A stretch of DNA of 64,000 nt. Source: Amphibalanus amphitrite. Lineage: Eukaryota > Arthropoda > Thecostraca > Balanomorpha > Balanidae. The position numbers and the translations under genes are program-made. A model generated the notes under the pieces. It did no database searches and had not been told where the DNA came from. It saw only the letters and a program-made list of their open reading frames with translations. The stretch's first letter is position 1. Every line of letters starts with the position of its first letter. Shown piece by piece: positions 1 to 64,000 of the stretch. The stretch is taken from assembly GCF_019059575.1 (NCBI RefSeq), contig NW_024881697.1:770964-834963 (forward strand), in the 5' to 3' direction.

Positions 1-292
1 GTCTCACTTTTCGTTGAAGTCTGTTCCGAATGGTTTCGGCCACAGACTGGCTGCACTGAGGTCGTTTGGTATGTGCAACTGTAATTAAAGCCACCTGAGG
101 CGCCCTGACACCAGGCTGAAGCTGGGTTGGAAATGCTTCGTCTTTGCAGATATCACTGGCCACTGATTCTCGAGTGCCTGAACCGGTAGATGTCGTGGCA
201 AAATTTGGTGTGATAATTTGGACCTTACCGCAGTCAGCACACCCTAAAGCCCTAATAAAGAAACGCCCCACCCAGAGCTTCTTCACCGTTCC
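1..292. other. Unassigned sequence
   Basis: No coding region, repeat structure or RNA gene can be supported here. The short open frames are not conserved-looking and lack any recognisable domain. Confidence 0.5.
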
Positions 293-606
293 GTGCTTCT
301 ATCCTCAGGGTACAGAAATCCTTCTCCTCCACGCCGCAACCCCCCTCCGGGCTGGACAGGCAACTTTATCTCATGCGGGCTGCTCCCTTGGAGCGGCACC
401 GCTGCTCCCGAGGGAGCGCACCCCGTAGCCGGGTGCAGTGAGCGCCTTAGGGCTGGGTGGCCTGTCCTCATGGACGGGCTCAGCCCCGGCGACTCACTAG
501 GGTGCCTGCCCAGACCAATGTCTCCCCCTTTATCCTATCATCCTCCCGGCTCTGAAATGGTCTTGCCAGACCGAAAGGGCCTAACCCAACAAAAATAAAA
601 AACAAA
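293..606 (+). repeat. SINE-like GC-rich repeat ending in an A-rich tail
   Basis: A GC-rich stretch ends with a GACCGAAAGGGCCTAACCCA-type sequence followed by an A-rich tail (about 590-615). A related 3' part occurs at about 10600-10775 (CCGAAAGAGCCTAACCTAAC), and a shorter relic flanks the LTR element at 16755-16790. A shared 3' end with an A-rich tail suggests a short retroposed repeat. No clear pol III A/B boxes are visible, so the SINE assignment is inference. Left boundary is approximate. Confidence 0.35.
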
Positions 607-1043
607 ATAAAAAAGAGCTTCTGGATTCCCGTTCCAGTGCGCCGTTCCTTCACCTCAGCCCGCCGCCGCGCTCCCTCACCCTCCGTAGTCCGTTCCCAGC
701 TTGACGAGCGTTTGGGCCTTAGTTAAGCCTTGCTGTAGGCTTACTGTATAAACCCATCGAGACAGCCCGTCTCGGTGAGCTTATTTGGCGAACTACTGCC
801 TTGGGGAAGGTTTCTGGCGGATCGCTGTCCCAATATGTTTAGATGCGACCGACTGTCTCTGAATATTTGAGCGGTCTCCTCCCGCCGTGAGCTAGTTTCA
901 GTTAATATCTGTCTCAGAAATACTTTTTAAAGGAAGGTTAAACGGAAATCGAACGTAAAATGAACAGAGGAAATGGTAACAAGTTACCTCATTGCAAAGA
1001 ATAGCGCGCGCCTACTTCAAAAGGTTTGGCAGTGGCACCGTTC
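607..1043. other. Unassigned sequence
   Basis: Unique-looking sequence between the SINE-like repeat and the first TTAA-hairpin element. I see no gene or repeat in it. Confidence 0.4.
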
Positions 1044-1935
1044 TTAAAACCCTCGCATGTGTAGGGGGGGGGGGTCGGATGGACCACCCCCCATGGTTTT
1101 TCGCGAATAACTCGCGTAAAAAGCGGCTGATCGCGATGAAACTTTCAGTACCCTCGCATTGATCAATTTTACACCTACCCTGAAAATTTCATGACCCTGA
1201 CCCAAATGACCTTTGACCTGTGACCTCTTTTCCGAGACCATGTTTGGCCGGAATCGCGATTTCGCGTATGTCGGCTCGCACTAGCCGCGTGTTTGCAAGC
1301 TTTTCGTGGTTTCAAACGTTCAAACATGTGATTTGATGTTACTCCCGTGTGTGTAAAGGTCACCTGAAGGTCAGGTCAGGTCATTGACCTTTGGTGACCT
1401 CGGGTGACCTCGGGTCACTTTTTCGAGTTTTACATGTTTCTAGGCTAGTTTTTGGAGCTGAATTCGAATTTAGCAACCATTTGAACATTTACGAAGTAGT
1501 TTTGGTGACTTCGTAACATGTTACGAAGCTGTCAGAGGCGGTTGACACGTACTACGAATACCCGTCACGACGCCTACTGGTTGACCTGACCTGACCTGAC
1601 CCGAACTGGTCTAAATGCTTCAAGACATCATCTGTGATCAAAACTAACACGATATTCGTGATCAGCACCCCGAAAAACCCCTTAGCAGCCAACTTTACGA
1701 CTTTCTAACAGGTCCCGATTTTCCCGACTTTGGGTCATTGACCTGACCTGGAAGGTCAACCAATGACCTAAGACCTTAAAATTGGGTATCATCGGCTTCC
1801 TCTCGTCACGGGCAGCACGCTCGTTTTTTCCGCGAAGCTCTAGCTCAATCAGGGGCCAAACGGCAAGGGGGGGGTCCAACCGACCCCCCCCTACACATTA
1901 GAAGCTGGCAAACGCCGCACACATGCAAGGGTTAA
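1044..1935 (+). mobile_element. TTAA-hairpin element TH1, copy 1
   Basis: Non-autonomous DNA element bounded by TTAA at 1044-1047 and 1932-1935. The left tip reads AACCCTCGC, then the tag ATGTGTA once, then a G-run/C-run hairpin (about 1062-1092). The right tip has the matching hairpin (about 1867-1892), then the tag twice (CTACACAT and CACACATG) before GGGTTAA. The interior has many AGGTCA/TGACCT hexamers and no coding capacity. An inverted copy lies at 36576-37480 and a relative at 10990-11739. TTAA duplication is the hallmark of piggyBac-type transposition; the superfamily assignment is inferred because no transposase is present. Confidence 0.8.
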
Positions 1936-2888
1936 CCCTCGCCCGCACATGCCATTTTCCCATCCTAGAACGCACATGGGGGGGGGGGGGTTGCCACCCC
2001 CCCGCGCCATTTCGTTCCTGTTGGAGATAGAGCTTAGCAGTAAAGACCAAAAAGATTCTTTGGGAAGAGACGAATCCAATGATACCCAGTTTTACCTTCT
2101 CAGGTCAGTCATTGACCTTCCAGGTCAGGTCAAACTAAAAAATGTTGCTGTTTTGGGTCACCGTTGGATATCAAGTGTGCTGCTTATCAAATACCGATGA
2201 CGATGCTGTTTTCTGGTGCCAAGCCAGCTAGAACCTCTTTGTCACACTACCCGACCAGAACTTTGCTGCTGAGGTCATTTCAGGTCAAGTTAGCTCAAGG
2301 TCAATTATATGTGTTTGTATGTCTGTGTGTGTCTGTGTGTATACTGATGTGTGCACCGATTGTTTTTGGGTCCATATTACATGAAATCATGATCTGAGAA
2401 GCTTTTACCAAAAATGCAGTCAAAAAACTTCAAAAAAAGTAAATTCAGCTAGCCTAAAACGCAATTATCTTAGATGACCTAGGTTGACCTTGACCCTGAC
2501 CTTGACCCCTGTACATCGTCGAACAACATGTTCCATGATAGGTGGGAGGTAAGACTGGCAAAAAAGGCCGAAATCAGGGTGTCAAAAGCTCATAAGGCCC
2601 ATGGCAAACGCAAGATGTTGAGAATTGGCCATTTGGGTCATGACATGACCTGAAAAACAAGGTCATATCTCCGAAACCAAAAATCACAGAAACTTGAAAT
2701 TTTCAGTGGACATCAAGAAAGGATAGAGGAGCAGCTATACGAAAAATCAGCCTTCTAGCTCTAAAAATGTTGAGTGCAGAGCAGAAAGACTACCTGGGGG
2801 TGGTGGCAAGGATTTTTGCCACCACCACCCCCAGCTATATGGGGGTGGTGGCAACCACCCCCCATGTGCGCCTGCGGGCGAGGGTTAA
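1932..2888 (+). mobile_element. TTAA-hairpin element TH2, copy 1
   Basis: Starts at the same TTAA (1932-1935) that ends the neighbouring TH1 copy and ends at TTAA 2885-2888. The left end carries the tag CGCACATG twice, at about 1943 and 1970, then a G-run with loop TTGCCA and a C-run. The right end has two GGGGGTGGTGGC-type hairpins (about 2797-2864) before GCGGGCGAGGG. A second copy at 32445-33348 confirms both limits. The interior carries AGGTCA hexamers and a TG-rich microsatellite at about 2308-2350. No protein is encoded. Confidence 0.8.
2308..2350 (+). repeat. TG-rich microsatellite inside TH2
   Basis: Degenerate GT/CTGT repeats lie within the TH2 element. The same stretch recurs in the second TH2 copy at about 32811-32860, so it predates dispersal of the family. 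Confidence 0.7.
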
Positions 2889-2982
2889 ACATCTGATATG
2901 CGATCGGGTTATGGCACAATTTTTCCCATTGGAGCTTTTTTCTAATACAGCAATACGAAAAGCGTTAGGTACATACATCGTC

Positions 2983-4862
2983 CACTGGGGCGTTCCACGA
3001 CAAATCGACAAATAAAAAATTAAATTTGCACCCTCATATTTTATTCTTCGTTGAAAACTGGTGTAAGGGGTTGTGATGGGCGGGGAAGCCAGCTGTGGCA
3101 AGGAATTTTTTTTCTTCGAAAAACGGTTTCCGAGATATAGCCTCGGGCAATTCCTGGAGTTCGCGCTGCAGCCCTATGTTTGGCGGCCTATAACTCAGAA
3201 ACTATTGTTTTTACGATAAAAACTTTATACGGTTCAACTCACAATCAACAAACAAACATTTTGGCTATCTCGGATTTTCAATTTTTGAAAATTTTAATCA
3301 CGTGACCTTTTGTCCTATTTTTCGAAGAGTGACCTTGATATTTTCCCCACTGAAAGTTGCAATTTTGTCTGATGACGATTAAAGCCTTATTGATTGTCAT
3401 TCATATGCGATAATAAACAAAGTGGTTATCGCCCTGCGTTGACCTCAGGTCAGGTCATTTTTATGACCTGTCCATTATTACGAGCGGGAGCGACAGCGAG
3501 ATCTCGAGAATAAAGCAAGATAGCGACAAGCGGTAAACGGTAAAGGGTACACACGGATAAGGTCTATAATTTTTACTGAGGTCATTTTCAGGTCAGGTCA
3601 AAGATGACGTCACACGAGCTAAAAGGAAGTCACAATAGCGGCACTATACACATATATGAAGTTTTTCTCGAATAACTTTCAAGGTATCCCAGCTAAGAAC
3701 AAACTAATAGCACCATCGTGATCCTCTCATCGATCCGCATCGAAACATATGTATGTTGACCTCGAAAGGTCGAAAGGTCAAAAGTTGACCTTAGATCACG
3801 TGACCTAGGGTCAACTTTTGACCTTTCGACCTTTCGAGGTCAACATACATATGATTCGATGCGGATCGACGAGAAGATCACGATGGTGCTATTAGTTTGT
3901 TCCTAGCTGGGATACCTTGAAAGTTATTCGAGAAAAACTTCATATATATGTATAGTGCCGCTATTGTGACTTCCTTTTAGCTCGTGTGACGTCATCTTTG
4001 ACCTGACCTGAAAATGACCTTAGTAAAAATTATAGACCTTATCCGTGTGTACCCTTTACCGTTTACCGCTTGTCGCTATCTTGCTTTATTCTCGAGATCT
4101 CGCTGTCGCTCCCGCTCGTAATAATGGACAGGTCATAAAAATGACCTGACCTGAGGTCAACGCAGGGCGATAACCACTTTGTTTATTATCGCATATGAAT
4201 GACAATCAATAAGGCTTTAATCGTCATCAGACAAAATTGCAACTTTCAGTGGGGAAAATATCAAGGTCACTCTTCGAAAAATAGGACAAAAGGTCACGTG
4301 ATCAAAATTTTCAAAAATTGAAAATCCGAGATAGCCAAATGTTTGTTGGTTGATTGTGAGTTGAACCATATAAAGTTTTTATCGTAAAAAAACAATAGTT
4401 TCTGAGTTATAGGCCGCCAAACATAGGGCTGCAGCGCGAACTCCAAGAATTGCCCGAGGCTATATCTCGGAAACCGTTGTTCGAAGAAAAAAATCCTTGC
4501 CACAGCTGGCTTCCCCGCCCATCACAACCCATTAGACCAATTTTAAGCAAAAAATAAAATATGAGGGTGCAGGGCACTTGTCGATTTGGCGTGGAACGCC
4601 CCCACTGGCGGATCCAGGGAGCGGGCATTTAAAGCAAATATTTACTCCCCCTCCCCCTGGACCCTGCATCGCCCGAAATAGACAAAACGAACCTTATGTT
4701 TCCTAATAATAACACTTTTATCAGGATTTTCTTTTTTGCTTTATGCTGTTCAGCAGTAAGGCCGTAAGGAATCGAAATCCGAGGAGATTTTGGATTTTGG
4801 ACACTTTTGTTGGGAGGTATGTCCCCTACAGCGTCGAAAACGCCTTTCTGGATCCGCCTATG
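2983..4862 (+). mobile_element. hAT-like MITE with GGCGGATCCAG ends, split by a foldback element
   Basis: The left terminus CACT (2983-2986) and the rest (GGCGGATCCAG, from 4607) are separated by the foldback element at 2987-4602 and its CACT duplication. Joined across the insert, the left end reads CACTGGCGGATCCAG. The right end, CTGGATCCGCCTATG, stops at 4862. Flanking 8-bp duplications ACATCGTC (2975-2982) and ACATCATC (4863-4870) match at 7 of 8 bases, as expected for hAT. The same TIR family occurs intact at 27030-27512. It is non-autonomous, with a body of about 260 bp. Confidence 0.75.
2987..4602 (+). mobile_element. Foldback element, about 1.6 kb, with GGGGCGTTCC ends and CACT target duplication
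   Basis: The two halves are near-complete inverted copies centred on CACGTG at 3797-3802, so a single strand could fold into a hairpin of about 800 bp. The tips read GGGGCGTTCCACG and its inverse, with CACT at 2983-2986 and 4603-4606. Similar tips (GGGGCATTCCACGTCAAATC) and 4-bp duplications mark the elements at 20500 and 38414. From about 3508 to the centre each arm closely follows the left half of the TH5 element at 17217-17545, including the motif GATAGCGACAAGCGGTAAAC. No coding region is present. The arms differ slightly, with a small indel near the tips. Confidence 0.85.
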
Positions 4863-4870
4863 ACATCATC

Positions 4871-5449
4871 TCGACTGGGATCTTGCCCCCCCCCCACGCC
4901 AAAATCGAATCCGCCGCCACTGGTTTGTGATGATTCTGTAACTGAGTGAATATGTAATCAATTCAAAACTAGGGGAAGTTGATAAATTGCATGTGACTGT
5001 GTGCAACATAATTCTGAACAAAACCAATGGTTATTCGTCTCTGACATAAATATTCAAATCGCATTTTTTTTTTAGAACAGTGTATTCCGTAAGAAGGATA
5101 ACTTTTTCTTGTCACATTTTCAATTTGACTTTCCAAATGTGTTTACATATTTTGCTCAGCTTTAACGTGTAAAGTTAGTATTTCAGCTTTGTACTGTTAC
5201 CAATGTTTTATCACACCTTCGTCGGATACAGGCTCAAGTCATTGACCATCGCCATTCACCAGTCACCACCCGACTTGTCATCCTGGGGCTAACCATGGCT
5301 TACGACTTCCGTCTTACTCTTACCTTAGGATAAGGAAGCTTTACCTACACATGTATGTGTTGAATCAAAAGATTCTTTGTTTGATTTAGGCTTCAGAGTT
5401 TCAGGAATAAATTGCTTCTGCCTTCTCCACATTATCTATGGACATTTGC
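4871..5449. other. Unassigned AT-rich sequence
   Basis: I see no gene, no terminal repeats and no tandem structure in this stretch. Confidence 0.45.
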
Positions 5450-5770
5450 TACAAAAAATAGGCAGTACCTTAGAGCAAAAATCACGAGCAAAGTACGGAG
5501 CAGCCGCCCTGTTCTTCCGTTCTTCGTGTCACCGTATCGTTCCTGTCACCGTACCGTATGTCTTCAGCTCTTCCGTTCTTGGTGTCACCGTGTAGCCCCC
5601 AGCCCCGTTCAGGAGCGCCCGGCAGCGCCACCTGCACCTGCCCAGTCGGGCAGCGTTTGGGGTCGCCGCGCACCGCCGACAATCAGCTGACGCGGCCGGC
5701 GACGCGTCTCAAGGTCACTGGAGGTCAGCCGGGCCGCGGCCCGCCGGCGTGGCCGTGACGTCACAGCCAG
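5450..5770. repeat. GC-rich segment with imperfect CTTCCGTTCTT/TGTCACCGT repeats
   Basis: The left part repeats CTTCCGTTCTT and TGTCACCGT two to four times (about 5514-5594). It is followed by a CpG-rich block. Open frames here are low-complexity and have no recognisable domain, so I do not call a gene. Confidence 0.4.
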
Positions 5771-6662
5771 AGAGCGCTAAACGCCATAGTTGTGGTGTGG
5801 CAGGAGGGGCGAACAAAACATAAAGCAAAACGAGGCCTTCGTAGTGCGACAAACCTATAAATAAGCTGTTCACAACGGTTTGGCTTGAAGCACGAATGAC
5901 TTAGCAACTGGTGCGTTCCATGACAGATCGACCAAGCCATACCACCCTACCTTTCAGATTTTGATGAAATTGCGTCCAAGGGGTGATCTGTACCGTAGAT
6001 TCTTAATCTCCTATTTTCAGTGTTATGCTACAAACGGTTTACGAGTTATAGCCAGTGGCATTTTTCAAATTGCTCAGAGTAACCCTCTTTTCGACTCATA
6101 TTATATAAAAATGTGGCCAGTAACTTACATTATGATGTATATCATTCGAATCCTCATTGACTGTAGAAAATTTATAAATCCAAATATTTTGAAAATTTTC
6201 AAAATCTGAACATTTTTTAGCAATACATTTTTGATTTTTCATTTTCAAAATGTGGCCATTAAATTTTTGACAAAAAGATTATACCAAAAGATGCCTCTGG
6301 ATATGGAAATTTAATGTAAAAAAATTGGAGAGGTGTTTTGCCTTTAACTTTTTATATAATTTTTTATTTACGGCAATGTTTAGGGTAAAAGGGAACATTT
6401 GGTGACACCTTCCGAAACCAGTCATTCTCCTACCCTCATACCCTCGAAATAGTTTATGAAAATTTGAAATTAAAGCCTGGCACTCACACTGACACAACCG
6501 GCATACGATTATTCAATGATCTTTGCTTCACTTTCATTTCACTTTCGCTTCACTTTCGGGCATTGTTCAAGGTCAAGAAAGTTAATTTAGAGCCGAACAA
6601 TGATGTGTGCCGCCTTGCATGTAATTCTGACGCGCTTCTATGCAGCTTGCACTGATAAAAGG
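5771..6662. other. Unassigned sequence; possible end of a GGGGC/GTTCC-type element at about 5911
   Basis: GTGCGTTCCATGACAGATCG at about 5911 resembles the GGGGCGTTCCACGACAAATC terminus of the foldback element. I cannot find the partner end. The rest is AT-rich and holds nothing I can support. Confidence 0.3.
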
Positions 6663-6670
6663 CTAGGAAT

Positions 6671-6932
6671 TAGATATGTCAATCGGATACCAACTTTTTG
6701 GTATACCGATACCAAACCGATACCAGCTTGGTATTTGGTATTTCAATCGTAATGTGTTTGGTATTTTGTTGGTATCATGATTCCTCACTAATATATAAGA
6801 GGCTAACAGATCGGTAAAAAGTTGTTATTTCCCTCATTTTTCCAAGATGGTTTGGTTTCGGTATTTTCCCCTGTTTTTGATTGGCATTTGGTTTGGTATC
6901 GGTATTCCGATTTTCCGTAATTGACATCACTA
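6671..6932 (+). mobile_element. hAT MITE, 262 bp, with TAGATATGTCAAT ends
   Basis: A perfect 8-bp target duplication, CTAGGAAT, flanks it at 6663-6670 and 6933-6940. Ends read TAGATATGTCAATCGG and TAATTGACATCACTA (inverted). The interior is built of repeats of the type GGTATACCGATACC/TTGGTATCGG. The same termini bound the large nested element at 42468-52848. An 8-bp duplication with TAG-type termini fits the hAT superfamily; no transposase is present. Confidence 0.85.
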
Positions 6933-6940
6933 CTAGGAAT

Positions 6941-7480
6941 TATCAAAAAATGCAAATCGGACTTTGTGGGCGGACATGCGAAAAAAAAAATCTGTTCATA
7001 ACAGCCGAGGCTGTGTTAGGGTCAAATGAGGAAAAGGCTCAACCTAGTAATCTCATGAAGTTCGCTCTGTCCATGTAATGATGAGCTTTCGCCCTTGCAA
7101 CAAGATTTCAGTGCTTGGCATTTGATTTGGATATGAACAAATTGAAGATTTGCTTTTCAATAAGACAGCAAGAGTTATCATATGGGTGTGATTTGAATAG
7201 CTTGTTTGCTGGTCATCAAAATCTTGATGTTAATATCATTTAAATGTCAACAATTTTCAAGGGTAAATTTGAGTGTTTTATTTCAATAAATTGAAATGTA
7301 AGTGCATCAGGCACAAGAGCTAAATTTCAATCTGATTATTTTGTCAAGAGTGGTGAATCTAATGTAACGTCTTGCGAGAAAGCTTACCTAAGTGACTGAG
7401 AAAGCGCTACAGTTTTTCAAGATCTATATTGATCTGTTTTTTCGAACAACAGGTCGTACAACATGATGTTGTGACATGAC
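6941..7480. other. Unassigned sequence with a short dispersed repeat
   Basis: The stretch at about 7028-7092 (AAGGCTCAACCTAGTAAT onward) recurs at about 36275-36335, so it is part of an unclassified repeat. Nothing else is recognised. Confidence 0.4.
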
Positions 7481-7489
7481 CTCTGTGCC

Positions 7490-7680
7490 CTGTACAGTAG
7501 GTCTATTAAAAAAGTCCCCAGCACCAGTGGGCGCTGCCTTCGCTGAGCCGAACCCCCGTCTGCCCGTCCCATATCGCGCCGGGCTCAGGTCAGGTAGGGT
7601 CAGCGGGACCGCTCGGTCCGGCCCGCGGGCGGTGGACGGGCGGCCGGTAACGCTTTCCGCCAGCCAGCTGTAGAATCCAA
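7490..7680 (+). repeat. GC-rich dispersed repeat (ACAGTAGGTCTATTAAAAAA head)
   Basis: GTACAGTAGGTCTAYTAAAA followed by AAGTCCCC and a GC-rich body occurs here. It also occurs in inverse orientation at about 20330-20480. The shared head and variable GC-rich body suggest a dispersed short element. No tRNA-like boxes or terminal repeats could be defined. Confidence 0.4.
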
Positions 7681-7725
7681 CAAACAAGACGGCCACCGCT
7701 CAGCGCAGCGAAACCGGTGTGTTAA

Positions 7726-9893
7726 TTAACCCGCGACCGCCTGGGGGGGTCGGATCCGACCCCCCCCCTCCGTTTTTCTTGAATAACTCATGAACTGCTT
7801 GCGCTATCAACTTGAAACTTCGCATACCTTCTCCCCCATCAATTTGACGTCTCCTGTGCAATTTTTGAAAAAAAAAAATTTCAAAAATTTCTGAGATATA
7901 TCGATTTTAGTGATGTAACTACATGGCGTTTTCAGTCAAAAAATGGTAAATGTTTAAAAAATCGCCAAAAATCGAGGTTTTAAGCAAATTGCAAATTAAG
8001 GACATGAAAAGACGCAGCTCAACGAGTTCTTTAAAATGGCTCTCTCGGATTTTCCATAAAATGCGTTTTACACCCCTAAAAATTCAAAAAACTATATTTT
8101 TTGGAAAACAGCTAATAAAATCCAAAATTTTGAGAATTTCCAAAAAACCGGAAAATATGTTATAGAGCTCTACTAGAACATTAGATGTCCCAAATTTCAA
8201 CTTTCTATCTTGATTTTTGACCCCCAAATTGTAAAAAATAGCTCCAACATGCATAGGGCATGGTGACGTCATAAGCATTTTCGCGAATTAGAGGCACTTC
8301 TGAACATCGCATGTGAAAACAAATGGCACCACTAGATTCCTGGGACAAAGCTCGTCTAGAAAAGTGCATTTTTATGTCAAAAATAAAAAGTTTAAAAATT
8401 GACCTTTTTTCTCAGCCCTCGTTTAGTATAAACGATTTTTTATGCTTTCAATGCACACTCATCACCAGCACAGTGACTTGGGGTCACATATAACCATTAC
8501 CATCGGATTTGGCGTGAAAAATAAGCCATAAAACATGTGTCGCACGCCCATGTAGCAGAAAGTGAAAACCGTGACCTTTCGTGACCTGACCTGACCTTGA
8601 CCCGTACTTAGTATGACCCCTATACGCACATGGTACCTTCACTAGGTCTTTGAGGTCATTTGTGGTGAGTTTCGAGCAGCAGCTATCGATTCCGCTGTCC
8701 GTAAGCCTAGGGGAGGACCGAACAAGAGTACGCACCTAATGCATTTTGTCGTCTCATGCCGTTCGGTTTTGGTTTACGGCTACGATCAGTATATTCCCAT
8801 AAAGCCTGATCATTTGTCCACAAACTGTCATGACCACAGCGGCCTACGTCCAATTTAAAGCATGACCGTAAGCAATTTTCTAACACCCTGCATTTGCGTA
8901 CTCTTGCCCGATAGGCAGTACAAGAGTACGCACTTCGTGTGGGTGGAGTACGCACTACGTGTATGCATTCCTACTCGCTGGAATCAATGCATTCATGCAA
9001 GTAATTAAACTATTGTTATCTTTATTGCCGCAGCCACTAAAACGGTCACTCTTAACAGAGTCGAGGCGCCCCGCTGTGGTCGTGCAAATGCCCCCTGGTC
9101 TACCAGAAACAGTGATGCTCTTCGTGGTTTCCCCAACTGCTCGGCGTCCCCCCGAGTGTCATCCACCTTGTTGGCCAATCCAGTGAATCTGCTGAGGGGT
9201 TGCGCGCCTGATACACTAAGTTGGATTAATGCAACACAAACACGCACTCGGAAAACTGCGTACTCTTGTCCGCCACGGCAATGCGTACTCATGGCAGACA
9301 CATACGGTAGACACAAAGCGGGCTGAGAGCTGGCGCCACAGTCGTCGCGTAAACAATTGGGACTTGGCACACGCACCAGATTCCCCGTGGTATCTTGATA
9401 GGAAAAAATGAAAATTCTATTGCCACTCCCTGAGGAATGTCACACCTTTTCCTGCACCCCAAAAAGTCTAAAAGCGATGTGAAAAACACGTCTAAGCCTC
9501 TAAAAAAGACAAGTGAACCCGTAGCGCGCCCACTTTCCACCATCGAAGCCGCGTGAGAGGCAGCTTCCTTAGGACTCGAGATGACACTGATGAGGCGTTG
9601 CTAAGCAACCGAAACAGCTGCTGCGTACTCTTGTCGTCTGCGTCTTCTTACCCGCCCTTACCCTAATCATGCAAAACCCCTGAATTTGACCTTTGACCTG
9701 ACCTTGACCCGAAAGTTGACCTCAATCTTAAAATCTTAAGAGTGCTTTGGGAAGGTCTCGTAGAGACCTTTCGAACGCCGCCTCGCGGGGCTCGATACGA
9801 CCATTGGTTCTCGAGATAACAGGGGGGGGGTCGGATCCGACCCCCCCCCAGGCTGATGTGGGTACGGAAATAGCCCAGGCGGTGCCGGGTTAA
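7726..9893 (+). mobile_element. TTAA-hairpin element TH3 with a nested insert
   Basis: TTAA at 7726-7729 and 9890-9893. The left end is CCCGCGACCGCCTGGG (tag once) followed by the self-complementary hairpin GGGGGTCGGATCCGACCCCC. The right end has the same hairpin, then the tag twice (CCAGGC at about 9849 and CCAGGCGGTGCC at about 9875) before GGGTTAA. Downstream of the left hairpin is the conserved TTTTTCTTGAATAACTC module, followed by a GAAACTT stretch and CATCAATTTGACG. The length is doubled by the element at 8722-9634. Confidence 0.75.
8722..9634 (+). mobile_element. Nested element with ACAAGAGTACGCA ends
   Basis: Inverted ends ACAAGAGTACGCA (8722) and TGCGTACTCTTGT (9634) lie inside TH3. 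GAGTACGC or its inverse recurs internally near 8896, 8921, 8946, 9257 and 9284, which looks like repeated terminal or binding motifs. No clear target duplication was found, so the limits rest on the inverted ends alone. The longest open frame (9005-9376 minus) has no recognisable domain. Confidence 0.5.
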
Positions 9894-10039
9894 AGAATGG
9901 CAGTAGATGTTCATGGCCACAATGATTATGAGATAGTCATTGCTAGCCCGTGCCCCACAGGAATGCCTAGACTCTCACGCCCTGTTGGAGGGGAAATGGG
10001 GATTGAGCATCATTCTTATAACTCAGCTTTGGGCATTTA
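9894..10039. other. Short unassigned spacer
   Basis: Flank between TH3 and the small foldback; nothing recognised. Confidence 0.4.
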
Positions 10040-10290
10040 GTTTTTCTCACAGACAATGACAAAACAAAAACAATGTAATAAGACCAGACGTTTCGACAAC
10101 AAAGTGCCTTCGTCAGTGGAAAACAAGATATAGGCTTTACATCGATAAAAAATATAGAAGATAAAATATAAAAAAATCTATATTTTTATCGATGTAAAGC
10201 CTATATCTTGTTTTCCACTGACGAAGGCACTTTGTTGTCTTATTACTTATTACATTGTTTTTGTATTGTCATTGCTCTGTGAGAAAAACA
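10040..10290 (+). mobile_element. Small foldback element (about 250 bp) with a hammerhead-like motif in one arm
   Basis: Two arms of about 115 bp (GTTTTTCTCACAGACAATGA and inverse) face each other around an AT-rich loop at about 10155-10180. On the minus strand the left arm reads CTGACGAAGGCACTTTGTTG, followed by TCGAAACGTC. That matches the CUGANGA...GAAA layout of a hammerhead core with a short GGCA/UGUC stem II. The right arm lacks the GAAACGTCTGG segment. Penelope-like and retrozyme elements are known to carry such ribozymes, but stems I and III are not convincing, so activity is doubtful. Confidence 0.55.
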
Positions 10291-10559
10291 AAATGTCTGA
10301 CTCTTCTAATTTGGGCATTGAAGTGGTATTCGAAGAAGCGTCGAAAGTAGCAAAAAGAAGAAAAAATACTTCAGCCAATTTTAGATCGGTTCAGAGCAAA
10401 AGGTCATGTCACCAGAGGTCATCGATGGTAAAATTTTGCTTGGACAAGGTGCGCTGTGCGCACCGGTGCATTGGGTTTCCAATTTCCATGGAAACATCAA
10501 CAGACTCGGAAGCTCGTAACGCTAGCGTGGAGCCGAATTCATATCAGCCGCCGCAACAA

Positions 10560-10780
10560 TGCATGGCAGCGCAGCGCAGCGTGCTGCAGCGCGGGACCGT
10601 GAAACACCGCCCAGGGCTATCCATGTGTCAGGGCAATCCAACCCACGTGATGGGCTCGGCCCCAGCTGAGCAAGAGGCTCAGGACTCCCGCCCAGGCCCC
10701 CTGTCTCCCCCTAATTCCTGTCATCCTTCCCACTCTGAAATCGACCGAAAGAGCCTAACCTAACACAACAAGCAGCTCGC
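10560..10780 (+). repeat. SINE-like repeat, second copy
   Basis: Shares CTGTCTCCCCCT, CTCTGAAAT and CCGAAAGAGCCTAACC with the repeat at 293-606. It ends in a short AACACAACAA tail. Same reservations as for the first copy. Confidence 0.35.
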
Positions 10781-10989
10781 TTACCGCTATGTCTGAATAA
10801 TATTGTCAGATTTAATTAAGGTCAACGACTTAGCACGTAAATAACAGCAACTGCCACCATCCGTATTATGAGAAAACCAATTGCTTTTCCACAAACACTA
10901 AAAGTTTTAAGCTAAACTTGCATGAAATTAATTTTATCAGCCTCGTGTTCCTCTTACCAAAACGCTTCGAATGAATCAAAAGTTGATCT
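10781..10989. other. Unassigned spacer
   Basis: AT-rich; nothing recognised. Confidence 0.35.
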
Positions 10990-11739
10990 TTAACCCTCGC
11001 CGGCACAGGCTATTTTGCATCCTTCGACGGCACAAGGGGGGTGGGGGTGGCACGACCCCCCCTCGCATTTGGCCCCTGATTGAGCTAGAGCTTCGCGGAA
11101 AAATCGAGCGTGTTGCCCGTCACGAGAGGAAGCCGATGATACCCAATTTTAAGGTTCTATGTCATCGGGTAACCTTCCAGGTCAGGTCAATGACCCGAAA
11201 ATCGGGAAAATGGGGACCTGTTAGAAAGTCGTAAAGTGTGGCTGCTATGGGGTTTTCCGGGGTGCTGATCACGAATATCGTGTTAGTTTTGATCAGAGAT
11301 GATGTCTTAAAGCATTTAGACCAGGTCGGGTCAGGTCAGGTCAGGTCAACCGGTAGGGGTCACGACGGGTATTCGTAATGCCTGTCATCCGCCTCTGACA
11401 GCTTCGTAACATGTTACGAAGGCACCAAAACTACTTCGTAAATGTTCAAATGGTTGCTAAATTCGAATTCAGCTCCAAAAGCTAGCGTAGAAACATGTAA
11501 AACTCGAAAAAGTGAACCGAGGTCACCAAAGGTCAATGACCTGACCTGACCTTCAGGTGATTCAGCTGGTGAAAGGTCATTTGGGTCAGGGTCATGAAAT
11601 TTTCAGGGTAGGTGTAAAATTTATCAATGCGAGGGTACTGAAAGTTTCGTCGGGATCGGCCGCTTTTTACGCGAGTTATTCGCGAAAAACCTTAGGTGGG
11701 GGGGTTGCATCAACCCTCCCTCCCTTTGCCGGCGAGGGA
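10990..11739 (-). mobile_element. TTAA-hairpin element TH4, relative of TH1, one end damaged
   Basis: The left end is TTAA (10990-10993) then CCCTCGC. The tag CCGGCACA occurs twice (about 11000 and 11026), then comes a G-run hairpin with loop TGGCACGA. The right end has GGTTGCATCAACC, GCCGGCGAGGG, then AGGT instead of TTAA, so the right target copy is lost. The interior follows TH1 (GAGCTAGAGCTTCGCGGAAA, AACATGTTACGAAG), inverted relative to 1044-1935. Confidence 0.7.
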
Positions 11740-12099
11740 GGTCATTTGAAGAATTTGGCCTATGTTCAAAGACATGACCTGATCAGAAATGGTCATGATG
11801 GATAGCAGGATATTAGATCCGTATCGTGAAACTTCACGAACACTTTAGATGATTTCATAACTTAAGCATGTCTATCAAAAATATTTATTACATGGCTCAT
11901 GTGTAAGCTGGGTTTGTGATCATGCTTACGAGTATGTTGAACGCAACTGATAATGTTCTGTTGGCCACAATTTCTATTTTTAATTTATCCTCCCGGATTT
12001 CATATTTTTATTAATGACACCTTGACGATGTCGAGAAAGAAAAACGCTTAGGAGATTTAACAGCCTGAGATACATTCAGTATAAGGAAGGGTCAAGGGT
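11740..12099. other. Unassigned AT-rich sequence
   Basis: No gene or terminal repeats seen. Confidence 0.4.
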
Positions 12100-12383
12100 G
12101 CTAGATTCCTTCCGTCCTCGCTATCCTCAGGAAAAACCAATCCGCATCGCCCCTAGTCTTCATGCTTCCCTCTCTGGACTGGAGGTCACCCCACCAGCCA
12201 ACCTGTGGTTGATGTCGGTTCCATTCCAAGACATAACCCTCTTCGGGTGACCGTTGGGGAGACGGCTGGACCACCCGACAGGGCAATCGTCCCACGGGAA
12301 CAGTCGCTTCCGCAGATCACTGTCGCTGGCTCGCACAACCAAATTACTACACCAGAGCATAGTTATGTCATAGCTCTGCAAGG
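12100..12383 (-). repeat. Possible dispersed repeat with tRNA-like boxes
   Basis: The GC-balanced segment has a B-box-like GGTTCCATTCC at about 12215 on the plus strand. On the minus strand it has a TGGTGTAGTAATTTGGTTG stretch resembling an A-box region. The two are on opposite strands, so this is not a normal pol III gene. The LTR element inserted at its right edge, and its continuation is at 16757. Confidence 0.25.
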
Positions 12384-12388
12384 GCCTT

Positions 12389-12571
12389 TGTAGTTTCAGT
12401 GATGCTTTTCGATGCTAAGTGATGCTTTCCGCGATGCGAGTCGGATGGACTTCGCTCAGGCGGTGTCAGGTCGCTGCCGCCGGGGCCAAGCTGTGTCCGG
12501 GCAGGCGGTGAGTCAGTGAGCGAGATGGACTGACGGTGTGAGGGTGCGCGCTGAGGAATACAGAATCTACA
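12389..12571 (+). repeat. 5' LTR, 183 bp
   Basis: Begins TGTAGTTTCAG and ends GAATCTACA. By direct comparison it is identical base for base to the 3' LTR. It contains GATGCTTT repeats near the start. No canonical TATA box is obvious, so the transcription start cannot be placed. Confidence 0.95.
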
Positions 12572-12587
12572 AGCTATTTCGGCAATC

Positions 12588-13331
12588 ATGGCGAACTTCG
12601 ACTTGAAACTTATCCCGGAGTATGATGGCACTAGTGACTTTTCGTGTTGGTATGAGAAGGTGGAACTGGTGTGTGGCCTGCAAAAACCGGCAGTGGACTT
12701 GGCCGTGGTGGTGCCGTTGAGACTGACAGGGGGTGCCTCGGCTGTTTATCGCCAACTGAGTGAAGCCGACAAGGCGGACGCACGGAAAGTGAAGGCGGCT
12801 TTGCAGCGTGCGTTTGCAGTCGACAAATTCAAAGCCTACGAAGAGTTCCGAGATCGCCAGCTGCGGGTCGACGAGTCCGTCGATGTGTTTCTGGCGGACC
12901 TACAAAGACTGTCGTCGATCTTCGGCGGCATTAACGAAGAGGGATTGAGCTGCGCATTTGTGGCAGGACTGCCCGAGTCCGTGCGGCACGCTCTCCAGAC
13001 AGGCGCCCGCATGGAGTCCCTGTCTCTGTCGGAGATGGTGGACCGGGCCCGTGCTATCCTCTGTCGAGATAGCGTTCTGGGGGTAGCTGCAGCGGCAGAC
13101 CACCGCGGTCCGCGCCGTCAGGAAGCCACCGTTTGCTATGCGTGCGGACAGCCCAACCACTTGGCCCGCGATTGTCTTCGTGGTCGAGGTGGCCGTGGAC
13201 GTCGAGGTGGTTTGGGCGGAAGCAGGCTCTGCTTCCGGTGCAGCCGACCCGGCCACGTGGCAGCTACCTGCCCGGAAAACGGCGGCGGAGAGGTGGCCTC
13301 AGCGCCAGCCTCCTCTCCGGCTCACCAGTGA
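12588..13331 (+). CDS. gag: Gag polyprotein of the LTR retrotransposon
   Basis: This 247-residue protein would form the virus-like particle and package the element's RNA. Residues 1-160 are capsid-like, with the retrotransposon Gag signature (KAALQRAFAVDKFKAYEEF around 68-86). Two CCHC zinc knuckles follow: CYACGQPNHLARDC at 183-196 and CFRCSRPGHVAATC at 215-228, joined by a Gly/Arg-rich linker typical of nucleocapsid. The start ATG at 12588 is only 16 bp past the LTR. It overlaps the pol frame by about 200 bp, with pol in the -1 frame, so a -1 ribosomal shift within 13133-13331 is likely. No textbook slippery heptamer was identified with confidence. Confidence 0.93.
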   Translation: MANFDLKLIPEYDGTSDFSCWYEKVELVCGLQKPAVDLAVVVPLRLTGGASAVYRQLSEADKADARKVKAALQRAFAVDKFKAYEEFRDRQLRVDESVDVFLADLQRLSSIFGGINEEGLSCAFVAGLPESVRHALQTGARMESLSLSEMVDRARAILCRDSVLGVAAAADHRGPRRQEATVCYACGQPNHLARDCLRGRGGRGRRGGLGGSRLCFRCSRPGHVAATCPENGGGEVASAPASSPAHQ

Positions 13332-16300
13332 GTGGCGCTCTGCCGACCACGCGCCTGTCGGTGGACGGAGTGATGTGTCGAGCCCTCGTGGATACCGGAT
13401 GCACCGTGAGCGTCGCGCACTCCTCCGTTTGCCGCCGCTGGTCTGCGGAGCGAATCAACGTTGTGACACTGAGTGGAGAACGATACGCATGCGAAGGCAG
13501 AGGTTACGTGTCAGTGCAGACCATGTTTGGTGCTCGAGTTGAGTTGGAAGTGCTGGTGTCTGCTAGAAAGCCTTTGAACTTTTCATTCATTCTGGGAATG
13601 AACGGTGTGACTGCTCTGCAGGGCGTGTTCGTTAGTGCATCCAGTGAAGTGAACTTTGGAGTGGACTCAGCTGTGCCGGCCGCTCCAGTTGCAGCGGCTG
13701 CCAGTGGCGTCTCGGATGGAGCAGCCTCATCGCTGCATCCGGGCTGCAATGAGACGGCGGCGCAACCCGAACCGACACCGACCGACCTGCACCCGGACCG
13801 GGCACCAGTTGTGGATGCACCAGATTATGCCGTGTACTTTGATCCGACATCTAAGGCGTGGAGAATGAAATGGAAGTGGACTGACGGAGCAGAGCCGGAG
13901 TGCTTGCAGAACACTGTCGCACAGTACAGGGTGCCGTGTGACGCTCGCCGTGAATTTGACGATGAACTCAAACGTTGGGTGGAGCAGGGCTGGCTTATTC
14001 CCTACAACGAGTCAGAACTTGGCCCACCAAAGGGTCTGGTGCCTTTAATGGCAGTCCAACAAAAGAACAAATCGAAAGTGAGACCTGTGCTTGACTATCG
14101 TGAACTGAACAACTACTTGACAGCTCACACAGCTGACGCAGACGTCTGTGCGGACCAACTGAGGAAGTGGCGACGACATGGCGAAAACGTTGCGGTCGTA
14201 GATCTACGTCACGCGTATTTGCAGATTCAGGTTGACCGCCAGCTGTGGCCGTTTCAGACGGTGATGATCGAAAACCAGAGACATTGTTTGACACGGCTCG
14301 GTTATGGATTGTGCGTGGCTCCGCTCGTCATGAAGGCGGTGATTCGGACGGTTCTGGAACGTGACGCGGACGTAAACCGGGCAGTGCTTCCGTACGTGGA
14401 CGATCTGCTGGTGAACGAGGACATTGTTAGCGCAGAGCGAGTGGTGGCTCATCTGGCGAACTTTGGTCTCGAGTGCAAGCCTCCAGAGCGGGCAGCAGGC
14501 GGTGCGCGTCTGCTCGGTCTGCGAGTCTCACGGGAGCTTGGCAGGCTGGTGTGGAGCAGAGACAACCCAGTCGGACCACCACCGGCTGTGCTCACGCGCC
14601 GTGGAGTGTTCTCGTGGTGCGGACGCCTGATCGCTCACATGCCCGTGTGTGGTTGGCTCCGCCCTGCCGTGGCCTGGCTGAAACGACGCGTGAATGACGT
14701 CACACAAGGATGGGATGACATCACCTACAACGGAGTTCTGCAGAAGCAGATTAGTCATGTCGCGGCTCGGGTAGCCAGTCACGATCCGGCACACGGTCTG
14801 TGGAGCGTGCGGAGCGACCGCGCTGTGGTTTGGGTGGATGCGAGCTCCGTAGCAGCGGGTGTGGTGGTGGAGTCACCTGACGGCGACGTCATTGAAGACG
14901 GATGCTGGCTGAGGAAGGATGAATCCACACACATAAATGTTGCGGAGCTAAATGCGGCCGTGAGAGGCATCAACGTGGCCGTCGCTTGGGACATGCGTGT
15001 CATCGATCTGCGCACGGACTCGGTCACAGTGCACCGTTGGATCAACGATGCATTGAGCGGCCGCACTCGGCTGCGCACCAAGGCACACGGAGAGATGTTG
15101 ATCAGACGCAGGGTCGACATGATTCGACAGCTGGTGGATGAGCTCGAGCTGTCGCTGTCTGTAACTCTGGTGCGGAGCGCAGCGAATCAAGCAGACGAGC
15201 TGACCCGAGTGCCGAAAGACTGGGTGCGTGATGAGTCATCGCCTGCAGCTACTGAGACAATGGCCGGCTGCGAGGCTGCGGCCAATGGGCTGGCATTGCC
15301 TAACTCTGATGACGATTCATCGGGTTCGGCAGTGCTGAGAGGAGGCGATCAAGTCGCAGCTGCAGGTGGTAGCAGCGCTGAGGTGGATCGGATGACGCCG
15401 CGGGGAGACTCGGCCGGCGCGGCAGAGGACCGGACGGAGGATCAGCTTGCACCAGGAGGCTCTGCTGATATTGCGGAGGCCATCGCAGGAGTGCATGACC
15501 GCGCCGGACATCCCGGGGTTCGTCGGACACTGTACTTTGCACGGCGTGACATTTCAAAGGACGTGACGCGAGCTCAAGTGCAAAATGTGGTGAGCCAGTG
15601 TGACGCATGCCGCTCAATCGATCCGGCGCCAATGAAGTGGAGGCATGGCTCGTTGGAAGTGTCTGACGTATGGAAGCGACTGGCAATTGATGTAACGCAC
15701 TACCGGGGCCAGTCGTTTCTCTCGGTTGTGGACTGTGGACCCTCGCGGTTCTGTCTGTGGCGACACCTGAGTCGTCCGGACGCTGATGTCACGATCGCTC
15801 AGCTCGAACAGATCTTCTTCGAGCGCGGGGCACCTGAGGAGCTGCTTTGTGATAATGACACCATCTTTCGCAGTCGGAGTTTTGCGGCTTTTGCAGCGAG
15901 GTGGGGCGTGCGTCTTCGATTTAGGGCGGTTCATGAGCCGGCTGGCAATTCGATAGTTGAGCGGAACCATCGCACGATCAAGGTCATTGCTGCGCGAAAA
16001 CAATGCTCGGTGGCCGAGGCAGTCCACTTGTACAATGTAACGCCGCGCGAGGGTGGATCTGCACCCGCGAGTGTCGTGTTCCGGTACAATGTGAGGGACA
16101 ATGTGCGGCCCGCTGCTGCACCGCCGGCGCCCAACCCCGTACCAGTGAACAGTGAGGCAGCCGCGTATCGTGTTGGCGACCCTGTCTGGGTACGTCGTCG
16201 GGGAACTCGGTGTGTTGATGCGTCGCGTCCCGGCACGGTGTCTGATGTCGTTTCTGAGCAGGTCGTAGAAGTCGATGGAGTGCCGTGGCACGTGAGAAAT

Positions 16301-16546
16301 TTACGCCGACGGAATGCCGCCGTCGAGGAGGGGCCCGTTAGTGAGGGCGACAGTGAGGGAGAGAGGGACGGTGAGAGTCTGGTCATTACTGTGCCGGTGG
16401 TGAATGATGCGGGCTCAGAGGGGAACAGTGGGCCGGAAGTCGTGGAGGGAGAGTCAGCTGAGATTGTGGGCGAGGAGGAGCGACAGATTCCACGTAGAAG
16501 CGAGCGGGAACGTAGACAGGCCCAGTATTTCCAATCGATGTGTTGA
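13133..16546 (+). CDS. pol: Pol polyprotein (protease, reverse transcriptase, RNase H, integrase)
   Basis: This 1137-codon frame copies the element's RNA and inserts the DNA. Visible domains: aspartic protease with ALVDTGCTVS at about 84-93; reverse transcriptase with RPVLDYRELN (317-326), VVDLRHAYLQIQ (355-366) and YVDDLL (421-426); RNase H with WVDAS (567), E605 and D629. The integrase has an HHCC zinc region (HDRAGHPG, CDAC at 823-826). Its catalytic residues are the Asp of AIDVTHY (853), CDNDT (907) and the Glu of IVERNH (about 944), all intact. The tail is acidic. The first ATG is arbitrary, because the product is probably made as Gag-Pol by a -1 frameshift; residues before about 60 read through the gag overlap. 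Which Gypsy lineage it belongs to I cannot say. No stops or frameshifts are seen. Confidence 0.95.
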   Translation: MLCVRTAQPLGPRLSSWSRWPWTSRWFGRKQALLPVQPTRPRGSYLPGKRRRRGGLSASLLSGSPVSGALPTTRLSVDGVMCRALVDTGCTVSVAHSSVCRRWSAERINVVTLSGERYACEGRGYVSVQTMFGARVELEVLVSARKPLNFSFILGMNGVTALQGVFVSASSEVNFGVDSAVPAAPVAAAASGVSDGAASSLHPGCNETAAQPEPTPTDLHPDRAPVVDAPDYAVYFDPTSKAWRMKWKWTDGAEPECLQNTVAQYRVPCDARREFDDELKRWVEQGWLIPYNESELGPPKGLVPLMAVQQKNKSKVRPVLDYRELNNYLTAHTADADVCADQLRKWRRHGENVAVVDLRHAYLQIQVDRQLWPFQTVMIENQRHCLTRLGYGLCVAPLVMKAVIRTVLERDADVNRAVLPYVDDLLVNEDIVSAERVVAHLANFGLECKPPERAAGGARLLGLRVSRELGRLVWSRDNPVGPPPAVLTRRGVFSWCGRLIAHMPVCGWLRPAVAWLKRRVNDVTQGWDDITYNGVLQKQISHVAARVASHDPAHGLWSVRSDRAVVWVDASSVAAGVVVESPDGDVIEDGCWLRKDESTHINVAELNAAVRGINVAVAWDMRVIDLRTDSVTVHRWINDALSGRTRLRTKAHGEMLIRRRVDMIRQLVDELELSLSVTLVRSAANQADELTRVPKDWVRDESSPAATETMAGCEAAANGLALPNSDDDSSGSAVLRGGDQVAAAGGSSAEVDRMTPRGDSAGAAEDRTEDQLAPGGSADIAEAIAGVHDRAGHPGVRRTLYFARRDISKDVTRAQVQNVVSQCDACRSIDPAPMKWRHGSLEVSDVWKRLAIDVTHYRGQSFLSVVDCGPSRFCLWRHLSRPDADVTIAQLEQIFFERGAPEELLCDNDTIFRSRSFAAFAARWGVRLRFRAVHEPAGNSIVERNHRTIKVIAARKQCSVAEAVHLYNVTPREGGSAPASVVFRYNVRDNVRPAAAPPAPNPVPVNSEAAAYRVGDPVWVRRRGTRCVDASRPGTVSDVVSEQVVEVDGVPWHVRNLRRRNAAVEEGPVSEGDSEGERDGESLVITVPVVNDAGSEGNSGPEVVEGESAEIVGEEERQIPRRSERERRQAQYFQSMC

Positions 16547-16558
16547 TCCTTTGAGATC

Positions 16559-16568
16559 AAGGGTGGAG
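16559..16568 (+). other. Candidate polypurine tract
   Basis: AAGGGTGGAG lies directly before the 3' LTR. This is where the plus-strand primer for LTR retroelement reverse transcription is expected. It is short and has one T. Confidence 0.5.
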
Positions 16569-16751
16569 TGTAGTTTCAGTGATGCTTTTCGATGCTAAGT
16601 GATGCTTTCCGCGATGCGAGTCGGATGGACTTCGCTCAGGCGGTGTCAGGTCGCTGCCGCCGGGGCCAAGCTGTGTCCGGGCAGGCGGTGAGTCAGTGAG
16701 CGAGATGGACTGACGGTGTGAGGGTGCGCGCTGAGGAATACAGAATCTACA
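16569..16751 (+). repeat. 3' LTR, 183 bp
   Basis: Identical to 12389-12571; the GCCTT duplication follows at 16752-16756. Confidence 0.95.
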
Positions 16752-16756
16752 GCCTT

Positions 16757-17146
16757 CTCAGACCGAAAAAGATGGATCCCAACAAAACAAACAATTTTCT
16801 CATTCAGTATTGTATCTCATCAGGCACCACATGTTTTCAGAGTGTTCGTTCCGTCCAAAAAATGCGCAGTTCAACTTTCTCCCATTGACTTTAGCGATCT
16901 CAAAATTGACCCGACCTTTCTGTCAGCAATGTCAAACTTGCAAAGAAAACGTTTCAAATACATAAACTGTTGCCCATTGAAATCGCTGAAGGTTCTAAAG
17001 CGATCGGTTAGTCGATGTATTTAGATATGACGAGCACAGGAACTTTCCTTGAGATAAGGTCACTTGACGTGACCTGGTGTTATGACCTTGAATTGAAGGA
17101 CTTGGGCGGGAAAAATGGATCATTTGAAATCTTAAAATGTTAGATT
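16757..17146. other. Unassigned sequence
   Basis: Starts with the continuation of the repeat interrupted by the LTR element (CTCAGACCGAAAAAGAT). Most of it shows TH-like fragments (AGGTCA hexamers near 17057-17095) without complete ends. Confidence 0.35.
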
Positions 17147-18154
17147 TTAACCCGCGCACCGACGGGGGTCTGCGCCAACTTCGCACCGACGGGGGGGGCG
17201 GATGACCGCCCCCCCCCCCTGAGATCTCGAGAACGAAGCAAGATAGCGACAAGCGGTAAACGGCATCGGATACGCACGGCCAAGATCTATAATTTTTACA
17301 TAGGTCATTTTCAGGTCAGGTCAAAGATGACGTCACAGGGGTCGAAAAAGTCAAAATGGCGGCGCTAGATATGGAGAGAGTTTTTCTCGAACAACTTTCG
17401 AATTAGTCAAGATAGAAACAAAATAAGGGCATCATCGTGATCCTCTCGTCAATCCGCATCGAATGATATATATGTTGACCTCGAAAGGTCAAGGTCAAAG
17501 GTTGACCTCAGGTCACGTGACCTCGAGGTCATCATGTATATCATTCGATGCGTCTTGACGAGCTGAACACAATGAGACCATCCACGCGTCTGTATCTTGT
17601 TCCTGTACGGAGTTATTGGCCAAAAACCTTTGGTGACCTTTGATGACGTCACATGACCTCACAGCTGCCCAACAGCAAAACAGACCTCAAGGTAGTGAAG
17701 TTTGATCGTATATGAAGTCATGTATGGTATATGGGGCCATTCCGACCCGTTTTAGTGGTAAAAACAGGGAGTTGATTTTCCCCCCATTGACTTATAATGG
17801 GGAGGTCGCGAAATTGACCTGACCTTAGGTCACCGATATCAAAATTCCGAGATATACAAATTGTAGCTACTAATGACCTAATAATATCCTGCGACTGTCA
17901 AAGGCCTCCGACATCTACTGTAGCTCTGGCACGGTGACAAAGTTGCAAAAAAGTGACTTGAGGTTGGGTCATTCAAAGTGACCTGGTGACCTGACCTTAA
18001 AAGGTAGGAGGTTCAAACTTGCACACCATGTGTAAAATTGATGAGGTTATAGTCATAACAAATTTTGCGCGCTACGCGCCGCGGTTTTCCCGCTATTCGC
18101 GAAAAACCTCAGGGGGGGCGGATATCCGCCCCCCCCCGTCGGTGCGAGGGTTAA
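17147..18154 (+). mobile_element. TTAA-hairpin element TH5, copy 1
   Basis: TTAA at 17147-17150 and 18151-18154. The left end, CCCGCGCACCGACGGGGG, carries tag CGCACCGACG twice, then hairpin GGGGCGGATGACCGCCCC. The right end has hairpin GGGGCGGATATCCGCCCC and the tag once (CGTCGGTGCG). The inner core CTCGTCAATCCGCATCGAAT (17445) faces its inverse (17537-17562) across several AGGTCA/TGACCT hexamers and TCACGTGA. A same-orientation copy lies at 40551-41556. Half of this interior is duplicated in the foldback at 2987-4602. Confidence 0.85.
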
Positions 18155-19015
18155 CAATAATTGTAAACACTATACCGGCCAAATAGTGAGTGAGAAGGGA
18201 GCGATTCCCCAACCCCATGTTTAGCTCCTATAATTGAGCTAATTGCCAGAGGTGAATAAAACGCAAAAGCTGTCACCTACGCGATGTCTAGCTGTCACCA
18301 ACTTTTTACTAGTAATCTTGAAACAGAAGGTACTTTTTGACGTTTTCTCATCACCCTTTTAGGCCTAAAAAATGAAAATGAGGCTAGAATGAAAAGAAAC
18401 TGACCTTTAAAATTTCGGACTCTGGGCATCACAACGCATCACCACATTTTAGTGACACAGTACAACAAAAATAAATCACTACCATCCAACTTACCTAAAC
18501 CTAGGTCTGACCGACGTCCTAGCTCGTCCTGGCTTCCTGATCCAGTTCAATCAGAACTCACGAAAGGATTGTCAGTTGTCACTGATTCACTTGTCTTTGC
18601 TTCTGCAGTCGGAACCAATTATCAACGCTCCTACCAAGTTTCTGGGACCGATGGTCATGGATCTCACCCCAGTTGTGGCCCAGATGTGACGTCCCCCGTC
18701 CCAGTCGCCCGGTCCTTCCCTACTTCGGCGGCGGCCAAGGCCGCGCCGGCCGCGCCGGTCCCCGCCACCGTTCAACCGGCGACGAGCGGGGACGAGCTGT
18801 CGCGCTGTCGCCGTTTTTCCTGCGTTGTCTATGGCGCTTCACAACGCACCGGCTGTCGCACCGGCGGGATTTTTCAGCCCCAGCTGTCTACAAAGAGATG
18901 AAGCTGTTAAATTTTTGTGCCGTGGTCCATAGTGGCCCTCTATGGGAAGACAGCTCTGATTTTAGCGGGAACGGACTAGTTAACTATTGTAAATGCATCA
19001 ACTGAGATGCTCGAA
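18155..19015. other. Unassigned region with a 14-bp direct repeat and a GC-rich patch
   Basis: GCTGTCACCTACGC occurs at 18269-18282 and again at 19036-19049. It could be the target duplication of an insertion at about 18283-19035, but no poly-A or terminal repeat supports this. The open frame at 18452-18901 has no recognisable domain and I do not call it a gene. Confidence 0.3.
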
Positions 19016-19049
19016 TCTGTCTCTTTATTCCTATGGCTGTCACCTACGC

Positions 19050-19883
19050 ACGCAGGCGAGTAGCAGGGCTCTTTCACCTCTGCTAATTGCTAGCCTCGCG
19101 GAAAAAAACGAGCGCTTGCGTCGTTACGTGACGCAGTGACTGTCACCCCATTTTAAAATATCAGTGACCTCTTAGGGCAGGTCAAGGGTCCCAAGGCATT
19201 GGATCGGTTTTTGGTGAATAACTTCGCAAAAAAGGTCGCATTATCGTCATTTCGATACAATCGTGTTTTCTGTTCTCAGACGCGTCGATTTATATGCTTT
19301 TTTGCTTAGGTGTAGGATGTTTAGGTCAATGTCATGTTAGGGCAGCACAGGTCACGAAGCTGTTGAAAGGAGGACATGCTGCATAACATTTGATTCGACC
19401 AGTCTTGCAGAGTCCATTGATGGCTGTCCCGACTGACTAGCTCATTTTGATCGGGAGTTATTGACGAGCACTCCTATTGACGAGCACTCCGTCACGCAAG
19501 GTGAACAATGCAAAAGTGAAGCATTAAACCTTGCCAAGAATGTATGAAGTCACGATTTCATATGCGTGATGTATAGTTTTAGCTCATTTCCGACGCCAAA
19601 TTAACAGTTTCCATATTTTCCCATTGTGCTTATATGACACTAAGTGCATTACGGATTTGCAGCATTTTATAACCGACAACCGTGCAGTCTGCAGAGGTTT
19701 ACTTAAGACGTCACAGTTAAGTGACCTGACATGAAAACGTGGTTGATTTCAAATGATCCGGCTTGAATCAAATGTAAGGCATATGAAATGTCAGCCTTCT
19801 ATCATCAGTGTGCTTTGAGCTACCGCAAAAAAAAAATACATGGTGGCGGCACCCACCCCTTCTTCTCGGCCGGCGAGGGTTAA
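19050..19883 (-). mobile_element. Degenerate TTAA-hairpin element (TH15 family), only one end recognised
   Basis: The right end, CTTCTCGGCCGGCGAGGG then TTAA (19880-19883), matches the left end of the element at 54237 (CCCTCGTCGGCCGAGAAG). The interior has the TH1-like CCTCGCGGAAAAAAACGAGC and several AGGTCA hexamers. The left end is not recognisable, so the start is approximate. Confidence 0.5.
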
Positions 19884-20329
19884 ACCTCGCTTCGAATTAT
19901 TGCAGATAATGATGCGACCGAAAACAAAGCATTTATCTGTGTCTAGAACGGCCGCTGACTTGTTGGACAAGATCCCCAATCTTAATTTGCTAGATGGGAA
20001 TAAAATACTCGGCATATGATACATATATACCCCTCGATTTGCCCTCGCGCAAAGTCAATTCTAATCATCACTGTCGCTTTTTTATCCGAGATGATGTCGC
20101 CACTAAACGGGTTGTTTTGTTTGCTTGCTTGCGTTGAATGGTCATTACGGATTATTGAAGGATCTTACGATATAATAGGAATGGGGCAAGGGAGGATATG
20201 CACTGCAGTGCAGGTGTTTAATTTAGATCACAAAGGCATCGTTTCCGGCATCGTGCAGAGTCACTATCTTCCCCTCCTCTGCACTGCGGCATCTCTGCGC
20301 CCCACACACGGCGTCCTCACTCCACGGCC
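19884..20329. other. Unassigned sequence
   Basis: No gene or structure supported. Confidence 0.4.
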
Positions 20330-20480
20330 GGCCGCCGCCAACTGACCCACTCGCCGGGCGCCGCGACCTGACCCGTGTCACTGCCGCGGCCTGCGCAATA
20401 GAGTCAGGGCTGGAATCCGGGGGTTCGGCCGGCCGGCCGCCTCTGGAGCGGGGGACTTTTTTAGTAGACCTACTGTACGT
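20330..20480 (-). repeat. GC-rich dispersed repeat, inverse copy of 7490-7680 type
   Basis: Reads GGGGGACTTTTTTAGTAGAC then CTACTGTAC, the inverse of the head at 7490. The GC-rich bodies are only loosely alike. Confidence 0.4.
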
Positions 20481-20499
20481 CTCCCCTGCTGCTGCAGCA

Positions 20500-22296
20500 G
20501 GGGCATTCCACGTCAAATCAAACACCGAAATCCGTCATCCCCTTCGATTTTTCTGAAAATTTGTAGGCAGACTGGGCATGGTTCAAAACTGAGTTACGTA
20601 TAATATTTTCGAAATTTGATAACGTATCGCTGAGATATAGGTCATCGAATATAGCGAAAAATGCCACACATCAATTTTTTAAATGGCTATATTTCTGGTT
20701 CCTTTTCTGGTATCAAAATGATATTAACAGGGTCTTATAGGCAATCGATAAGGCTTTGATTTTTAATTATAAAATTAAATTGAAGTGACCTTGAAATACA
20801 TTTGACCTTGAATTAAAACAGAAAAATTTAAATAGCAAAAAACACGTCACCTTCGATTTGAGTAATTTTTCCATATTATGTCCGTCACAATGTTCCTAAC
20901 CATCTGTGAAAAAATTGGAGTGGGCCATTCATAACTTTCGCGGCAAACGCCGTTTTCATGCATCAACATCACGCAACCGCGCGTGACCTTGAAAGACAGA
21001 GTCAAGACATGCTTGCTTGTGCACACTTTCTGAAATGAATGATTGCTGATTAGTGATATCCCAAACTCTGCGAGAATGGAGATGCATAGTCATCGTAGTC
21101 AAGCATTCACCTTCCATAGCAAAAGTGTCTCAGGCAAACGGTATTTTGCGGTGAATTTTGAGCCGTGTGGAAATGCATCATGAAGTAAATTCAACGAAAA
21201 CATTATCACGCAACGATATCTTCACGGCTTTTGATTTTCACTATACGAAAGAACATACATTTTTTTGTATGTATGGGGAATTTCTAGTTAATCTAATAAT
21301 AAATATGGCAGTTAGAGGCCTGCTATTTAGTAACATGTCGCCGGCTGAGGCGGGCTCGGCCGATGCGGGAAACGCAGCAATCACAATTTTGTGTTTACAC
21401 GTTCATATTTCAATTGTTTACCAACCGATTTTCGAAATTCTTTCACCATAAGATTGCCTGTACATTTCTTAGTCTTCTCACAAAATTTGACGTGAATCGA
21501 ACGTAATCAGCGGTAGGGAGCGCGATGTAAAGACGGAACCGTTCCGTTCCGTCCCGGCACAGTCTACAATTCAGGCGGCGCGTAGCGGTCGGCGCCGGCT
21601 GCCGAGTCGCCGCGTCGCTGCGGCGACAGGATGTTCACTTTACACCGCTATTACTAGAACAGTTGTGAACCGATTTTCTTATTGCTTGCACGATGAGATG
21701 TCCAATTCAATTCTTGACAGGTAGCCATAATTAATTTCGCATTAATCTTATGAGATATTGGCGGAAAACAGGAGGAGTGGGCGAAATCCGCTCTTCCCCC
21801 TTCACTGCGCGTGCTAACATACCTTTGCATATGTGCAATTTTCTTCGAAACTTATGAATGGCCCACTCTAATTTTTTCACAGGTTGTTAAGAATATGGTA
21901 GGCAATAAAATATATGAAAATGAGCCAAATCGAAGGTGACGTGTTTTTTGCTATTTCAATATTTGTGCTTAAGAACAGAGTTTAGCAAATTTCAAGGTCA
22001 TATATTTAAGTAGGTGCAATTCTAAACAAATGTTTGAGAAATTACCTAAACAGTAAGGTTTATTTCATTCAAATCAAACAAGTACAACCAAAGTTATAGG
22101 CGTTCAAAAATATAAAGATGCAACATTTTGTAAAAATTTGATGCCCTATATTTAGAAGACCTGTGGTCCGAATGTGCAAAAAACATCAATGTAATGTCTG
22201 GGGCCACACAGGAACTCGCTCACAAATTTATAATGAAATCGCTGATGGTAAGGTGCAAAACAGCCGATTTTTGTTCGATTTGACGTGGAATGCCCC
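20500..22296 (+). mobile_element. DNA element with GGGGCATTCCACG ends, copy 1 (1797 bp)
   Basis: Ends GGGGCATTCCACGTCAAATC and GATTTGACGTGGAATGCCCC are inverted, flanked by AGCA at 20496-20499 and 22297-22300. Longer, diverged inverted similarity continues inside; for example GGAGTGGGCCATTCATAA at about 20921 faces its inverse at about 21853. A near-identical copy at 38414-40212 has a different 4-bp duplication (GTTC), which confirms the limits. No transposase is encoded. A 4-bp duplication with G-rich tips does not let me assign a superfamily. Confidence 0.85.
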
Positions 22297-22468
22297 AGCA
22301 GAGCCCCGGCTTCAACTATAGTTTGTTATGGGTGGGCTCTCCGTGAACGTCTTGGTGCGTTTCTACATATTGTTGCTGTGAAAGGACGGTACGTAACTTG
22401 TATGTTTTTTATTGCCCTGGTACTTACTTAATGTATATTTTTGTTGTTTATGAGTGATAAATGAATAT

Positions 22469-23053
22469 AGTAAGGCTAACAGGGCGCTAGGCGTGCTCAT
22501 GCGATCATTCCAAACTGGCAAGCGTGGCAGGTCACTCCGTGAGTGCAATGTAAAGGCTGTGCTGGCTTCATACTGCGCAAATGTTCGTTCCATTCTCGAG
22601 TTCGCAGGCGTGGTGTGGGGAGGGGCGGCAGAGACGCACATGAAAGGCATTGAGCGCGTTCAGCATAAGTTTTTGATGTGGCTGAGCGGTAGATGTCGAG
22701 ACACAGACGTGTCCCTTGAGTACGACGCCCTGATGAAGCGCTTCCACATGGCCCCCCTCGCAGCGCGGCGTGAACAGCATGACATCATGTTCATCCGCAA
22801 CATTCACCGTCATGCTGTGGACTCGTCATACCTGTTGGAACAGTTTCCGCTGGCAGTGCCTCCTCGCCCGCTCCGGAATAGGACGCTGTTCCATGTGCCG
22901 TATGCTCGGGTCAACACGGTCAGAAATAGTCCATTCTGTCGCTTGCCGAAGCTTTGTAACGCGTTTCTCGACTGAAACCGGGCCATTGACATATGGAACC
23001 ACAGCGCTCTGAACTTCAAAAAGCATGTGATCACCTATGTGCGCGAGAAGTAG
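22469..23053 (+). pseudogene. 5'-truncated non-LTR retrotransposon, RT C-terminal fragment
   Basis: The translated product (KANRALGVLMRSFQTGK..., YCANVRS, VWGGAAETH, ERVQHKF, RRRxQHDxMFIRN-like) aligns with the last third of the reverse transcriptase frame at 34328-35869. Only this part, downstream of the catalytic YADD box, remains. A stop at 22973-22975 interrupts the frame, which then continues in register (NRAIDIWNHSALN) to a terminal TAG at 23051. The element ends in a short tandem tail at 23186-23209. Heavy 5' truncation and a tandem 3' tail are typical of CR1/Jockey-type elements. Confidence 0.85.
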
Positions 23054-23185
23054 ACCAACAGAGGTGTGTTTGTGTCGATATTGTGTCTGTTTTGCATTGT
23101 TATTCACCTTGCTGCGTTTGTGTGTTTTTATTCTGATGACTTTGTCTATAAATGGGTCATCTTACCCGTGGATGATATGCTAAAT

Positions 23186-23209
23186 AAACTAAACTAAACT
23201 AAACTAAAT
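23186..23209 (+). repeat. (AACTA)n 3' tail of the non-LTR element
   Basis: A short pentanucleotide array follows the shared GTGGATGAT sequence that also precedes the tail of the 34-kb element. It marks the 3' end of the insertion. Confidence 0.75.
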
Positions 23210-23211
23210 AT

Positions 23212-23570
23212 ATTTTGAGGAAAATTGAGGCATTTCAGTTGAGAGAATCATCCTCAGTTATCTACATATAAGCATGCTTTGTAAGCTCCTTGCATTTTGT
23301 CAGATTCTACTTGGTAGTCAAAGTTGTAAGAAGGGTTAGGGAGAACAATTGGTAGTTGGTACACATGCCACCATGTGCAATCACCAAACGAATGAACGTG
23401 AGGGCCAAGTCCTTCACACGGTATGGATACTTATAGGTACTGCACTAATGTATAATGTTTATTATGTTCATATTAGCAACTCACCCACAGCCTGCCATGT
23501 GGTATTTCTGAGTGTAAAGATTTTGTAAGACTCACACTAATCAATAAGGTAAATTATATTGATATGTATG
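23212..23570. other. Unassigned sequence
   Basis: No gene or repeat recognised. Confidence 0.4.
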
Positions 23571-24420
23571 GTTGAACAATGTGCGAAGGGGTCGCACGTG
23601 CCTGCTCAGTGCTCAGCCATGGATGCACGTGCCTTCTCAACAATGGGCGTGCTTGCAGACATCTCCATGGACGAACAATGTGCAAAGGGGGGGGGGGGGG
23701 CGTGCCTCCACGGCCGCATGTTGGCTCAGCCGCTGCTGCTGCTTGGCGCCGCTGCTGAGCGCTGCCGGAGACGCCGCTCGCTGCCGGAGCTGCCGGAACA
23801 GTCACCGGAGCTGCCGGCCGCTGCCGGAGCTGCGGGAGCCGGGCCCGCCGCCCATCTGTCAGGACCGCCGACGGCAGCACGCCCGTCTGTCAGGGTCTGT
23901 CAGTGCCGGCAGTGGACGCGCGCGGGTGCGCGCCAGGTACGGGTGCGCGCCGGCTATGGACGCGCGCGCGCTTGCGTGCCGACGATGGGCGCGCGCGCGT
24001 GTATGTCGACCATGGCTGCCGCCCGCTGCCGGAGCTGCGGGAGCCGGACCCGCCGCCCGTCTACCGGGTCTGCCGGCCGCCGCGCGCCCGCCCGTCTGTC
24101 GGAGCCGCCGGCGGCAGCACGCCCGTCGATCAGGGTCTGTCAGTGCCGGCTGTGGACGCGCGCGGGTGCGCGCCGGCTATGGATACGCGCCGGTGCGTGC
24201 CGGGTACGAACTCGCTTGGGTGCGCCCCGGCTGTGGACGCGCGCCGGTGCGCGCCGGCTATGGACGCGCGCGCGCTTGCGTGCCGACCAGGGACGCGCGC
24301 GCGTGCGTGCCGACGATGGGCGCGCGCGCGTGCATGCCGGCCATGGCCGCGCGCGTGCGCCCCAGCCATGGACGCGCGCTAATGCGCGCCGGCGATGGGC
24401 ACGCACGTGCCTGCTCGGCA
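23571..24420 (+). repeat. CpG-rich minisatellite region
   Basis: Diverged units of about 30 bp built on GGACGCGCGCG, GTGCGCGCCGG and GCTATGGAC. An approximately 200-bp duplication (GCTGCCGGAGCTGCGGGAGC at about 23820 and 24019) is superimposed. An uninterrupted 377-codon frame and another of 289 codons cross it, but the translations are low-complexity Arg/Ala repeats in several frames at once. The openness follows from repeat composition, so I do not call a gene. Confidence 0.65.
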
Positions 24421-24950
24421 ATGGATGAGCGACGAGCGTGCCTTCTCGGAAATGAGTATACATGCAGACATCTTCATGGATGGACGCTTTCAGTACACTC
24501 AGAACCGCTCAAGCCTCTGCAGAGTTCTACCAAGACCATCCAGGGTTCGATGCAGTCTCTCCCGAGAGCCACATTTGGGGAGAACCTGAATGGTAAGTAT
24601 TTGGTCTTACCTTTTGTCCATGGTTCTCAATTGAAGTTAAATTATCTCCGCCAACCACCCCCGATTGTCTCCAATCGCCACTTCATGCTCGATGGAAACC
24701 ATTGACCATTCTCGTCGGAGATAAAAAACATCGCACGGAGAACATAAAAAACGGCGTCGAGACCAAATACATCCCCTAAAGCTCTCCACATCAATTGTTC
24801 TACCATACTCCTGTATGGTCTCCGAGAATTTTGACTGTTTCTCCCCATTCTCCCTTCCCCATTCATCCCAGCACCCCGCAAACAGATCATAAATGTAGGC
24901 ATAATGTATTTACGGAAAGTCCAGCATGAGGTCGAAGCATTTGCTGCTTC
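24421..24950. other. Unassigned sequence
   Basis: A GGTAAGTATT sequence at about 24593 resembles a splice donor, but no flanking coding signal supports an exon. Confidence 0.3.
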
Positions 24951-24952
24951 GC

Positions 24953-25135
24953 CAAGGCCCAGCAGGGCCGAGCCACCACGTAGTCCTGCACACGCAGAAC
25001 GAAGTGCTGAAGAAATACTGCCACCACAAATCCTTCGCCATGAGGCCCAGCAGGGCCGAGCCACCATGTAGTCCCGCACACGCAGGACGAAGTGCTGAAG
25101 AAACACTGCCACCACGAATCCTTCTCATCGTGCAG
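24953..25135 (+). repeat. Two-copy tandem repeat of about 89 bp
   Basis: GGCCCAGCAGGGCCGAGCCA occurs at about 24956 and 25045. The following bases (GCACACGCAG, GAAGTGCTGAAGAAA, CTGCCACCAC) are repeated in order. The two units differ at a few positions. Confidence 0.75.
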
Positions 25136-27021
25136 AATCCTTCGCAAAATCTAGCTCACAGACACCACGCAAACCCGCAGAAACACAAGCCGCGTTCATC
25201 GACACCAAGGCCGTATAGCATCGACAAGTTCTCTATGTACCGTGATCGCCGTGATCTCAACACTCCAGAACCGGAAAAAGGGTGAATATTAGTGATGACT
25301 GTTTCTTTTGAAGAAAAGAAATGCATCGCTATTCTGATATTTCCTTTTAATGTTCAAGAGCTAATTAACAGGAATTACAAACTAAAACATTATTATTTAC
25401 TTCATGCACGATTTTGTTATCAGGCATACTTTTTGCAAGCAGAATGCTTGTTTTAGGTCTAGTGGTGTTACAAAAGTCATGCATGATAGGTATTTATCGA
25501 AGAAATTGACATGTTAAAATGTGACTATCATCAAAAACGATATCATTTAAATAATAATGACAAAATAATTTCCTTTTTTGCCATGTTTATGCTGTGTATT
25601 TCAGATATGAAAACAATCTTCACGACAATCAGCGCCACCTGCTTTAAATACAGCATTGCTAGCGCCACCTGCAGGACCAACGCCCTCTCAGAGTCAAAGG
25701 CTTTGAGATAACTTATAAGATTACGCAAACTTCTCATCAGCTGTTCAATCCGAGCGCTGCAGGATCGATCCTCAGTCTAAGCGAAACTTTTCCATTGGTT
25801 CACTGTATAAGATCTCAGGTGATGCATGTTGCCTATGTGGAGAGCTTTGTATTCCCACCAACGAACTCGGAGATGATGTATAGGTGTCCGTGAATGCCAG
25901 TTACCAAAAGTTCTCGAATCGAAGACCATCCTGACTCCTCCGATGAGAACTTCTGGCCACAGTTCTAAAATGTGGTTCTGAGTGTATGTTCAATGTGTTG
26001 AGACGGATCTGAGTAAATTGGAGGGAAACTAGGATAGTTTTAGTCCTGCTCAACTGGTTCTGCCTAAGTACCAACACCACCTTGCTGCCAACTGGGCCTT
26101 GGTTTGAGTGTGGTGACCGAGTAAGCTGGTGTGTATAGCCATGCAATAAGTGTTTTGAAATATATTTTTTGGACAGTATTGAAATGGTGTGTTTTGGCCA
26201 TTTGGCATGGATGATGGAAAGCCACTAACTCAACTTCAGGAACGCTTCTTCATTATGCTCATCTATAGCACAATCATCTATTTTCTCTTTGCAAGGATTG
26301 ATTCCTAATTCACTGTCAATTATAACCTGGGCCAGAAGGTTTCGCTGGGCCACACGGTTCATACAGGTTCATCCACAGTGCTCAGCAGTGCATGTTTTCA
26401 GATTTCAACAGACTGTAATTTTTTCTGAATGTACATATGCATCATGCAAGGGTACAACAGATGCGGTATTTGGTAAGCAGTTGGCGGTAGTAGTATAGCA
26501 GGCGTCACACTTGTTTTTTGCAACCATGAACGAACGAAGATAGGCGCTGTATGTTAGGTTGTAGGTTTTAGGTTGTAGGTAAGGTTAGGTTTGGTTTGGT
26601 AAGGTTTGATGAGAAAGCATCTCTGGGTATAGCGCTTCTCCTTGGTTGCTATATAAGTAGACTCAAACACAGTCTACTGATACAAACGTCACTGGTCTCA
26701 AGTCTGTGCTCAATGCACCAGCTGTACACCACTCACAATACGTCAGGAGTCAACGTCAGCCACCAGTTTTCTGCATCAAATTTCACATCAGGTTTTCAAA
26801 GTAACAATGTATGTGCCACTTCTGTACTTTGTGCTACAAACACAGAATAAATGATATCAGTCAGCAATGCATTGCTCATTGTCAGCCAAAGTCTGCAAAG
26901 TCAGTCCGCAGGCTTTGCAAGTAAGTGCAAAGTCTGCGGAGATCAGTTGCTTTACACACCAGCAATATCATGCTGCAATGTGCTCAAAACATGCCTATAT
27001 GTACACCAACAACAAAGCACA
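25136..27021. other. Unassigned AT-rich region
   Basis: About 1.9 kb without a supported gene. Degenerate TTAGG-like sequence occurs at about 26550-26610 (GTTAGGTTGTAGGTTTTAGG). No terminal repeats were found. The short open frames show no domain. Confidence 0.45.
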
Positions 27022-27029
27022 ACCATGAA

Positions 27030-27512
27030 CAGGGGCGGATCCAGAAAATCTCCAAGGGAGGGGCCATTAGAAACCAGGAGGCCCCCCCCCATAGTCCCAC
27101 CTGTTGGAGGCCCCATCTTCCCACTTGTTGGGCCCCCCCCAAAAAACTGCGTCTATTGAGCTTATCTAGCTGTTCAGGCAACATCTCAATATCTGTGCAG
27201 GCTTGGAGGCCCTCTGTGCAGGTTAGGAGGCCCTGTAAAAGTGGTCATCTCTGTGCGTATAAGAGACCTCCAAGTTATGAAAAGCTTTACCAATCTTCTA
27301 ACAAAGAAGTCTTCTCAGCTAGTCTTCTAAGAAATAACTAAGTGGGTAGGTTAAAAAAAAAACTCATCGGATTTCGGCCACTTTATTTTCAGGAGGCCCC
27401 CTTTTCAGCTTTTTAACTTTTTAACTTTTTATTTTATTTTTGAAAAAAAAAAAAAATCGGCCAAGGGGGGGGCCATGGCCCCCATGGCCCCCCCCCCTTG
27501 TATCCGCGCCTG
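27030..27512 (+). mobile_element. hAT-like MITE with CAGGGGCGGATCC ends (483 bp)
   Basis: A perfect 8-bp duplication, ACCATGAA, at 27022-27029 and 27513-27520. The left end is CAGGGGCGGATCCAG; the right end is the inverse of CAGGCGCGGATACAAGG. G-rich and C-rich runs lie just inside both ends. The split copy at 2983-4862 shares the termini. Non-autonomous. Confidence 0.88.
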
Positions 27513-27559
27513 ACCATGAAGCACCACTGATAACGCTTAACCTCAAAGCACACAACATG

Positions 27560-29287
27560 ATTACGGAGCGAGCGAAGCGAGCGTAGTCTTTCCTTAGATT
27601 AACCCTCGCCCTGGCAGGGCATTTTTCATAACACGGCCTGGCATGGGGGGGGGGTCGATGCGACCCCCCCCCTCGCGATTGGCTCCTATGGCACCTAGAA
27701 ACACCAAATTTGGTAGGTAGGTGGGCCCCCTGGAGTTCTCGCCCCTGTGCAAATTTGGTTGCTCTAGGTCAATATTTAGGGGGGTTTTGGGGGGTATAAA
27801 TGTAAAAATTTCGCTAAAAACAGGTCAAAAGTTTTTCGCTTATAACTTTTGATCTAATTAAAATAGAGCAAAACGAAAAGCACCAGTGAACTCAGCACGT
27901 CAAGGCGCGTCGAATGATATACTTTTTAGATTGCTTAAGTGTACTTAAAGTTTTTCTTAAATTTTAAGTAAACTTAAATTAATAAATTAAGTTTAAAGTT
28001 AACTAAATTGCATCATATCGCATATCATTCGATTCGGCTGATCTCCAGGAACACTATGATACCATTTTTTAAGTTCTAGCGTCATTGTGTGCCAAGTTAT
28101 TGGCAAAAACGTCATTTAACCTCAGTTGACCTCATTTGACCTGACCCATGGATAAGTACACCAAACAAAGAAGCACCAAGTGACCTGCTGTTAAGTACTG
28201 TGGTTTCAAAGCACAAAAGTGATAGAACGAAGCGGATATCTCCAGTATTTTCCGAATTTAGTATTTTCCCATAGGCTTAACATTACGACGTTATGACCTC
28301 TAACTGACCTCAGGTCAGTGACCTCAAAAAACCCGAAATATATGTTATACAACTCGGTGACCTTAGCACATCCTGAAAGTTTGAAGGAAATCAGTGCAAA
28401 ACTGTGAGTTGGACAGGTGCAAAAAGAAAATTGGAATTTGACCATGACCTTGTACCGGTTTTTCTGACCTGGTGACCTGACCCAAGGTCACCCGGACCTG
28501 AAATTTTCAGGTCATATGTAAAAAGGTTGCCCCATAGGCTGTGCCAAATTTGGCGGCGCTGCGCGCCGCCGTTTTTACGCTATCCTCGAAAAACCTTAGG
28601 GGGGGTCGCATCGACCCCCCCCCCCCTGCCAGGGCGAGGGTTAACGGAAATTTCTGAGTATGAGCGGCCGGCCGGCCGGCCGTGCGGACGCTTTTGCGAA
28701 GCTTATATTTCAGCAACCACTTGACCGATTTACATGCGGTAATTTTTGTAGGGTAGCTTCATTCCTTCTACCAAGTATTGGACTATTCCCGATGCATTTG
28801 GGTGACCCCTTATGCACGTGCCACGTGCAAAACGATGAGGTGTCAGTTTTGTAATTGTTGCAATATCTCGGTAACTACTTGGCCGATTACGCTAAAAGTT
28901 GACATGTAGGTAGGCACCCACTAGGCACTGCATATCCATTTGCCAGAGTTGGGGTGCTGCTGCACGTGCGCACGTGCAGGAGTCGTTTCCAGATCTCGAG
29001 AACGGCTCGACCGATTGCGCTCAAATTTGGTACACAGTTAGGGACCGGTTAGTAGGATGCCGTGCACAAGTCAGTTAGGACCCATTTTGCACGTGCGCAC
29101 GTGCAGTGTGCCGCTTCCAGATCTCGAGAACGGTTGGGCCGATTGTGCTCAAATTTGGCACATCGCTAGAGACCGGGTAGTAAGGTGCCGTGCACAAGTC
29201 AGTTGGAGGTACCCCCTCGAAATTTCGCACGTGCAAGGCCCTCCCTCTCGCTCGCACCGATAGTCGCCCCAAAAGGCGTTATACTGG
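27560..29287 (+). repeat. Host repeat, tandem copy 1, interrupted by TH6
   Basis: The repeat begins ATTACGGAGCGAGCGAAGCG. It is interrupted at TTAA (27599) by TH6, resumes at TTAACGGAAATTTCTGAG (28641) and ends GGCGTTATACTGG (29287). Inside are about four related units of 130-150 bp. Each has a motif such as CGAGAACGGCTCGACCGATT, then CTCAAATTTGG, and a palindromic GCACGTGCGCACGTGC cluster. Copy 2 follows directly. Confidence 0.8.
27599..28644 (+). mobile_element. TTAA-hairpin element TH6, copy 1
   Basis: TTAA 27599-27602 and 28641-28644. The left end has tag CCTGGCA twice (about 27609 and 27641), then hairpin GGGGTCGATGCGACCCC. The right end has GGGGTCGCATCGACCCC and the tag once (CTGCCAGG). 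The middle core CGTCAAGGCGCGTCGAATGA (about 27898) faces CATATCATTCGATTCGGCTG (28021) around an AAGTTTAACTTAA-rich palindrome. An inverted copy lies at 46906-47954. Confidence 0.87.
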
Positions 29288-31133
29288 TAATTACGGAGCG
29301 AGCGAAGCGAGCGTAGTCTTTCCTTATATTAACCCGCGCCGGGCCGGTGCTCTGAGATTCCGCGCCGGGCCGGGGGGGGGGGGGGTGTCTGAACACCCCC
29401 CCGTCTAACTCGGCTCCTGGGCCACGTAGCGACACGCGGTAAGCGGCAATCGAAAGAACGTCTAAAATAAGGACGAAAACACTTCGGTCATTTTTTGGGT
29501 CAGGTCAAAGGTCAGGTCACCAGAGGTCACCAAAGGTAAAATGTTGACTATTTCAACATTTTGGAAACTGCCAACGGCTATCTCGGGAACCGATAGAGCT
29601 ACAGCGCCGCGGAAAAGCGCATTCGATAGTTCTTTTACAGACCTTTCTGAGTGATGTTCTCAGATTTGACCTCAGGTCAACGGTTTAGCCTCCAGAGGGC
29701 AAAAACTTCAAAAATAGCCGTTTTTTCGAAAAGTGGTTTTTTGGCAATAACTTTTGACTCAAAAGAGCCATGACATTACTTTTGCCAGCATCGTGTTCCT
29801 CTCGTCGAGACGCGTCGAATGAACTATAATTTGACCTTGAAAGGTCAGCTTGAAAATTTGACCTCAGGTCAAGGTCATGACCTGACCGGAAAAGGTCATG
29901 TTGCATATCAGTCGATCCGTATCGTCGAGCTGAACACATCTAAGGCGTTTTCATCGCTCTAGCATGCCTCTATCAAAAGTTATTAGCGAAAAACTGATAG
30001 ATTCTGTTCGTGACCTGAGATGACCTCGGGGACATAACGAGGGGTCACAGTTGCCATTTTCCGGTTCAGTGTGTCAATTGTACCTATATCTCGATGTTTG
30101 AGAGTGTCTAGAATAGCGTTCGTGCAAAACAGACGCTTTTCAATTTTCTCCCATTGACTTATAATGGAGAGGCCGCAAAATTGACCTTACCTTAGGTCAC
30201 CGATATCAAAATTCCGAGATATACATTTTGTAGATACAGTTGCTCTTATCAATCGCTGAAAGTTTCAAGGCAATCGATCAATCGGTGTAGCTATGATGAG
30301 CATTCCTATTTTTTCTGAGGTGAGGTCACTTGGCGTGACCTGGTGACCTGACCTAAGGCGACCTGGGTCTGAAATTTTCACAACATGTGCGGAAAAGATG
30401 CACGAACAGCTGTGCCAAAAACGGCGGCGATATCTGCGAAAAACCGCAGGGGGGGGGTGTTCAAACACCCCCCCCCCGGCCCGGCGCGGGTTAACGGAAA
30501 TTTCTGAGTATGAGCGGCCGGCCGGCCGTGCGGACGCTTTTGCGAGGCTTATATCTCAGCAACCACTTGACCGATTTACACGCGGTAACTTTTGTAGGGT
30601 AGCTTCATTCCTTCTACCAAGTATTGGACTATTCCCGATGCATGTGGGTGACCCCTTATGCACGTGCCACGTGCAAAACGAAGAGGTGTCCGTTTTGTAA
30701 TTGTTGCAATATCTCGGTAACTACTTGGCCGATTGCGCTGAAAGTTGGCATGTAGGTAGGCACCCACTAGGCACTGCATATCCATGTGCCAGAGTTGGGG
30801 TGCTGCTGCACGTGCGCACGTGCAGGTGTCGTTTCCAGATCTCGAGAACGGCTGGACCGATGGCGCTCAAATTTGGTACACGGTTAGGGACCAGTTAGTA
30901 GGGTGCCGTGCACAAGTCAGTTGGGACCCGTTTTGCACGTGCACACGTGCAGGGGGCCGCTCCCAGATCTCTAGAACGACTGGGCCGATTGTGCTCAAAT
31001 TTGGCACATCGCTAGAGACCGGTTAGTAGGGTGCCGTGCACAAGGCAGTTGGAGGTACCCCCTCGAAATTTCACACGTGCAAGGCTCACCCTCTCGCTCG
31101 CTCCGTTAGTCGCCCCAAAAGGCGTTATACTGG
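29288..31133 (+). repeat. Host repeat, tandem copy 2, interrupted by TH7
   Basis: The same head (ATTACGGAGCGAGCGAAGCG at 29290) and body (TTAACGGAAATTTCTGAG at 30491 through GGCGTTATACTGG at 31133) as copy 1. The inserted element at the same internal TTAA is a different subfamily. Copy 1 has two extra GGCC units in its GGCCGGCC stretch. Confidence 0.8.
29329..30494 (+). mobile_element. TTAA-hairpin element TH7
   Basis: TTAA 29329-29332 and 30491-30494. The left end carries tag GCGCCGGGCCGG twice, then hairpin GGGGTGTCTGAACACCCC. The right end has GGGGTGTTCAAACACCCC and the tag once (GGCCCGGCGC). The interior is close to TH8 (44778-45975), including CTAACTCGGCTCCTGG and the core CTCGTCGAGACGCGTCGAAT (about 29803) facing TCGATCCGTATCGTCGAGCT (about 29912). 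Confidence 0.87.
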
Positions 31134-32444
31134 TTTATTTATTTTGAGTACCTACAGAAACAGAATGTCTCGAGGCCACTCGTGCTCACTCCGAAATCTG
31201 CCAGTCGCCCAGCCTTGAACATTGACATCATTTCATCTGAAATCTATTTTCTACACTTGATCAAAGTTGATCTGTGTCATACATCTTACAACGGATGTCT
31301 CGAATTATTGGTAACGTTCAGCACTTAGCATTAAAAATGATAGGTAACTTTGATTCAACACTAATTCCATCCAAGCTTCTTCATTGCTTGAGTTATATCA
31401 CTTTCAAGTTTAATTACTTGAAGTAAGACATTCTTGAATTACACCCGGGATGAGCTTAGTTTGAAAGCACACAACACAATTTTTAATTATTTTGATAACC
31501 CACAGGACGTCTAGAAGCTACACGCACTGGCTACGAAGCCCACAAGTCTTGAACATTCAAATAGGAACAGCTTTGTATTTAAAATTTTCTTCACTTGATA
31601 AACTGTGTTCTGCATCACAAATTTTACAATGTATGACATGACTTGAATTATTGATAGGTTCAGCACATTGAAAGTCCAATTATGATGAATTCAATTCACC
31701 ACTGCAACTGTAGTTCCATTCAAGATTCTTCATGGCTATATATCACTGAAGTTTCATTACTAAGTCTTCCTGAGCCACATTCAAGATGAACTGTGGTTCG
31801 TTTCAAAAAAAAATAGAAAAAACAATGCTAGAAAAATGTTAGGTCGAAAAAATAAACAACAAATAGCTATAAATTGAAGAACAACAGTCAAGTAATGAAC
31901 TCCAAGGTTGATGAAATTGAGACATTTCATTGATATAAAAGTCTTCAGAATCATATTTAAAACGGGCACCATGATTGGTGCTCGCTTACACTGGCATCGT
32001 GTCCCCTAACAGCGGCCCGACGATTGGTGCTCGCTAAGACTGGCACACAAAATATCTCTAGAACTCTGTAGCCAATGTTAAGCCTATGGGCTTAACATTG
32101 AATTATTGATCTCGGGGAAATGTCAAGTACTCAAGTACTCGGGGAAATGTCCCCGAGTACTTGGTACTGGCTCGCCAAAGTACTGGCTGGAAGCCGCGTA
32201 AACTTTGGAGGCCCACCATTTGGAAATTAGGCAATTTTGAGACGAATGACTTCGGATTGGGGCCTCAGTCACTTTCTTCTACACGTTTTACTGATTAACT
32301 CCGAAATTTAGAAAAAAGCCCTCATAATACCTTTAATTTACCATCTGTTTTTTTTTTTAGAAATTTTATTAGAAGTGCACAGTGAACTCAAATTGCTTGT
32401 GTTTTTGTCATCTGTCTACGCCTTTCGAATATTAGCCATCATTA
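31134..32444. other. Unassigned AT-rich region with two short perfect hairpins
   Basis: No gene is supported. CAATGTTAAGCC/GGCTTAACATTG (32073-32100, 4-nt loop) and AAGTACTCGGGG/CCCCGAGTACTT (32133-32162, 6-nt loop) are perfect 12-bp hairpins. ATTGGTGCTCGCT is repeated at about 31973 and 32024. Confidence 0.5.
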
Positions 32445-33348
32445 TTAACCCTCACCCGCACATGCCATTTTCCCATCCTAGAACGCACATGGGGGTGGGG
32501 TTGCCACCCCCCGCGCCATTTCGTTCCTGTTGGAGATAGAGCTAAAGACCAAAAAGATTCTTTGGGAAGAGAAAAATCCAATCATACCCAGTTTTACCTT
32601 CTCAGGTCAGTCATTGACCTTCCAGGTCAAGTCAAACTAAAAAATGTTGCTGTTTTGGGTCACCGTTGGAAAACAAGTGTGCTGCTTATCATATACCGAT
32701 GACGATGCCGTTTTCTGGTGCCAAGCCAGCTAGAACCTCTTTGTCACATTACCCGACCAGATTTTTGCTGCTGAGGTCATTTCAGGTCAAGTTAGGTCAA
32801 GGTCAATTATATGTGTTTGTATGTCTGTGTGAGTCTGTGTGTATGTATACTGATGTGTGCACCGATTGTTTATGTGTCCATATTACATGAAATCATGATC
32901 TGAGAAGCTTTCACCAAAAATGCAGTAAAAAAACTTCACAAAAAGTAAATTCCGCTTGCCTAAAACGCAATTATCTTAGATGACCTAGGTTGACCTTGAC
33001 CCTAACCTTGACATCTGTATATCGTCGAACAACATGTTCCATGATAGGTGGGAGGTAAGACTGGCAAAAAAGGCCGAAATCAAGGTATCAAAAGCTTACA
33101 AGGCCCATAGCCAACGCCAGATGTTGAGAATGGGGCATTTGGGTCATAACATGACCTGAAAAACAAAGTCATATCTCCGAAACCAAAAACCTCGGAAACT
33201 TGAAATTTTAAGTGGACATCAAGAAAGGATAGAGGAGCAGCTATACCAAAAATCAGCCTTCTAGCTCTAACAATGTTGAGTGCAGAGCAGAAAGACTACC
33301 TGGGGGGGGGGGGGGGGGGTAACCACCCCATGTGCGGGCGAGGGTTAT
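32445..33348 (+). mobile_element. TTAA-hairpin element TH2, copy 2
   Basis: TTAA at 32445-32448; the right copy has mutated to TTAT (33345-33348). The sequence follows 1932-2888 closely. The right hairpin is reduced to a long G-run (about 33302-33319) and a short C-run before GTGCGGGCGAGGG. Confidence 0.82.
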
Positions 33349-33541
33349 TGTTACCCATTTCATTAACATTAGCCCGGGTGTGGCGCATTTACCCCGGTCG
33401 CGTTTCAAAAAAAAAAAAAAAAACGTAGTGGTGTGACAGAACATGGCGTCCCTATTGACAGCAGCTACAAACTCTTGCATGGAGGTGCTCAAATCATTCA
33501 AAATTAACCATCTGTCCGAAAAATTAGCAGCACGGGGGACC

Positions 33542-34217
33542 ATCAAAGCGTCCAAAACCGCAGCATCCAAAGTACGCAACATCCAAAACCGCAGCGTCCA
33601 ATGTACGCAACGTCCAAAATACGTCGAAAATCGGGTATATAGGGAGCATTCACAACGTCCAAAACCGAAACATCCAAAACCGCAACATCCGAAACGTATC
33701 ATCCAAAAACGCAACATCCAAGGACGCATCATCCAAAGTACGCAACATCCAAAGTACGCAACATCCAAAGTACGCAACATCCAAAACCGTTAGGTTAGGT
33801 TAGGTTAGGCTAGGTTAGGTTAGGCTAGGTTTCCTTATCCCCGGTAGGCATAAATCAGTAGATTAGGTTAGGTTAGGTTAGGTTAGGTTAGGTTAGGTTA
33901 GGTTAGATTAGGTTAGGTTAGGTTAGGTTAGATTAGGTTAGGTTAGGTTAGGTTGGTTTTGGATGTTGCGTGCCTTGGATGTCGTGGTCTTGGACGTTGT
34001 GGTTTTTGAGGTTACGTACTTTGGATGTTGCGTCTTTGGATGTTGCGTTTTTTGGATGATACGTTTTTGGACGTTGCGGTTTTGGATGTTTCGGTTTTGG
34101 ACTTTGTGAATGCCCCCTATAAACCCGATTTTGGACGTATTTTGGACGTTGCGTACTTTGGACGCTGCGGTTTTGGATGTTGCGTACTTTGGGTGCTGCG
34201 GTTTTGGACGCTTTGAT
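33542..34217 (+). mobile_element. Foldback structure flanking interstitial (TTAGG)n telomere repeats
   Basis: The left arm (33542-33789) is a minisatellite of 14-17-bp units such as GCAACATCCAAAGTAC and GCAGCATCCAAAACC. The right arm (33954-34217) is its inverse, in the same order, out to ATCAAAGCG/CGCTTTGAT. A TTAGG array lies between. TTAGG is the ancestral arthropod telomere repeat. No target duplication could be fixed and no protein is encoded. Confidence 0.75.
33790..33953 (+). repeat. Interstitial (TTAGG)n arrays
   Basis: Two arrays (33790-33832 and 33862-33953) are separated by about 30 bp. They contain occasional TTAGA and CTAGG variants. The sequence continues normally on both sides, so this is internal and not a chromosome end. 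Confidence 0.9.
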
Positions 34218-34327
34218 ACGGACCAGTCTAAACATTCACTAAACCTTATTATACAATATACAGCTTTAAAGAATGTTTTTTTTCGCTAAGAAACCCCAAC
34301 ATTTAAACAAAATCGTTACTTAAGCTC

Positions 34328-35869
34328 ATGCTTAAGCTCATCAGCCCGCACAAGGCATGCGGTCCGGACGGAGTGAGCGCTCGAGTGATCCGTGAGTGCA
34401 GTGATGCGATTACCGTGCCGCTTACCATCATCTGCAGGCTCTCTCTCCAGCAGGGCAGAGTGCCACAATCGTGGAAACAAGCCCATGTCATACCTATTTT
34501 TAAAAAGGGTCAAAAACGTCTGCCTGAGAACTACCGTTCTGTATCGCTGTTACCGTTATTTAGTAAAGTTCTCGAACGTGTTGTGTACTCCTGTATATTC
34601 AATCACGTGAAACCAGTTCTCAGCAGTTACCAACACGGATTCATGCCAAAACGTTCCTGCGTGACGAATTTGGCCACCATGCTTCATGACGCTTGGGACA
34701 GCATGTCCACGGGGCAGCAAACTGACGTGATATACACTGACTATAGCGCTGCCTTCCAGAGTGTGAACCACGCATTGCTGCTACATAAATTGAGCCAATC
34801 TTACAAGATCTGGGACCGAGCGTTAGCATGGCTCGAGTCCTACTTCACGGACAGAGTGCAGCGAGTGGTGCTCAATGGCAAATGTTCCGCCTGGACCCCC
34901 GTACCGTCCGGAACGCCGGAGGGCAGTTTGCTCTCACCATTACTGTTCGCGTGCTTTATCAATGATTTACCTGATGCTGTGAGTTGTAAATGTCTGATGT
35001 TTGCCGATGATGTGAAACTGTATCACAGGATAGAGCGCCAGGCGGACTGTGATTTCTTACAAAGACAGATAGATGCTCTGTGCGACTGGCCACAGCAGTG
35101 GTGCATGTCCCTCAACCCCAGCAAGTGCAGAGTGTTGTCATTTTCACTTCGTCGCGCTCGAATCACCGGCATATACACTTTAGGCGGCGAGTCCCTGGGT
35201 AGAGTGACGGAAATGCGAGACTTAGGCATTGTGCTTGATGAAAAACTGACGTTTGCTGACCACATTGGCTGCACAGTGCGCAAAGCAAACAGGACGCTAG
35301 GTCTCCTAATCCGCTCGTTTCAGACAGGGAAGCACGGCCGGTCACTCTATCGATGTGACTCTCAGGCGATTATCACCTCGTACTGTGCGAACGTGAGATC
35401 GATAGCCGAGTACGGCAGTGTTATTTGGGGAGGCGCGGCTGCCACTCATTTGCTGCGATTAGAGCGCATACAGCACAAGTTCATGACGTGGCTCCGCGCT
35501 CGCTTTCGATTCACTGATGTGCCTGTGCGATACGACGTGCTGGAGCAACAGTTTGGTTTGGAAAACTTATCGCGTCGGCGTAGACAACATGACCTCATGT
35601 TTATTAGAAATGTCCACCGTCAGGTCATAGACTCGTCGTACCTCCTGCAGCATCTGCCTCTCGCCGTGCCGGCGAGGAACGTGCGCAGGCCGGCCTTATT
35701 TCATGTCCCCTACGCAAGGGTCAACACTATTAAGCGCGGCTTGTTTGTCCGCATCCCGGAAGCCTGCAACGAGCTGATGAATGTCAGCCGAGAGGCCGAT
35801 ATATGGCACCAAAGCTCCTACCAGTGGAGACGTACCGTCCGTCAGACCGCTCAGCGTAACACGACTTGA
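34328..35869 (+). CDS. Reverse transcriptase of a 5'-truncated non-LTR retrotransposon
   Basis: The 513-residue frame begins inside the RT domain; no endonuclease precedes it, and the truncation is at about 34320. Visible RT blocks: KACGPDGVSARV (9-20), PENYRSVSLLPLFSKVLE (66-83), the catalytic Asp of TDYSAAFQSVNH (137-148), SGTPEGSLLSPLLF (194-207) and FADDVKLY (225-232). A C-terminal region (IWGGAAATH, RRRRQHDLMFIRN, FHVPYARVNT) is shared with the pseudogene at 22469-23053. AFQ for the usual AFD, and PEG for PQG, depart from consensus. CR1/Jockey-like is the likely group. The tail is a short tandem repeat at 35992-36018. A dead-on-arrival copy, though the frame remains open. Confidence 0.9.
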   Translation: MLKLISPHKACGPDGVSARVIRECSDAITVPLTIICRLSLQQGRVPQSWKQAHVIPIFKKGQKRLPENYRSVSLLPLFSKVLERVVYSCIFNHVKPVLSSYQHGFMPKRSCVTNLATMLHDAWDSMSTGQQTDVIYTDYSAAFQSVNHALLLHKLSQSYKIWDRALAWLESYFTDRVQRVVLNGKCSAWTPVPSGTPEGSLLSPLLFACFINDLPDAVSCKCLMFADDVKLYHRIERQADCDFLQRQIDALCDWPQQWCMSLNPSKCRVLSFSLRRARITGIYTLGGESLGRVTEMRDLGIVLDEKLTFADHIGCTVRKANRTLGLLIRSFQTGKHGRSLYRCDSQAIITSYCANVRSIAEYGSVIWGGAAATHLLRLERIQHKFMTWLRARFRFTDVPVRYDVLEQQFGLENLSRRRRQHDLMFIRNVHRQVIDSSYLLQHLPLAVPARNVRRPALFHVPYARVNTIKRGLFVRIPEACNELMNVSREADIWHQSSYQWRRTVRQTAQRNTT

Positions 35870-35991
35870 GAGTGTATGTATGTGTGTGAGACGTGTGTGT
35901 TGTGCGTGCTTATGGTGCTGCAGCTGCATGTGTGCAGCGTTTTTATGTGAGACTTCGTCCATTCTTGGGTTTCTATGCCTGTGGATGATGA

Positions 35992-36018
35992 ATCAAATAA
36001 ACAATAAACAATAAACAA
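35992..36018 (+). repeat. (CAATAAA)n 3' tail of the non-LTR element
   Basis: Heptamer repeats follow GTGGATGATGAATCAAATAA and mark the 3' terminus. A TG-rich stretch lies in the 3' UTR at about 35873-35912. Confidence 0.75.
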
Positions 36019-36575
36019 TGCTGCTTACCTCTGCCAAGGTTTCACCGGAAAGGGGAGTATGATCAAGGTGGGCAACTTTTGCAACCACCACTAGGTACTT
36101 ATGGTGTGCCAATTTTTCTGGAGCTTGGGAGGGCGCATTTATCTCGCGGGCGCAATCTCTCCCCTATGAACTTGTTTTTCAGGCCATGTCATGACCCAAA
36201 TGACCAATTCTCAACATCTTGCGTTGGCTATGGGCCTTGTGAGCATTTGACACCTTGATCAACCTAGAAGAAGGCTCAACCTAGTAATCGCATGAAGTTC
36301 GCTCTGTCCATGTACATAATAATGAGCTTTCACTTTTCAGTGATTTTGCTTATTGAATATGCCACACACAAAATATATGCAGACAAAAGTGCGGCATTTG
36401 GAAGTAATTGATTGCAATTGCCAGGGGCGTGACCAGGTCAGAGAGGGTGGAGGTAACAAAATTACAAGTACATACCTACCCAACGGTGAAACATATTAAT
36501 ATGTTTATGTTTAAGTTAATATGTTAATATGTTATTAATAATTAATATGTCAAATGAATTCTTGTGAAAAAAAAC
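36018..36575. other. Unassigned region with an inverted TH2 fragment
   Basis: About 36175-36265 is the inverse of TH2 positions 2578-2670 (CAAGATGTTGAGAATTGG). About 36275-36335 repeats 7028-7092. No gene. Confidence 0.5.
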
Positions 36576-37480
36576 TTAACCCTCGCATGTGTGCGGCGTT
36601 TTCCAGCTTCTAATGTGTAGGGGGGGGTCGGTTGGACCCCCCCCCTTGCCGTTTGGCCCCTGATCGAGCTAGAGCTTCGCGGAAAAAACGAGCGTGTTGC
36701 CCGTGACGAGAGGAAGCCGATGATACCCAATTTTATGGTCCTAGGTCATTGGTTGACCTTCCAGGTCAGGTCAATGACCCAAGGTCGGGAAAATCGGGAC
36801 CTATTAGAAAGTCGTAAAGTGTGGCTGCTAAGGGGTTTTTCGGGGTGCTGATCACGAAAATCGTGTTAGTTTTGATCACAGATGATGTCTTTAAGCATTT
36901 AGACCAGGTCGGGTCAGGTCAGGTCAGGTCAATCAGTAGGCGTCGTGACGGGTATTCGTAGTACGTGTCAACCGCCTCTGACAGCTTCGTAACATGTTAC
37001 GAAGGCACCAAAACTACTTCGTAAATGTTCAAATGGTTGCTAAATTCGAATTCAGCTCCAAAAACTAGCCTAGAAACATGTAAAACTCGAAAAAGTGAAC
37101 CGAGGTCACCCGAGGTCACCAAAGGTCAATGACCTGACCTGACCTTCAAGTGACCTTGACACCCACCCTAATGCATGGGAGCAACATCAAATCATATGTT
37201 TGAACGTTTGAAACCACGAAAGGCTTGCAAACGCGCGACTAATGCGAGCCGACGTACGCCGAATCGCGATTCCGGCCAAACATGGTCTCAGAAAAGAGGT
37301 CACAGGTCAAAGGTCATTTGGGTCAGGGTCATGAAATTTTCAGGGTAGGTGTCAAATTGACCAATGCGAGGGTACTGAAAGTTTCGTCGCGATCGGCCGC
37401 TTTTTACGCGAGTTATTCGCGAAAAACCATGGGGGGGGGGGGTCCATCCGACCCCCCCCCCCTACACATGCGAGGGTTAA
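36576..37480 (-). mobile_element. TTAA-hairpin element TH1, copy 2 (inverted)
   Basis: TTAA 36576-36579 and 37477-37480. The left end has tag ATGTGT twice then GGGGGGTCGGTTGGACCCCC. The right end has GGGGTCCATCCGACCCCC and CTACACATGCGAGGG. The interior aligns throughout with 1044-1935 in reverse orientation. Confidence 0.87.
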
Positions 37481-37612
37481 ACCTATTGTTTGCAATATCC
37501 TCTTGGGGTAAAAAGTGGACTATAGTACCCGCAACTTAAAAGAAAAAAAATGATCGTCGTTGCCCGCCTGATACCATCACCATTCCCGGTTTCTTGAGAC
37601 AGCCGTAGGTTA

Positions 37613-37891
37613 AGCCTCGGTCACACTTCACCGGATTGGACCAATGGACGAGAAACGGACGGCGTCCGATGATGTCCGGGGGATGTCCGTTCGTTTCCGT
37701 TGGACGTCCGTTTCTCATCCGTTAATATCCGTTCCATGTCCGGTTGTGTCCGGTGTGCTCAACCGGACACCACCGGACATGGAACGGATATAAACGGATG
37801 ACAAACGGACGTCCAACGGAAACAAGCAGACATCACCGGACGCTGACAGTTCTCGTCCGTTGGTCCAATCCGGTGAAGTGTGACCGAGGCT
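37613..37891 (+). mobile_element. PIF/Harbinger-like MITE, 279 bp
   Basis: Inverted ends AGCCTCGGTCACACTTCACC (left) and inverse (right) are flanked by TTA at 37610-37612 and 37892-37894. Nearly the whole element is self-complementary, with repeated AACGGAC/GTCCGTT and CCGGACA/TGTCCGG motifs. A 3-bp TTA duplication fits PIF/Harbinger; the superfamily is inferred. Confidence 0.82.
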
Positions 37892-37894
37892 TTA

Positions 37895-38409
37895 AATTTT
37901 ATGCAATAATCGTGAAAGACATCTGCCTCTGTCAATTACAGATAGTGTCGGCGGAGCCGATCGAGGTCTGCGAGAGTTCTTGCAAGCTTTCTGATCGATC
38001 GAAAGGTTGCAGTCACATAAGCATCTGCCGCAGACCAGTCGGTTACAAGAAAAACTACGAATAAAGAACAGACCAGTTCAGACGGTCGGGGATAAGCCTG
38101 CGAGCGATCTCAGACGGCTCGCCGATAGACACGATATAAGCCAGAGTCAAACTAACTGTAGAGGTAGTGTCGGCGATTTCCAGCCAATTGAAGTCTGCAA
38201 GCTATAATAAGCGAACATGATCGCCAAACAGTCGCCGAGTCGCCGCCGACATGTCGCTACGTGCGCCGACTTGTTGCCAAGGTATCGCCGACTATTTGCA
38301 ACAGATTCACCATTCATTCGCGATGTTAGCCGAATCATGGATCAGCTTCGACCAGCGCACGAGGGGGCCGCCCACCCGTTGTCTGCAAATCGGGCTTTCC
38401 CGGCGAACT
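37895..38409. other. Unassigned region with a short direct repeat
   Basis: AGTGTCGGCG followed by a GTCTGC(G/A)AG stretch appears at about 37946 and 38166. I recognise no gene. This was the target of the GGGGCATTCC element, and its continuation is at 40217. Confidence 0.35.
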
Positions 38410-38413
38410 GTTC

Positions 38414-40212
38414 GGGGCATTCCACGTCAAATCAAACACCGAAATCCGTCATCCCCTTCGATTTTTCTGAAAATTTGTAGGCAGACTGGGCATTATTCAA
38501 AACTGAGTTACGTATAATATTTTCGAAATTTGATAACGTATCGCCGAGATATAGGTCATCGAATATAGCGAAAAATGCCACACATCAATTTTTTAAATGG
38601 CTATAACTCTGGTTCCTTTTCTGGTATCAAAATGATATTAACAGGGTCTCATAGGCAATTGATAAGGCTTTGAATTTTAATTATAAAATTAATTTGAAGT
38701 GACCTTGAAATGCATTTGACCTTGAATTAAAACAGAAAAATTTAAATAGCAAAAAACACGTCCCCTTCGATTTGGATAATTTTTACATATTATGTCCGTC
38801 ACAATGTTCCTAACCATCTGTGAAAAAATTGGAGTGGGCCATTCATAACTTTCGCGGCAAACGCCGTTTTCATGCATCAACATCACGCAACCGCGCGTGA
38901 TCTTGAAAGACAGAGTCAAGACATGCTTGCTTGTGTACACTTTCTGAAATGAATGATTGGTGATTAGTGATATCCCAAACTCTGCGAGAATGGAAATGCA
39001 TAGTCATCGTAGTCAAGCATTCACGTTCCATAGTAAAAGTGTCTCAGGCAAACGGTATTTTGCGGTGAATTTTGAGCCGTGTGGAAATGCATCATGAAGT
39101 GAATTCAACGAAAACATTATCACGCAACGATATCTTCACGTCTTTTGATCTTCACTATACGAAAGAACATACATTTTTTTTAGTATGTATGGGGAATTTC
39201 TAGTTAATCCAATAATAAATATGGCAGTTAGAGCCGGCCTGCCAAGAGTAACATGTCGCCGGCTGAGGCGGGCTCGGCCGATGCGGGAAACGCAGCAATC
39301 AATTTTGTGTTTACACGTTCATATTTCAATTGTTTACCAACCGATTTTCAAAATTCTTTCACCATAAGATTGCCTGTACATTTCTTAGTCTTCTCACAAA
39401 ATTTGACGCGAATCGAACGTAATCAGCGGTAGGGAGCGCGATGTAAAGACGGAACCGTTCCGTTCCGTCCCGGCACAGTCTACAATTCAGGCGGCGCGTA
39501 GCGGTAGGCACCGGCTGCCGAGTCGCCGCGTCGCTGCGGCGACAGGATTTCAATTTACACCGCTATTACTAGAACAGTTGTGAACCGATTTCCTTATTGC
39601 TTGCACGATGAGATGTCCAATTCAATTCTTGACAAGTAGCCATAATTAATTTCGCATTAATCTTATGAGATATTGGCGAAAAACAGAAGGGGTGGGCGAA
39701 ATTCGCTCTTCCCCCTCCACTGCGCGTGCTAACATACGTTTGCATATGTGCAATTTTCTTCAAAACTTATGAATGGCCCACTCTAATTTTTTCACAGGTT
39801 GTTAAGAATATGGTAGGCAATAAAATATATGAAAATGAGCCAAATCGAAGGTGACGTGTTTTTTGCTATTTGAATATTTGTGCTTAAGAACAGAGTTAAA
39901 CAAATTTCAAGGTCATATATTTAAGTAGGTGCAATTCTAAACAAATGCTTAAGAAATTACCTAAACAGTAAGGTTTATTTCATTCAAATCAAACTTTTAC
40001 AACCAAAGTTATGGTCGTTCAAAAATATAAAGATGCAACATTTTGTAAAAATTGGATGCCCTATATTTAGAAGACCTGTGGTCAGAATGTGCAAAAAAAC
40101 ATCAATGTAATGTCCGGGGCCACACAGGAACTCGCTCACAAATTTATAATGAAATCGCTGATGGTAAGGTGCAAAACAGCCGATTTGTGTTCGATTTGAC
40201 GTGGAATGCCCC
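38414..40212 (+). mobile_element. DNA element with GGGGCATTCCACG ends, copy 2 (1799 bp)
   Basis: Flanked by GTTC at 38410-38413 and 40213-40216. It aligns end to end with 20500-22296 in the same orientation with few differences, so both moved recently from a common source. No coding capacity. Confidence 0.88.
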
Positions 40213-40216
40213 GTTC

Positions 40217-40550
40217 GCCTCTGTCGGTGATCTGTTCGCCGATTTCCTATACGACGTGATTCGACGACAGGGTCGTGGCCAAAATTCGGCAGTGTAAACG
40301 GCCTATGCGTCTTTACGACCGGTATGATGCTTGCAGTCACACATCTGACCAGTCGGACGAATTTCGAACCGTTCACAGTCAGCATTCTAAAAATTTCTCA
40401 TTTGAGCTGAAGATGACACTCAAGAATATGAATGGATAATTTTCCACTCTCACATTTTGGGTGGCTAGAATTTTCCACTCAGACACCCAAGAGAAAGCTG
40501 AAGTTTGGGACACTGTTCACCAGAAGAAGTGTAGGTACATAACTTTTTTT
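40217..40550. other. Unassigned sequence
   Basis: Continuation of the target of copy 2; nothing recognised. Confidence 0.4.
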
Positions 40551-41556
40551 TTAACCCGCGCACCGACGGGGGTCTGCGCCAACTTCGTACCGACGGGGGG
40601 GGGCCGATGACCGCCCCCCCCCCTGAGATCTCGAGAACGAAGCAAGATAGCGACAAGCGGTAAGCGGCAAGGGATACGCACGGACAAGGTCTACAATTTT
40701 TACACAGATCTTTTTCAGGTCAGGTCAAAGATGACGTCACAGGGGTCGAAAAAGTCAAAATGGCGGCGCTAGGTATGAAGAGTTTTTCTCGAATAACTTT
40801 CGAACTAGTCAATATAGGAACAAACTAAGGGCATCATCGTGATCCTCTCGTCAATCCGCATCGAATGATATATATGTTAACCTCGAAAGGTCAAGGTCAA
40901 AGGTTGACCTCAGGTCACGTGACCTCGAGGTCATCATGTATATCATTCGATGCGCCTTGACGAGCTGAACACAATGGGACCATCCACGCGGCTGTAACTT
41001 GTTCCTGTACAGAGTTATTGTAAAAAAAACCCGCTGGTGACCTTTGATGACGTCACGTGACCTTGCAGCTGCCCAACAGCAAAACAAACCTCAAGGTAGT
41101 GAAGGTTGATCTATATGAGGTCATGTATGGTTTATGGGGCCATTCCGACCCGTTTTAGTGGTAAAAAACAGGGAGTTGATTTTTCCCCCATTGACTTATA
41201 ATGGGGAGGTCGAGAAATTGACCTGACCTTAGGTCACCGATATCAAAATTCCGAGATATACAAATTGTAGCTACTAATGACGTTATAACATTCTGTGACT
41301 TTCAAAGGCCTCCAGCATCTACTGTAGCTCTGGCACGGTGACAAATTTGCAAAAAAGTGACTTGAGGTTGGGTCATTCAAAGTGCCCTGGTGACCTGACC
41401 TTAAAAGATAGGAGGTTCAAGCTTGCACACCATGTGTAAAATTGATGAGAGAATAGTCGTACAAAATGTCGCGGCGCTACGCGCCGCGGTTTTCCCGCTA
41501 TTCGCGAAAAACCTCAGGGGGGGGCGGATATCCGCCCCCCGTCGGTGCGTGGTTGA
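40551..41556 (+). mobile_element. TTAA-hairpin element TH5, copy 2
   Basis: TTAA 40551-40554; the right copy has decayed to TTGA (41553-41556). Same orientation as 17147-18154, with high similarity across tags, hairpins and inner core (about 40848 facing 40940). Confidence 0.85.
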
Positions 41557-43295
41557 AAAGAAAATATTAGGGCTGCGCAAAGCGCTTGGGCTTTTGAGTC
41601 AATCTTTTAAATGCGACACCAATAGGCTTAACCCGCGACCTGGTGGGGGGGCTATTTTTTGCCCCCCCTCCAGACTTTTCGATATATCTCCAGAACCGCT
41701 ACGCCGATCGTCACCAAACTTTCAGTACACTCCCGGACATCAATTTTACACATGGTGATAATTTTTTTTTTCCAAAGGCTATGATAGGTTGGCCGGAAAT
41801 GACGTCAGAGTGACGTCATGTTCTACCGTTTTTGACCCAAAAAAGGGTTTCGCGGGAAGAGCTGTCAGGCCTATAGCTTTGCAAATACAGAAAAATGATA
41901 AAGACATAAAAGCTGTAGAATTGACAGGGCTACAAAACTGCTCTCTCGGATTTTAGAAATTTTTGGATTTTAACCCCCAAAAATTAAAAAAAAATTAGAT
42001 ATAATGATCGAAAAATCCAAAAAGTTTTTTGAATTTCGCAAAAACCGGAATATATGTGATAGTCCTTACCACCTTCCATCCACATACCAAATTTGAGATT
42101 GATACCTCTTTTTTTGGCGAAGTTATAGCGAAAAAACTGTTCAAAATTGATGACGTCAAATTTTCAAACTCAATTTTTAGCAATTCTAGACCCCGTAGCG
42201 CAAAACAAAGACCACCATTAGACTCCCCGTGACGAGCTGCATCGAATCAATACCCATTTTATGCAAAACTATCAACTTTAAAATTTGACCTTTTTAGGCC
42301 TGACCTTGACCTGACCTTGACCTGAACTTCACCAGAAAGTGACCTAAGCCGTACCTGATAGTCTTATAACCAACACCATTGAGTTGGAAATGAAAAATTG
42401 GCCATAAAACATGCATCACACAACCTTAGTAAAGTTGGGCTCATGTGACCTGACCTGTGACCCTTGGTAGTGGTGTCAATCGGTTACCAAAATTTCGGTA
42501 TACCGATACCGAACCAAAACCGATTCGGTATTCGGTATGATATACCAAAAGCATTTGGTATTTTGTCGGTATCATGAAAATCAACTACTGCCATAAAAGA
42601 TTTGAAAGCATTTTTGATAAAACTTCTGAACTCAAAATTGATTTGCTAAATGACACTGGATGAAGAAAAAATGGCAATCATGAAACATTTCTCCCAAATG
42701 CATGATGTCCTAACAAATGGGCAAACACATGAGCTGCAATATCAAATACATCAGACCACCAATGTTAAATGGCAACTTATCAGTTATCAGTGTTAGCAAA
42801 TTCCAATACCATGAGGATAATTATCTTACAAAGAAAGCCAATGTGCAAGAGATGAACATGAATTAATGTTTTACTCACTGTATGCTGGAAAACATACTTA
42901 AACTGCCTTTCTCAAAATTTCCAAAGCATTTATTAGCAACAAATTTGACTTTGTTTTGAGGAGTCTGTGATTGATCTTAACCTTGTCTTGCTCTCCATTT
43001 CACTGCAATGCAATTACATTATCCAAAACCCTGTTTAATACAGCACTAGATTCACCATTATCATCTAATATTGAAGGCAGCATTTGTCACTTCATCATCA
43101 TCCCACAAATCTTCAACTTCAGTAGGTGGAACTATGGTCATGAGTACCCAAATATAGGAACTTTCCCATTTTTGGGAACGGAGTTCCCAAATATGGGAAC
43201 GGGTGTTCCCATTTACGGGAACGGAAGGTAATTTTTCGGCCGTTCGCCCACTAAAACTCATTAGTGCATCACGTCTCAAAAAAGTGCACGCTAAT

Positions 43296-44177
43296 TTAAC
43301 CCTATTAGTGGCAGGGGGGTTGTTTTTATCCACCCCTCAGGTTTTTCGGGAATATCTCCGAAACCGCTGAAGCTACGATGCTGAAATTTTCTGACTTTTC
43401 CTAAAACTAAATTGGGCACATTCCCTGAAAATTTCAAGTTCATAACTTTACCAGGGGCGGCTCCAGAGCACTGGGAATTGGGGGTCCTATTCGTGAAGCG
43501 AGTCATTTGGGCGAAGATCACGATGCTGCGCCAGTTTTACGAACAGTGAATGAAAGGTATCATGTGATAACATATACAAAGTTATTGTGCATCCTCTTTT
43601 GACACGTTTTTGCTATAATAGGCGGATCCAGGCGTCCAAAAAGGGGGGTTATTTTTTACCTCCCAACATAGGTGCCCTGACACCGCCTATGCATGACCAA
43701 TACAATTTTAGTCGTTCTCTCATAAGAAAATTGTAACATAACAAGACCATTGCCACCCTTTTTAGAAACAGTACCAACAAAAACCTTATTTACTATACTT
43801 TTTGTGTACCCCCAATCTCAATGATCTGTATCCGCCTATGATTTTTGAAAATGCATATTTTTAGGATCCATGTGAATTCCTGGTTCATTCTCTATCGATC
43901 GGCAAAAGTTGCGTTAAGATTGGTTAAGAAACCTGGCCGTGATAAACAGTCTAAAATGTATCTGCAATTTGCCCGTTTTTACCCCCCTCTACCCCCCTAT
44001 TGATATTTTTTAATTTTATTTTTTTTAGAAATGTAGATCTCGTTGAGCCAAATCGAATGCCGTTTGAATTTTGAAAATCGGCCGGTTAGATCTCGAGATA
44101 TCAAGGGGGGGTCGTAAACAGCCCCCCCCCCTGCCACTAATATGGGGTAGCCAGGAGCCTGCCACTAATAGGGTTAA
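43296..44177 (+). mobile_element. TTAA-hairpin element TH11
   Basis: TTAA 43296-43299 and 44174-44177. The left end is CCCTATTAGTGGCAGG (tag once) then a G/C-run hairpin. The right end has hairpin GGGGGTCGTAAACAGCCCCC and the tag twice (CTGCCACTAATATGG, CTGCCACTAATAGGG). The tip is CCCTATTAG instead of CCCTCGC, a divergent version of the family. Relics of GGCGGATCC-type ends occur inside, at about 43619 and 43840. Confidence 0.8.
43615..43842 (+). mobile_element. Possible GGCGGATCC-type hAT MITE relic inside TH11
   Basis: ATAGGCGGATCCAGG at 43617 and GTATCCGCCTATG at about 43840 are inverted and resemble the ends of the elements at 2983 and 27030. The flanks (GTTTTTGC, ATTTTTGA) match only partly. 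Confidence 0.4.
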
Positions 44178-44777
44178 GTATCTACTGAATCTCTATAAAA
44201 TTATCTTTAATCTGACCGTTGAACAAGGAAATTGACCGTCGAATGATATTTTTAATGATTTTTTTTTTAAATGACGGAATGGTGAAAACATGGGTTATAC
44301 TACATTTAACATGCAATTTAAAGGAAAATGAAGCGTTTTTACATTTTGAGGTCAAGTATAATAATTTTCGCCTGGTTATGAAGTTTCATACTAGCGACAC
44401 CAGATGCTGACATATGCAAGCGAACACGCGGACAGTCCCGAGGTAATATTGTTGACTTTTGGTCTCGGGGCGCACGACCGCGTGGAACGTCAGTGATTTT
44501 ACTGAACTACTGTTGTAAACTCAGTTTCAGTGGTTTAAAATTATTCAGCTGTATTTTATCAGCCCGGAAAGACATATTTTATTTGGATGCTAGCTGTTTA
44601 GCATTGTTTTATAAGGAGCGTCATGAGCGTGGTTTTTGTCTTCCGTGTTTCTAAGCATGATCGTTTTGGGGGAATTTCTCTTATATAGGTCGCTCTGTGT
44701 GGCTTATTTATAATTTTTATGCTGATTTCGATCATTCCTCGTGCCCATCCTACCAGGCCTTTTGCCACTTACACTCA
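44178..44777. other. Body of the CAGTAGG element, no gene
   Basis: AT-rich; no coding region or repeat recognised between TH11 and TH8. Confidence 0.4.
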
Positions 44778-45975
44778 TTAACCCGCGCCCGGCTGGGGGT
44801 CCTGGATTTCCACGCCCTGCTGGGGGGGGGGGGGTGTTTGAACACCCCCCCTTCTAACTCGGCTCCTGGACCACGTAGCGATACGCGGAAGGCGGCGTTC
44901 GAAAGAGCGTCAAAAATAATGAGGAAATCACTTCGGTCAATTTTTTGGTCAGGTCAAAGGTCAGGTCACCAGAGGTCATTGAAGGCAAAATTTCGCCGAT
45001 TTCCAGGTAGAATGTCGACAATTTCCAAGAAGCCAACGCATAACTCGGGAACCAATAGAGCTACAGCGCCGCGGAAAAGCGCATTCGATAGCCCTATTAA
45101 CGCCCTTTCTGAGTAATCCTCTCAGATTTGACCTAACGTCAACGGTTTTGCCTGCAGGGGGCAAAAACTGCAAAAATAGCCGATTTTTTCGGAAACAGTT
45201 TTTCTGCAATAACTTTTGACTCAAGCCTTGTACGAGCTTACTTTTACCGGCATCGTGTTCCTCTCGTCAAGACGCATCGAATGAACTATAAGTTGACCTT
45301 GAAAGGTCAACTTGAAAATTTGACCTCAGGTCAAGGTCATGACCTGACCGGAAAGGGTCATGTTGCATATCAGTCGATCCGTATCGTCGAGCTGAACACA
45401 CCTAAGGCGTTTTCATCGCTCTAGCATGCCTCTATCAAAAGTTATTTGCGAAAAACTGTTAGATACCATTCGTGACCTAAGATGACCTCAGGGCATAAAC
45501 AGGGGTCATGGCCACCCTTTTTATGTTCAGTGTGTCTAAACCACTTGTAATTCAGTGTTTGGGAGTGTTTATAATGTCTTTCGTCCAAAAGAGGCGCATT
45601 TCAATTTTCTCCCATTGACTTATAATGGGGAGGTCGCAAAATTGACCTGACCGTAGGTCATCAATATCAAAATTCTGAGATATACATTTTGTACATGCTA
45701 TTGCTCTTAGCAATCGCTGAAAGTTTCAAAGCGATCGGTCACTCGGTGTAGCTATGACAGACATTGAAACTTTTTATGAGGTGAGGTCACTTCAAGTGAC
45801 CTGGTGACCTGACCTTGAATGACCTTAGTCTGAAATTTTCACAACATGTGTAGAATTGATGTATGATAAGGTGTACCAAAAACGGCGGCGCTCCGCGCCG
45901 CCGTTTTTGAGATATTTGCGAAAAACCACAAGGGGGATGTTCAAACACCCCCCCCCCCAGCAGGGCGCGGGTTAA
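44778..45975 (+). mobile_element. TTAA-hairpin element TH8
   Basis: TTAA 44778-44781 and 45972-45975. The left end has tag CGCCCGGCTGG/CGCCCTGCTGG (two versions) then GGGGTGTTTGAACACCCC. The right end has GATGTTCAAACACCCC and CAGCAGGGCGCGGG, tag once. The interior is close to TH7, with core CTCGTCAAGACGCATCGAAT (about 45264) facing TCGATCCGTATCGTCGAGCT (about 45374). Confidence 0.85.
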
Positions 45976-46505
45976 GAAAGGAAAAACTAGATTTTCCATG
46001 GGACTAGGTGTTTTGAGGGTGTAACATATTCAGCGTTCCCATTTTTGGATACTTCCTTGTGCTCGTCAACTATCGGTGATAAACAGACAGGTGCTTGACA
46101 TGTCTCCACCCTCGGCGCGGACGGTGGATATAGGTATGGAAGACCTTGTTGAACATCGCTGAGCGTTGTGAATTACGTAATCCTGCAGAGGGGGCGTGCC
46201 CGCTGCGAGATCGACGGGAATAAAAGCGCAGAAGACCGGGCGAAACATGCGACGGTCTTGCCGGAAAGGTCATCTGATGATTGTTGCTTAACAATAATTT
46301 GCGGCGTTGGACATGATGCTTGTTAATGAAAAGAGCCCCTGAAAGGCGTCGGTGAAATCGTTCCCAATTTTGGGTACGCCGTTCCCATAATAAGGAACGC
46401 TTGCAGCGCCAGTGTACGAGAGCGTTCCCAAACATGGGAACGAAAATGCGTTCCCGAAAATGGGTACGCTTGACCATAGTTCCGCCTACTGACTTCGCTC
46501 AACTT

Positions 46506-46905
46506 CAAAAGCCTCTGTAGTGAGCGATCCTGTCATGATCCTGTGGATAATTTATTTTCTTCAATTAGTGTTCTCTTTCCTGCTCACCTCAACAGATACA
46601 GATCGCTAGCAATGTTATCATAAGCATTAATAAAATATAATTGGTTTTTGGCTTGATTCGCACACAGCAGTTTCAAAACTGAACACATCTAAAAACATTT
46701 CAATGTCGCAGCTGCGCCAAGTACCGATGTAGCTCAATAGCTAATTGAAAATAATTGAACAACTTTGTTTTTCTGGTACTTCATTTTTCAGCAAAAACGG
46801 CCTACAAGCTTTTTTGAATTAATTTTAAGATGTCAAAATTTATACAAGGAATTTTGATTTAAGTGGACTTAAGGAAAAGAAAAGAAAAACTTTATTTTAT
46901 ACAGC
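46506..46905. other. Body of the hAT element, no gene
   Basis: AT-rich; nothing recognised. Confidence 0.4.
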
Positions 46906-47954
46906 TTAACCCTCGCCCTGGCAGGGGGGGGGGGGGTCGATGCGACCCCCCCCCTAAGGTTTTTCGAAGATAGCGTAAAAACGGCGGCGCGCAGCGCCGC
47001 CAAATTTGGCACAGCCTATGGGACAACCTTTTTACATATGACCTGAAAATTTCAGGTCCGGGTGACCTTGGGTCAGGTCACCAGGTCAGAAAAACCGGTA
47101 CAAGGTCATGGTCAAATTTCAATTTTCTTTTTGCACCTGTCCAACTCACAGTTTTCGACTGATTTCTTTCAAACTTTCAGGATGTGCTAAGTTCACCGAG
47201 TTGTATAACATATATTCCGGCTTTTTTGAGGTCACTGACCTGAGGTCAGTTAGAGGTCATTACGTCGTAATGCTAAGCCTATGGGAAAATACTAAATTCG
47301 GAAAATACTGGAGATATCCGCTTCGTTCTATCACTTTTGTGCTTTGAAACCACGGTACTTAACAGCAGGTCACTTGGTGCTTCGTTGTTTGGTGTACTTA
47401 TCCATGGGTCAGGTCAAATGAGGTCAACTGAGGTCAAATGACGTTTTTGCCAATAACTTGGCACATAATGACGCTAGAGCTTAAAAAATGGTACCATTGT
47501 GTTCCTGGTGATCAGCCGAATCGAATGATATGCGATATGATGCAGTTTGGTTAACTTGAACTTAATTTATTAATTTAAGTTTGCTTAAAATTTAAGAAAA
47601 ACTTTAAGTACACTTAAGCAAGCTAAAAAGTATATCATTCGACGCGCCTTGACGTGCTGAGTTCACTGGTGCTTTTCTTTTTTCTCTATCTTTATTAGAT
47701 CAAAAGTTATAAGCGAAAAACTTTTGGCCTGTTTTTAGCGAAATTTTTACATTTATACCCCCCAAAACCCCCCTAAATATTGACCTAGAGCACCCAAATT
47801 TGCACAGGGACGAGAACTCCAGGGGGCCCACCTACCTACCAAATTTGGTGTTTCTAGGTGCCATAGGAGCCAATCGCGAGGGGGGGTCGCATCGACCCCC
47901 CCCCCCCCCTGCCAGGCCGTGTTATGAAAAATGCCCTGCCAGGGCGAGGGTTAA
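46906..47954 (-). mobile_element. TTAA-hairpin element TH6, copy 2 (inverted)
   Basis: TTAA 46906-46909 and 47951-47954. The single-tag end is on the left (CCCTCGCCCTGGCAGG) and the double-tag end on the right. The sequence is the inverse of 27599-28644 throughout, with a different flanking context, so it is an independent insertion. Confidence 0.88.
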
Positions 47955-48567
47955 TGCAAATGGCCGCCGCCTCTAAGGCCGCCATTATGGAAGAGATGAC
48001 ACGTGACGTGTGTCAATGCTTCCGTAAAATTATGGACATTTTACTTAGATTTCATCGCGATATCATTACAGTGGTGTCTGCTATCTATCAGTGTGCCTCG
48101 TAAGTAATCATTTATCAAGTTTTGTTGTGTTAAACATTTGTTTATGAAGAAAAATTGGCTGCGTCAGTATCGTCACCAATCACCATGCTACTTGGGTTGA
48201 ACGGTTGAACTGTAGGTATCATGGGTTTTGTTTACACAAATGGTGTAGCCGAAGGTGTAGCTCATCATTGTCAATGGGGTCACCACTTTTGGATCATGAT
48301 AACACACTTAACCCTGTCTTGACCGGACTCGAAATGAATGACTGGAATTGAAAGAACGTTTGTTGGTTCAGGCATGGACAAGTTATTGTTCTAACACCTT
48401 ATGCAGATGACTTGAATCCACATTCCAGTTAAATAACTGACCTGAATATTAATAGTTACAAAATACAGTTATGAATGTTTTTTTGCAGTGCAAATAGTTA
48501 AGAGGTTGCCTGATTTGTTTTTGTTCCCTTATTTTAAAGTATTAGATACCTTTCAAGGCTAATCATA
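47955..48567. other. Body of the hAT element, no gene
   Basis: No coding region recognised. Short ACACGTGACGTGTGT palindrome at about 47999. Confidence 0.4.
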
Positions 48568-49753
48568 TAGTCAGGGGAAGGAGGCCCAATTTTGGGCCGA
48601 ATAACGCAAAATTGGGTAGAGCTTAGCAGAGGGTGGTTTCTGGGGCAAAAATGACCGCTGAACCCGAATCTGACCGGTGCGCACCTCTAACTAATGTTGC
48701 ACCACTTCCAGAGCACGTGCAACTGCGTGATTCTTCTTTTTTGAAGAATGGTACCCTTTTTATATATTTTGAAATAAAATTAGTCGTGTAGTTGTGTTGT
48801 ATTCCAAAACTTTAATATAATAGTCAAAATTCATTGCATAAATGAGAATCATAGTTAACGCATACCGCAGACAATCTATGACGTCACTGTGACGTCATTT
48901 ATTGGTAGACTGACGGAAAAATGAGGTGTGACAGCAAAACATTTAACTTTATTCACAGAATACGCTCATTGGCGGATTTAAAATGCATTGTGCATGCTCA
49001 GAAAATATCTACCCGTTGCAAAAAGTAAAAATCGTCTGGATGGAGGTACCATTTTGGCCTACAGGGGGCGAAATCCGCGGAGTGTGCGTTTTTACCCCAA
49101 ATAGTTTTTGTGCAATAACTTTTGATACAATGCTCGCATGTCGTCCCTTTTACCATCGTTGTGATTCTCTCACCGAGACGCATCGAATGGTATGCAAATT
49201 GGCTTCGATTGGTTAAAATTATATTTTACCGCATTTCATAAGCTCAAGTCGATTATCACGCTATTGAAGGTTATGACCTGACTGGAAATGGTCATGTAGT
49301 TTACCAATCTCTTTGGATTATCAAGATAATCGCATGGAAAATGCTTTCATTGTTCTAACGTGGTTTGATCAAAAGCTATAGCTGAAAAATTGCTGATGAC
49401 GTTTTCAGGACGTCACATGACAAAATTCAAAGGTAGGTAGGTATAGAAGACAAGTCGTTCATATATGTATTGGCGCCGCAAAGCATTCGTAAGGCATTCA
49501 GTATGCTTGCGAGATTTTAGAATTAGATGTGTGCTTAACAGGCGTAGTTTAAGTTTATTACGTTGGCATACGTACTTATAAGATGGGCGTAAATTTCGTC
49601 ACGGAGGGTTTCACATGTGTTATGTCCCAAGTGCTTATCAATGTCTTGTGGTTATTCATGTTGTTAGACGTCACATACCCGAGCATTGAAGAACACGTAA
49701 CAACTAACCGGAGAGAATTTGATTCTGATTGGTTGTATTTATCTCTTCTGGTA

Positions 49754-49774
49754 AACACACACACACACACGCAC
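49754..49774 (+). repeat. (CA)n microsatellite at the 3' end of the non-LTR relic
   Basis: On the minus strand this is a (TG)n tract after the relic's end. It is probably its 3' tail or a nucleated microsatellite. Confidence 0.6.
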
Positions 49775-49797
49775 AGGCGAACACACATAATGTACTA

Positions 49798-51448
49798 TCA
49801 GGCTACTATCAGGAGGCGTTCGGCTGCCGGCCGCCGGCACGGTGACTCTGTGCACCCTGGGCGGTGGCGTTCGCCCAGGTTGTCTGCCTCGTCCATCCAG
49901 CGGACGCATCTCGTCGTAATGATACAATATGTTCCGTCCCATTCTGCACAGCACACGGCATACGCACATAGGTAGTATCCCGAGTGCTTGGCACCGCCGT
50001 TAAGTTGTACGACGCCAACCAGCCGGAAGTCGCCGGCCACTGGCCAGGTCGGCGAAGCAGAGCGACTGGTCATTCTCGACGCAGGACTCGGATAGATGCG
50101 CCTGTTTCGATGCGTCAGCCGGCTCTCCCTTCTTCTTCCGCGCACTGCCGGCCGTGCCCTATGGCGCGGCAGACCGGGGCTGGTCCACAGGTGGCGTGGT
50201 CCGCCCCACTCGGTCGAGGAACTCCGTGATGTATTTAGCCGGCCCCGAGAGCACATCCTAGAGAGTAGGGAGCGGCTCCCAGAGCCGGATTCGCGTTCTT
50301 GCGCGGCCGGGCACTCGCATAGCAGGTGCGCGACCGTGTCCTCTTCGCCGTATTGTCCGCAGAGAGGGCTGGTGGCCAGGCCAATACTGAAGAGTGTGGC
50401 CCGGACCAGGGGTGAGCAGCCGCTGCGGATCTGCGAGACAGTGGTCTGTCCCCATCGGTCGAGGTCGTCGTGGCCAGAGGTGTTCTCCAGATGTGGGTGG
50501 TGCTTGAAGCGATCGAGGGTGAGCAGGCCGGTTCAGTGTCAGGCCAGGTCAACTGGGATCCGACGCTGGTCGCCTGATGTCACCGCGATGTTTGCTAGGC
50601 GGTCCGCTTCTCCATTTCCCTTGACCCCCGCATGGCCCGGGATCCACTGGAGACTGATAGCTCTGCCCCCGGCCGCGGCAGAGTGCAGGAGAGCCTGCAG
50701 ATGCCCTGCGTCAGGGCCGATTCCTGCGCTGCCGGGCCTCGGCTGAGCAGTTGGAGGCCGGACAGGGAGTCCGAGCAGAGCAGGACAGACCGAATGGCAG
50801 CGAGGGATGGCTCCGGCAGTCCCAGGAAACATTTTAACGCCTCCGCCATCGCCGCTAGCTCCGCCTGCATGCTGCTTCATACGACTTCTGCCGGCACGGT
50901 ACATTCGATCTTGCGCCCCTCACGGTGCCGTCTAGGGCAGAGCCATCAGACCAGATTGTGAGGTCTGGATTTGGGTAAGCGGCCAGGGCCTCCAGGGTTG
51001 CAGCCTTCCGTAATTCTGGTGGGTCAGTCCTCTTGGTAGGTTTCGGAAGCTTCAAGCCGAAGTGGACGTTGGTGTTGTACTGCTTCCACGGCGGTTCTCC
51101 CTGGTGCAGTGTTAGTGGGGCTACGGGCACTCCACCCAGTCCAGCTTCCTCGCACACCCACTTCCCCGCTCGTCGGAAACAGGGTCGATGCTGGAGGCCA
51201 GCAACGTCCTCATCTGGCGGCGACGGCGCCGGCACTCCCACCTCCTGGGCTTCCTGTTTCTTCCGCACCCAATGGAGGTGGGCGCTGTACTGCAGTCTAG
51301 GCGGCGGTGTCTTATCAATGAGCTTCCGAGCGGGATCGTCCGGAGGGAGTCGCGTCAGGCGTCCATTCTCCCGACCTGCCAGCTCCTTGGCCCGTACTGC
51401 CAGCTCCGGCTCTCCCTTCTCCAGCAGCCGCATGCTGGTACTATTCAA
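49798..51448 (-). pseudogene. Decayed non-LTR retrotransposon, RNase H and C-terminal part
   Basis: Reading downward from 51448, about 150 residues of unrecognised linker lead to an RNase H domain spread over three frames. IWSDGSALDG (first Asp) is in one frame, AELAAMAEAL and LLCSDSLSG in the next, and ISLQWIPGHAGVKGNGEADRL in the third. Two frameshifts (about 50930 and 50690) and a stop at 50539 break it. Downstream, in frame with the last part, SPLCGQYGEEDTVAHLLCEC resembles the C-terminal cysteine/histidine motif of I/Jockey-type elements, with one Cys replaced by Tyr. The RT itself is absent. GC-rich against AT-rich flanks, consistent with a foreign insertion in the long-TIR element. Confidence 0.75.
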
Positions 51449-52280
51449 TCTCTTTTGGACTCAGACGAGCGAGTCGGGAGAGCTCCATATTCAGCTCGTC
51501 GTGCCCGTCATCATCAATCTGCAGCTTTGTCTAAAACGGTTCCATGTGTGCACTAAGAGCATCTGATAGTGTCGAGCCGCATGCATGTTGAAGGTGTGAC
51601 CAAGCTTCAACTTTATAGGGCAATCACGAATCCATGCTCCTTTGATACAAATGAATTTTCACTTGCAATGTACATAGTCCCAAGAAAATGCACTTCACAC
51701 AAGCAAGTTTACGAGTTCCTGCATCGTCTATCGTGTGGTCTCGCTTCAATGTTAGATTATTTTCCTCAAATATCCAAGACATTTCACTTTCTTACAAAGG
51801 TGATTTTTGCCCTTTTTGATAAACCACAGCTGTTTATTTTCTTTCCCAGTCTTCATGACAAGACAATTCTGGATCATTTTTTATCGCTTGCCAAACGCGC
51901 GTAACGACTAGGCTGAACCCACGCTGACTTTCCGTTATTCATAGGAATGGATATTTACTTGAAATAAATAAAAAATTATACAATTTGAACTATAGCTAAG
52001 ACCAAAGGAACCATATTTAGTCGAGTCAACGCCAACAGCATTTTGATTTAAATGCCGTCGCAGCGCCAGAACACGGTAAAAATGATATAAAAATATCCTG
52101 TTTCACGTGATTTATCAATCTGCTGAACTACTTCATCCAGTTTGACCAAATCTGTCAGGTGGTGACTTGGACTGTCACGTTCTCAACGTGACTCACATGT
52201 ACCTCTGCAAAAACGATTTTAGCATGATCCGACTCAGAAATGTTCATAGATCATGTTTGATTATTTTCCCTTCTCTGATT
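51449..52280. other. Body of the long-TIR element, no gene supported
   Basis: An open frame at 51569-51904 (111 codons) has no recognisable domain. Nothing else supports expression. Confidence 0.4.
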
Positions 52281-53216
52281 TGCATACGACGGGAATAAAG
52301 TTAAATACTTTAAGGACAAGACAACTTTTTCAACTCATTTACAGGTAAATGACGTCACGGTGACGTCATCGGCTGCCCGAACATTGCAAAACTTCAGCTT
52401 TCAATTACGCCATATGTTTTTAGCACAGGGTCAAAATATCAAAACAATATCTCAAATATCAACGACGCTACACTGCAATTCATTAAAAGGGTACCATTCT
52501 CCAAAAAAGATGAACCACGCACTTGCACGTGCTCTGGAAGTGGTGCAACATTAGTTAGAGGTGCGCACCGGTCAGATTCGGGTTCAGCGGTCATTTTTGT
52601 CCCAGAAACCACCCTCTGCTAAGCTCTACCCAATTTTGCGTTATTCGGCCCAAAATTGGGCCTCCTTCCCCTGACTAATATGTCTTGAGAAAGTTTGAAG
52701 CACATGTCTGATAATTCCCTGATTTCGGTATCTAGTTGGTATTTCCCCCCTATTTCTGAAAATCGGTTCGGTTTTGGTATACTCTCAGTGGGTTTGGTCG
52801 GTATCGGTTTGGTATTGGTTTCCAAAATTTCTGAAATTGACATCACTAACCCTTGGTGACCTGACCTGTGACGTGACCTGGTATTGTCAGTGACCTCTAA
52901 TAGCAACATATCTACTAGGCAACTGACGCCCTATCGCTGATTCTCGACAAAATGCGTTTTCCTCGGTGTTATAGCGCATTCCCTAGAAGACCCGTGAACG
53001 GTGAAACATTTAATCTTTGACCTGACCTGTGACGTCATCGGTGACCCCGAGGTCAATGAAATTTGGTTTCCTTCGACAAATTTGACAGGCCTTTCGAACG
53101 CCGTTTGAATTTTGCGGATCCGTCCAGTAGTTTCGGAGATACGAGGGGGGGGCAAAAAATAGCCCCCCCCCCCACCAGGTCGCGTTATAAACAGACCCCA
53201 CCAGGGCACGGGTTAA

Positions 53217-54236
53217 TGATCATTTTAAACAGCCCCCTTTTGGGGTTCCTGCTACAACCCACTTTATATATAAAGTTGCACTCGTGCTGTTCACAATTCC
53301 TCCCGATCCACCCGAAAACGCCCGATCCCGTCCGACCGCTTTCGATTCTCCGACTCTCCGACTCTCCGACTAGTCGGCGAGCGATCCACTCAGGTTTCGC
53401 TTATTTTTAATCCGACCGGACTAAGTTATCGTCCAAAGTTTTATAACCTGCGTCAATATTTTGTGCATACTTGTACGATTTTATGTGCACCGCCGGAGTA
53501 TCACCACTGAGAGGGTTGTGGGTCCCTACTCTCACCTCTCTGAAGAGTCGGGGGGGGGGGGGGGAAGGGTCGAGCCCCGTTTTTTTTTACATTTTTTAAT
53601 GCCATCCTGGCGTTTTTTTGCAGAATAAAGTGGCAGAAATCTGGCGAGAAATAGAAAATTGGGGGGGGGGGCTATGGCTACGAAGGTTAGTCCATGTCGC
53701 TGCCCAAGTGGCCCACCAGTCAAAATTCCTTAGCCGAGGCCCTGCTCTGGGCCCGTTGACTGCGGGTGACCTTGACCTGTCAAGCCTGATCGGCCGCCGG
53801 CCGCCACGCTGGCGTGCGGTCGAGACACGCAGAGGGCAGGGAGACAACACTTCACGCTGTATCTGACCTCTGACCTTTCCTCGTGCCCTGGTCACCAACC
53901 CCACTGGCCCCGCTCCATGTCCACATTGCCCCAAAAGACGGTAAATAAATTTTGAAAATACCCATCTTCAATTGTAGTGTTTTCTGGACCAAAATTTTGC
54001 GAGGAATCCGATGGTTTGGTCCCCGAGATCTGAAAAATTTCCATTTTGGAGATAGCACCTATTTTTTGAAAAATAAATATTCGTCAGGCATAATAGTCAA
54101 ATAAATTGACAATATAATGAGGTAATTTTGTAACAACACTAGAATGTGTCCAACATGAATTAGAGATATATTTTAGCTGAGATGATACTACATATATCTG
54201 CGCATACATGTACATGAACTAGTACATTAACCCTCG
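53217..54236. other. Unassigned region with short repeats
   Basis: CTCCGA is repeated three to four times at about 53345-53372. Long G-runs occur at about 53549-53564 and 53660-53670. A GC-rich patch lies at 53690-53900. No gene or element ends could be defined. Confidence 0.4.
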
Positions 54237-55480
54237 TCGGCCGAGAAGGGGTGGGGCGGGTGCCGCCTCATAGGGCTTTTCGCGATAGCTTAACCCTCGC
54301 CCGTAAACGGCGATCTGCCACCTTCGCCCATGCAGGGGGGGGGGGGTGGTGCGACCCCCCCTTGGCGTTTGAAAATGGAGCGTCGTAGAGCTTAGCGGAA
54401 AAGACCAACGGATTGCTCTCGCCGAGATCTCGCGATTGGTGGTATATTTTTTGGTCCTAGGTCAACATTTGACCTACTTTTGACCGGTCAAAGGTCAAAT
54501 TTTCGGAAAAATAGACTTTTTCAAATTTTCCGCGGCGATTGCGGCAAAACGGTGGGAGATATCGACTTGAAACCTTCACTATCGTGTTCCTTGATCAATT
54601 CTCTATCGTTTGGTATGTATTTCGTTTCCCTAGCTCTAAAAATGGCGCGTTGGGAGGGCCGGAAGTCGGCAAGGTCACAGTCGGCGGCAGAAATTCGAAA
54701 AATCAAAATTTAAATTTTTGAAGTCTGATTGTATTTTTGGATTTGGGATGTCCATTGGCTCCCTATAGAAGCTAATATTGCTGCATATTCCCATTGAGGT
54801 GACAAGAATTAGCAAAATAGTGGTTCGGGCGCTTTTCAAAAATAGTACCGGACGCTGTTCCTCTTGTGACGTCATAGCTCCGTGACCTGACCTGACCCGG
54901 TCAAGTTTCTTATACCATATGATAGCCAATACTTGCCCCAACATGCATGGGAAGTTTCATCACGATCCATCAACCGATGTCCGTACCACCGGCAGGAAAC
55001 CTCGGGCGTTGGCACTCAGTTTGTGAAAATCCGGCCGGAGGCTTTTCCCTTTGTGACGTCATAACTCCGTGACCTGACATGACCCAGTCAAATTTTTTTT
55101 TATCAAAAGATGCGCAAGGTTTGCCCCATAAGGTACCCAAAATTTGGCGGCGCTGCGCGCCGCCGTTTTTGCACTATTTCTGAAAAACCTCAGGGGGGGG
55201 GGTTGCACCAACCCCCCCCCCCTACATGGGCGAGGGTTAAAACTCGCTAAGGGTAGAGAGCTGAAACTTGGCATACCTAATCTTTTATTCAAGCTGGATC
55301 TTTTGACCTCAACTGCGTTTTCAGGTCAGGTCAAGTCACTGACCTATGACGTCATAAATAAACCTCTGGGAGGTCCTCAGATGTTGCAACTTTGCAACGC
55401 CCTCAGTGCCAGAGGAACTTTCACAGGAAGATGAAAGTTACAGGACGTAGTATCCTTCTGAGGTCTCACAACTTGTATAG
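54237..55480 (+). mobile_element. TTAA-hairpin element TH15, split by TH14, right end missing
   Basis: The left end is TTAA (54237) CCCTCGTCGGCCGAGAAG with a GGGCGGGTGCCGCC hairpin. It then has TTTTCGCGATAGC, interrupted at TTAA (54300) by TH14. After TH14 the module resumes (TTAAAACTCGCTAAGG, then GCTGAAACTTGG). The right terminus is not recognised; the end is approximate. Confidence 0.6.
54300..55240 (+). mobile_element. TTAA-hairpin element TH14, nested in TH15
   Basis: TTAA 54300-54303 and 55237-55240. The left end has CGCCCGTAAACGG and, after a spacer, TTCGCCCATGCAGG, then hairpin GGGGTGGTGCGACCCC. The right end has GGGGTTGCACCAACCCC and CTACATGGGCGAGGG. Inside the right hairpin is GGCGGCGCTGCGCGCCGCC, also seen in TH6. 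Confidence 0.83.
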
Positions 55481-55937
55481 GGGAGAGTGGGGTAATTTGG
55501 CCGGTGGTGTAAATTGGCCGCCCCCACCTGTACGAAAGCTGATAAAAGTGAATGAAATAACTTTAGTCTCTATTCATTTGTCATCGGCAGAACTAACTCG
55601 AGAAGAAATGTCAAAACTTTCCCCCTATTAGTTTTATTCAAAATTAATAAAAGGTGAATTACGTTAGAAAATGGTAACTTTTACTTCCGTTTAAAAATTT
55701 GTATAACATGTAGTATTTGGGCTGTAAACGAATTAAACCATTATAGCACTATTTTTGAGGGTGTTCAGCGGTTCCAAGAGCAATTTCATCTAGTTCTGTA
55801 CAGCCATGACGACTTCATAGACAAAATTTTTCAGAATGGCAATGTGGGGTTATTTGGCCGGGACTAGCGGGGCAACTTGACCGGTGCGCTCAGAGTAACT
55901 ATGCTGGGACGGCCGAGTTGTCATGGTCAATTATACC
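55481..55937. other. Unassigned sequence with a GGGGTAATTTGGCC motif
   Basis: GGGGAGAGTGGGGTAATTTG at about 55481 and GTGGGGTTATTTGGCCGG at about 55845 are similar direct motifs. Function not known; no gene. Confidence 0.3.
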
Positions 55938-57132
55938 ATAACCCGCGCCCTGGTGTGGGTCTGAGCCACCTTCGCCCTGGTGGGGGGGGGGGGGCCAAAA
56001 TGACCCCCCCCGTCTAACTCGAAAACGAAGAGGGCTAGGAAGACGCGGAAAAAAGCAAACGAAAGCCCATAACAAGTACGTTCGAAAGTATTTCGGTCAT
56101 TTTTTCGCTAAGGTCAATATTGAGGTCGCTAGAGGTCATCATAGGTCAAATTTCAGTGTTTTCGGTGTTGCCGGACATATTCCGCTGTAGCTCGGAAACT
56201 AGAAGAGCTAGAGAGCCGCGGAAAAAAGCAATCGATAGCTCTTTTCAAGCTCTTTCGCCAAGGTTCGTCAGATTTGACCTCAGCTCAACGGTTTGGCCTA
56301 CAGAGGTCATGCAAGGTCAACTTGGCAAATTTCGTTGAAAATGTTTTTAACTATAGCATGCATTCACGAGAAAATAGAGAAACGATTCATGCACCATCGT
56401 GCTTGGCTCGTCGAGACGCGTCGAATGATATATAGTTTGACCTCGAAAGGTCATTTTGAAAATTTGACCTCAGGTCAAGGTCATGACCTTACCGAAATAG
56501 GTCATGCTGCATATCATTCGATCCGCATTGACGAGACAAACACGATAAACGTCGAACGGAGTCTCTATCTCTATTCAATAACAAGTAAGTGCAGAAAAAC
56601 CGCTGGTGACCTCTGGTGACCAGGGAGATGACCTAGCGTGACCTCAGCGAGGTCACAAGCAAATGGTTTCACATGGGCTGTGATTTGCTGACCCAAGACA
56701 CTTCAATAACGAAATATAGGAACAATCACGCCCGATTTAGCTGAAAAACAACTACTTTTCGATTCTCCCATTGACTTATAATGGGGAGCAGCGATGACCT
56801 GACCTGACCTTAGGTCACATTTATAAAAAATCCGAGATAGCCATTTTGTAGAGCTGGGTGACATCTTCAAGTACTGTAAATTTTACATCGATCGGATAAA
56901 AGCTGTGCCTTTGAGAGAGCTTTGAACTTTTTTAGAGGTGGTGTCAGTTTTGGTGACCTTGTGACCTGACCTGACCTGACCCGAACCCCCCAAAAAAGGA
57001 CATGATGTAAAAATGTTGAATAAACAGCTATACAAAGTTTCAGGGCGCTAACTCAAGTGGTTTCTGAGTTATCGCTGAAAAACCACAGGGGGGGGGGCCA
57101 AAATGGCCCCCCCCCACCAGGGCGAAGGATAA
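55938..57132 (+). mobile_element. TTAA-hairpin element TH9, flanked by ATAA
   Basis: The target copies are ATAA at both ends (55938-55941 and 57129-57132). The left end has tag CGCCCTGGTG twice, then GGGGCCAAAATGACCCC. The right end has GGGGCCAAAATGGCCCC and CACCAGGGCG once. The core CTCGTCGAGACGCGTCGAAT (about 56408) faces ATCATTCGATCCGCATTGAC (about 56511), with several AGGTCA hexamers between. Non-autonomous. Confidence 0.83.
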
Positions 57133-57164
57133 AGGACATAATTCATGACCAACTTTGACTACCT

Positions 57165-57400
57165 TGATGTCATATTTCCTATTGGACAGCTGTAAGGGCA
57201 TGTGACGTCATCAAAGGTTACCTAACGCTTTTTTGCTAATAAATACTTACCGAAAAAAGATACAGCCGCGCAAATTGTCTCATTGTGTTCAGCTCGTCAA
57301 GGCGCATCGAATGATATACATGATGACCTTGAACTCACGTAACCTTGAGATCAAGCGACCTGAGGTAACGTGACCTGAAACCAACCTTGACCTTGACCTT
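57165..57400 (-). mobile_element. Fragment of a TH5-like element
   Basis: Inverse of TH5 interior 17500-17690 (CAGCTGT, TGTGACGTCATCAAAGG, TGTTCAGCTCGTCAAG, GCATCGAATGATATACATGA). No TTAA end is present. It is cut at its right by the non-LTR insertion. Confidence 0.7.
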
Positions 57401-57410
57401 GACCTTGACC
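57383..57410 (-). repeat. (TTGACC)n array
   Basis: Four consecutive TTGACC hexamers. The inverse is a head-to-tail AGGTCA-type array with 6-bp period. Confidence 0.8.
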
Positions 57411-57414
57411 TCTC

Positions 57415-57439
57415 GATACAGATACAGATACAGATACAG
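57415..57439 (-). repeat. (TATCTG)n 3' tail of a non-LTR element
   Basis: Read on the minus strand this tandem hexamer follows AATAAAAGTC and marks the 3' end of the element at 57562-58133. Confidence 0.75.
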
Positions 57440-57561
57440 ACTTTTATTAAGGTCATCCATGGTAAGTCATGGCTATTAGGACCTCTCGTCACGGTTTTAA
57501 AAATGATGCATGGATAACATCACATGCAATCTCACAGAACATTCACTCGCACACGAACAAG

Positions 57562-58133
57562 TCAGTCAGGCGCTAAATCTACCAGGTGACGCTTCAGATG
57601 ACGTGCAAACCGCGACGCGGGGAGTTCGATGAGGTCTCGCGGCAGACCATTGTACCGGGTCGGCCCACGGCAGGCAAAGCGGCGACGGCCCATCTCCGTC
57701 CTGGACCGGGGGACTGACAACAGTCCATCCTGCCGCGTCATGCGGTCGGCCGCCGCACGGGCCTCTGCGACAGTGGACAGCCCAGCCGCCAGCTGCTCCG
57801 GCTCGCCAGACCGGAGCACGCGGTGCAGCACGCAGAGAGTGTGGTGTGATGCTATGCCCTCCGCGCTGAGCCAGCCCAGTCTTTGAAGTATAGGTCGGAG
57901 ACGTGGTCGTATTTCCTACGACCGAAAATGATTTTTGCCGAGTAATTTATAATCTTTTGAATGCGAGAGAGGTTGCTTTTTTTGCCATTTCCGTATACCG
58001 AAATACAGTAGCGAATTTGAGAGAAGACTAGGGCGTGGATCAGCGCGGAGAGCACGGCCGTGGGCAGGTGCCCCCTAAGATGCGACAGACCACACTGTAA
58101 ACCAAATTGACAAGTCTTGTGTAATATAACCAA
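57562..58133 (-). pseudogene. 5'-truncated non-LTR retrotransposon, RT C-terminus with a frameshift
   Basis: On the minus strand, LSHLRGHLPTAVLSALIHAL and RYCISVYGNGKKSNLSRIQK match the post-catalytic region of CR1-like reverse transcriptases. A one-base shift near 57895 moves the frame to LQRLGWLSAEGIASHH and on to RRFACRGPTRYNGLPRDLIE, the usual C-terminal block, ending LVDLAPD. The catalytic RT core is missing. The tandem tail lies at 57415-57439. Confidence 0.8.
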
Positions 58134-59146
58134 TCATCTCTTGGTATGTTTACCAACTGATACTTTTTAAACAAGCCGTTGTCTGGTGCATTGCTTGTCA
58201 GGTGACAACTACGAGTCAATAGTTACTATGCACACCAACTTCTCAGTATCCAGACCAACTCTACATTTGTTTCAACGTTTGTTTCTTAACCAGTTTTGGA
58301 AACTTGTTGCCGCATGGTTATTTAACCGGCGCCTAACTTGTACTGGTCAGCTGGTCAGCATACACATGGTCAGCTGCGCCTGACGTCAGACTTGGCGGAC
58401 CAATCAGCGGTCGCCGCCAGCCGTTAGCGGGCCCAACCGCCGCGCCGCGGCGCGGCGGTTTCAAACCAGCAGTTGTCGCGCGGCCGCCGTGCAGCCTGGA
58501 GCAGCGGCGAGGGCTGTTCCAGCATTTGTGCAGTAAAAAGTGAAATATGTGAACTGTGGTGTTCGTGCTGTGAGTGAGGCCCCCTCAGGCCTGCGGGACG
58601 CACTAATCGTGCCTATACCCGCGGTCGAGACGTCTTCCTTCCCCTGCGTGCGCAGTGTAAGCGGGCCAGACCTGTGCATGCACATGTGAGCAGATGTTTT
58701 GCGGTTGGTGTTTTTTATATTTAAATACATTTATTTGCCTTTAATTCAACTCTTTGTATTTTTAACTTAACTGATGGAGATATATGGGCTGTAAAGCTAA
58801 TCAGGTTGGCGATCATGATTTATTCGAATTATCTGCGTGATCGTGCAACTGCATGATTGTTATGCTTAATGTTCAGGAAATATTCGTCATACGGGCATGT
58901 TATACTTCTGGCTTGATGCGGTGCACAAAACCATGTTCTTCCACATACGCAGCAGTTCTTGCTTCAAAGACTTATATGCTGACGGTGCACGATAGGTATA
59001 CCTACTGGGTATACCTACCTCATGCATTTACCTCATCCATTCGAAAATATGCACTCGGAATTATCTCCAGTCAATAGTATTAATTACGTGACCGTAATAA
59101 ATACTAATGATTCCAGAAACTTCCGAATGGATGTGGTGTATGCATT
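58134..59146. other. Unassigned region with a CpG-rich, CCAAT-containing patch
   Basis: About 58380-58520 is CpG-rich, with GGACCAATCAGCGG (CCAAT box) and the perfect 26-bp palindrome 58435-58460 centred in CGCGCCGCGGCGCG. This is promoter-like, but no downstream coding exon can be supported. Confidence 0.35.
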
Positions 59147-59170
59147 CATACATACATACATACATACATA
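59147..59170 (+). repeat. (CATA)n tract, 3' tail of the minus-strand non-LTR element
   Basis: On the minus strand it is (TATG)n directly after GTCAAATAAACCTT. This fits the tandem-repeat tails of CR1-like elements. Confidence 0.8.
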
Positions 59171-59321
59171 AAGGTTTATTTGACCACGTGACAGTCAACG
59201 ACTGGTAAAAAGGCCGTACATGAGCTGTGCAATGGTGGCACCACATGAAGAAGTGAAAAGCATCACAAAAATTAAAAACACAGTGCATTTCAAAAGAGCT
59301 CCGAACATATCTACGTGGGGA

Positions 59322-61799
59322 TCACATCCTGTTCATTAGATCTATGAGTACAGGCACAGTAGACTTTTTATACCGCTCAGTTTTGGCCCGCGGTACGACA
59401 AACTTTCGCTGCCGGCGCAGAGGGCGCCTCACATTTGCCAGCTGCTCGCCCGGGTACAGTGGGTGGGCGGGGTTGGCGAGGATGTCGGCCGCCAGCTTGC
59501 AGAGGACAGCATCGCGACGCTCACTAAGAGTCTCGAGGTTGAGGAGCTGGCAGGCAGAGGCGTAGTCGGTGTAGTTTTCGTATCCTATCATGATTTTGCA
59601 AGCTCTTTTCTGAACTTGCTCGATTGCTTGTGCTTGTTGCTGTGTCAGTCCCGTGTGCCACAGTTGAGAGCAGTATTCCAGACATGGACGAATGAAGCTG
59701 ATGTAGACGGCGCGGATATCGCTCAGATCTGCATGGAACTGACGGAGGACTGTGAGCATGAACAGCCTGCGAGAGGCGTTTTTTGTGATATGATTTGTAT
59801 TTGCCGTCCACTTTAAGTCAGAAGTAATATGGACTCCGAGAAGTTTCATGGTAGAGACGACAGGTACTGGTTCGTTGTTAATGATTACTGTGCCGTCCAT
59901 ATCCGTGTTGTGAGAGAAGTTGCAGATGAGTATATGACACTTTTTTCCGTTGATCTTCATGAGATTGTTCTCTGACCATGTTTCCAGAGTGGATGCGGCC
60001 GTCTGGGCTTTCTGAAGGACAATGTTTGCATCTCTTGCAGGAGACAGGATGCCGATACTGAGGTCGTCCACATACTTCCACCGATGATCTTCGGTAACTG
60101 CGCAGTCATTTATATGAGCCAAAAATGCAATCGGGGCGATTTTTGTCCCTTGGGGCGTTCCACACGTGGTAGTGAGCTCTGATGAGACAGGATTCGAGCC
60201 ACCAAGTCGAACGACCTGTTTCCGCTCGTTGAGGAAGCTGGCTACTGTAGGCACGATGGAGGGACGAACTTGCTGGTCCAGTAGTTTCCTGAGCACGACA
60301 TCATGGCTAACCAGGTCGAAGGCCTTGGAAAAATCGATCGCCAGGATGGCCGCAGCGTTTGAAGAGCTGTCTGTGTTCTTAGCCAGGAAGTCATATAGCG
60401 AGATCAGGTAATGTACCGTAGAGTAGCCTGGCCTGTTTCCGAACTGGTGTGGGTCAAGTGATGGGGTAATGTCAGCCATGATCCAGGTTGTCAAAAATCC
60501 TTCAAAGATTTTGGAGAAGAGCGGGGTGAGTGAAATGGGTCTAAGATCGTTGAAAGAGGTTGGAGGGTTGACCTTGGGAATGGGGGTGATGAAGGATAGC
60601 TTCCAAGCAGACGGAAATTTTCCGGAGGATAGCGAGGAGTTGAAGATGTGAGTGAGTGGCTGCGATAATTCGAAGGCAAACTCCTTGACCAGCCATGCTG
60701 GTAGCTCATTCGGTGTGGTGGAGATGTTGGAGCGGATGCTGCTCAGTTCCCTCTGGACGTCAGCTCGTCGGATGACCGGTGGGGGTGCGTCCGCCGGTAG
60801 GTAGGCAGGGAATTCCTCCAGGTTGAGTGCCGGCAGCTGGGATGAGATAGATGCGAAGTGCTGGTTGACCGCTTCCGCCAGCGCCCCACCAGTCTCATAC
60901 TCAGCGAAGTTTAGCTGTTCGTTCTTTACTCGGCCGGTCAGACTCTTGATTTGACGGTACCAAGTAGCCGGCTTTGCTGTCCTCATTCCTCGTATTTTCC
61001 TGTCGTAGAATTCCGCCTTGGCTTTGCGGCACAGATGAGTGGCCTTATTTCGTAGATGTCGCCACCGGTCGGACATGCCCTCGAGTCGGAAAACTCTGTG
61101 CTTCTGGGCAATGGCGTGTCGGACGGTGGCGGTGATGTGAGGCTTCCCTCGATGTCGCACTGGCAATGTCTTGGTAGGCAGAAACCGGTCTAGAGCAGTG
61201 GAGAGCGTTGACTGCAGCACCGCCACCTGTTCATCGGGGGAAGACGCCTCATATACGGGGGTCCAGTCATGTGCTGTGATCCACCTGCCGAATGCTCTAA
61301 CTCCCGAGTCCGGCAGCATTCGCACGGTCGTTCGTTCCCTCGGTGTCGGCTGGATGGTGCGCGGTCGAGCGTGCACGATGACGTGCTTGGAGCGCCCGAG
61401 GGGCGACAGCATCACAGGCTCGTGATAATAGTCACCCAGATCGGTCAGGATGAGGTCCAGAACTGAGTCCCCGTGCGTGGGGGCTGTTACAATTTGATGC
61501 AAACCATTGAGCCGGCAGAGGGACTCAACTGGAAAGCTGTTGAAATCACCGCAGATGATAAATCGAGGGCAGTCATACAGGGTACGGAGCTCATCAATGG
61601 CGAACTGAAGGTGCTCCTCATATTTCACTCGCAGCTCTGCACACGAGCCTGGTGGGAAGTAGACTGTGGCGATGCAGATATTAGATGAACCTGCCGGAAG
61701 GTGTTTAGGCCGTAATTGAAGCCATATCACTTCAACGTCTTCCTCAGAGGGTTGGAGGCTATTCAGTAGCTTCACTAATTCATTGATTATATAACCCAT
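59322..61799 (-). CDS. Endonuclease/reverse transcriptase of a 5'-truncated CR1-like non-LTR retrotransposon
   Basis: The 825-codon frame on the minus strand would nick target DNA and copy element RNA. It opens in the second half of the APE-type endonuclease: CGDFNS (88-93), DLILTD (115-120) and SKHVIV at 137-142, where SDH is expected. RT blocks follow: LRPISLTPLFSKIFE (about 419-433), AIDFSKAFDLVSH with catalytic Asp (487-499), CGTPQGTKIAP (546-556) and YVDDLS (576-581). A C-terminal block is also present. The frame reads upstream without a Met to a stop near 61857, so the N-terminal half of the endonuclease is missing. No internal stops are seen, which suggests recent insertion. The 3' UTR runs to the (TATG)n tail at 59170. 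Confidence 0.92.
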   Translation of the reverse strand: MGYIINELVKLLNSLQPSEEDVEVIWLQLRPKHLPAGSSNICIATVYFPPGSCAELRVKYEEHLQFAIDELRTLYDCPRFIICGDFNSFPVESLCRLNGLHQIVTAPTHGDSVLDLILTDLGDYYHEPVMLSPLGRSKHVIVHARPRTIQPTPRERTTVRMLPDSGVRAFGRWITAHDWTPVYEASSPDEQVAVLQSTLSTALDRFLPTKTLPVRHRGKPHITATVRHAIAQKHRVFRLEGMSDRWRHLRNKATHLCRKAKAEFYDRKIRGMRTAKPATWYRQIKSLTGRVKNEQLNFAEYETGGALAEAVNQHFASISSQLPALNLEEFPAYLPADAPPPVIRRADVQRELSSIRSNISTTPNELPAWLVKEFAFELSQPLTHIFNSSLSSGKFPSAWKLSFITPIPKVNPPTSFNDLRPISLTPLFSKIFEGFLTTWIMADITPSLDPHQFGNRPGYSTVHYLISLYDFLAKNTDSSSNAAAILAIDFSKAFDLVSHDVVLRKLLDQQVRPSIVPTVASFLNERKQVVRLGGSNPVSSELTTTCGTPQGTKIAPIAFLAHINDCAVTEDHRWKYVDDLSIGILSPARDANIVLQKAQTAASTLETWSENNLMKINGKKCHILICNFSHNTDMDGTVIINNEPVPVVSTMKLLGVHITSDLKWTANTNHITKNASRRLFMLTVLRQFHADLSDIRAVYISFIRPCLEYCSQLWHTGLTQQQAQAIEQVQKRACKIMIGYENYTDYASACQLLNLETLSERRDAVLCKLAADILANPAHPLYPGEQLANVRRPLRRQRKFVVPRAKTERYKKSTVPVLIDLMNRM

Positions 61800-61859
61800 C
61801 AGTATTTCGTTTCTTGTCAGCGCAAGCCTTTGAGCAATAACTGATGCCAGTCATGGTTT

Positions 61860-62109
61860 TGTGCACCAATTCCAGCCAAAAATAACCTGTCCGTATATAA
61901 ATATTTCCTGAATCAGTATCGTGGCAATTGAAAACGAACGCAAATCGAAGTTCTTAAGGTTATCAACGCAAACAAAGCGATTGTAAGGAAGAACAAGTTC
62001 GAACAGAGCGTTAGTACACTTACTTGTTGACAATTTGTAAGCTAGCAATGCCCAGTCAAAGGCTAGTTCATCAACAAACCAGGGGTTAGTAAACCGACAA
62101 GGAAACGAC
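61860..62109. other. Unassigned sequence
   Basis: Flank of the non-LTR element; nothing recognised. Confidence 0.35.
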
Positions 62110-62400
62110 TATGCCTATCAAGAAGTTGGTAGGTCCACAAGGCCCAAACTAGTACTCAACAAGGTGACGCCTATGCGAATTGGAACCAAACTTGTAGACA
62201 AACTGTTTATAGTTTGTTGGCCAACAAGCCTGGGGTTGGTGAATCGACAAGGTATCGACAAGGTGACGCCTATGCGAATTGGAACCAAACTTGTAGACAA
62301 ACTGTTATTTTGTTGGCCAACAAGCCTGGGGCTGGTAAATCGGCAAGGTATCGACAAGGTGACGCCTATGCAAATTGGAACCAAACTTGTAACAAGGAGT
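62110..62400 (+). repeat. Tandem repeat, about three units of 90-105 bp
   Basis: Units contain CAACAAGGTGACGCCTATGC, AATTGGAACCAAACTTGTAG, GTTGGCCAACAAGCCTGGGG and ATCGRCAAGG. Starts lie near 62155, 62257 and 62352, and a degenerate unit precedes at 62085. Short frames through it are repeat artefacts. Confidence 0.8.
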
Positions 62401-62566
62401 CAACTTGTAGATTTGGTTTACAGTGCAGTCAAAACTCCAAAGCAGCGCTGAGTGATGATGGAAACATGACGGTCCCAGCTCAGGGTGCTGTCAAAGTACA
62501 AACCGAGATTTTTTGTTTCTGGCACAGGGGTCAAAATGTGATCGCGGAATGTTACAGTTACGTTGT

Positions 62567-64000
62567 TTAACCCGCGCGGGGCTGGGGTCTCCAGCCGAAC
62601 GCGCGGGGCTGGGGGGGGGGGGTAAATTTTACCCCCCCCTGTTATCTCCCGAACTAATGGTCCGATTTGGAAAATTCAAACGCCAATCGAAAGATCTCAT
62701 CACGAACAACTAAAAACATGTACTTAATATTAAGTTTGAGGTCAAGGTCAAGGTCAGGTCAAGGGTACAAATTGCAAGTTCCTACAGTATCGGCCTTGCA
62801 CCGTAGTTGCCGAAGAATGGAGTCATGGACTGAGACTGATCGCCCAAAACGTGTTCTTAGGCTACCAAGACAATATTCGTTGCATACAATATCATTCAGA
62901 GGCCAAGGTCAAGGTCAGGTCAGGTCAGGTCAGGTCACCAAAAACAAAATATAGAAAAGGGCATGTGCGACACATGTTTCATGGGTAATTTTACTCATAT
63001 AATTCAATAGGCACACTCAATAAGTGATATGGACCACCTCTGGATGAATTTCAGGTCAAGGTCAGGTCAAGGTCAGGTCAAGTGAGGTCAAATTTGAAGT
63101 TGGTTGTTAACCCTCGCGGGCCCGGGGGGGCGTTTTTCGCCCCCCCTGGCGAATATTTGCGATAACTCCCGAACGCTTAGGGATAGGAAGGCGAAACTTT
63201 CAGTACCTTTTCCCCATCAATTTGACATCTTCTGAAGTAAAAAATTTGGACCTAACCCCCTTGATGACGTCACAAGGTCCAATTTTCTAGACCCCTGCAC
63301 GGCAAAAATCGGCGTCACAGACGCAAACTTCAAATAGCTGCTAAAAATAGAGTATTAGAGATAAAGATAATTACGCAGCGGCTGTATAGCGTTTGACCTA
63401 GAGAAAATAGAAAAATAGTTTTGGTGACCTGAGGTCAGAGGTCAGGTCAACGACCCCGAAATGTGGTTTTAGTTTTTCGCAAATAACTTCGACAAAATGG
63501 TCCTAGAGCTACGGCATGGTACCATCGCATTCGCCTTGTCAGCCGCGTCGAATGATATATATTTTGTTCGGAAAGGTCACGTTTCATGTTGCCTCATGTG
63601 ACCTCGAATGACCTCTGGTTGACCTTGACACATGAAAGGTCGTTTATGATGGATTTGTACCCGCTGATCACGAATCTGGCACCTATTTTTCCTCTAAGCC
63701 TTCATTTAGAGCTTCCAGATGCAAAATTGTCATATTTATTATTCTACTTGAATCAGTGAAATAGCCTCTAGCAGGATACTCTTCTGTGACCTTGACCTTT
63801 GAGCAGCCTTGTATCGTAGATGAACCACAATAGGGAACTGATAAGCCTCAAAACATTTTAAAACATCTTGGAAGTTAGCACGCAAGATGTGAAAAATGCC
63901 AAGTTTGGGTCAATTTTGGCGTGACCTTGACCTTGACCTTTGATTTGGAGCACATTTTCAGAATCCTCAGATTCTCTTCTTTCGTTTGACACCCAATTTG
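62567..64000 (+). mobile_element. TTAA-hairpin element TH13, right end outside the window
   Basis: TTAA (62567-62570) then CCCGCGCGGGGCTGGGG. The tag is repeated after TCTCCAGCCGAA (CGCGCGGGGCTGG), then hairpin GGGGTAAATTTTACCCC. Dense AGGTCA arrays follow at 62740-62762, 62915-62937 and 63053-63090. The element is interrupted by TH12 at 63107 or ends unseen. Its right end is not in the window. Confidence 0.65.
63107..64000 (+). mobile_element. TTAA-hairpin element TH12, partial at window end
   Basis: TTAA (63107-63110) CCCTCGCGGGCCC then hairpin GGGGGGCGTTTTTCGCCCCC. The conserved module follows (GATAACTCCCGAAC, GAAACTTTCAGTACC, CATCAATTTGACATC). The core GCCGCGTCGAATGATATATA is at about 63541. 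No right end before 64000. Confidence 0.7.

Follow-up and report, generated by a model that had tools for sequence, protein, structure and literature searches.

The window, i.e., the whole analyzed stretch of 64,000 nucleotides of barnacle (Amphibalanus amphitrite) DNA, contains elements bounded by TTAA and single element ends. The ends are of two types, A and B. The features are as follows.

1044..1935, minus strand: ATGTGTA-subfamily element with its A end at 1935; the tip of the B end, at 1044, is altered
1932..2888, plus strand: CCGCACAT-subfamily element, A end at 1932, B end at 2888; TTAA at 1932-1935 common to the neighboring element
7726..9893, minus strand: element with CCGCCT tag and TCGGATCCGA core, B end at 7726, A end at 9893
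10990..11061, plus strand: A end of a CGGCACA element, partner not found
17147..18154, plus strand: TH5 element with ACCGAC tag, cores CGGATGACCG / CGGATATCCG
19840..19883, minus strand: B end with a CGGCCGA-like tag, partner not found
27599..28644, plus strand: TH6 element with CCTGGCA tag, TCGATGCGA core at both ends
29329..30494, plus strand: element with CGGGCC tag, TGT(C/T)TGAACA core
32445..33348, plus strand: CCGCACAT-subfamily element
36576..37480, plus strand: element with ATGTGTA tag and TCGG(T/A)TGGA core; it shares 94.8% interior identity with a CGGCACA element (L025), outer modules unrelated
40551..40625, plus strand: A end of a TH5 (ACCGAC) element, partner not found
41628..41675, plus strand: B end of a TH10 element (CCTGGTG, CTATTTTTTG), true partner not found
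43296..44177, minus strand: element with AGTGGCA tag, tip TTAACCCTATT
44778..45975, plus strand: element with CCTGCT tag, TGTTTGAACA core
46906..47954, minus strand: TH6 element, B end at 46906, A end at 47954
53140..53216, minus strand: A end of a TH10 element, partner not found
54290..55240, plus strand: element with CCATG(C/T)A tag; interior 81-87% identical to the full-length element L069, outer module different
55938..57132, plus strand: TH9 element, internal-deletion derivative of the L076+L077 element (C33:447032-451754), junction at ~56620/56621
62567..62642, plus strand: A end of a GGGGCT / TAAATTTTA element, partner not found
63107..63152, plus strand: B end with GGGCCC tag and core CGTTTTTCG, partner not found

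There are 31 matches to the tip motif TTAACCC(T/G)CGC in the window, with no more than one mismatch, compared to a mean of 1.57 and a maximum of 7 in shuffled sequences. In the whole genome (807.5 Mb), the exact tip occurs 90,832 times (45,339 + 45,493), whereas the control pattern, the same motif read backwards, occurs 734 times (373 + 361). Thus, the family of TTAA-tipped elements proposed in the initial annotation is real, and its common tip is far above chance; however, the tip is not universal, as some subfamilies carry TATT, TAGA, GGCA or GCGA after TTAACCC. It should be noted that TTAA, present at both tips, is itself a part of the search pattern. The tips start with CCCT or CCCG, whereas the piggyBac motif CC(C/T)T, as given in the portion of PMC2872659 used here, does not include CCCG. 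Exact tips on the forward strand of the whole genome belong to 18,759 A ends and 16,508 B ends, and the reversed-pattern controls yielded none; the counts for the reverse direction (77,835 A and 65,286 B) are inflated by single places being listed several times. Doubling the forward counts gives an estimate of roughly 33,000-37,500 intact ends of each type.

A B end consists of the tip, a tag of 6-8 bases, a G-run, a core of ~8-10 bases and a C-run, in this order. In an A end, the tip and tag are followed by ~20 bases, a second copy of the tag, and then the G-run, core and C-run; the tag is therefore found twice in the A end, ~27 bp apart, and once in the B end. In 16 of 17 subfamilies, the A end exceeds the B end by 26-28 bp, and in the remaining one by 23. 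All 26 facing pairs (300-1400 bp apart, with the end type not forced) consist of one A end and one B end. The elements thus have the asymmetric ends, duplicated segment and internal palindrome that define the complex-end piggyBac group. The tags and palindrome cores named in the initial annotation were found in the sequence, and its claim that the two ends share a tag and a complementary loop holds insofar as tags and cores match. The ends are nevertheless asymmetric, and the loops, when read outward, are mostly the same sequence, i.e., an ordinary inverted repeat, which is not always identical between the ends (for example, CGGATGACCG / CGGATATCCG).

Matching of the two ends

We compared tags and cores of the two ends in 17 subfamilies; their curation was manual and drew on the window and the fetched loci. 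Of 37 pair rows, three were dropped as wrong pairs (W 40551-45975, W 41628-44177 and L028 1483) and two as duplicates (L017 and L022), leaving 32 rows; the L076 row was added by hand, resulting in the 17 subfamilies. The pair of CGGCAC cores was drawn from two copies (A core from L020, B core from L025), and the CCGCAC and CCATGT cores were set by hand for this test where automatic extraction had truncated them.

The first tag of the A end (A1) has an identity of 0.92 to the B tag of its own element and 0.41 to the B tags of others; for the second tag (A2), these values are 0.88 and 0.38, with the second tag of subfamily L002 not matching. The core score, taken as the better of direct and reverse complement, is 0.72 for the own partner and 0.01 for others. 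None of 20,000 permutations reached the observed match for the A1 tag, the A2 tag or the core, each tested separately, with the subfamilies being mutually related rather than independent lineages. An end's own partner scored best, alone or in a tie, in 15 of 17 subfamilies for the A1 tag, 16 of 17 for the A2 tag and 13 of 17 for the core. The left/right covariation expected in the initial annotation is therefore present, far beyond permutation, in the curated set.

The sequences immediately inside behave differently. In the 45 bases inside the C-run, the similarity between the two ends of one element (0.377) is close to that between different elements (0.381) and to shuffles (0.352), whereas across subfamilies these flanks are more similar within an end type (0.485 for A vs. 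A and 0.538 for B vs. B). Thus, the flanks are specific to the end, and the tag and core are specific to the code. Tag and core look independent of each other: no correlation between them was found across subfamilies (r = 0.07, with 413 of 2000 permutations as high), in a comparison that has little power.

Full-length elements and their transposases

A genome search with PF13843 produced 116 scored matches among 232 candidates, and one transposase clade was found to sit between A and B ends of the kind described here. Full-length relatives that encode a transposase, as sought in the initial annotation, are represented by two elements. The first, L069 (215-4185), consists of a B end, an ORF of 646 aa and an A end; both ends are also present in its copies L062, L070 and L072, and L071 has the A end only. 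The second, L076+L077 (C33:447032-451754; 4,723 bp), consists of an A end, an ORF of 645 aa and a B end. The ORFs of L069, L076 and L065 match PF13843. Those of L069 and L076 align to the T. ni piggyBac transposase (6x67/6x68; 1.2e-56 and 2e-78), and the alignments include the final cysteine of the C-terminal domain, suggesting that both proteins carry a C-terminal cysteine-rich domain (CRD) of the T. ni type. The TIDE/TVDE, T(M/A)DR and GGVD blocks, which contain the catalytic aspartates, are aligned with T. ni piggyBac as well. Two proteins annotated in Amphibalanus amphitrite match about half of the L076 transposase with 98% identity.

In five lineages (L069, L076, C702, C552 and C919), a B end is located 1.3-1.7 kb upstream of the transposase gene and faces it. 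The gene points away from the B end in all five, and it runs from B towards A in both lineages with two ends. The tags and cores of the five B ends (ACGCCTA/TTGTATCAA, CCTGGT/CCATTTTGG, CCCGTT/CCAATTTG, GTTGCT/CGTTAAACG and CCCGTA/CGAAACGG) all differ. Identity to the C702 protein over the aligned parts is 39% for C33, 39% for C527, 47% for C552 and 59% for C919; the frame of C552 is short, and the gene of C919 is interrupted by an in-frame stop. The B end alone was seen in C702, C552 and C919, and the A end of C702 was not found in the 794 bp searched. For the clade members C412 and C778, no B end was found in the stretches fetched; in C171, only an A end was found.

As a control, we inspected further piggyBac loci of the genome. 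Other TTAACCC tips bound 18 of the first 30 piggyBac loci. At nine other loci, all outside the clade, no B end was found that lies 5' of the gene and faces it; the sequence read at five of them extends 1.8-2.2 kb from the domain match, compared to clade B ends at 1.7-2.1 kb. A control of 29 loci, with a reach of 1.5 kb from the domain match that falls short of the clade B-end positions and therefore carries little weight, contained one facing B end, at L050. This locus was rejected as a full-length partner because its transposase belongs to a nested 2.68 kb element whose tips are different. Young piggyBac families tipped with TTAACCCATTAGTGCCC were likewise rejected as drivers, since they have different ends and none of their loci is among the scored relatives of the C702 transposase. 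Kolobok, which also uses TTAA, is ruled out by the PF13843 piggyBac transposases encoded in the full-length elements.

The TH9 element of the window retains positions 2-681 (99.4%) and 4213-4723 (98.8%) of the full-length L076+L077 element. It is an internal deletion of a full-length piggyBac element, ~99% identical to it, with the ends kept. TH9 is the one subfamily for which this origin has been demonstrated; for most window subfamilies, a full-length relative was not found among the loci fetched.

Proposed recognition and turnover of the codes

We consider, with a probability of roughly 0.93, that the elements are piggyBac transposons of the complex-end kind, with the T. ni layout, mostly non-autonomous and mobilized in trans, and that each code fits one transposase lineage. 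The B end would be the piggyBac left end (TTAA, conserved tip, tag and palindrome), and the A end would be the right end, with the same parts plus the duplicated tag and the ~20 bp insert. The transposase would cut at TTAA and reinsert at TTAA, and most copies, being non-autonomous, would depend for any current mobility on piggyBac transposases acting in trans. Each transposase lineage would have its own tag and core, and a mobile element would have to carry the code at three tag sites and in both palindromes. If each code fits one transposase and both ends must carry it, the ends are expected to covary without any direct end-to-end pairing. The initial annotation was thus right in suggesting a recognition code in diversified versions, as the sites match the piggyBac binding layout and five lineages have five B ends; however, a fit of the code to the transposase is a simpler reading than a pairing of the ends with each other.

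The codes and the interiors do not always change together. Outer and inner similarity is correlated among 28 A-end representatives (Mantel r = 0.43, 0 of 2000 permutations), with clear exceptions. The ATGTGT element at 36576-37480 and the CGGCAC element L025 have 717 of 756 identical interior positions, whereas their A outer modules share 10 of 33 and the B tags differ too; the inner similarity of these subfamilies is 0.85-0.89 and the outer similarity is 0.33-0.36. For CCATGT and L062, the values are 0.89 and 0.41, compared to a background of 0.36 (sd 0.06). For these few cases, the most economical history would be the transfer of an interior into a different set of outer modules, the breakpoints lying in the G/C runs. 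Such a replacement might result, for example, from gap repair after excision, and both switch points would lie in the poly-G/poly-C palindromes common to all subfamilies. After one event of interior replacement, both ends of the new element would already match. Tentatively, this can be generalized to combinatorial addressing, in which related transposases would each read their own tag and core, and interiors would change address by whole-interior replacement between outer modules.

It is also possible, if doubtful, that rapid adaptive substitutions, rather than recombination, alter the outer modules as they follow a changing transposase. Half-sites that are partly changed in cores (TCGGTTGGA / TCGGATGGA) and the non-identical A and B tags of the full-length L069 element are consistent with such a process, whereas the CGGCAC subfamily combines an outer module closer to CCGCAC (0.68-0.69) with an interior nearest to ATGTGT, which points to a chimera. 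Plain inheritance, i.e., founder ends that happened to match and codes that drift without selection for transposase fit, would agree with the near-clonal copies within subfamilies and with the overall correlation of outer and inner similarity. It is nonetheless unlikely, because the ATGTGT/CGGCAC pair combines near-identical interiors with unrelated outer modules, the L062/CCATGT pair has far more similar interiors (0.89) than outer modules (0.41), and drift alone should alter the flanks equally fast.

In the parts of the structural literature used here, the palindromic 19-bp internal repeat at both ends of T. ni piggyBac is the CRD site, with a CRD dimer on one palindrome in the structure, and the transposase core accounts for most of the binding to the motif that lies outside this palindrome (PMC11707139). 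The barnacle tag and palindrome appear to sit where the transposase core and the CRD bind, and are putative recognition sites. Since the palindrome is the CRD dimer site in T. ni, and L069 and L076 align through the CRD, the hairpin is best read as a predicted double-stranded dimer site, with no single-strand hairpin expected to be needed. The combination of TTAA and hairpin, described as unfamiliar in the initial annotation, is the known anatomy of T. ni piggyBac ends. Single-strand transposition, IS200/IS605-like or other, at which it hints without naming a system, draws on the strong palindromes adjoining the tips and is extremely improbable, given the TTAA tips, a palindrome layout that fits the known CRD site, and the PF13843 transposases of the full-length elements. 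Slippage in the runs is real, as the G arm (5 to 25) and the C arm (4 to 13) vary independently in length (r = 0.03 over 93 ends), but poly-G slippage as the sole source of the hairpins, with no true matching, can practically be dismissed because the non-homopolymer cores and tags match between ends nonetheless.

The architecture is already known; what appears to be new is the number of matched codes with identified transposases, and their turnover, and no earlier description of many matched codes in one genome, of transposases with five B ends or of such turnover was found in the open-licence literature searched. The question served is how a transposase and its sites evolve in step, given that several sites have to change in every mobile copy. 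For this purpose, tens of thousands of natural ends and many codes are available in a single genome, along with five transposase lineages, each with a different B end, and element pairs whose codes differ although their interiors are almost the same. With this family, it would be possible to test directly which palindrome is read by which CRD, and the family could yield mutually non-interfering piggyBac pairs for laboratory use.

Comparison with known systems

The comparison relies on portions of PMC7351741, PMC11707139, PMC2872659, PMC13405395, PMC11331182, PMC12732532 and PMC8086355; a description of piggyBac in barnacles was not found in the open-licence literature searched. As described in these portions, the right end of T. 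ni piggyBac (RE63) carries a duplicated segment and a 17-bp insertion that are absent from LE35, and is 28 bp longer. TTAA tips, asymmetric ends, a duplicated segment, an offset of ~28 bp and a palindromic internal repeat are all shared with the barnacle elements. The transposases, with their predicted C-terminal CRD, are alignable along the length of the T. ni protein. T. ni piggyBac ends also start with CCC. In contrast to T. ni piggyBac, the arms of the barnacle palindrome are G/C runs of variable length; such poly-G arms are not known to be part of the T. ni palindrome. Many code versions in one genome, with copies in tens of thousands, are a further difference.

The right end of piggyBat (Myotis lucifugus) has no palindrome, and its CRD is folded differently, according to the text used; the L069 and L076 proteins align to piggyBat (chain 9c0f) only to about residue 460-473 of 578. 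The coral CMITEs are similar to the barnacle elements in being TTAA MITE families whose TIRs are less conserved than the interiors, and one CMITE family has TIRs in common with a piggyBac-like transposon. Matched tag-palindrome codes, which distinguish the barnacle elements, are not described for CMITEs in the part of the text examined; compared to the coral families, TH9 in the barnacle shows internal deletion directly.

AGGTCA motifs inside the elements

The 13 paired elements of the window (e.g., the ATGTGTA-tag element at 36576-37480, forward strand) contain, over 14,317 bp, 187 copies of AGGTCA/TGACCT, the nuclear-receptor half-site. This density of 13.1/kb compares with 3.0/kb outside the paired elements, and within them AGGTCA ranks first of 180 anagrams (anagram median, 5). 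Repeats with a 4-spacing and with a 1-overlap are common. In L076 and L069, full-length family elements with a piggyBac transposase ORF from elsewhere in the genome, the motif is limited to the noncoding parts (6-13/kb), the ORF having 0-0.5/kb.

Element ends and shared TTAA sites

It should be noted that one TTAA is often common to two back-to-back tips or tip-like sequences, as though the TTAA of one element had served as the insertion site for another. The sequence TTAGCACGCGCAGTG(A/G)AGGGGGAAGAGCG... looks like a B end that has degenerated. The family element at 7726-9893 (reverse strand) is 2.17 kb long, approximately twice the usual length.

Back-to-back tips (or tip-like sequences) on a single TTAA: window 1932/1935, 19880/19883, 55237/55240
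The same, other loci of this genome: L016 2387/2390, L021 2679/2682, L069 215/218, L072 4128/4131
TTAGCACGCGCAGTG(A/G)AGGGGGAAGAGCG..., then a B-type flank: window 21817, 39732; locus L060, 562
Truncated B end with a CGGCCGA-like tag: window 54227, immediately ahead of the A end at 54290

Other features and a separate piggyBac family

By eye, a large inverted repeat (foldback) with arms of several hundred bases was seen at ~2985-4605; it also contains AGGTCA. Long ORFs in the window (12555-16546, 34307-35869 and 59322-61850) look, as judged by eye, like the gag-pol of an LTR retroelement and the reverse transcriptases of LINEs.

Loci L044-L054 represent a different piggyBac family, with a 604-aa frame, tips TTAACCCATTAGTGCCC and a length of ~2.68 kb. 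Because its copies are 99.4-100% identical on several contigs, this family was probably active recently.
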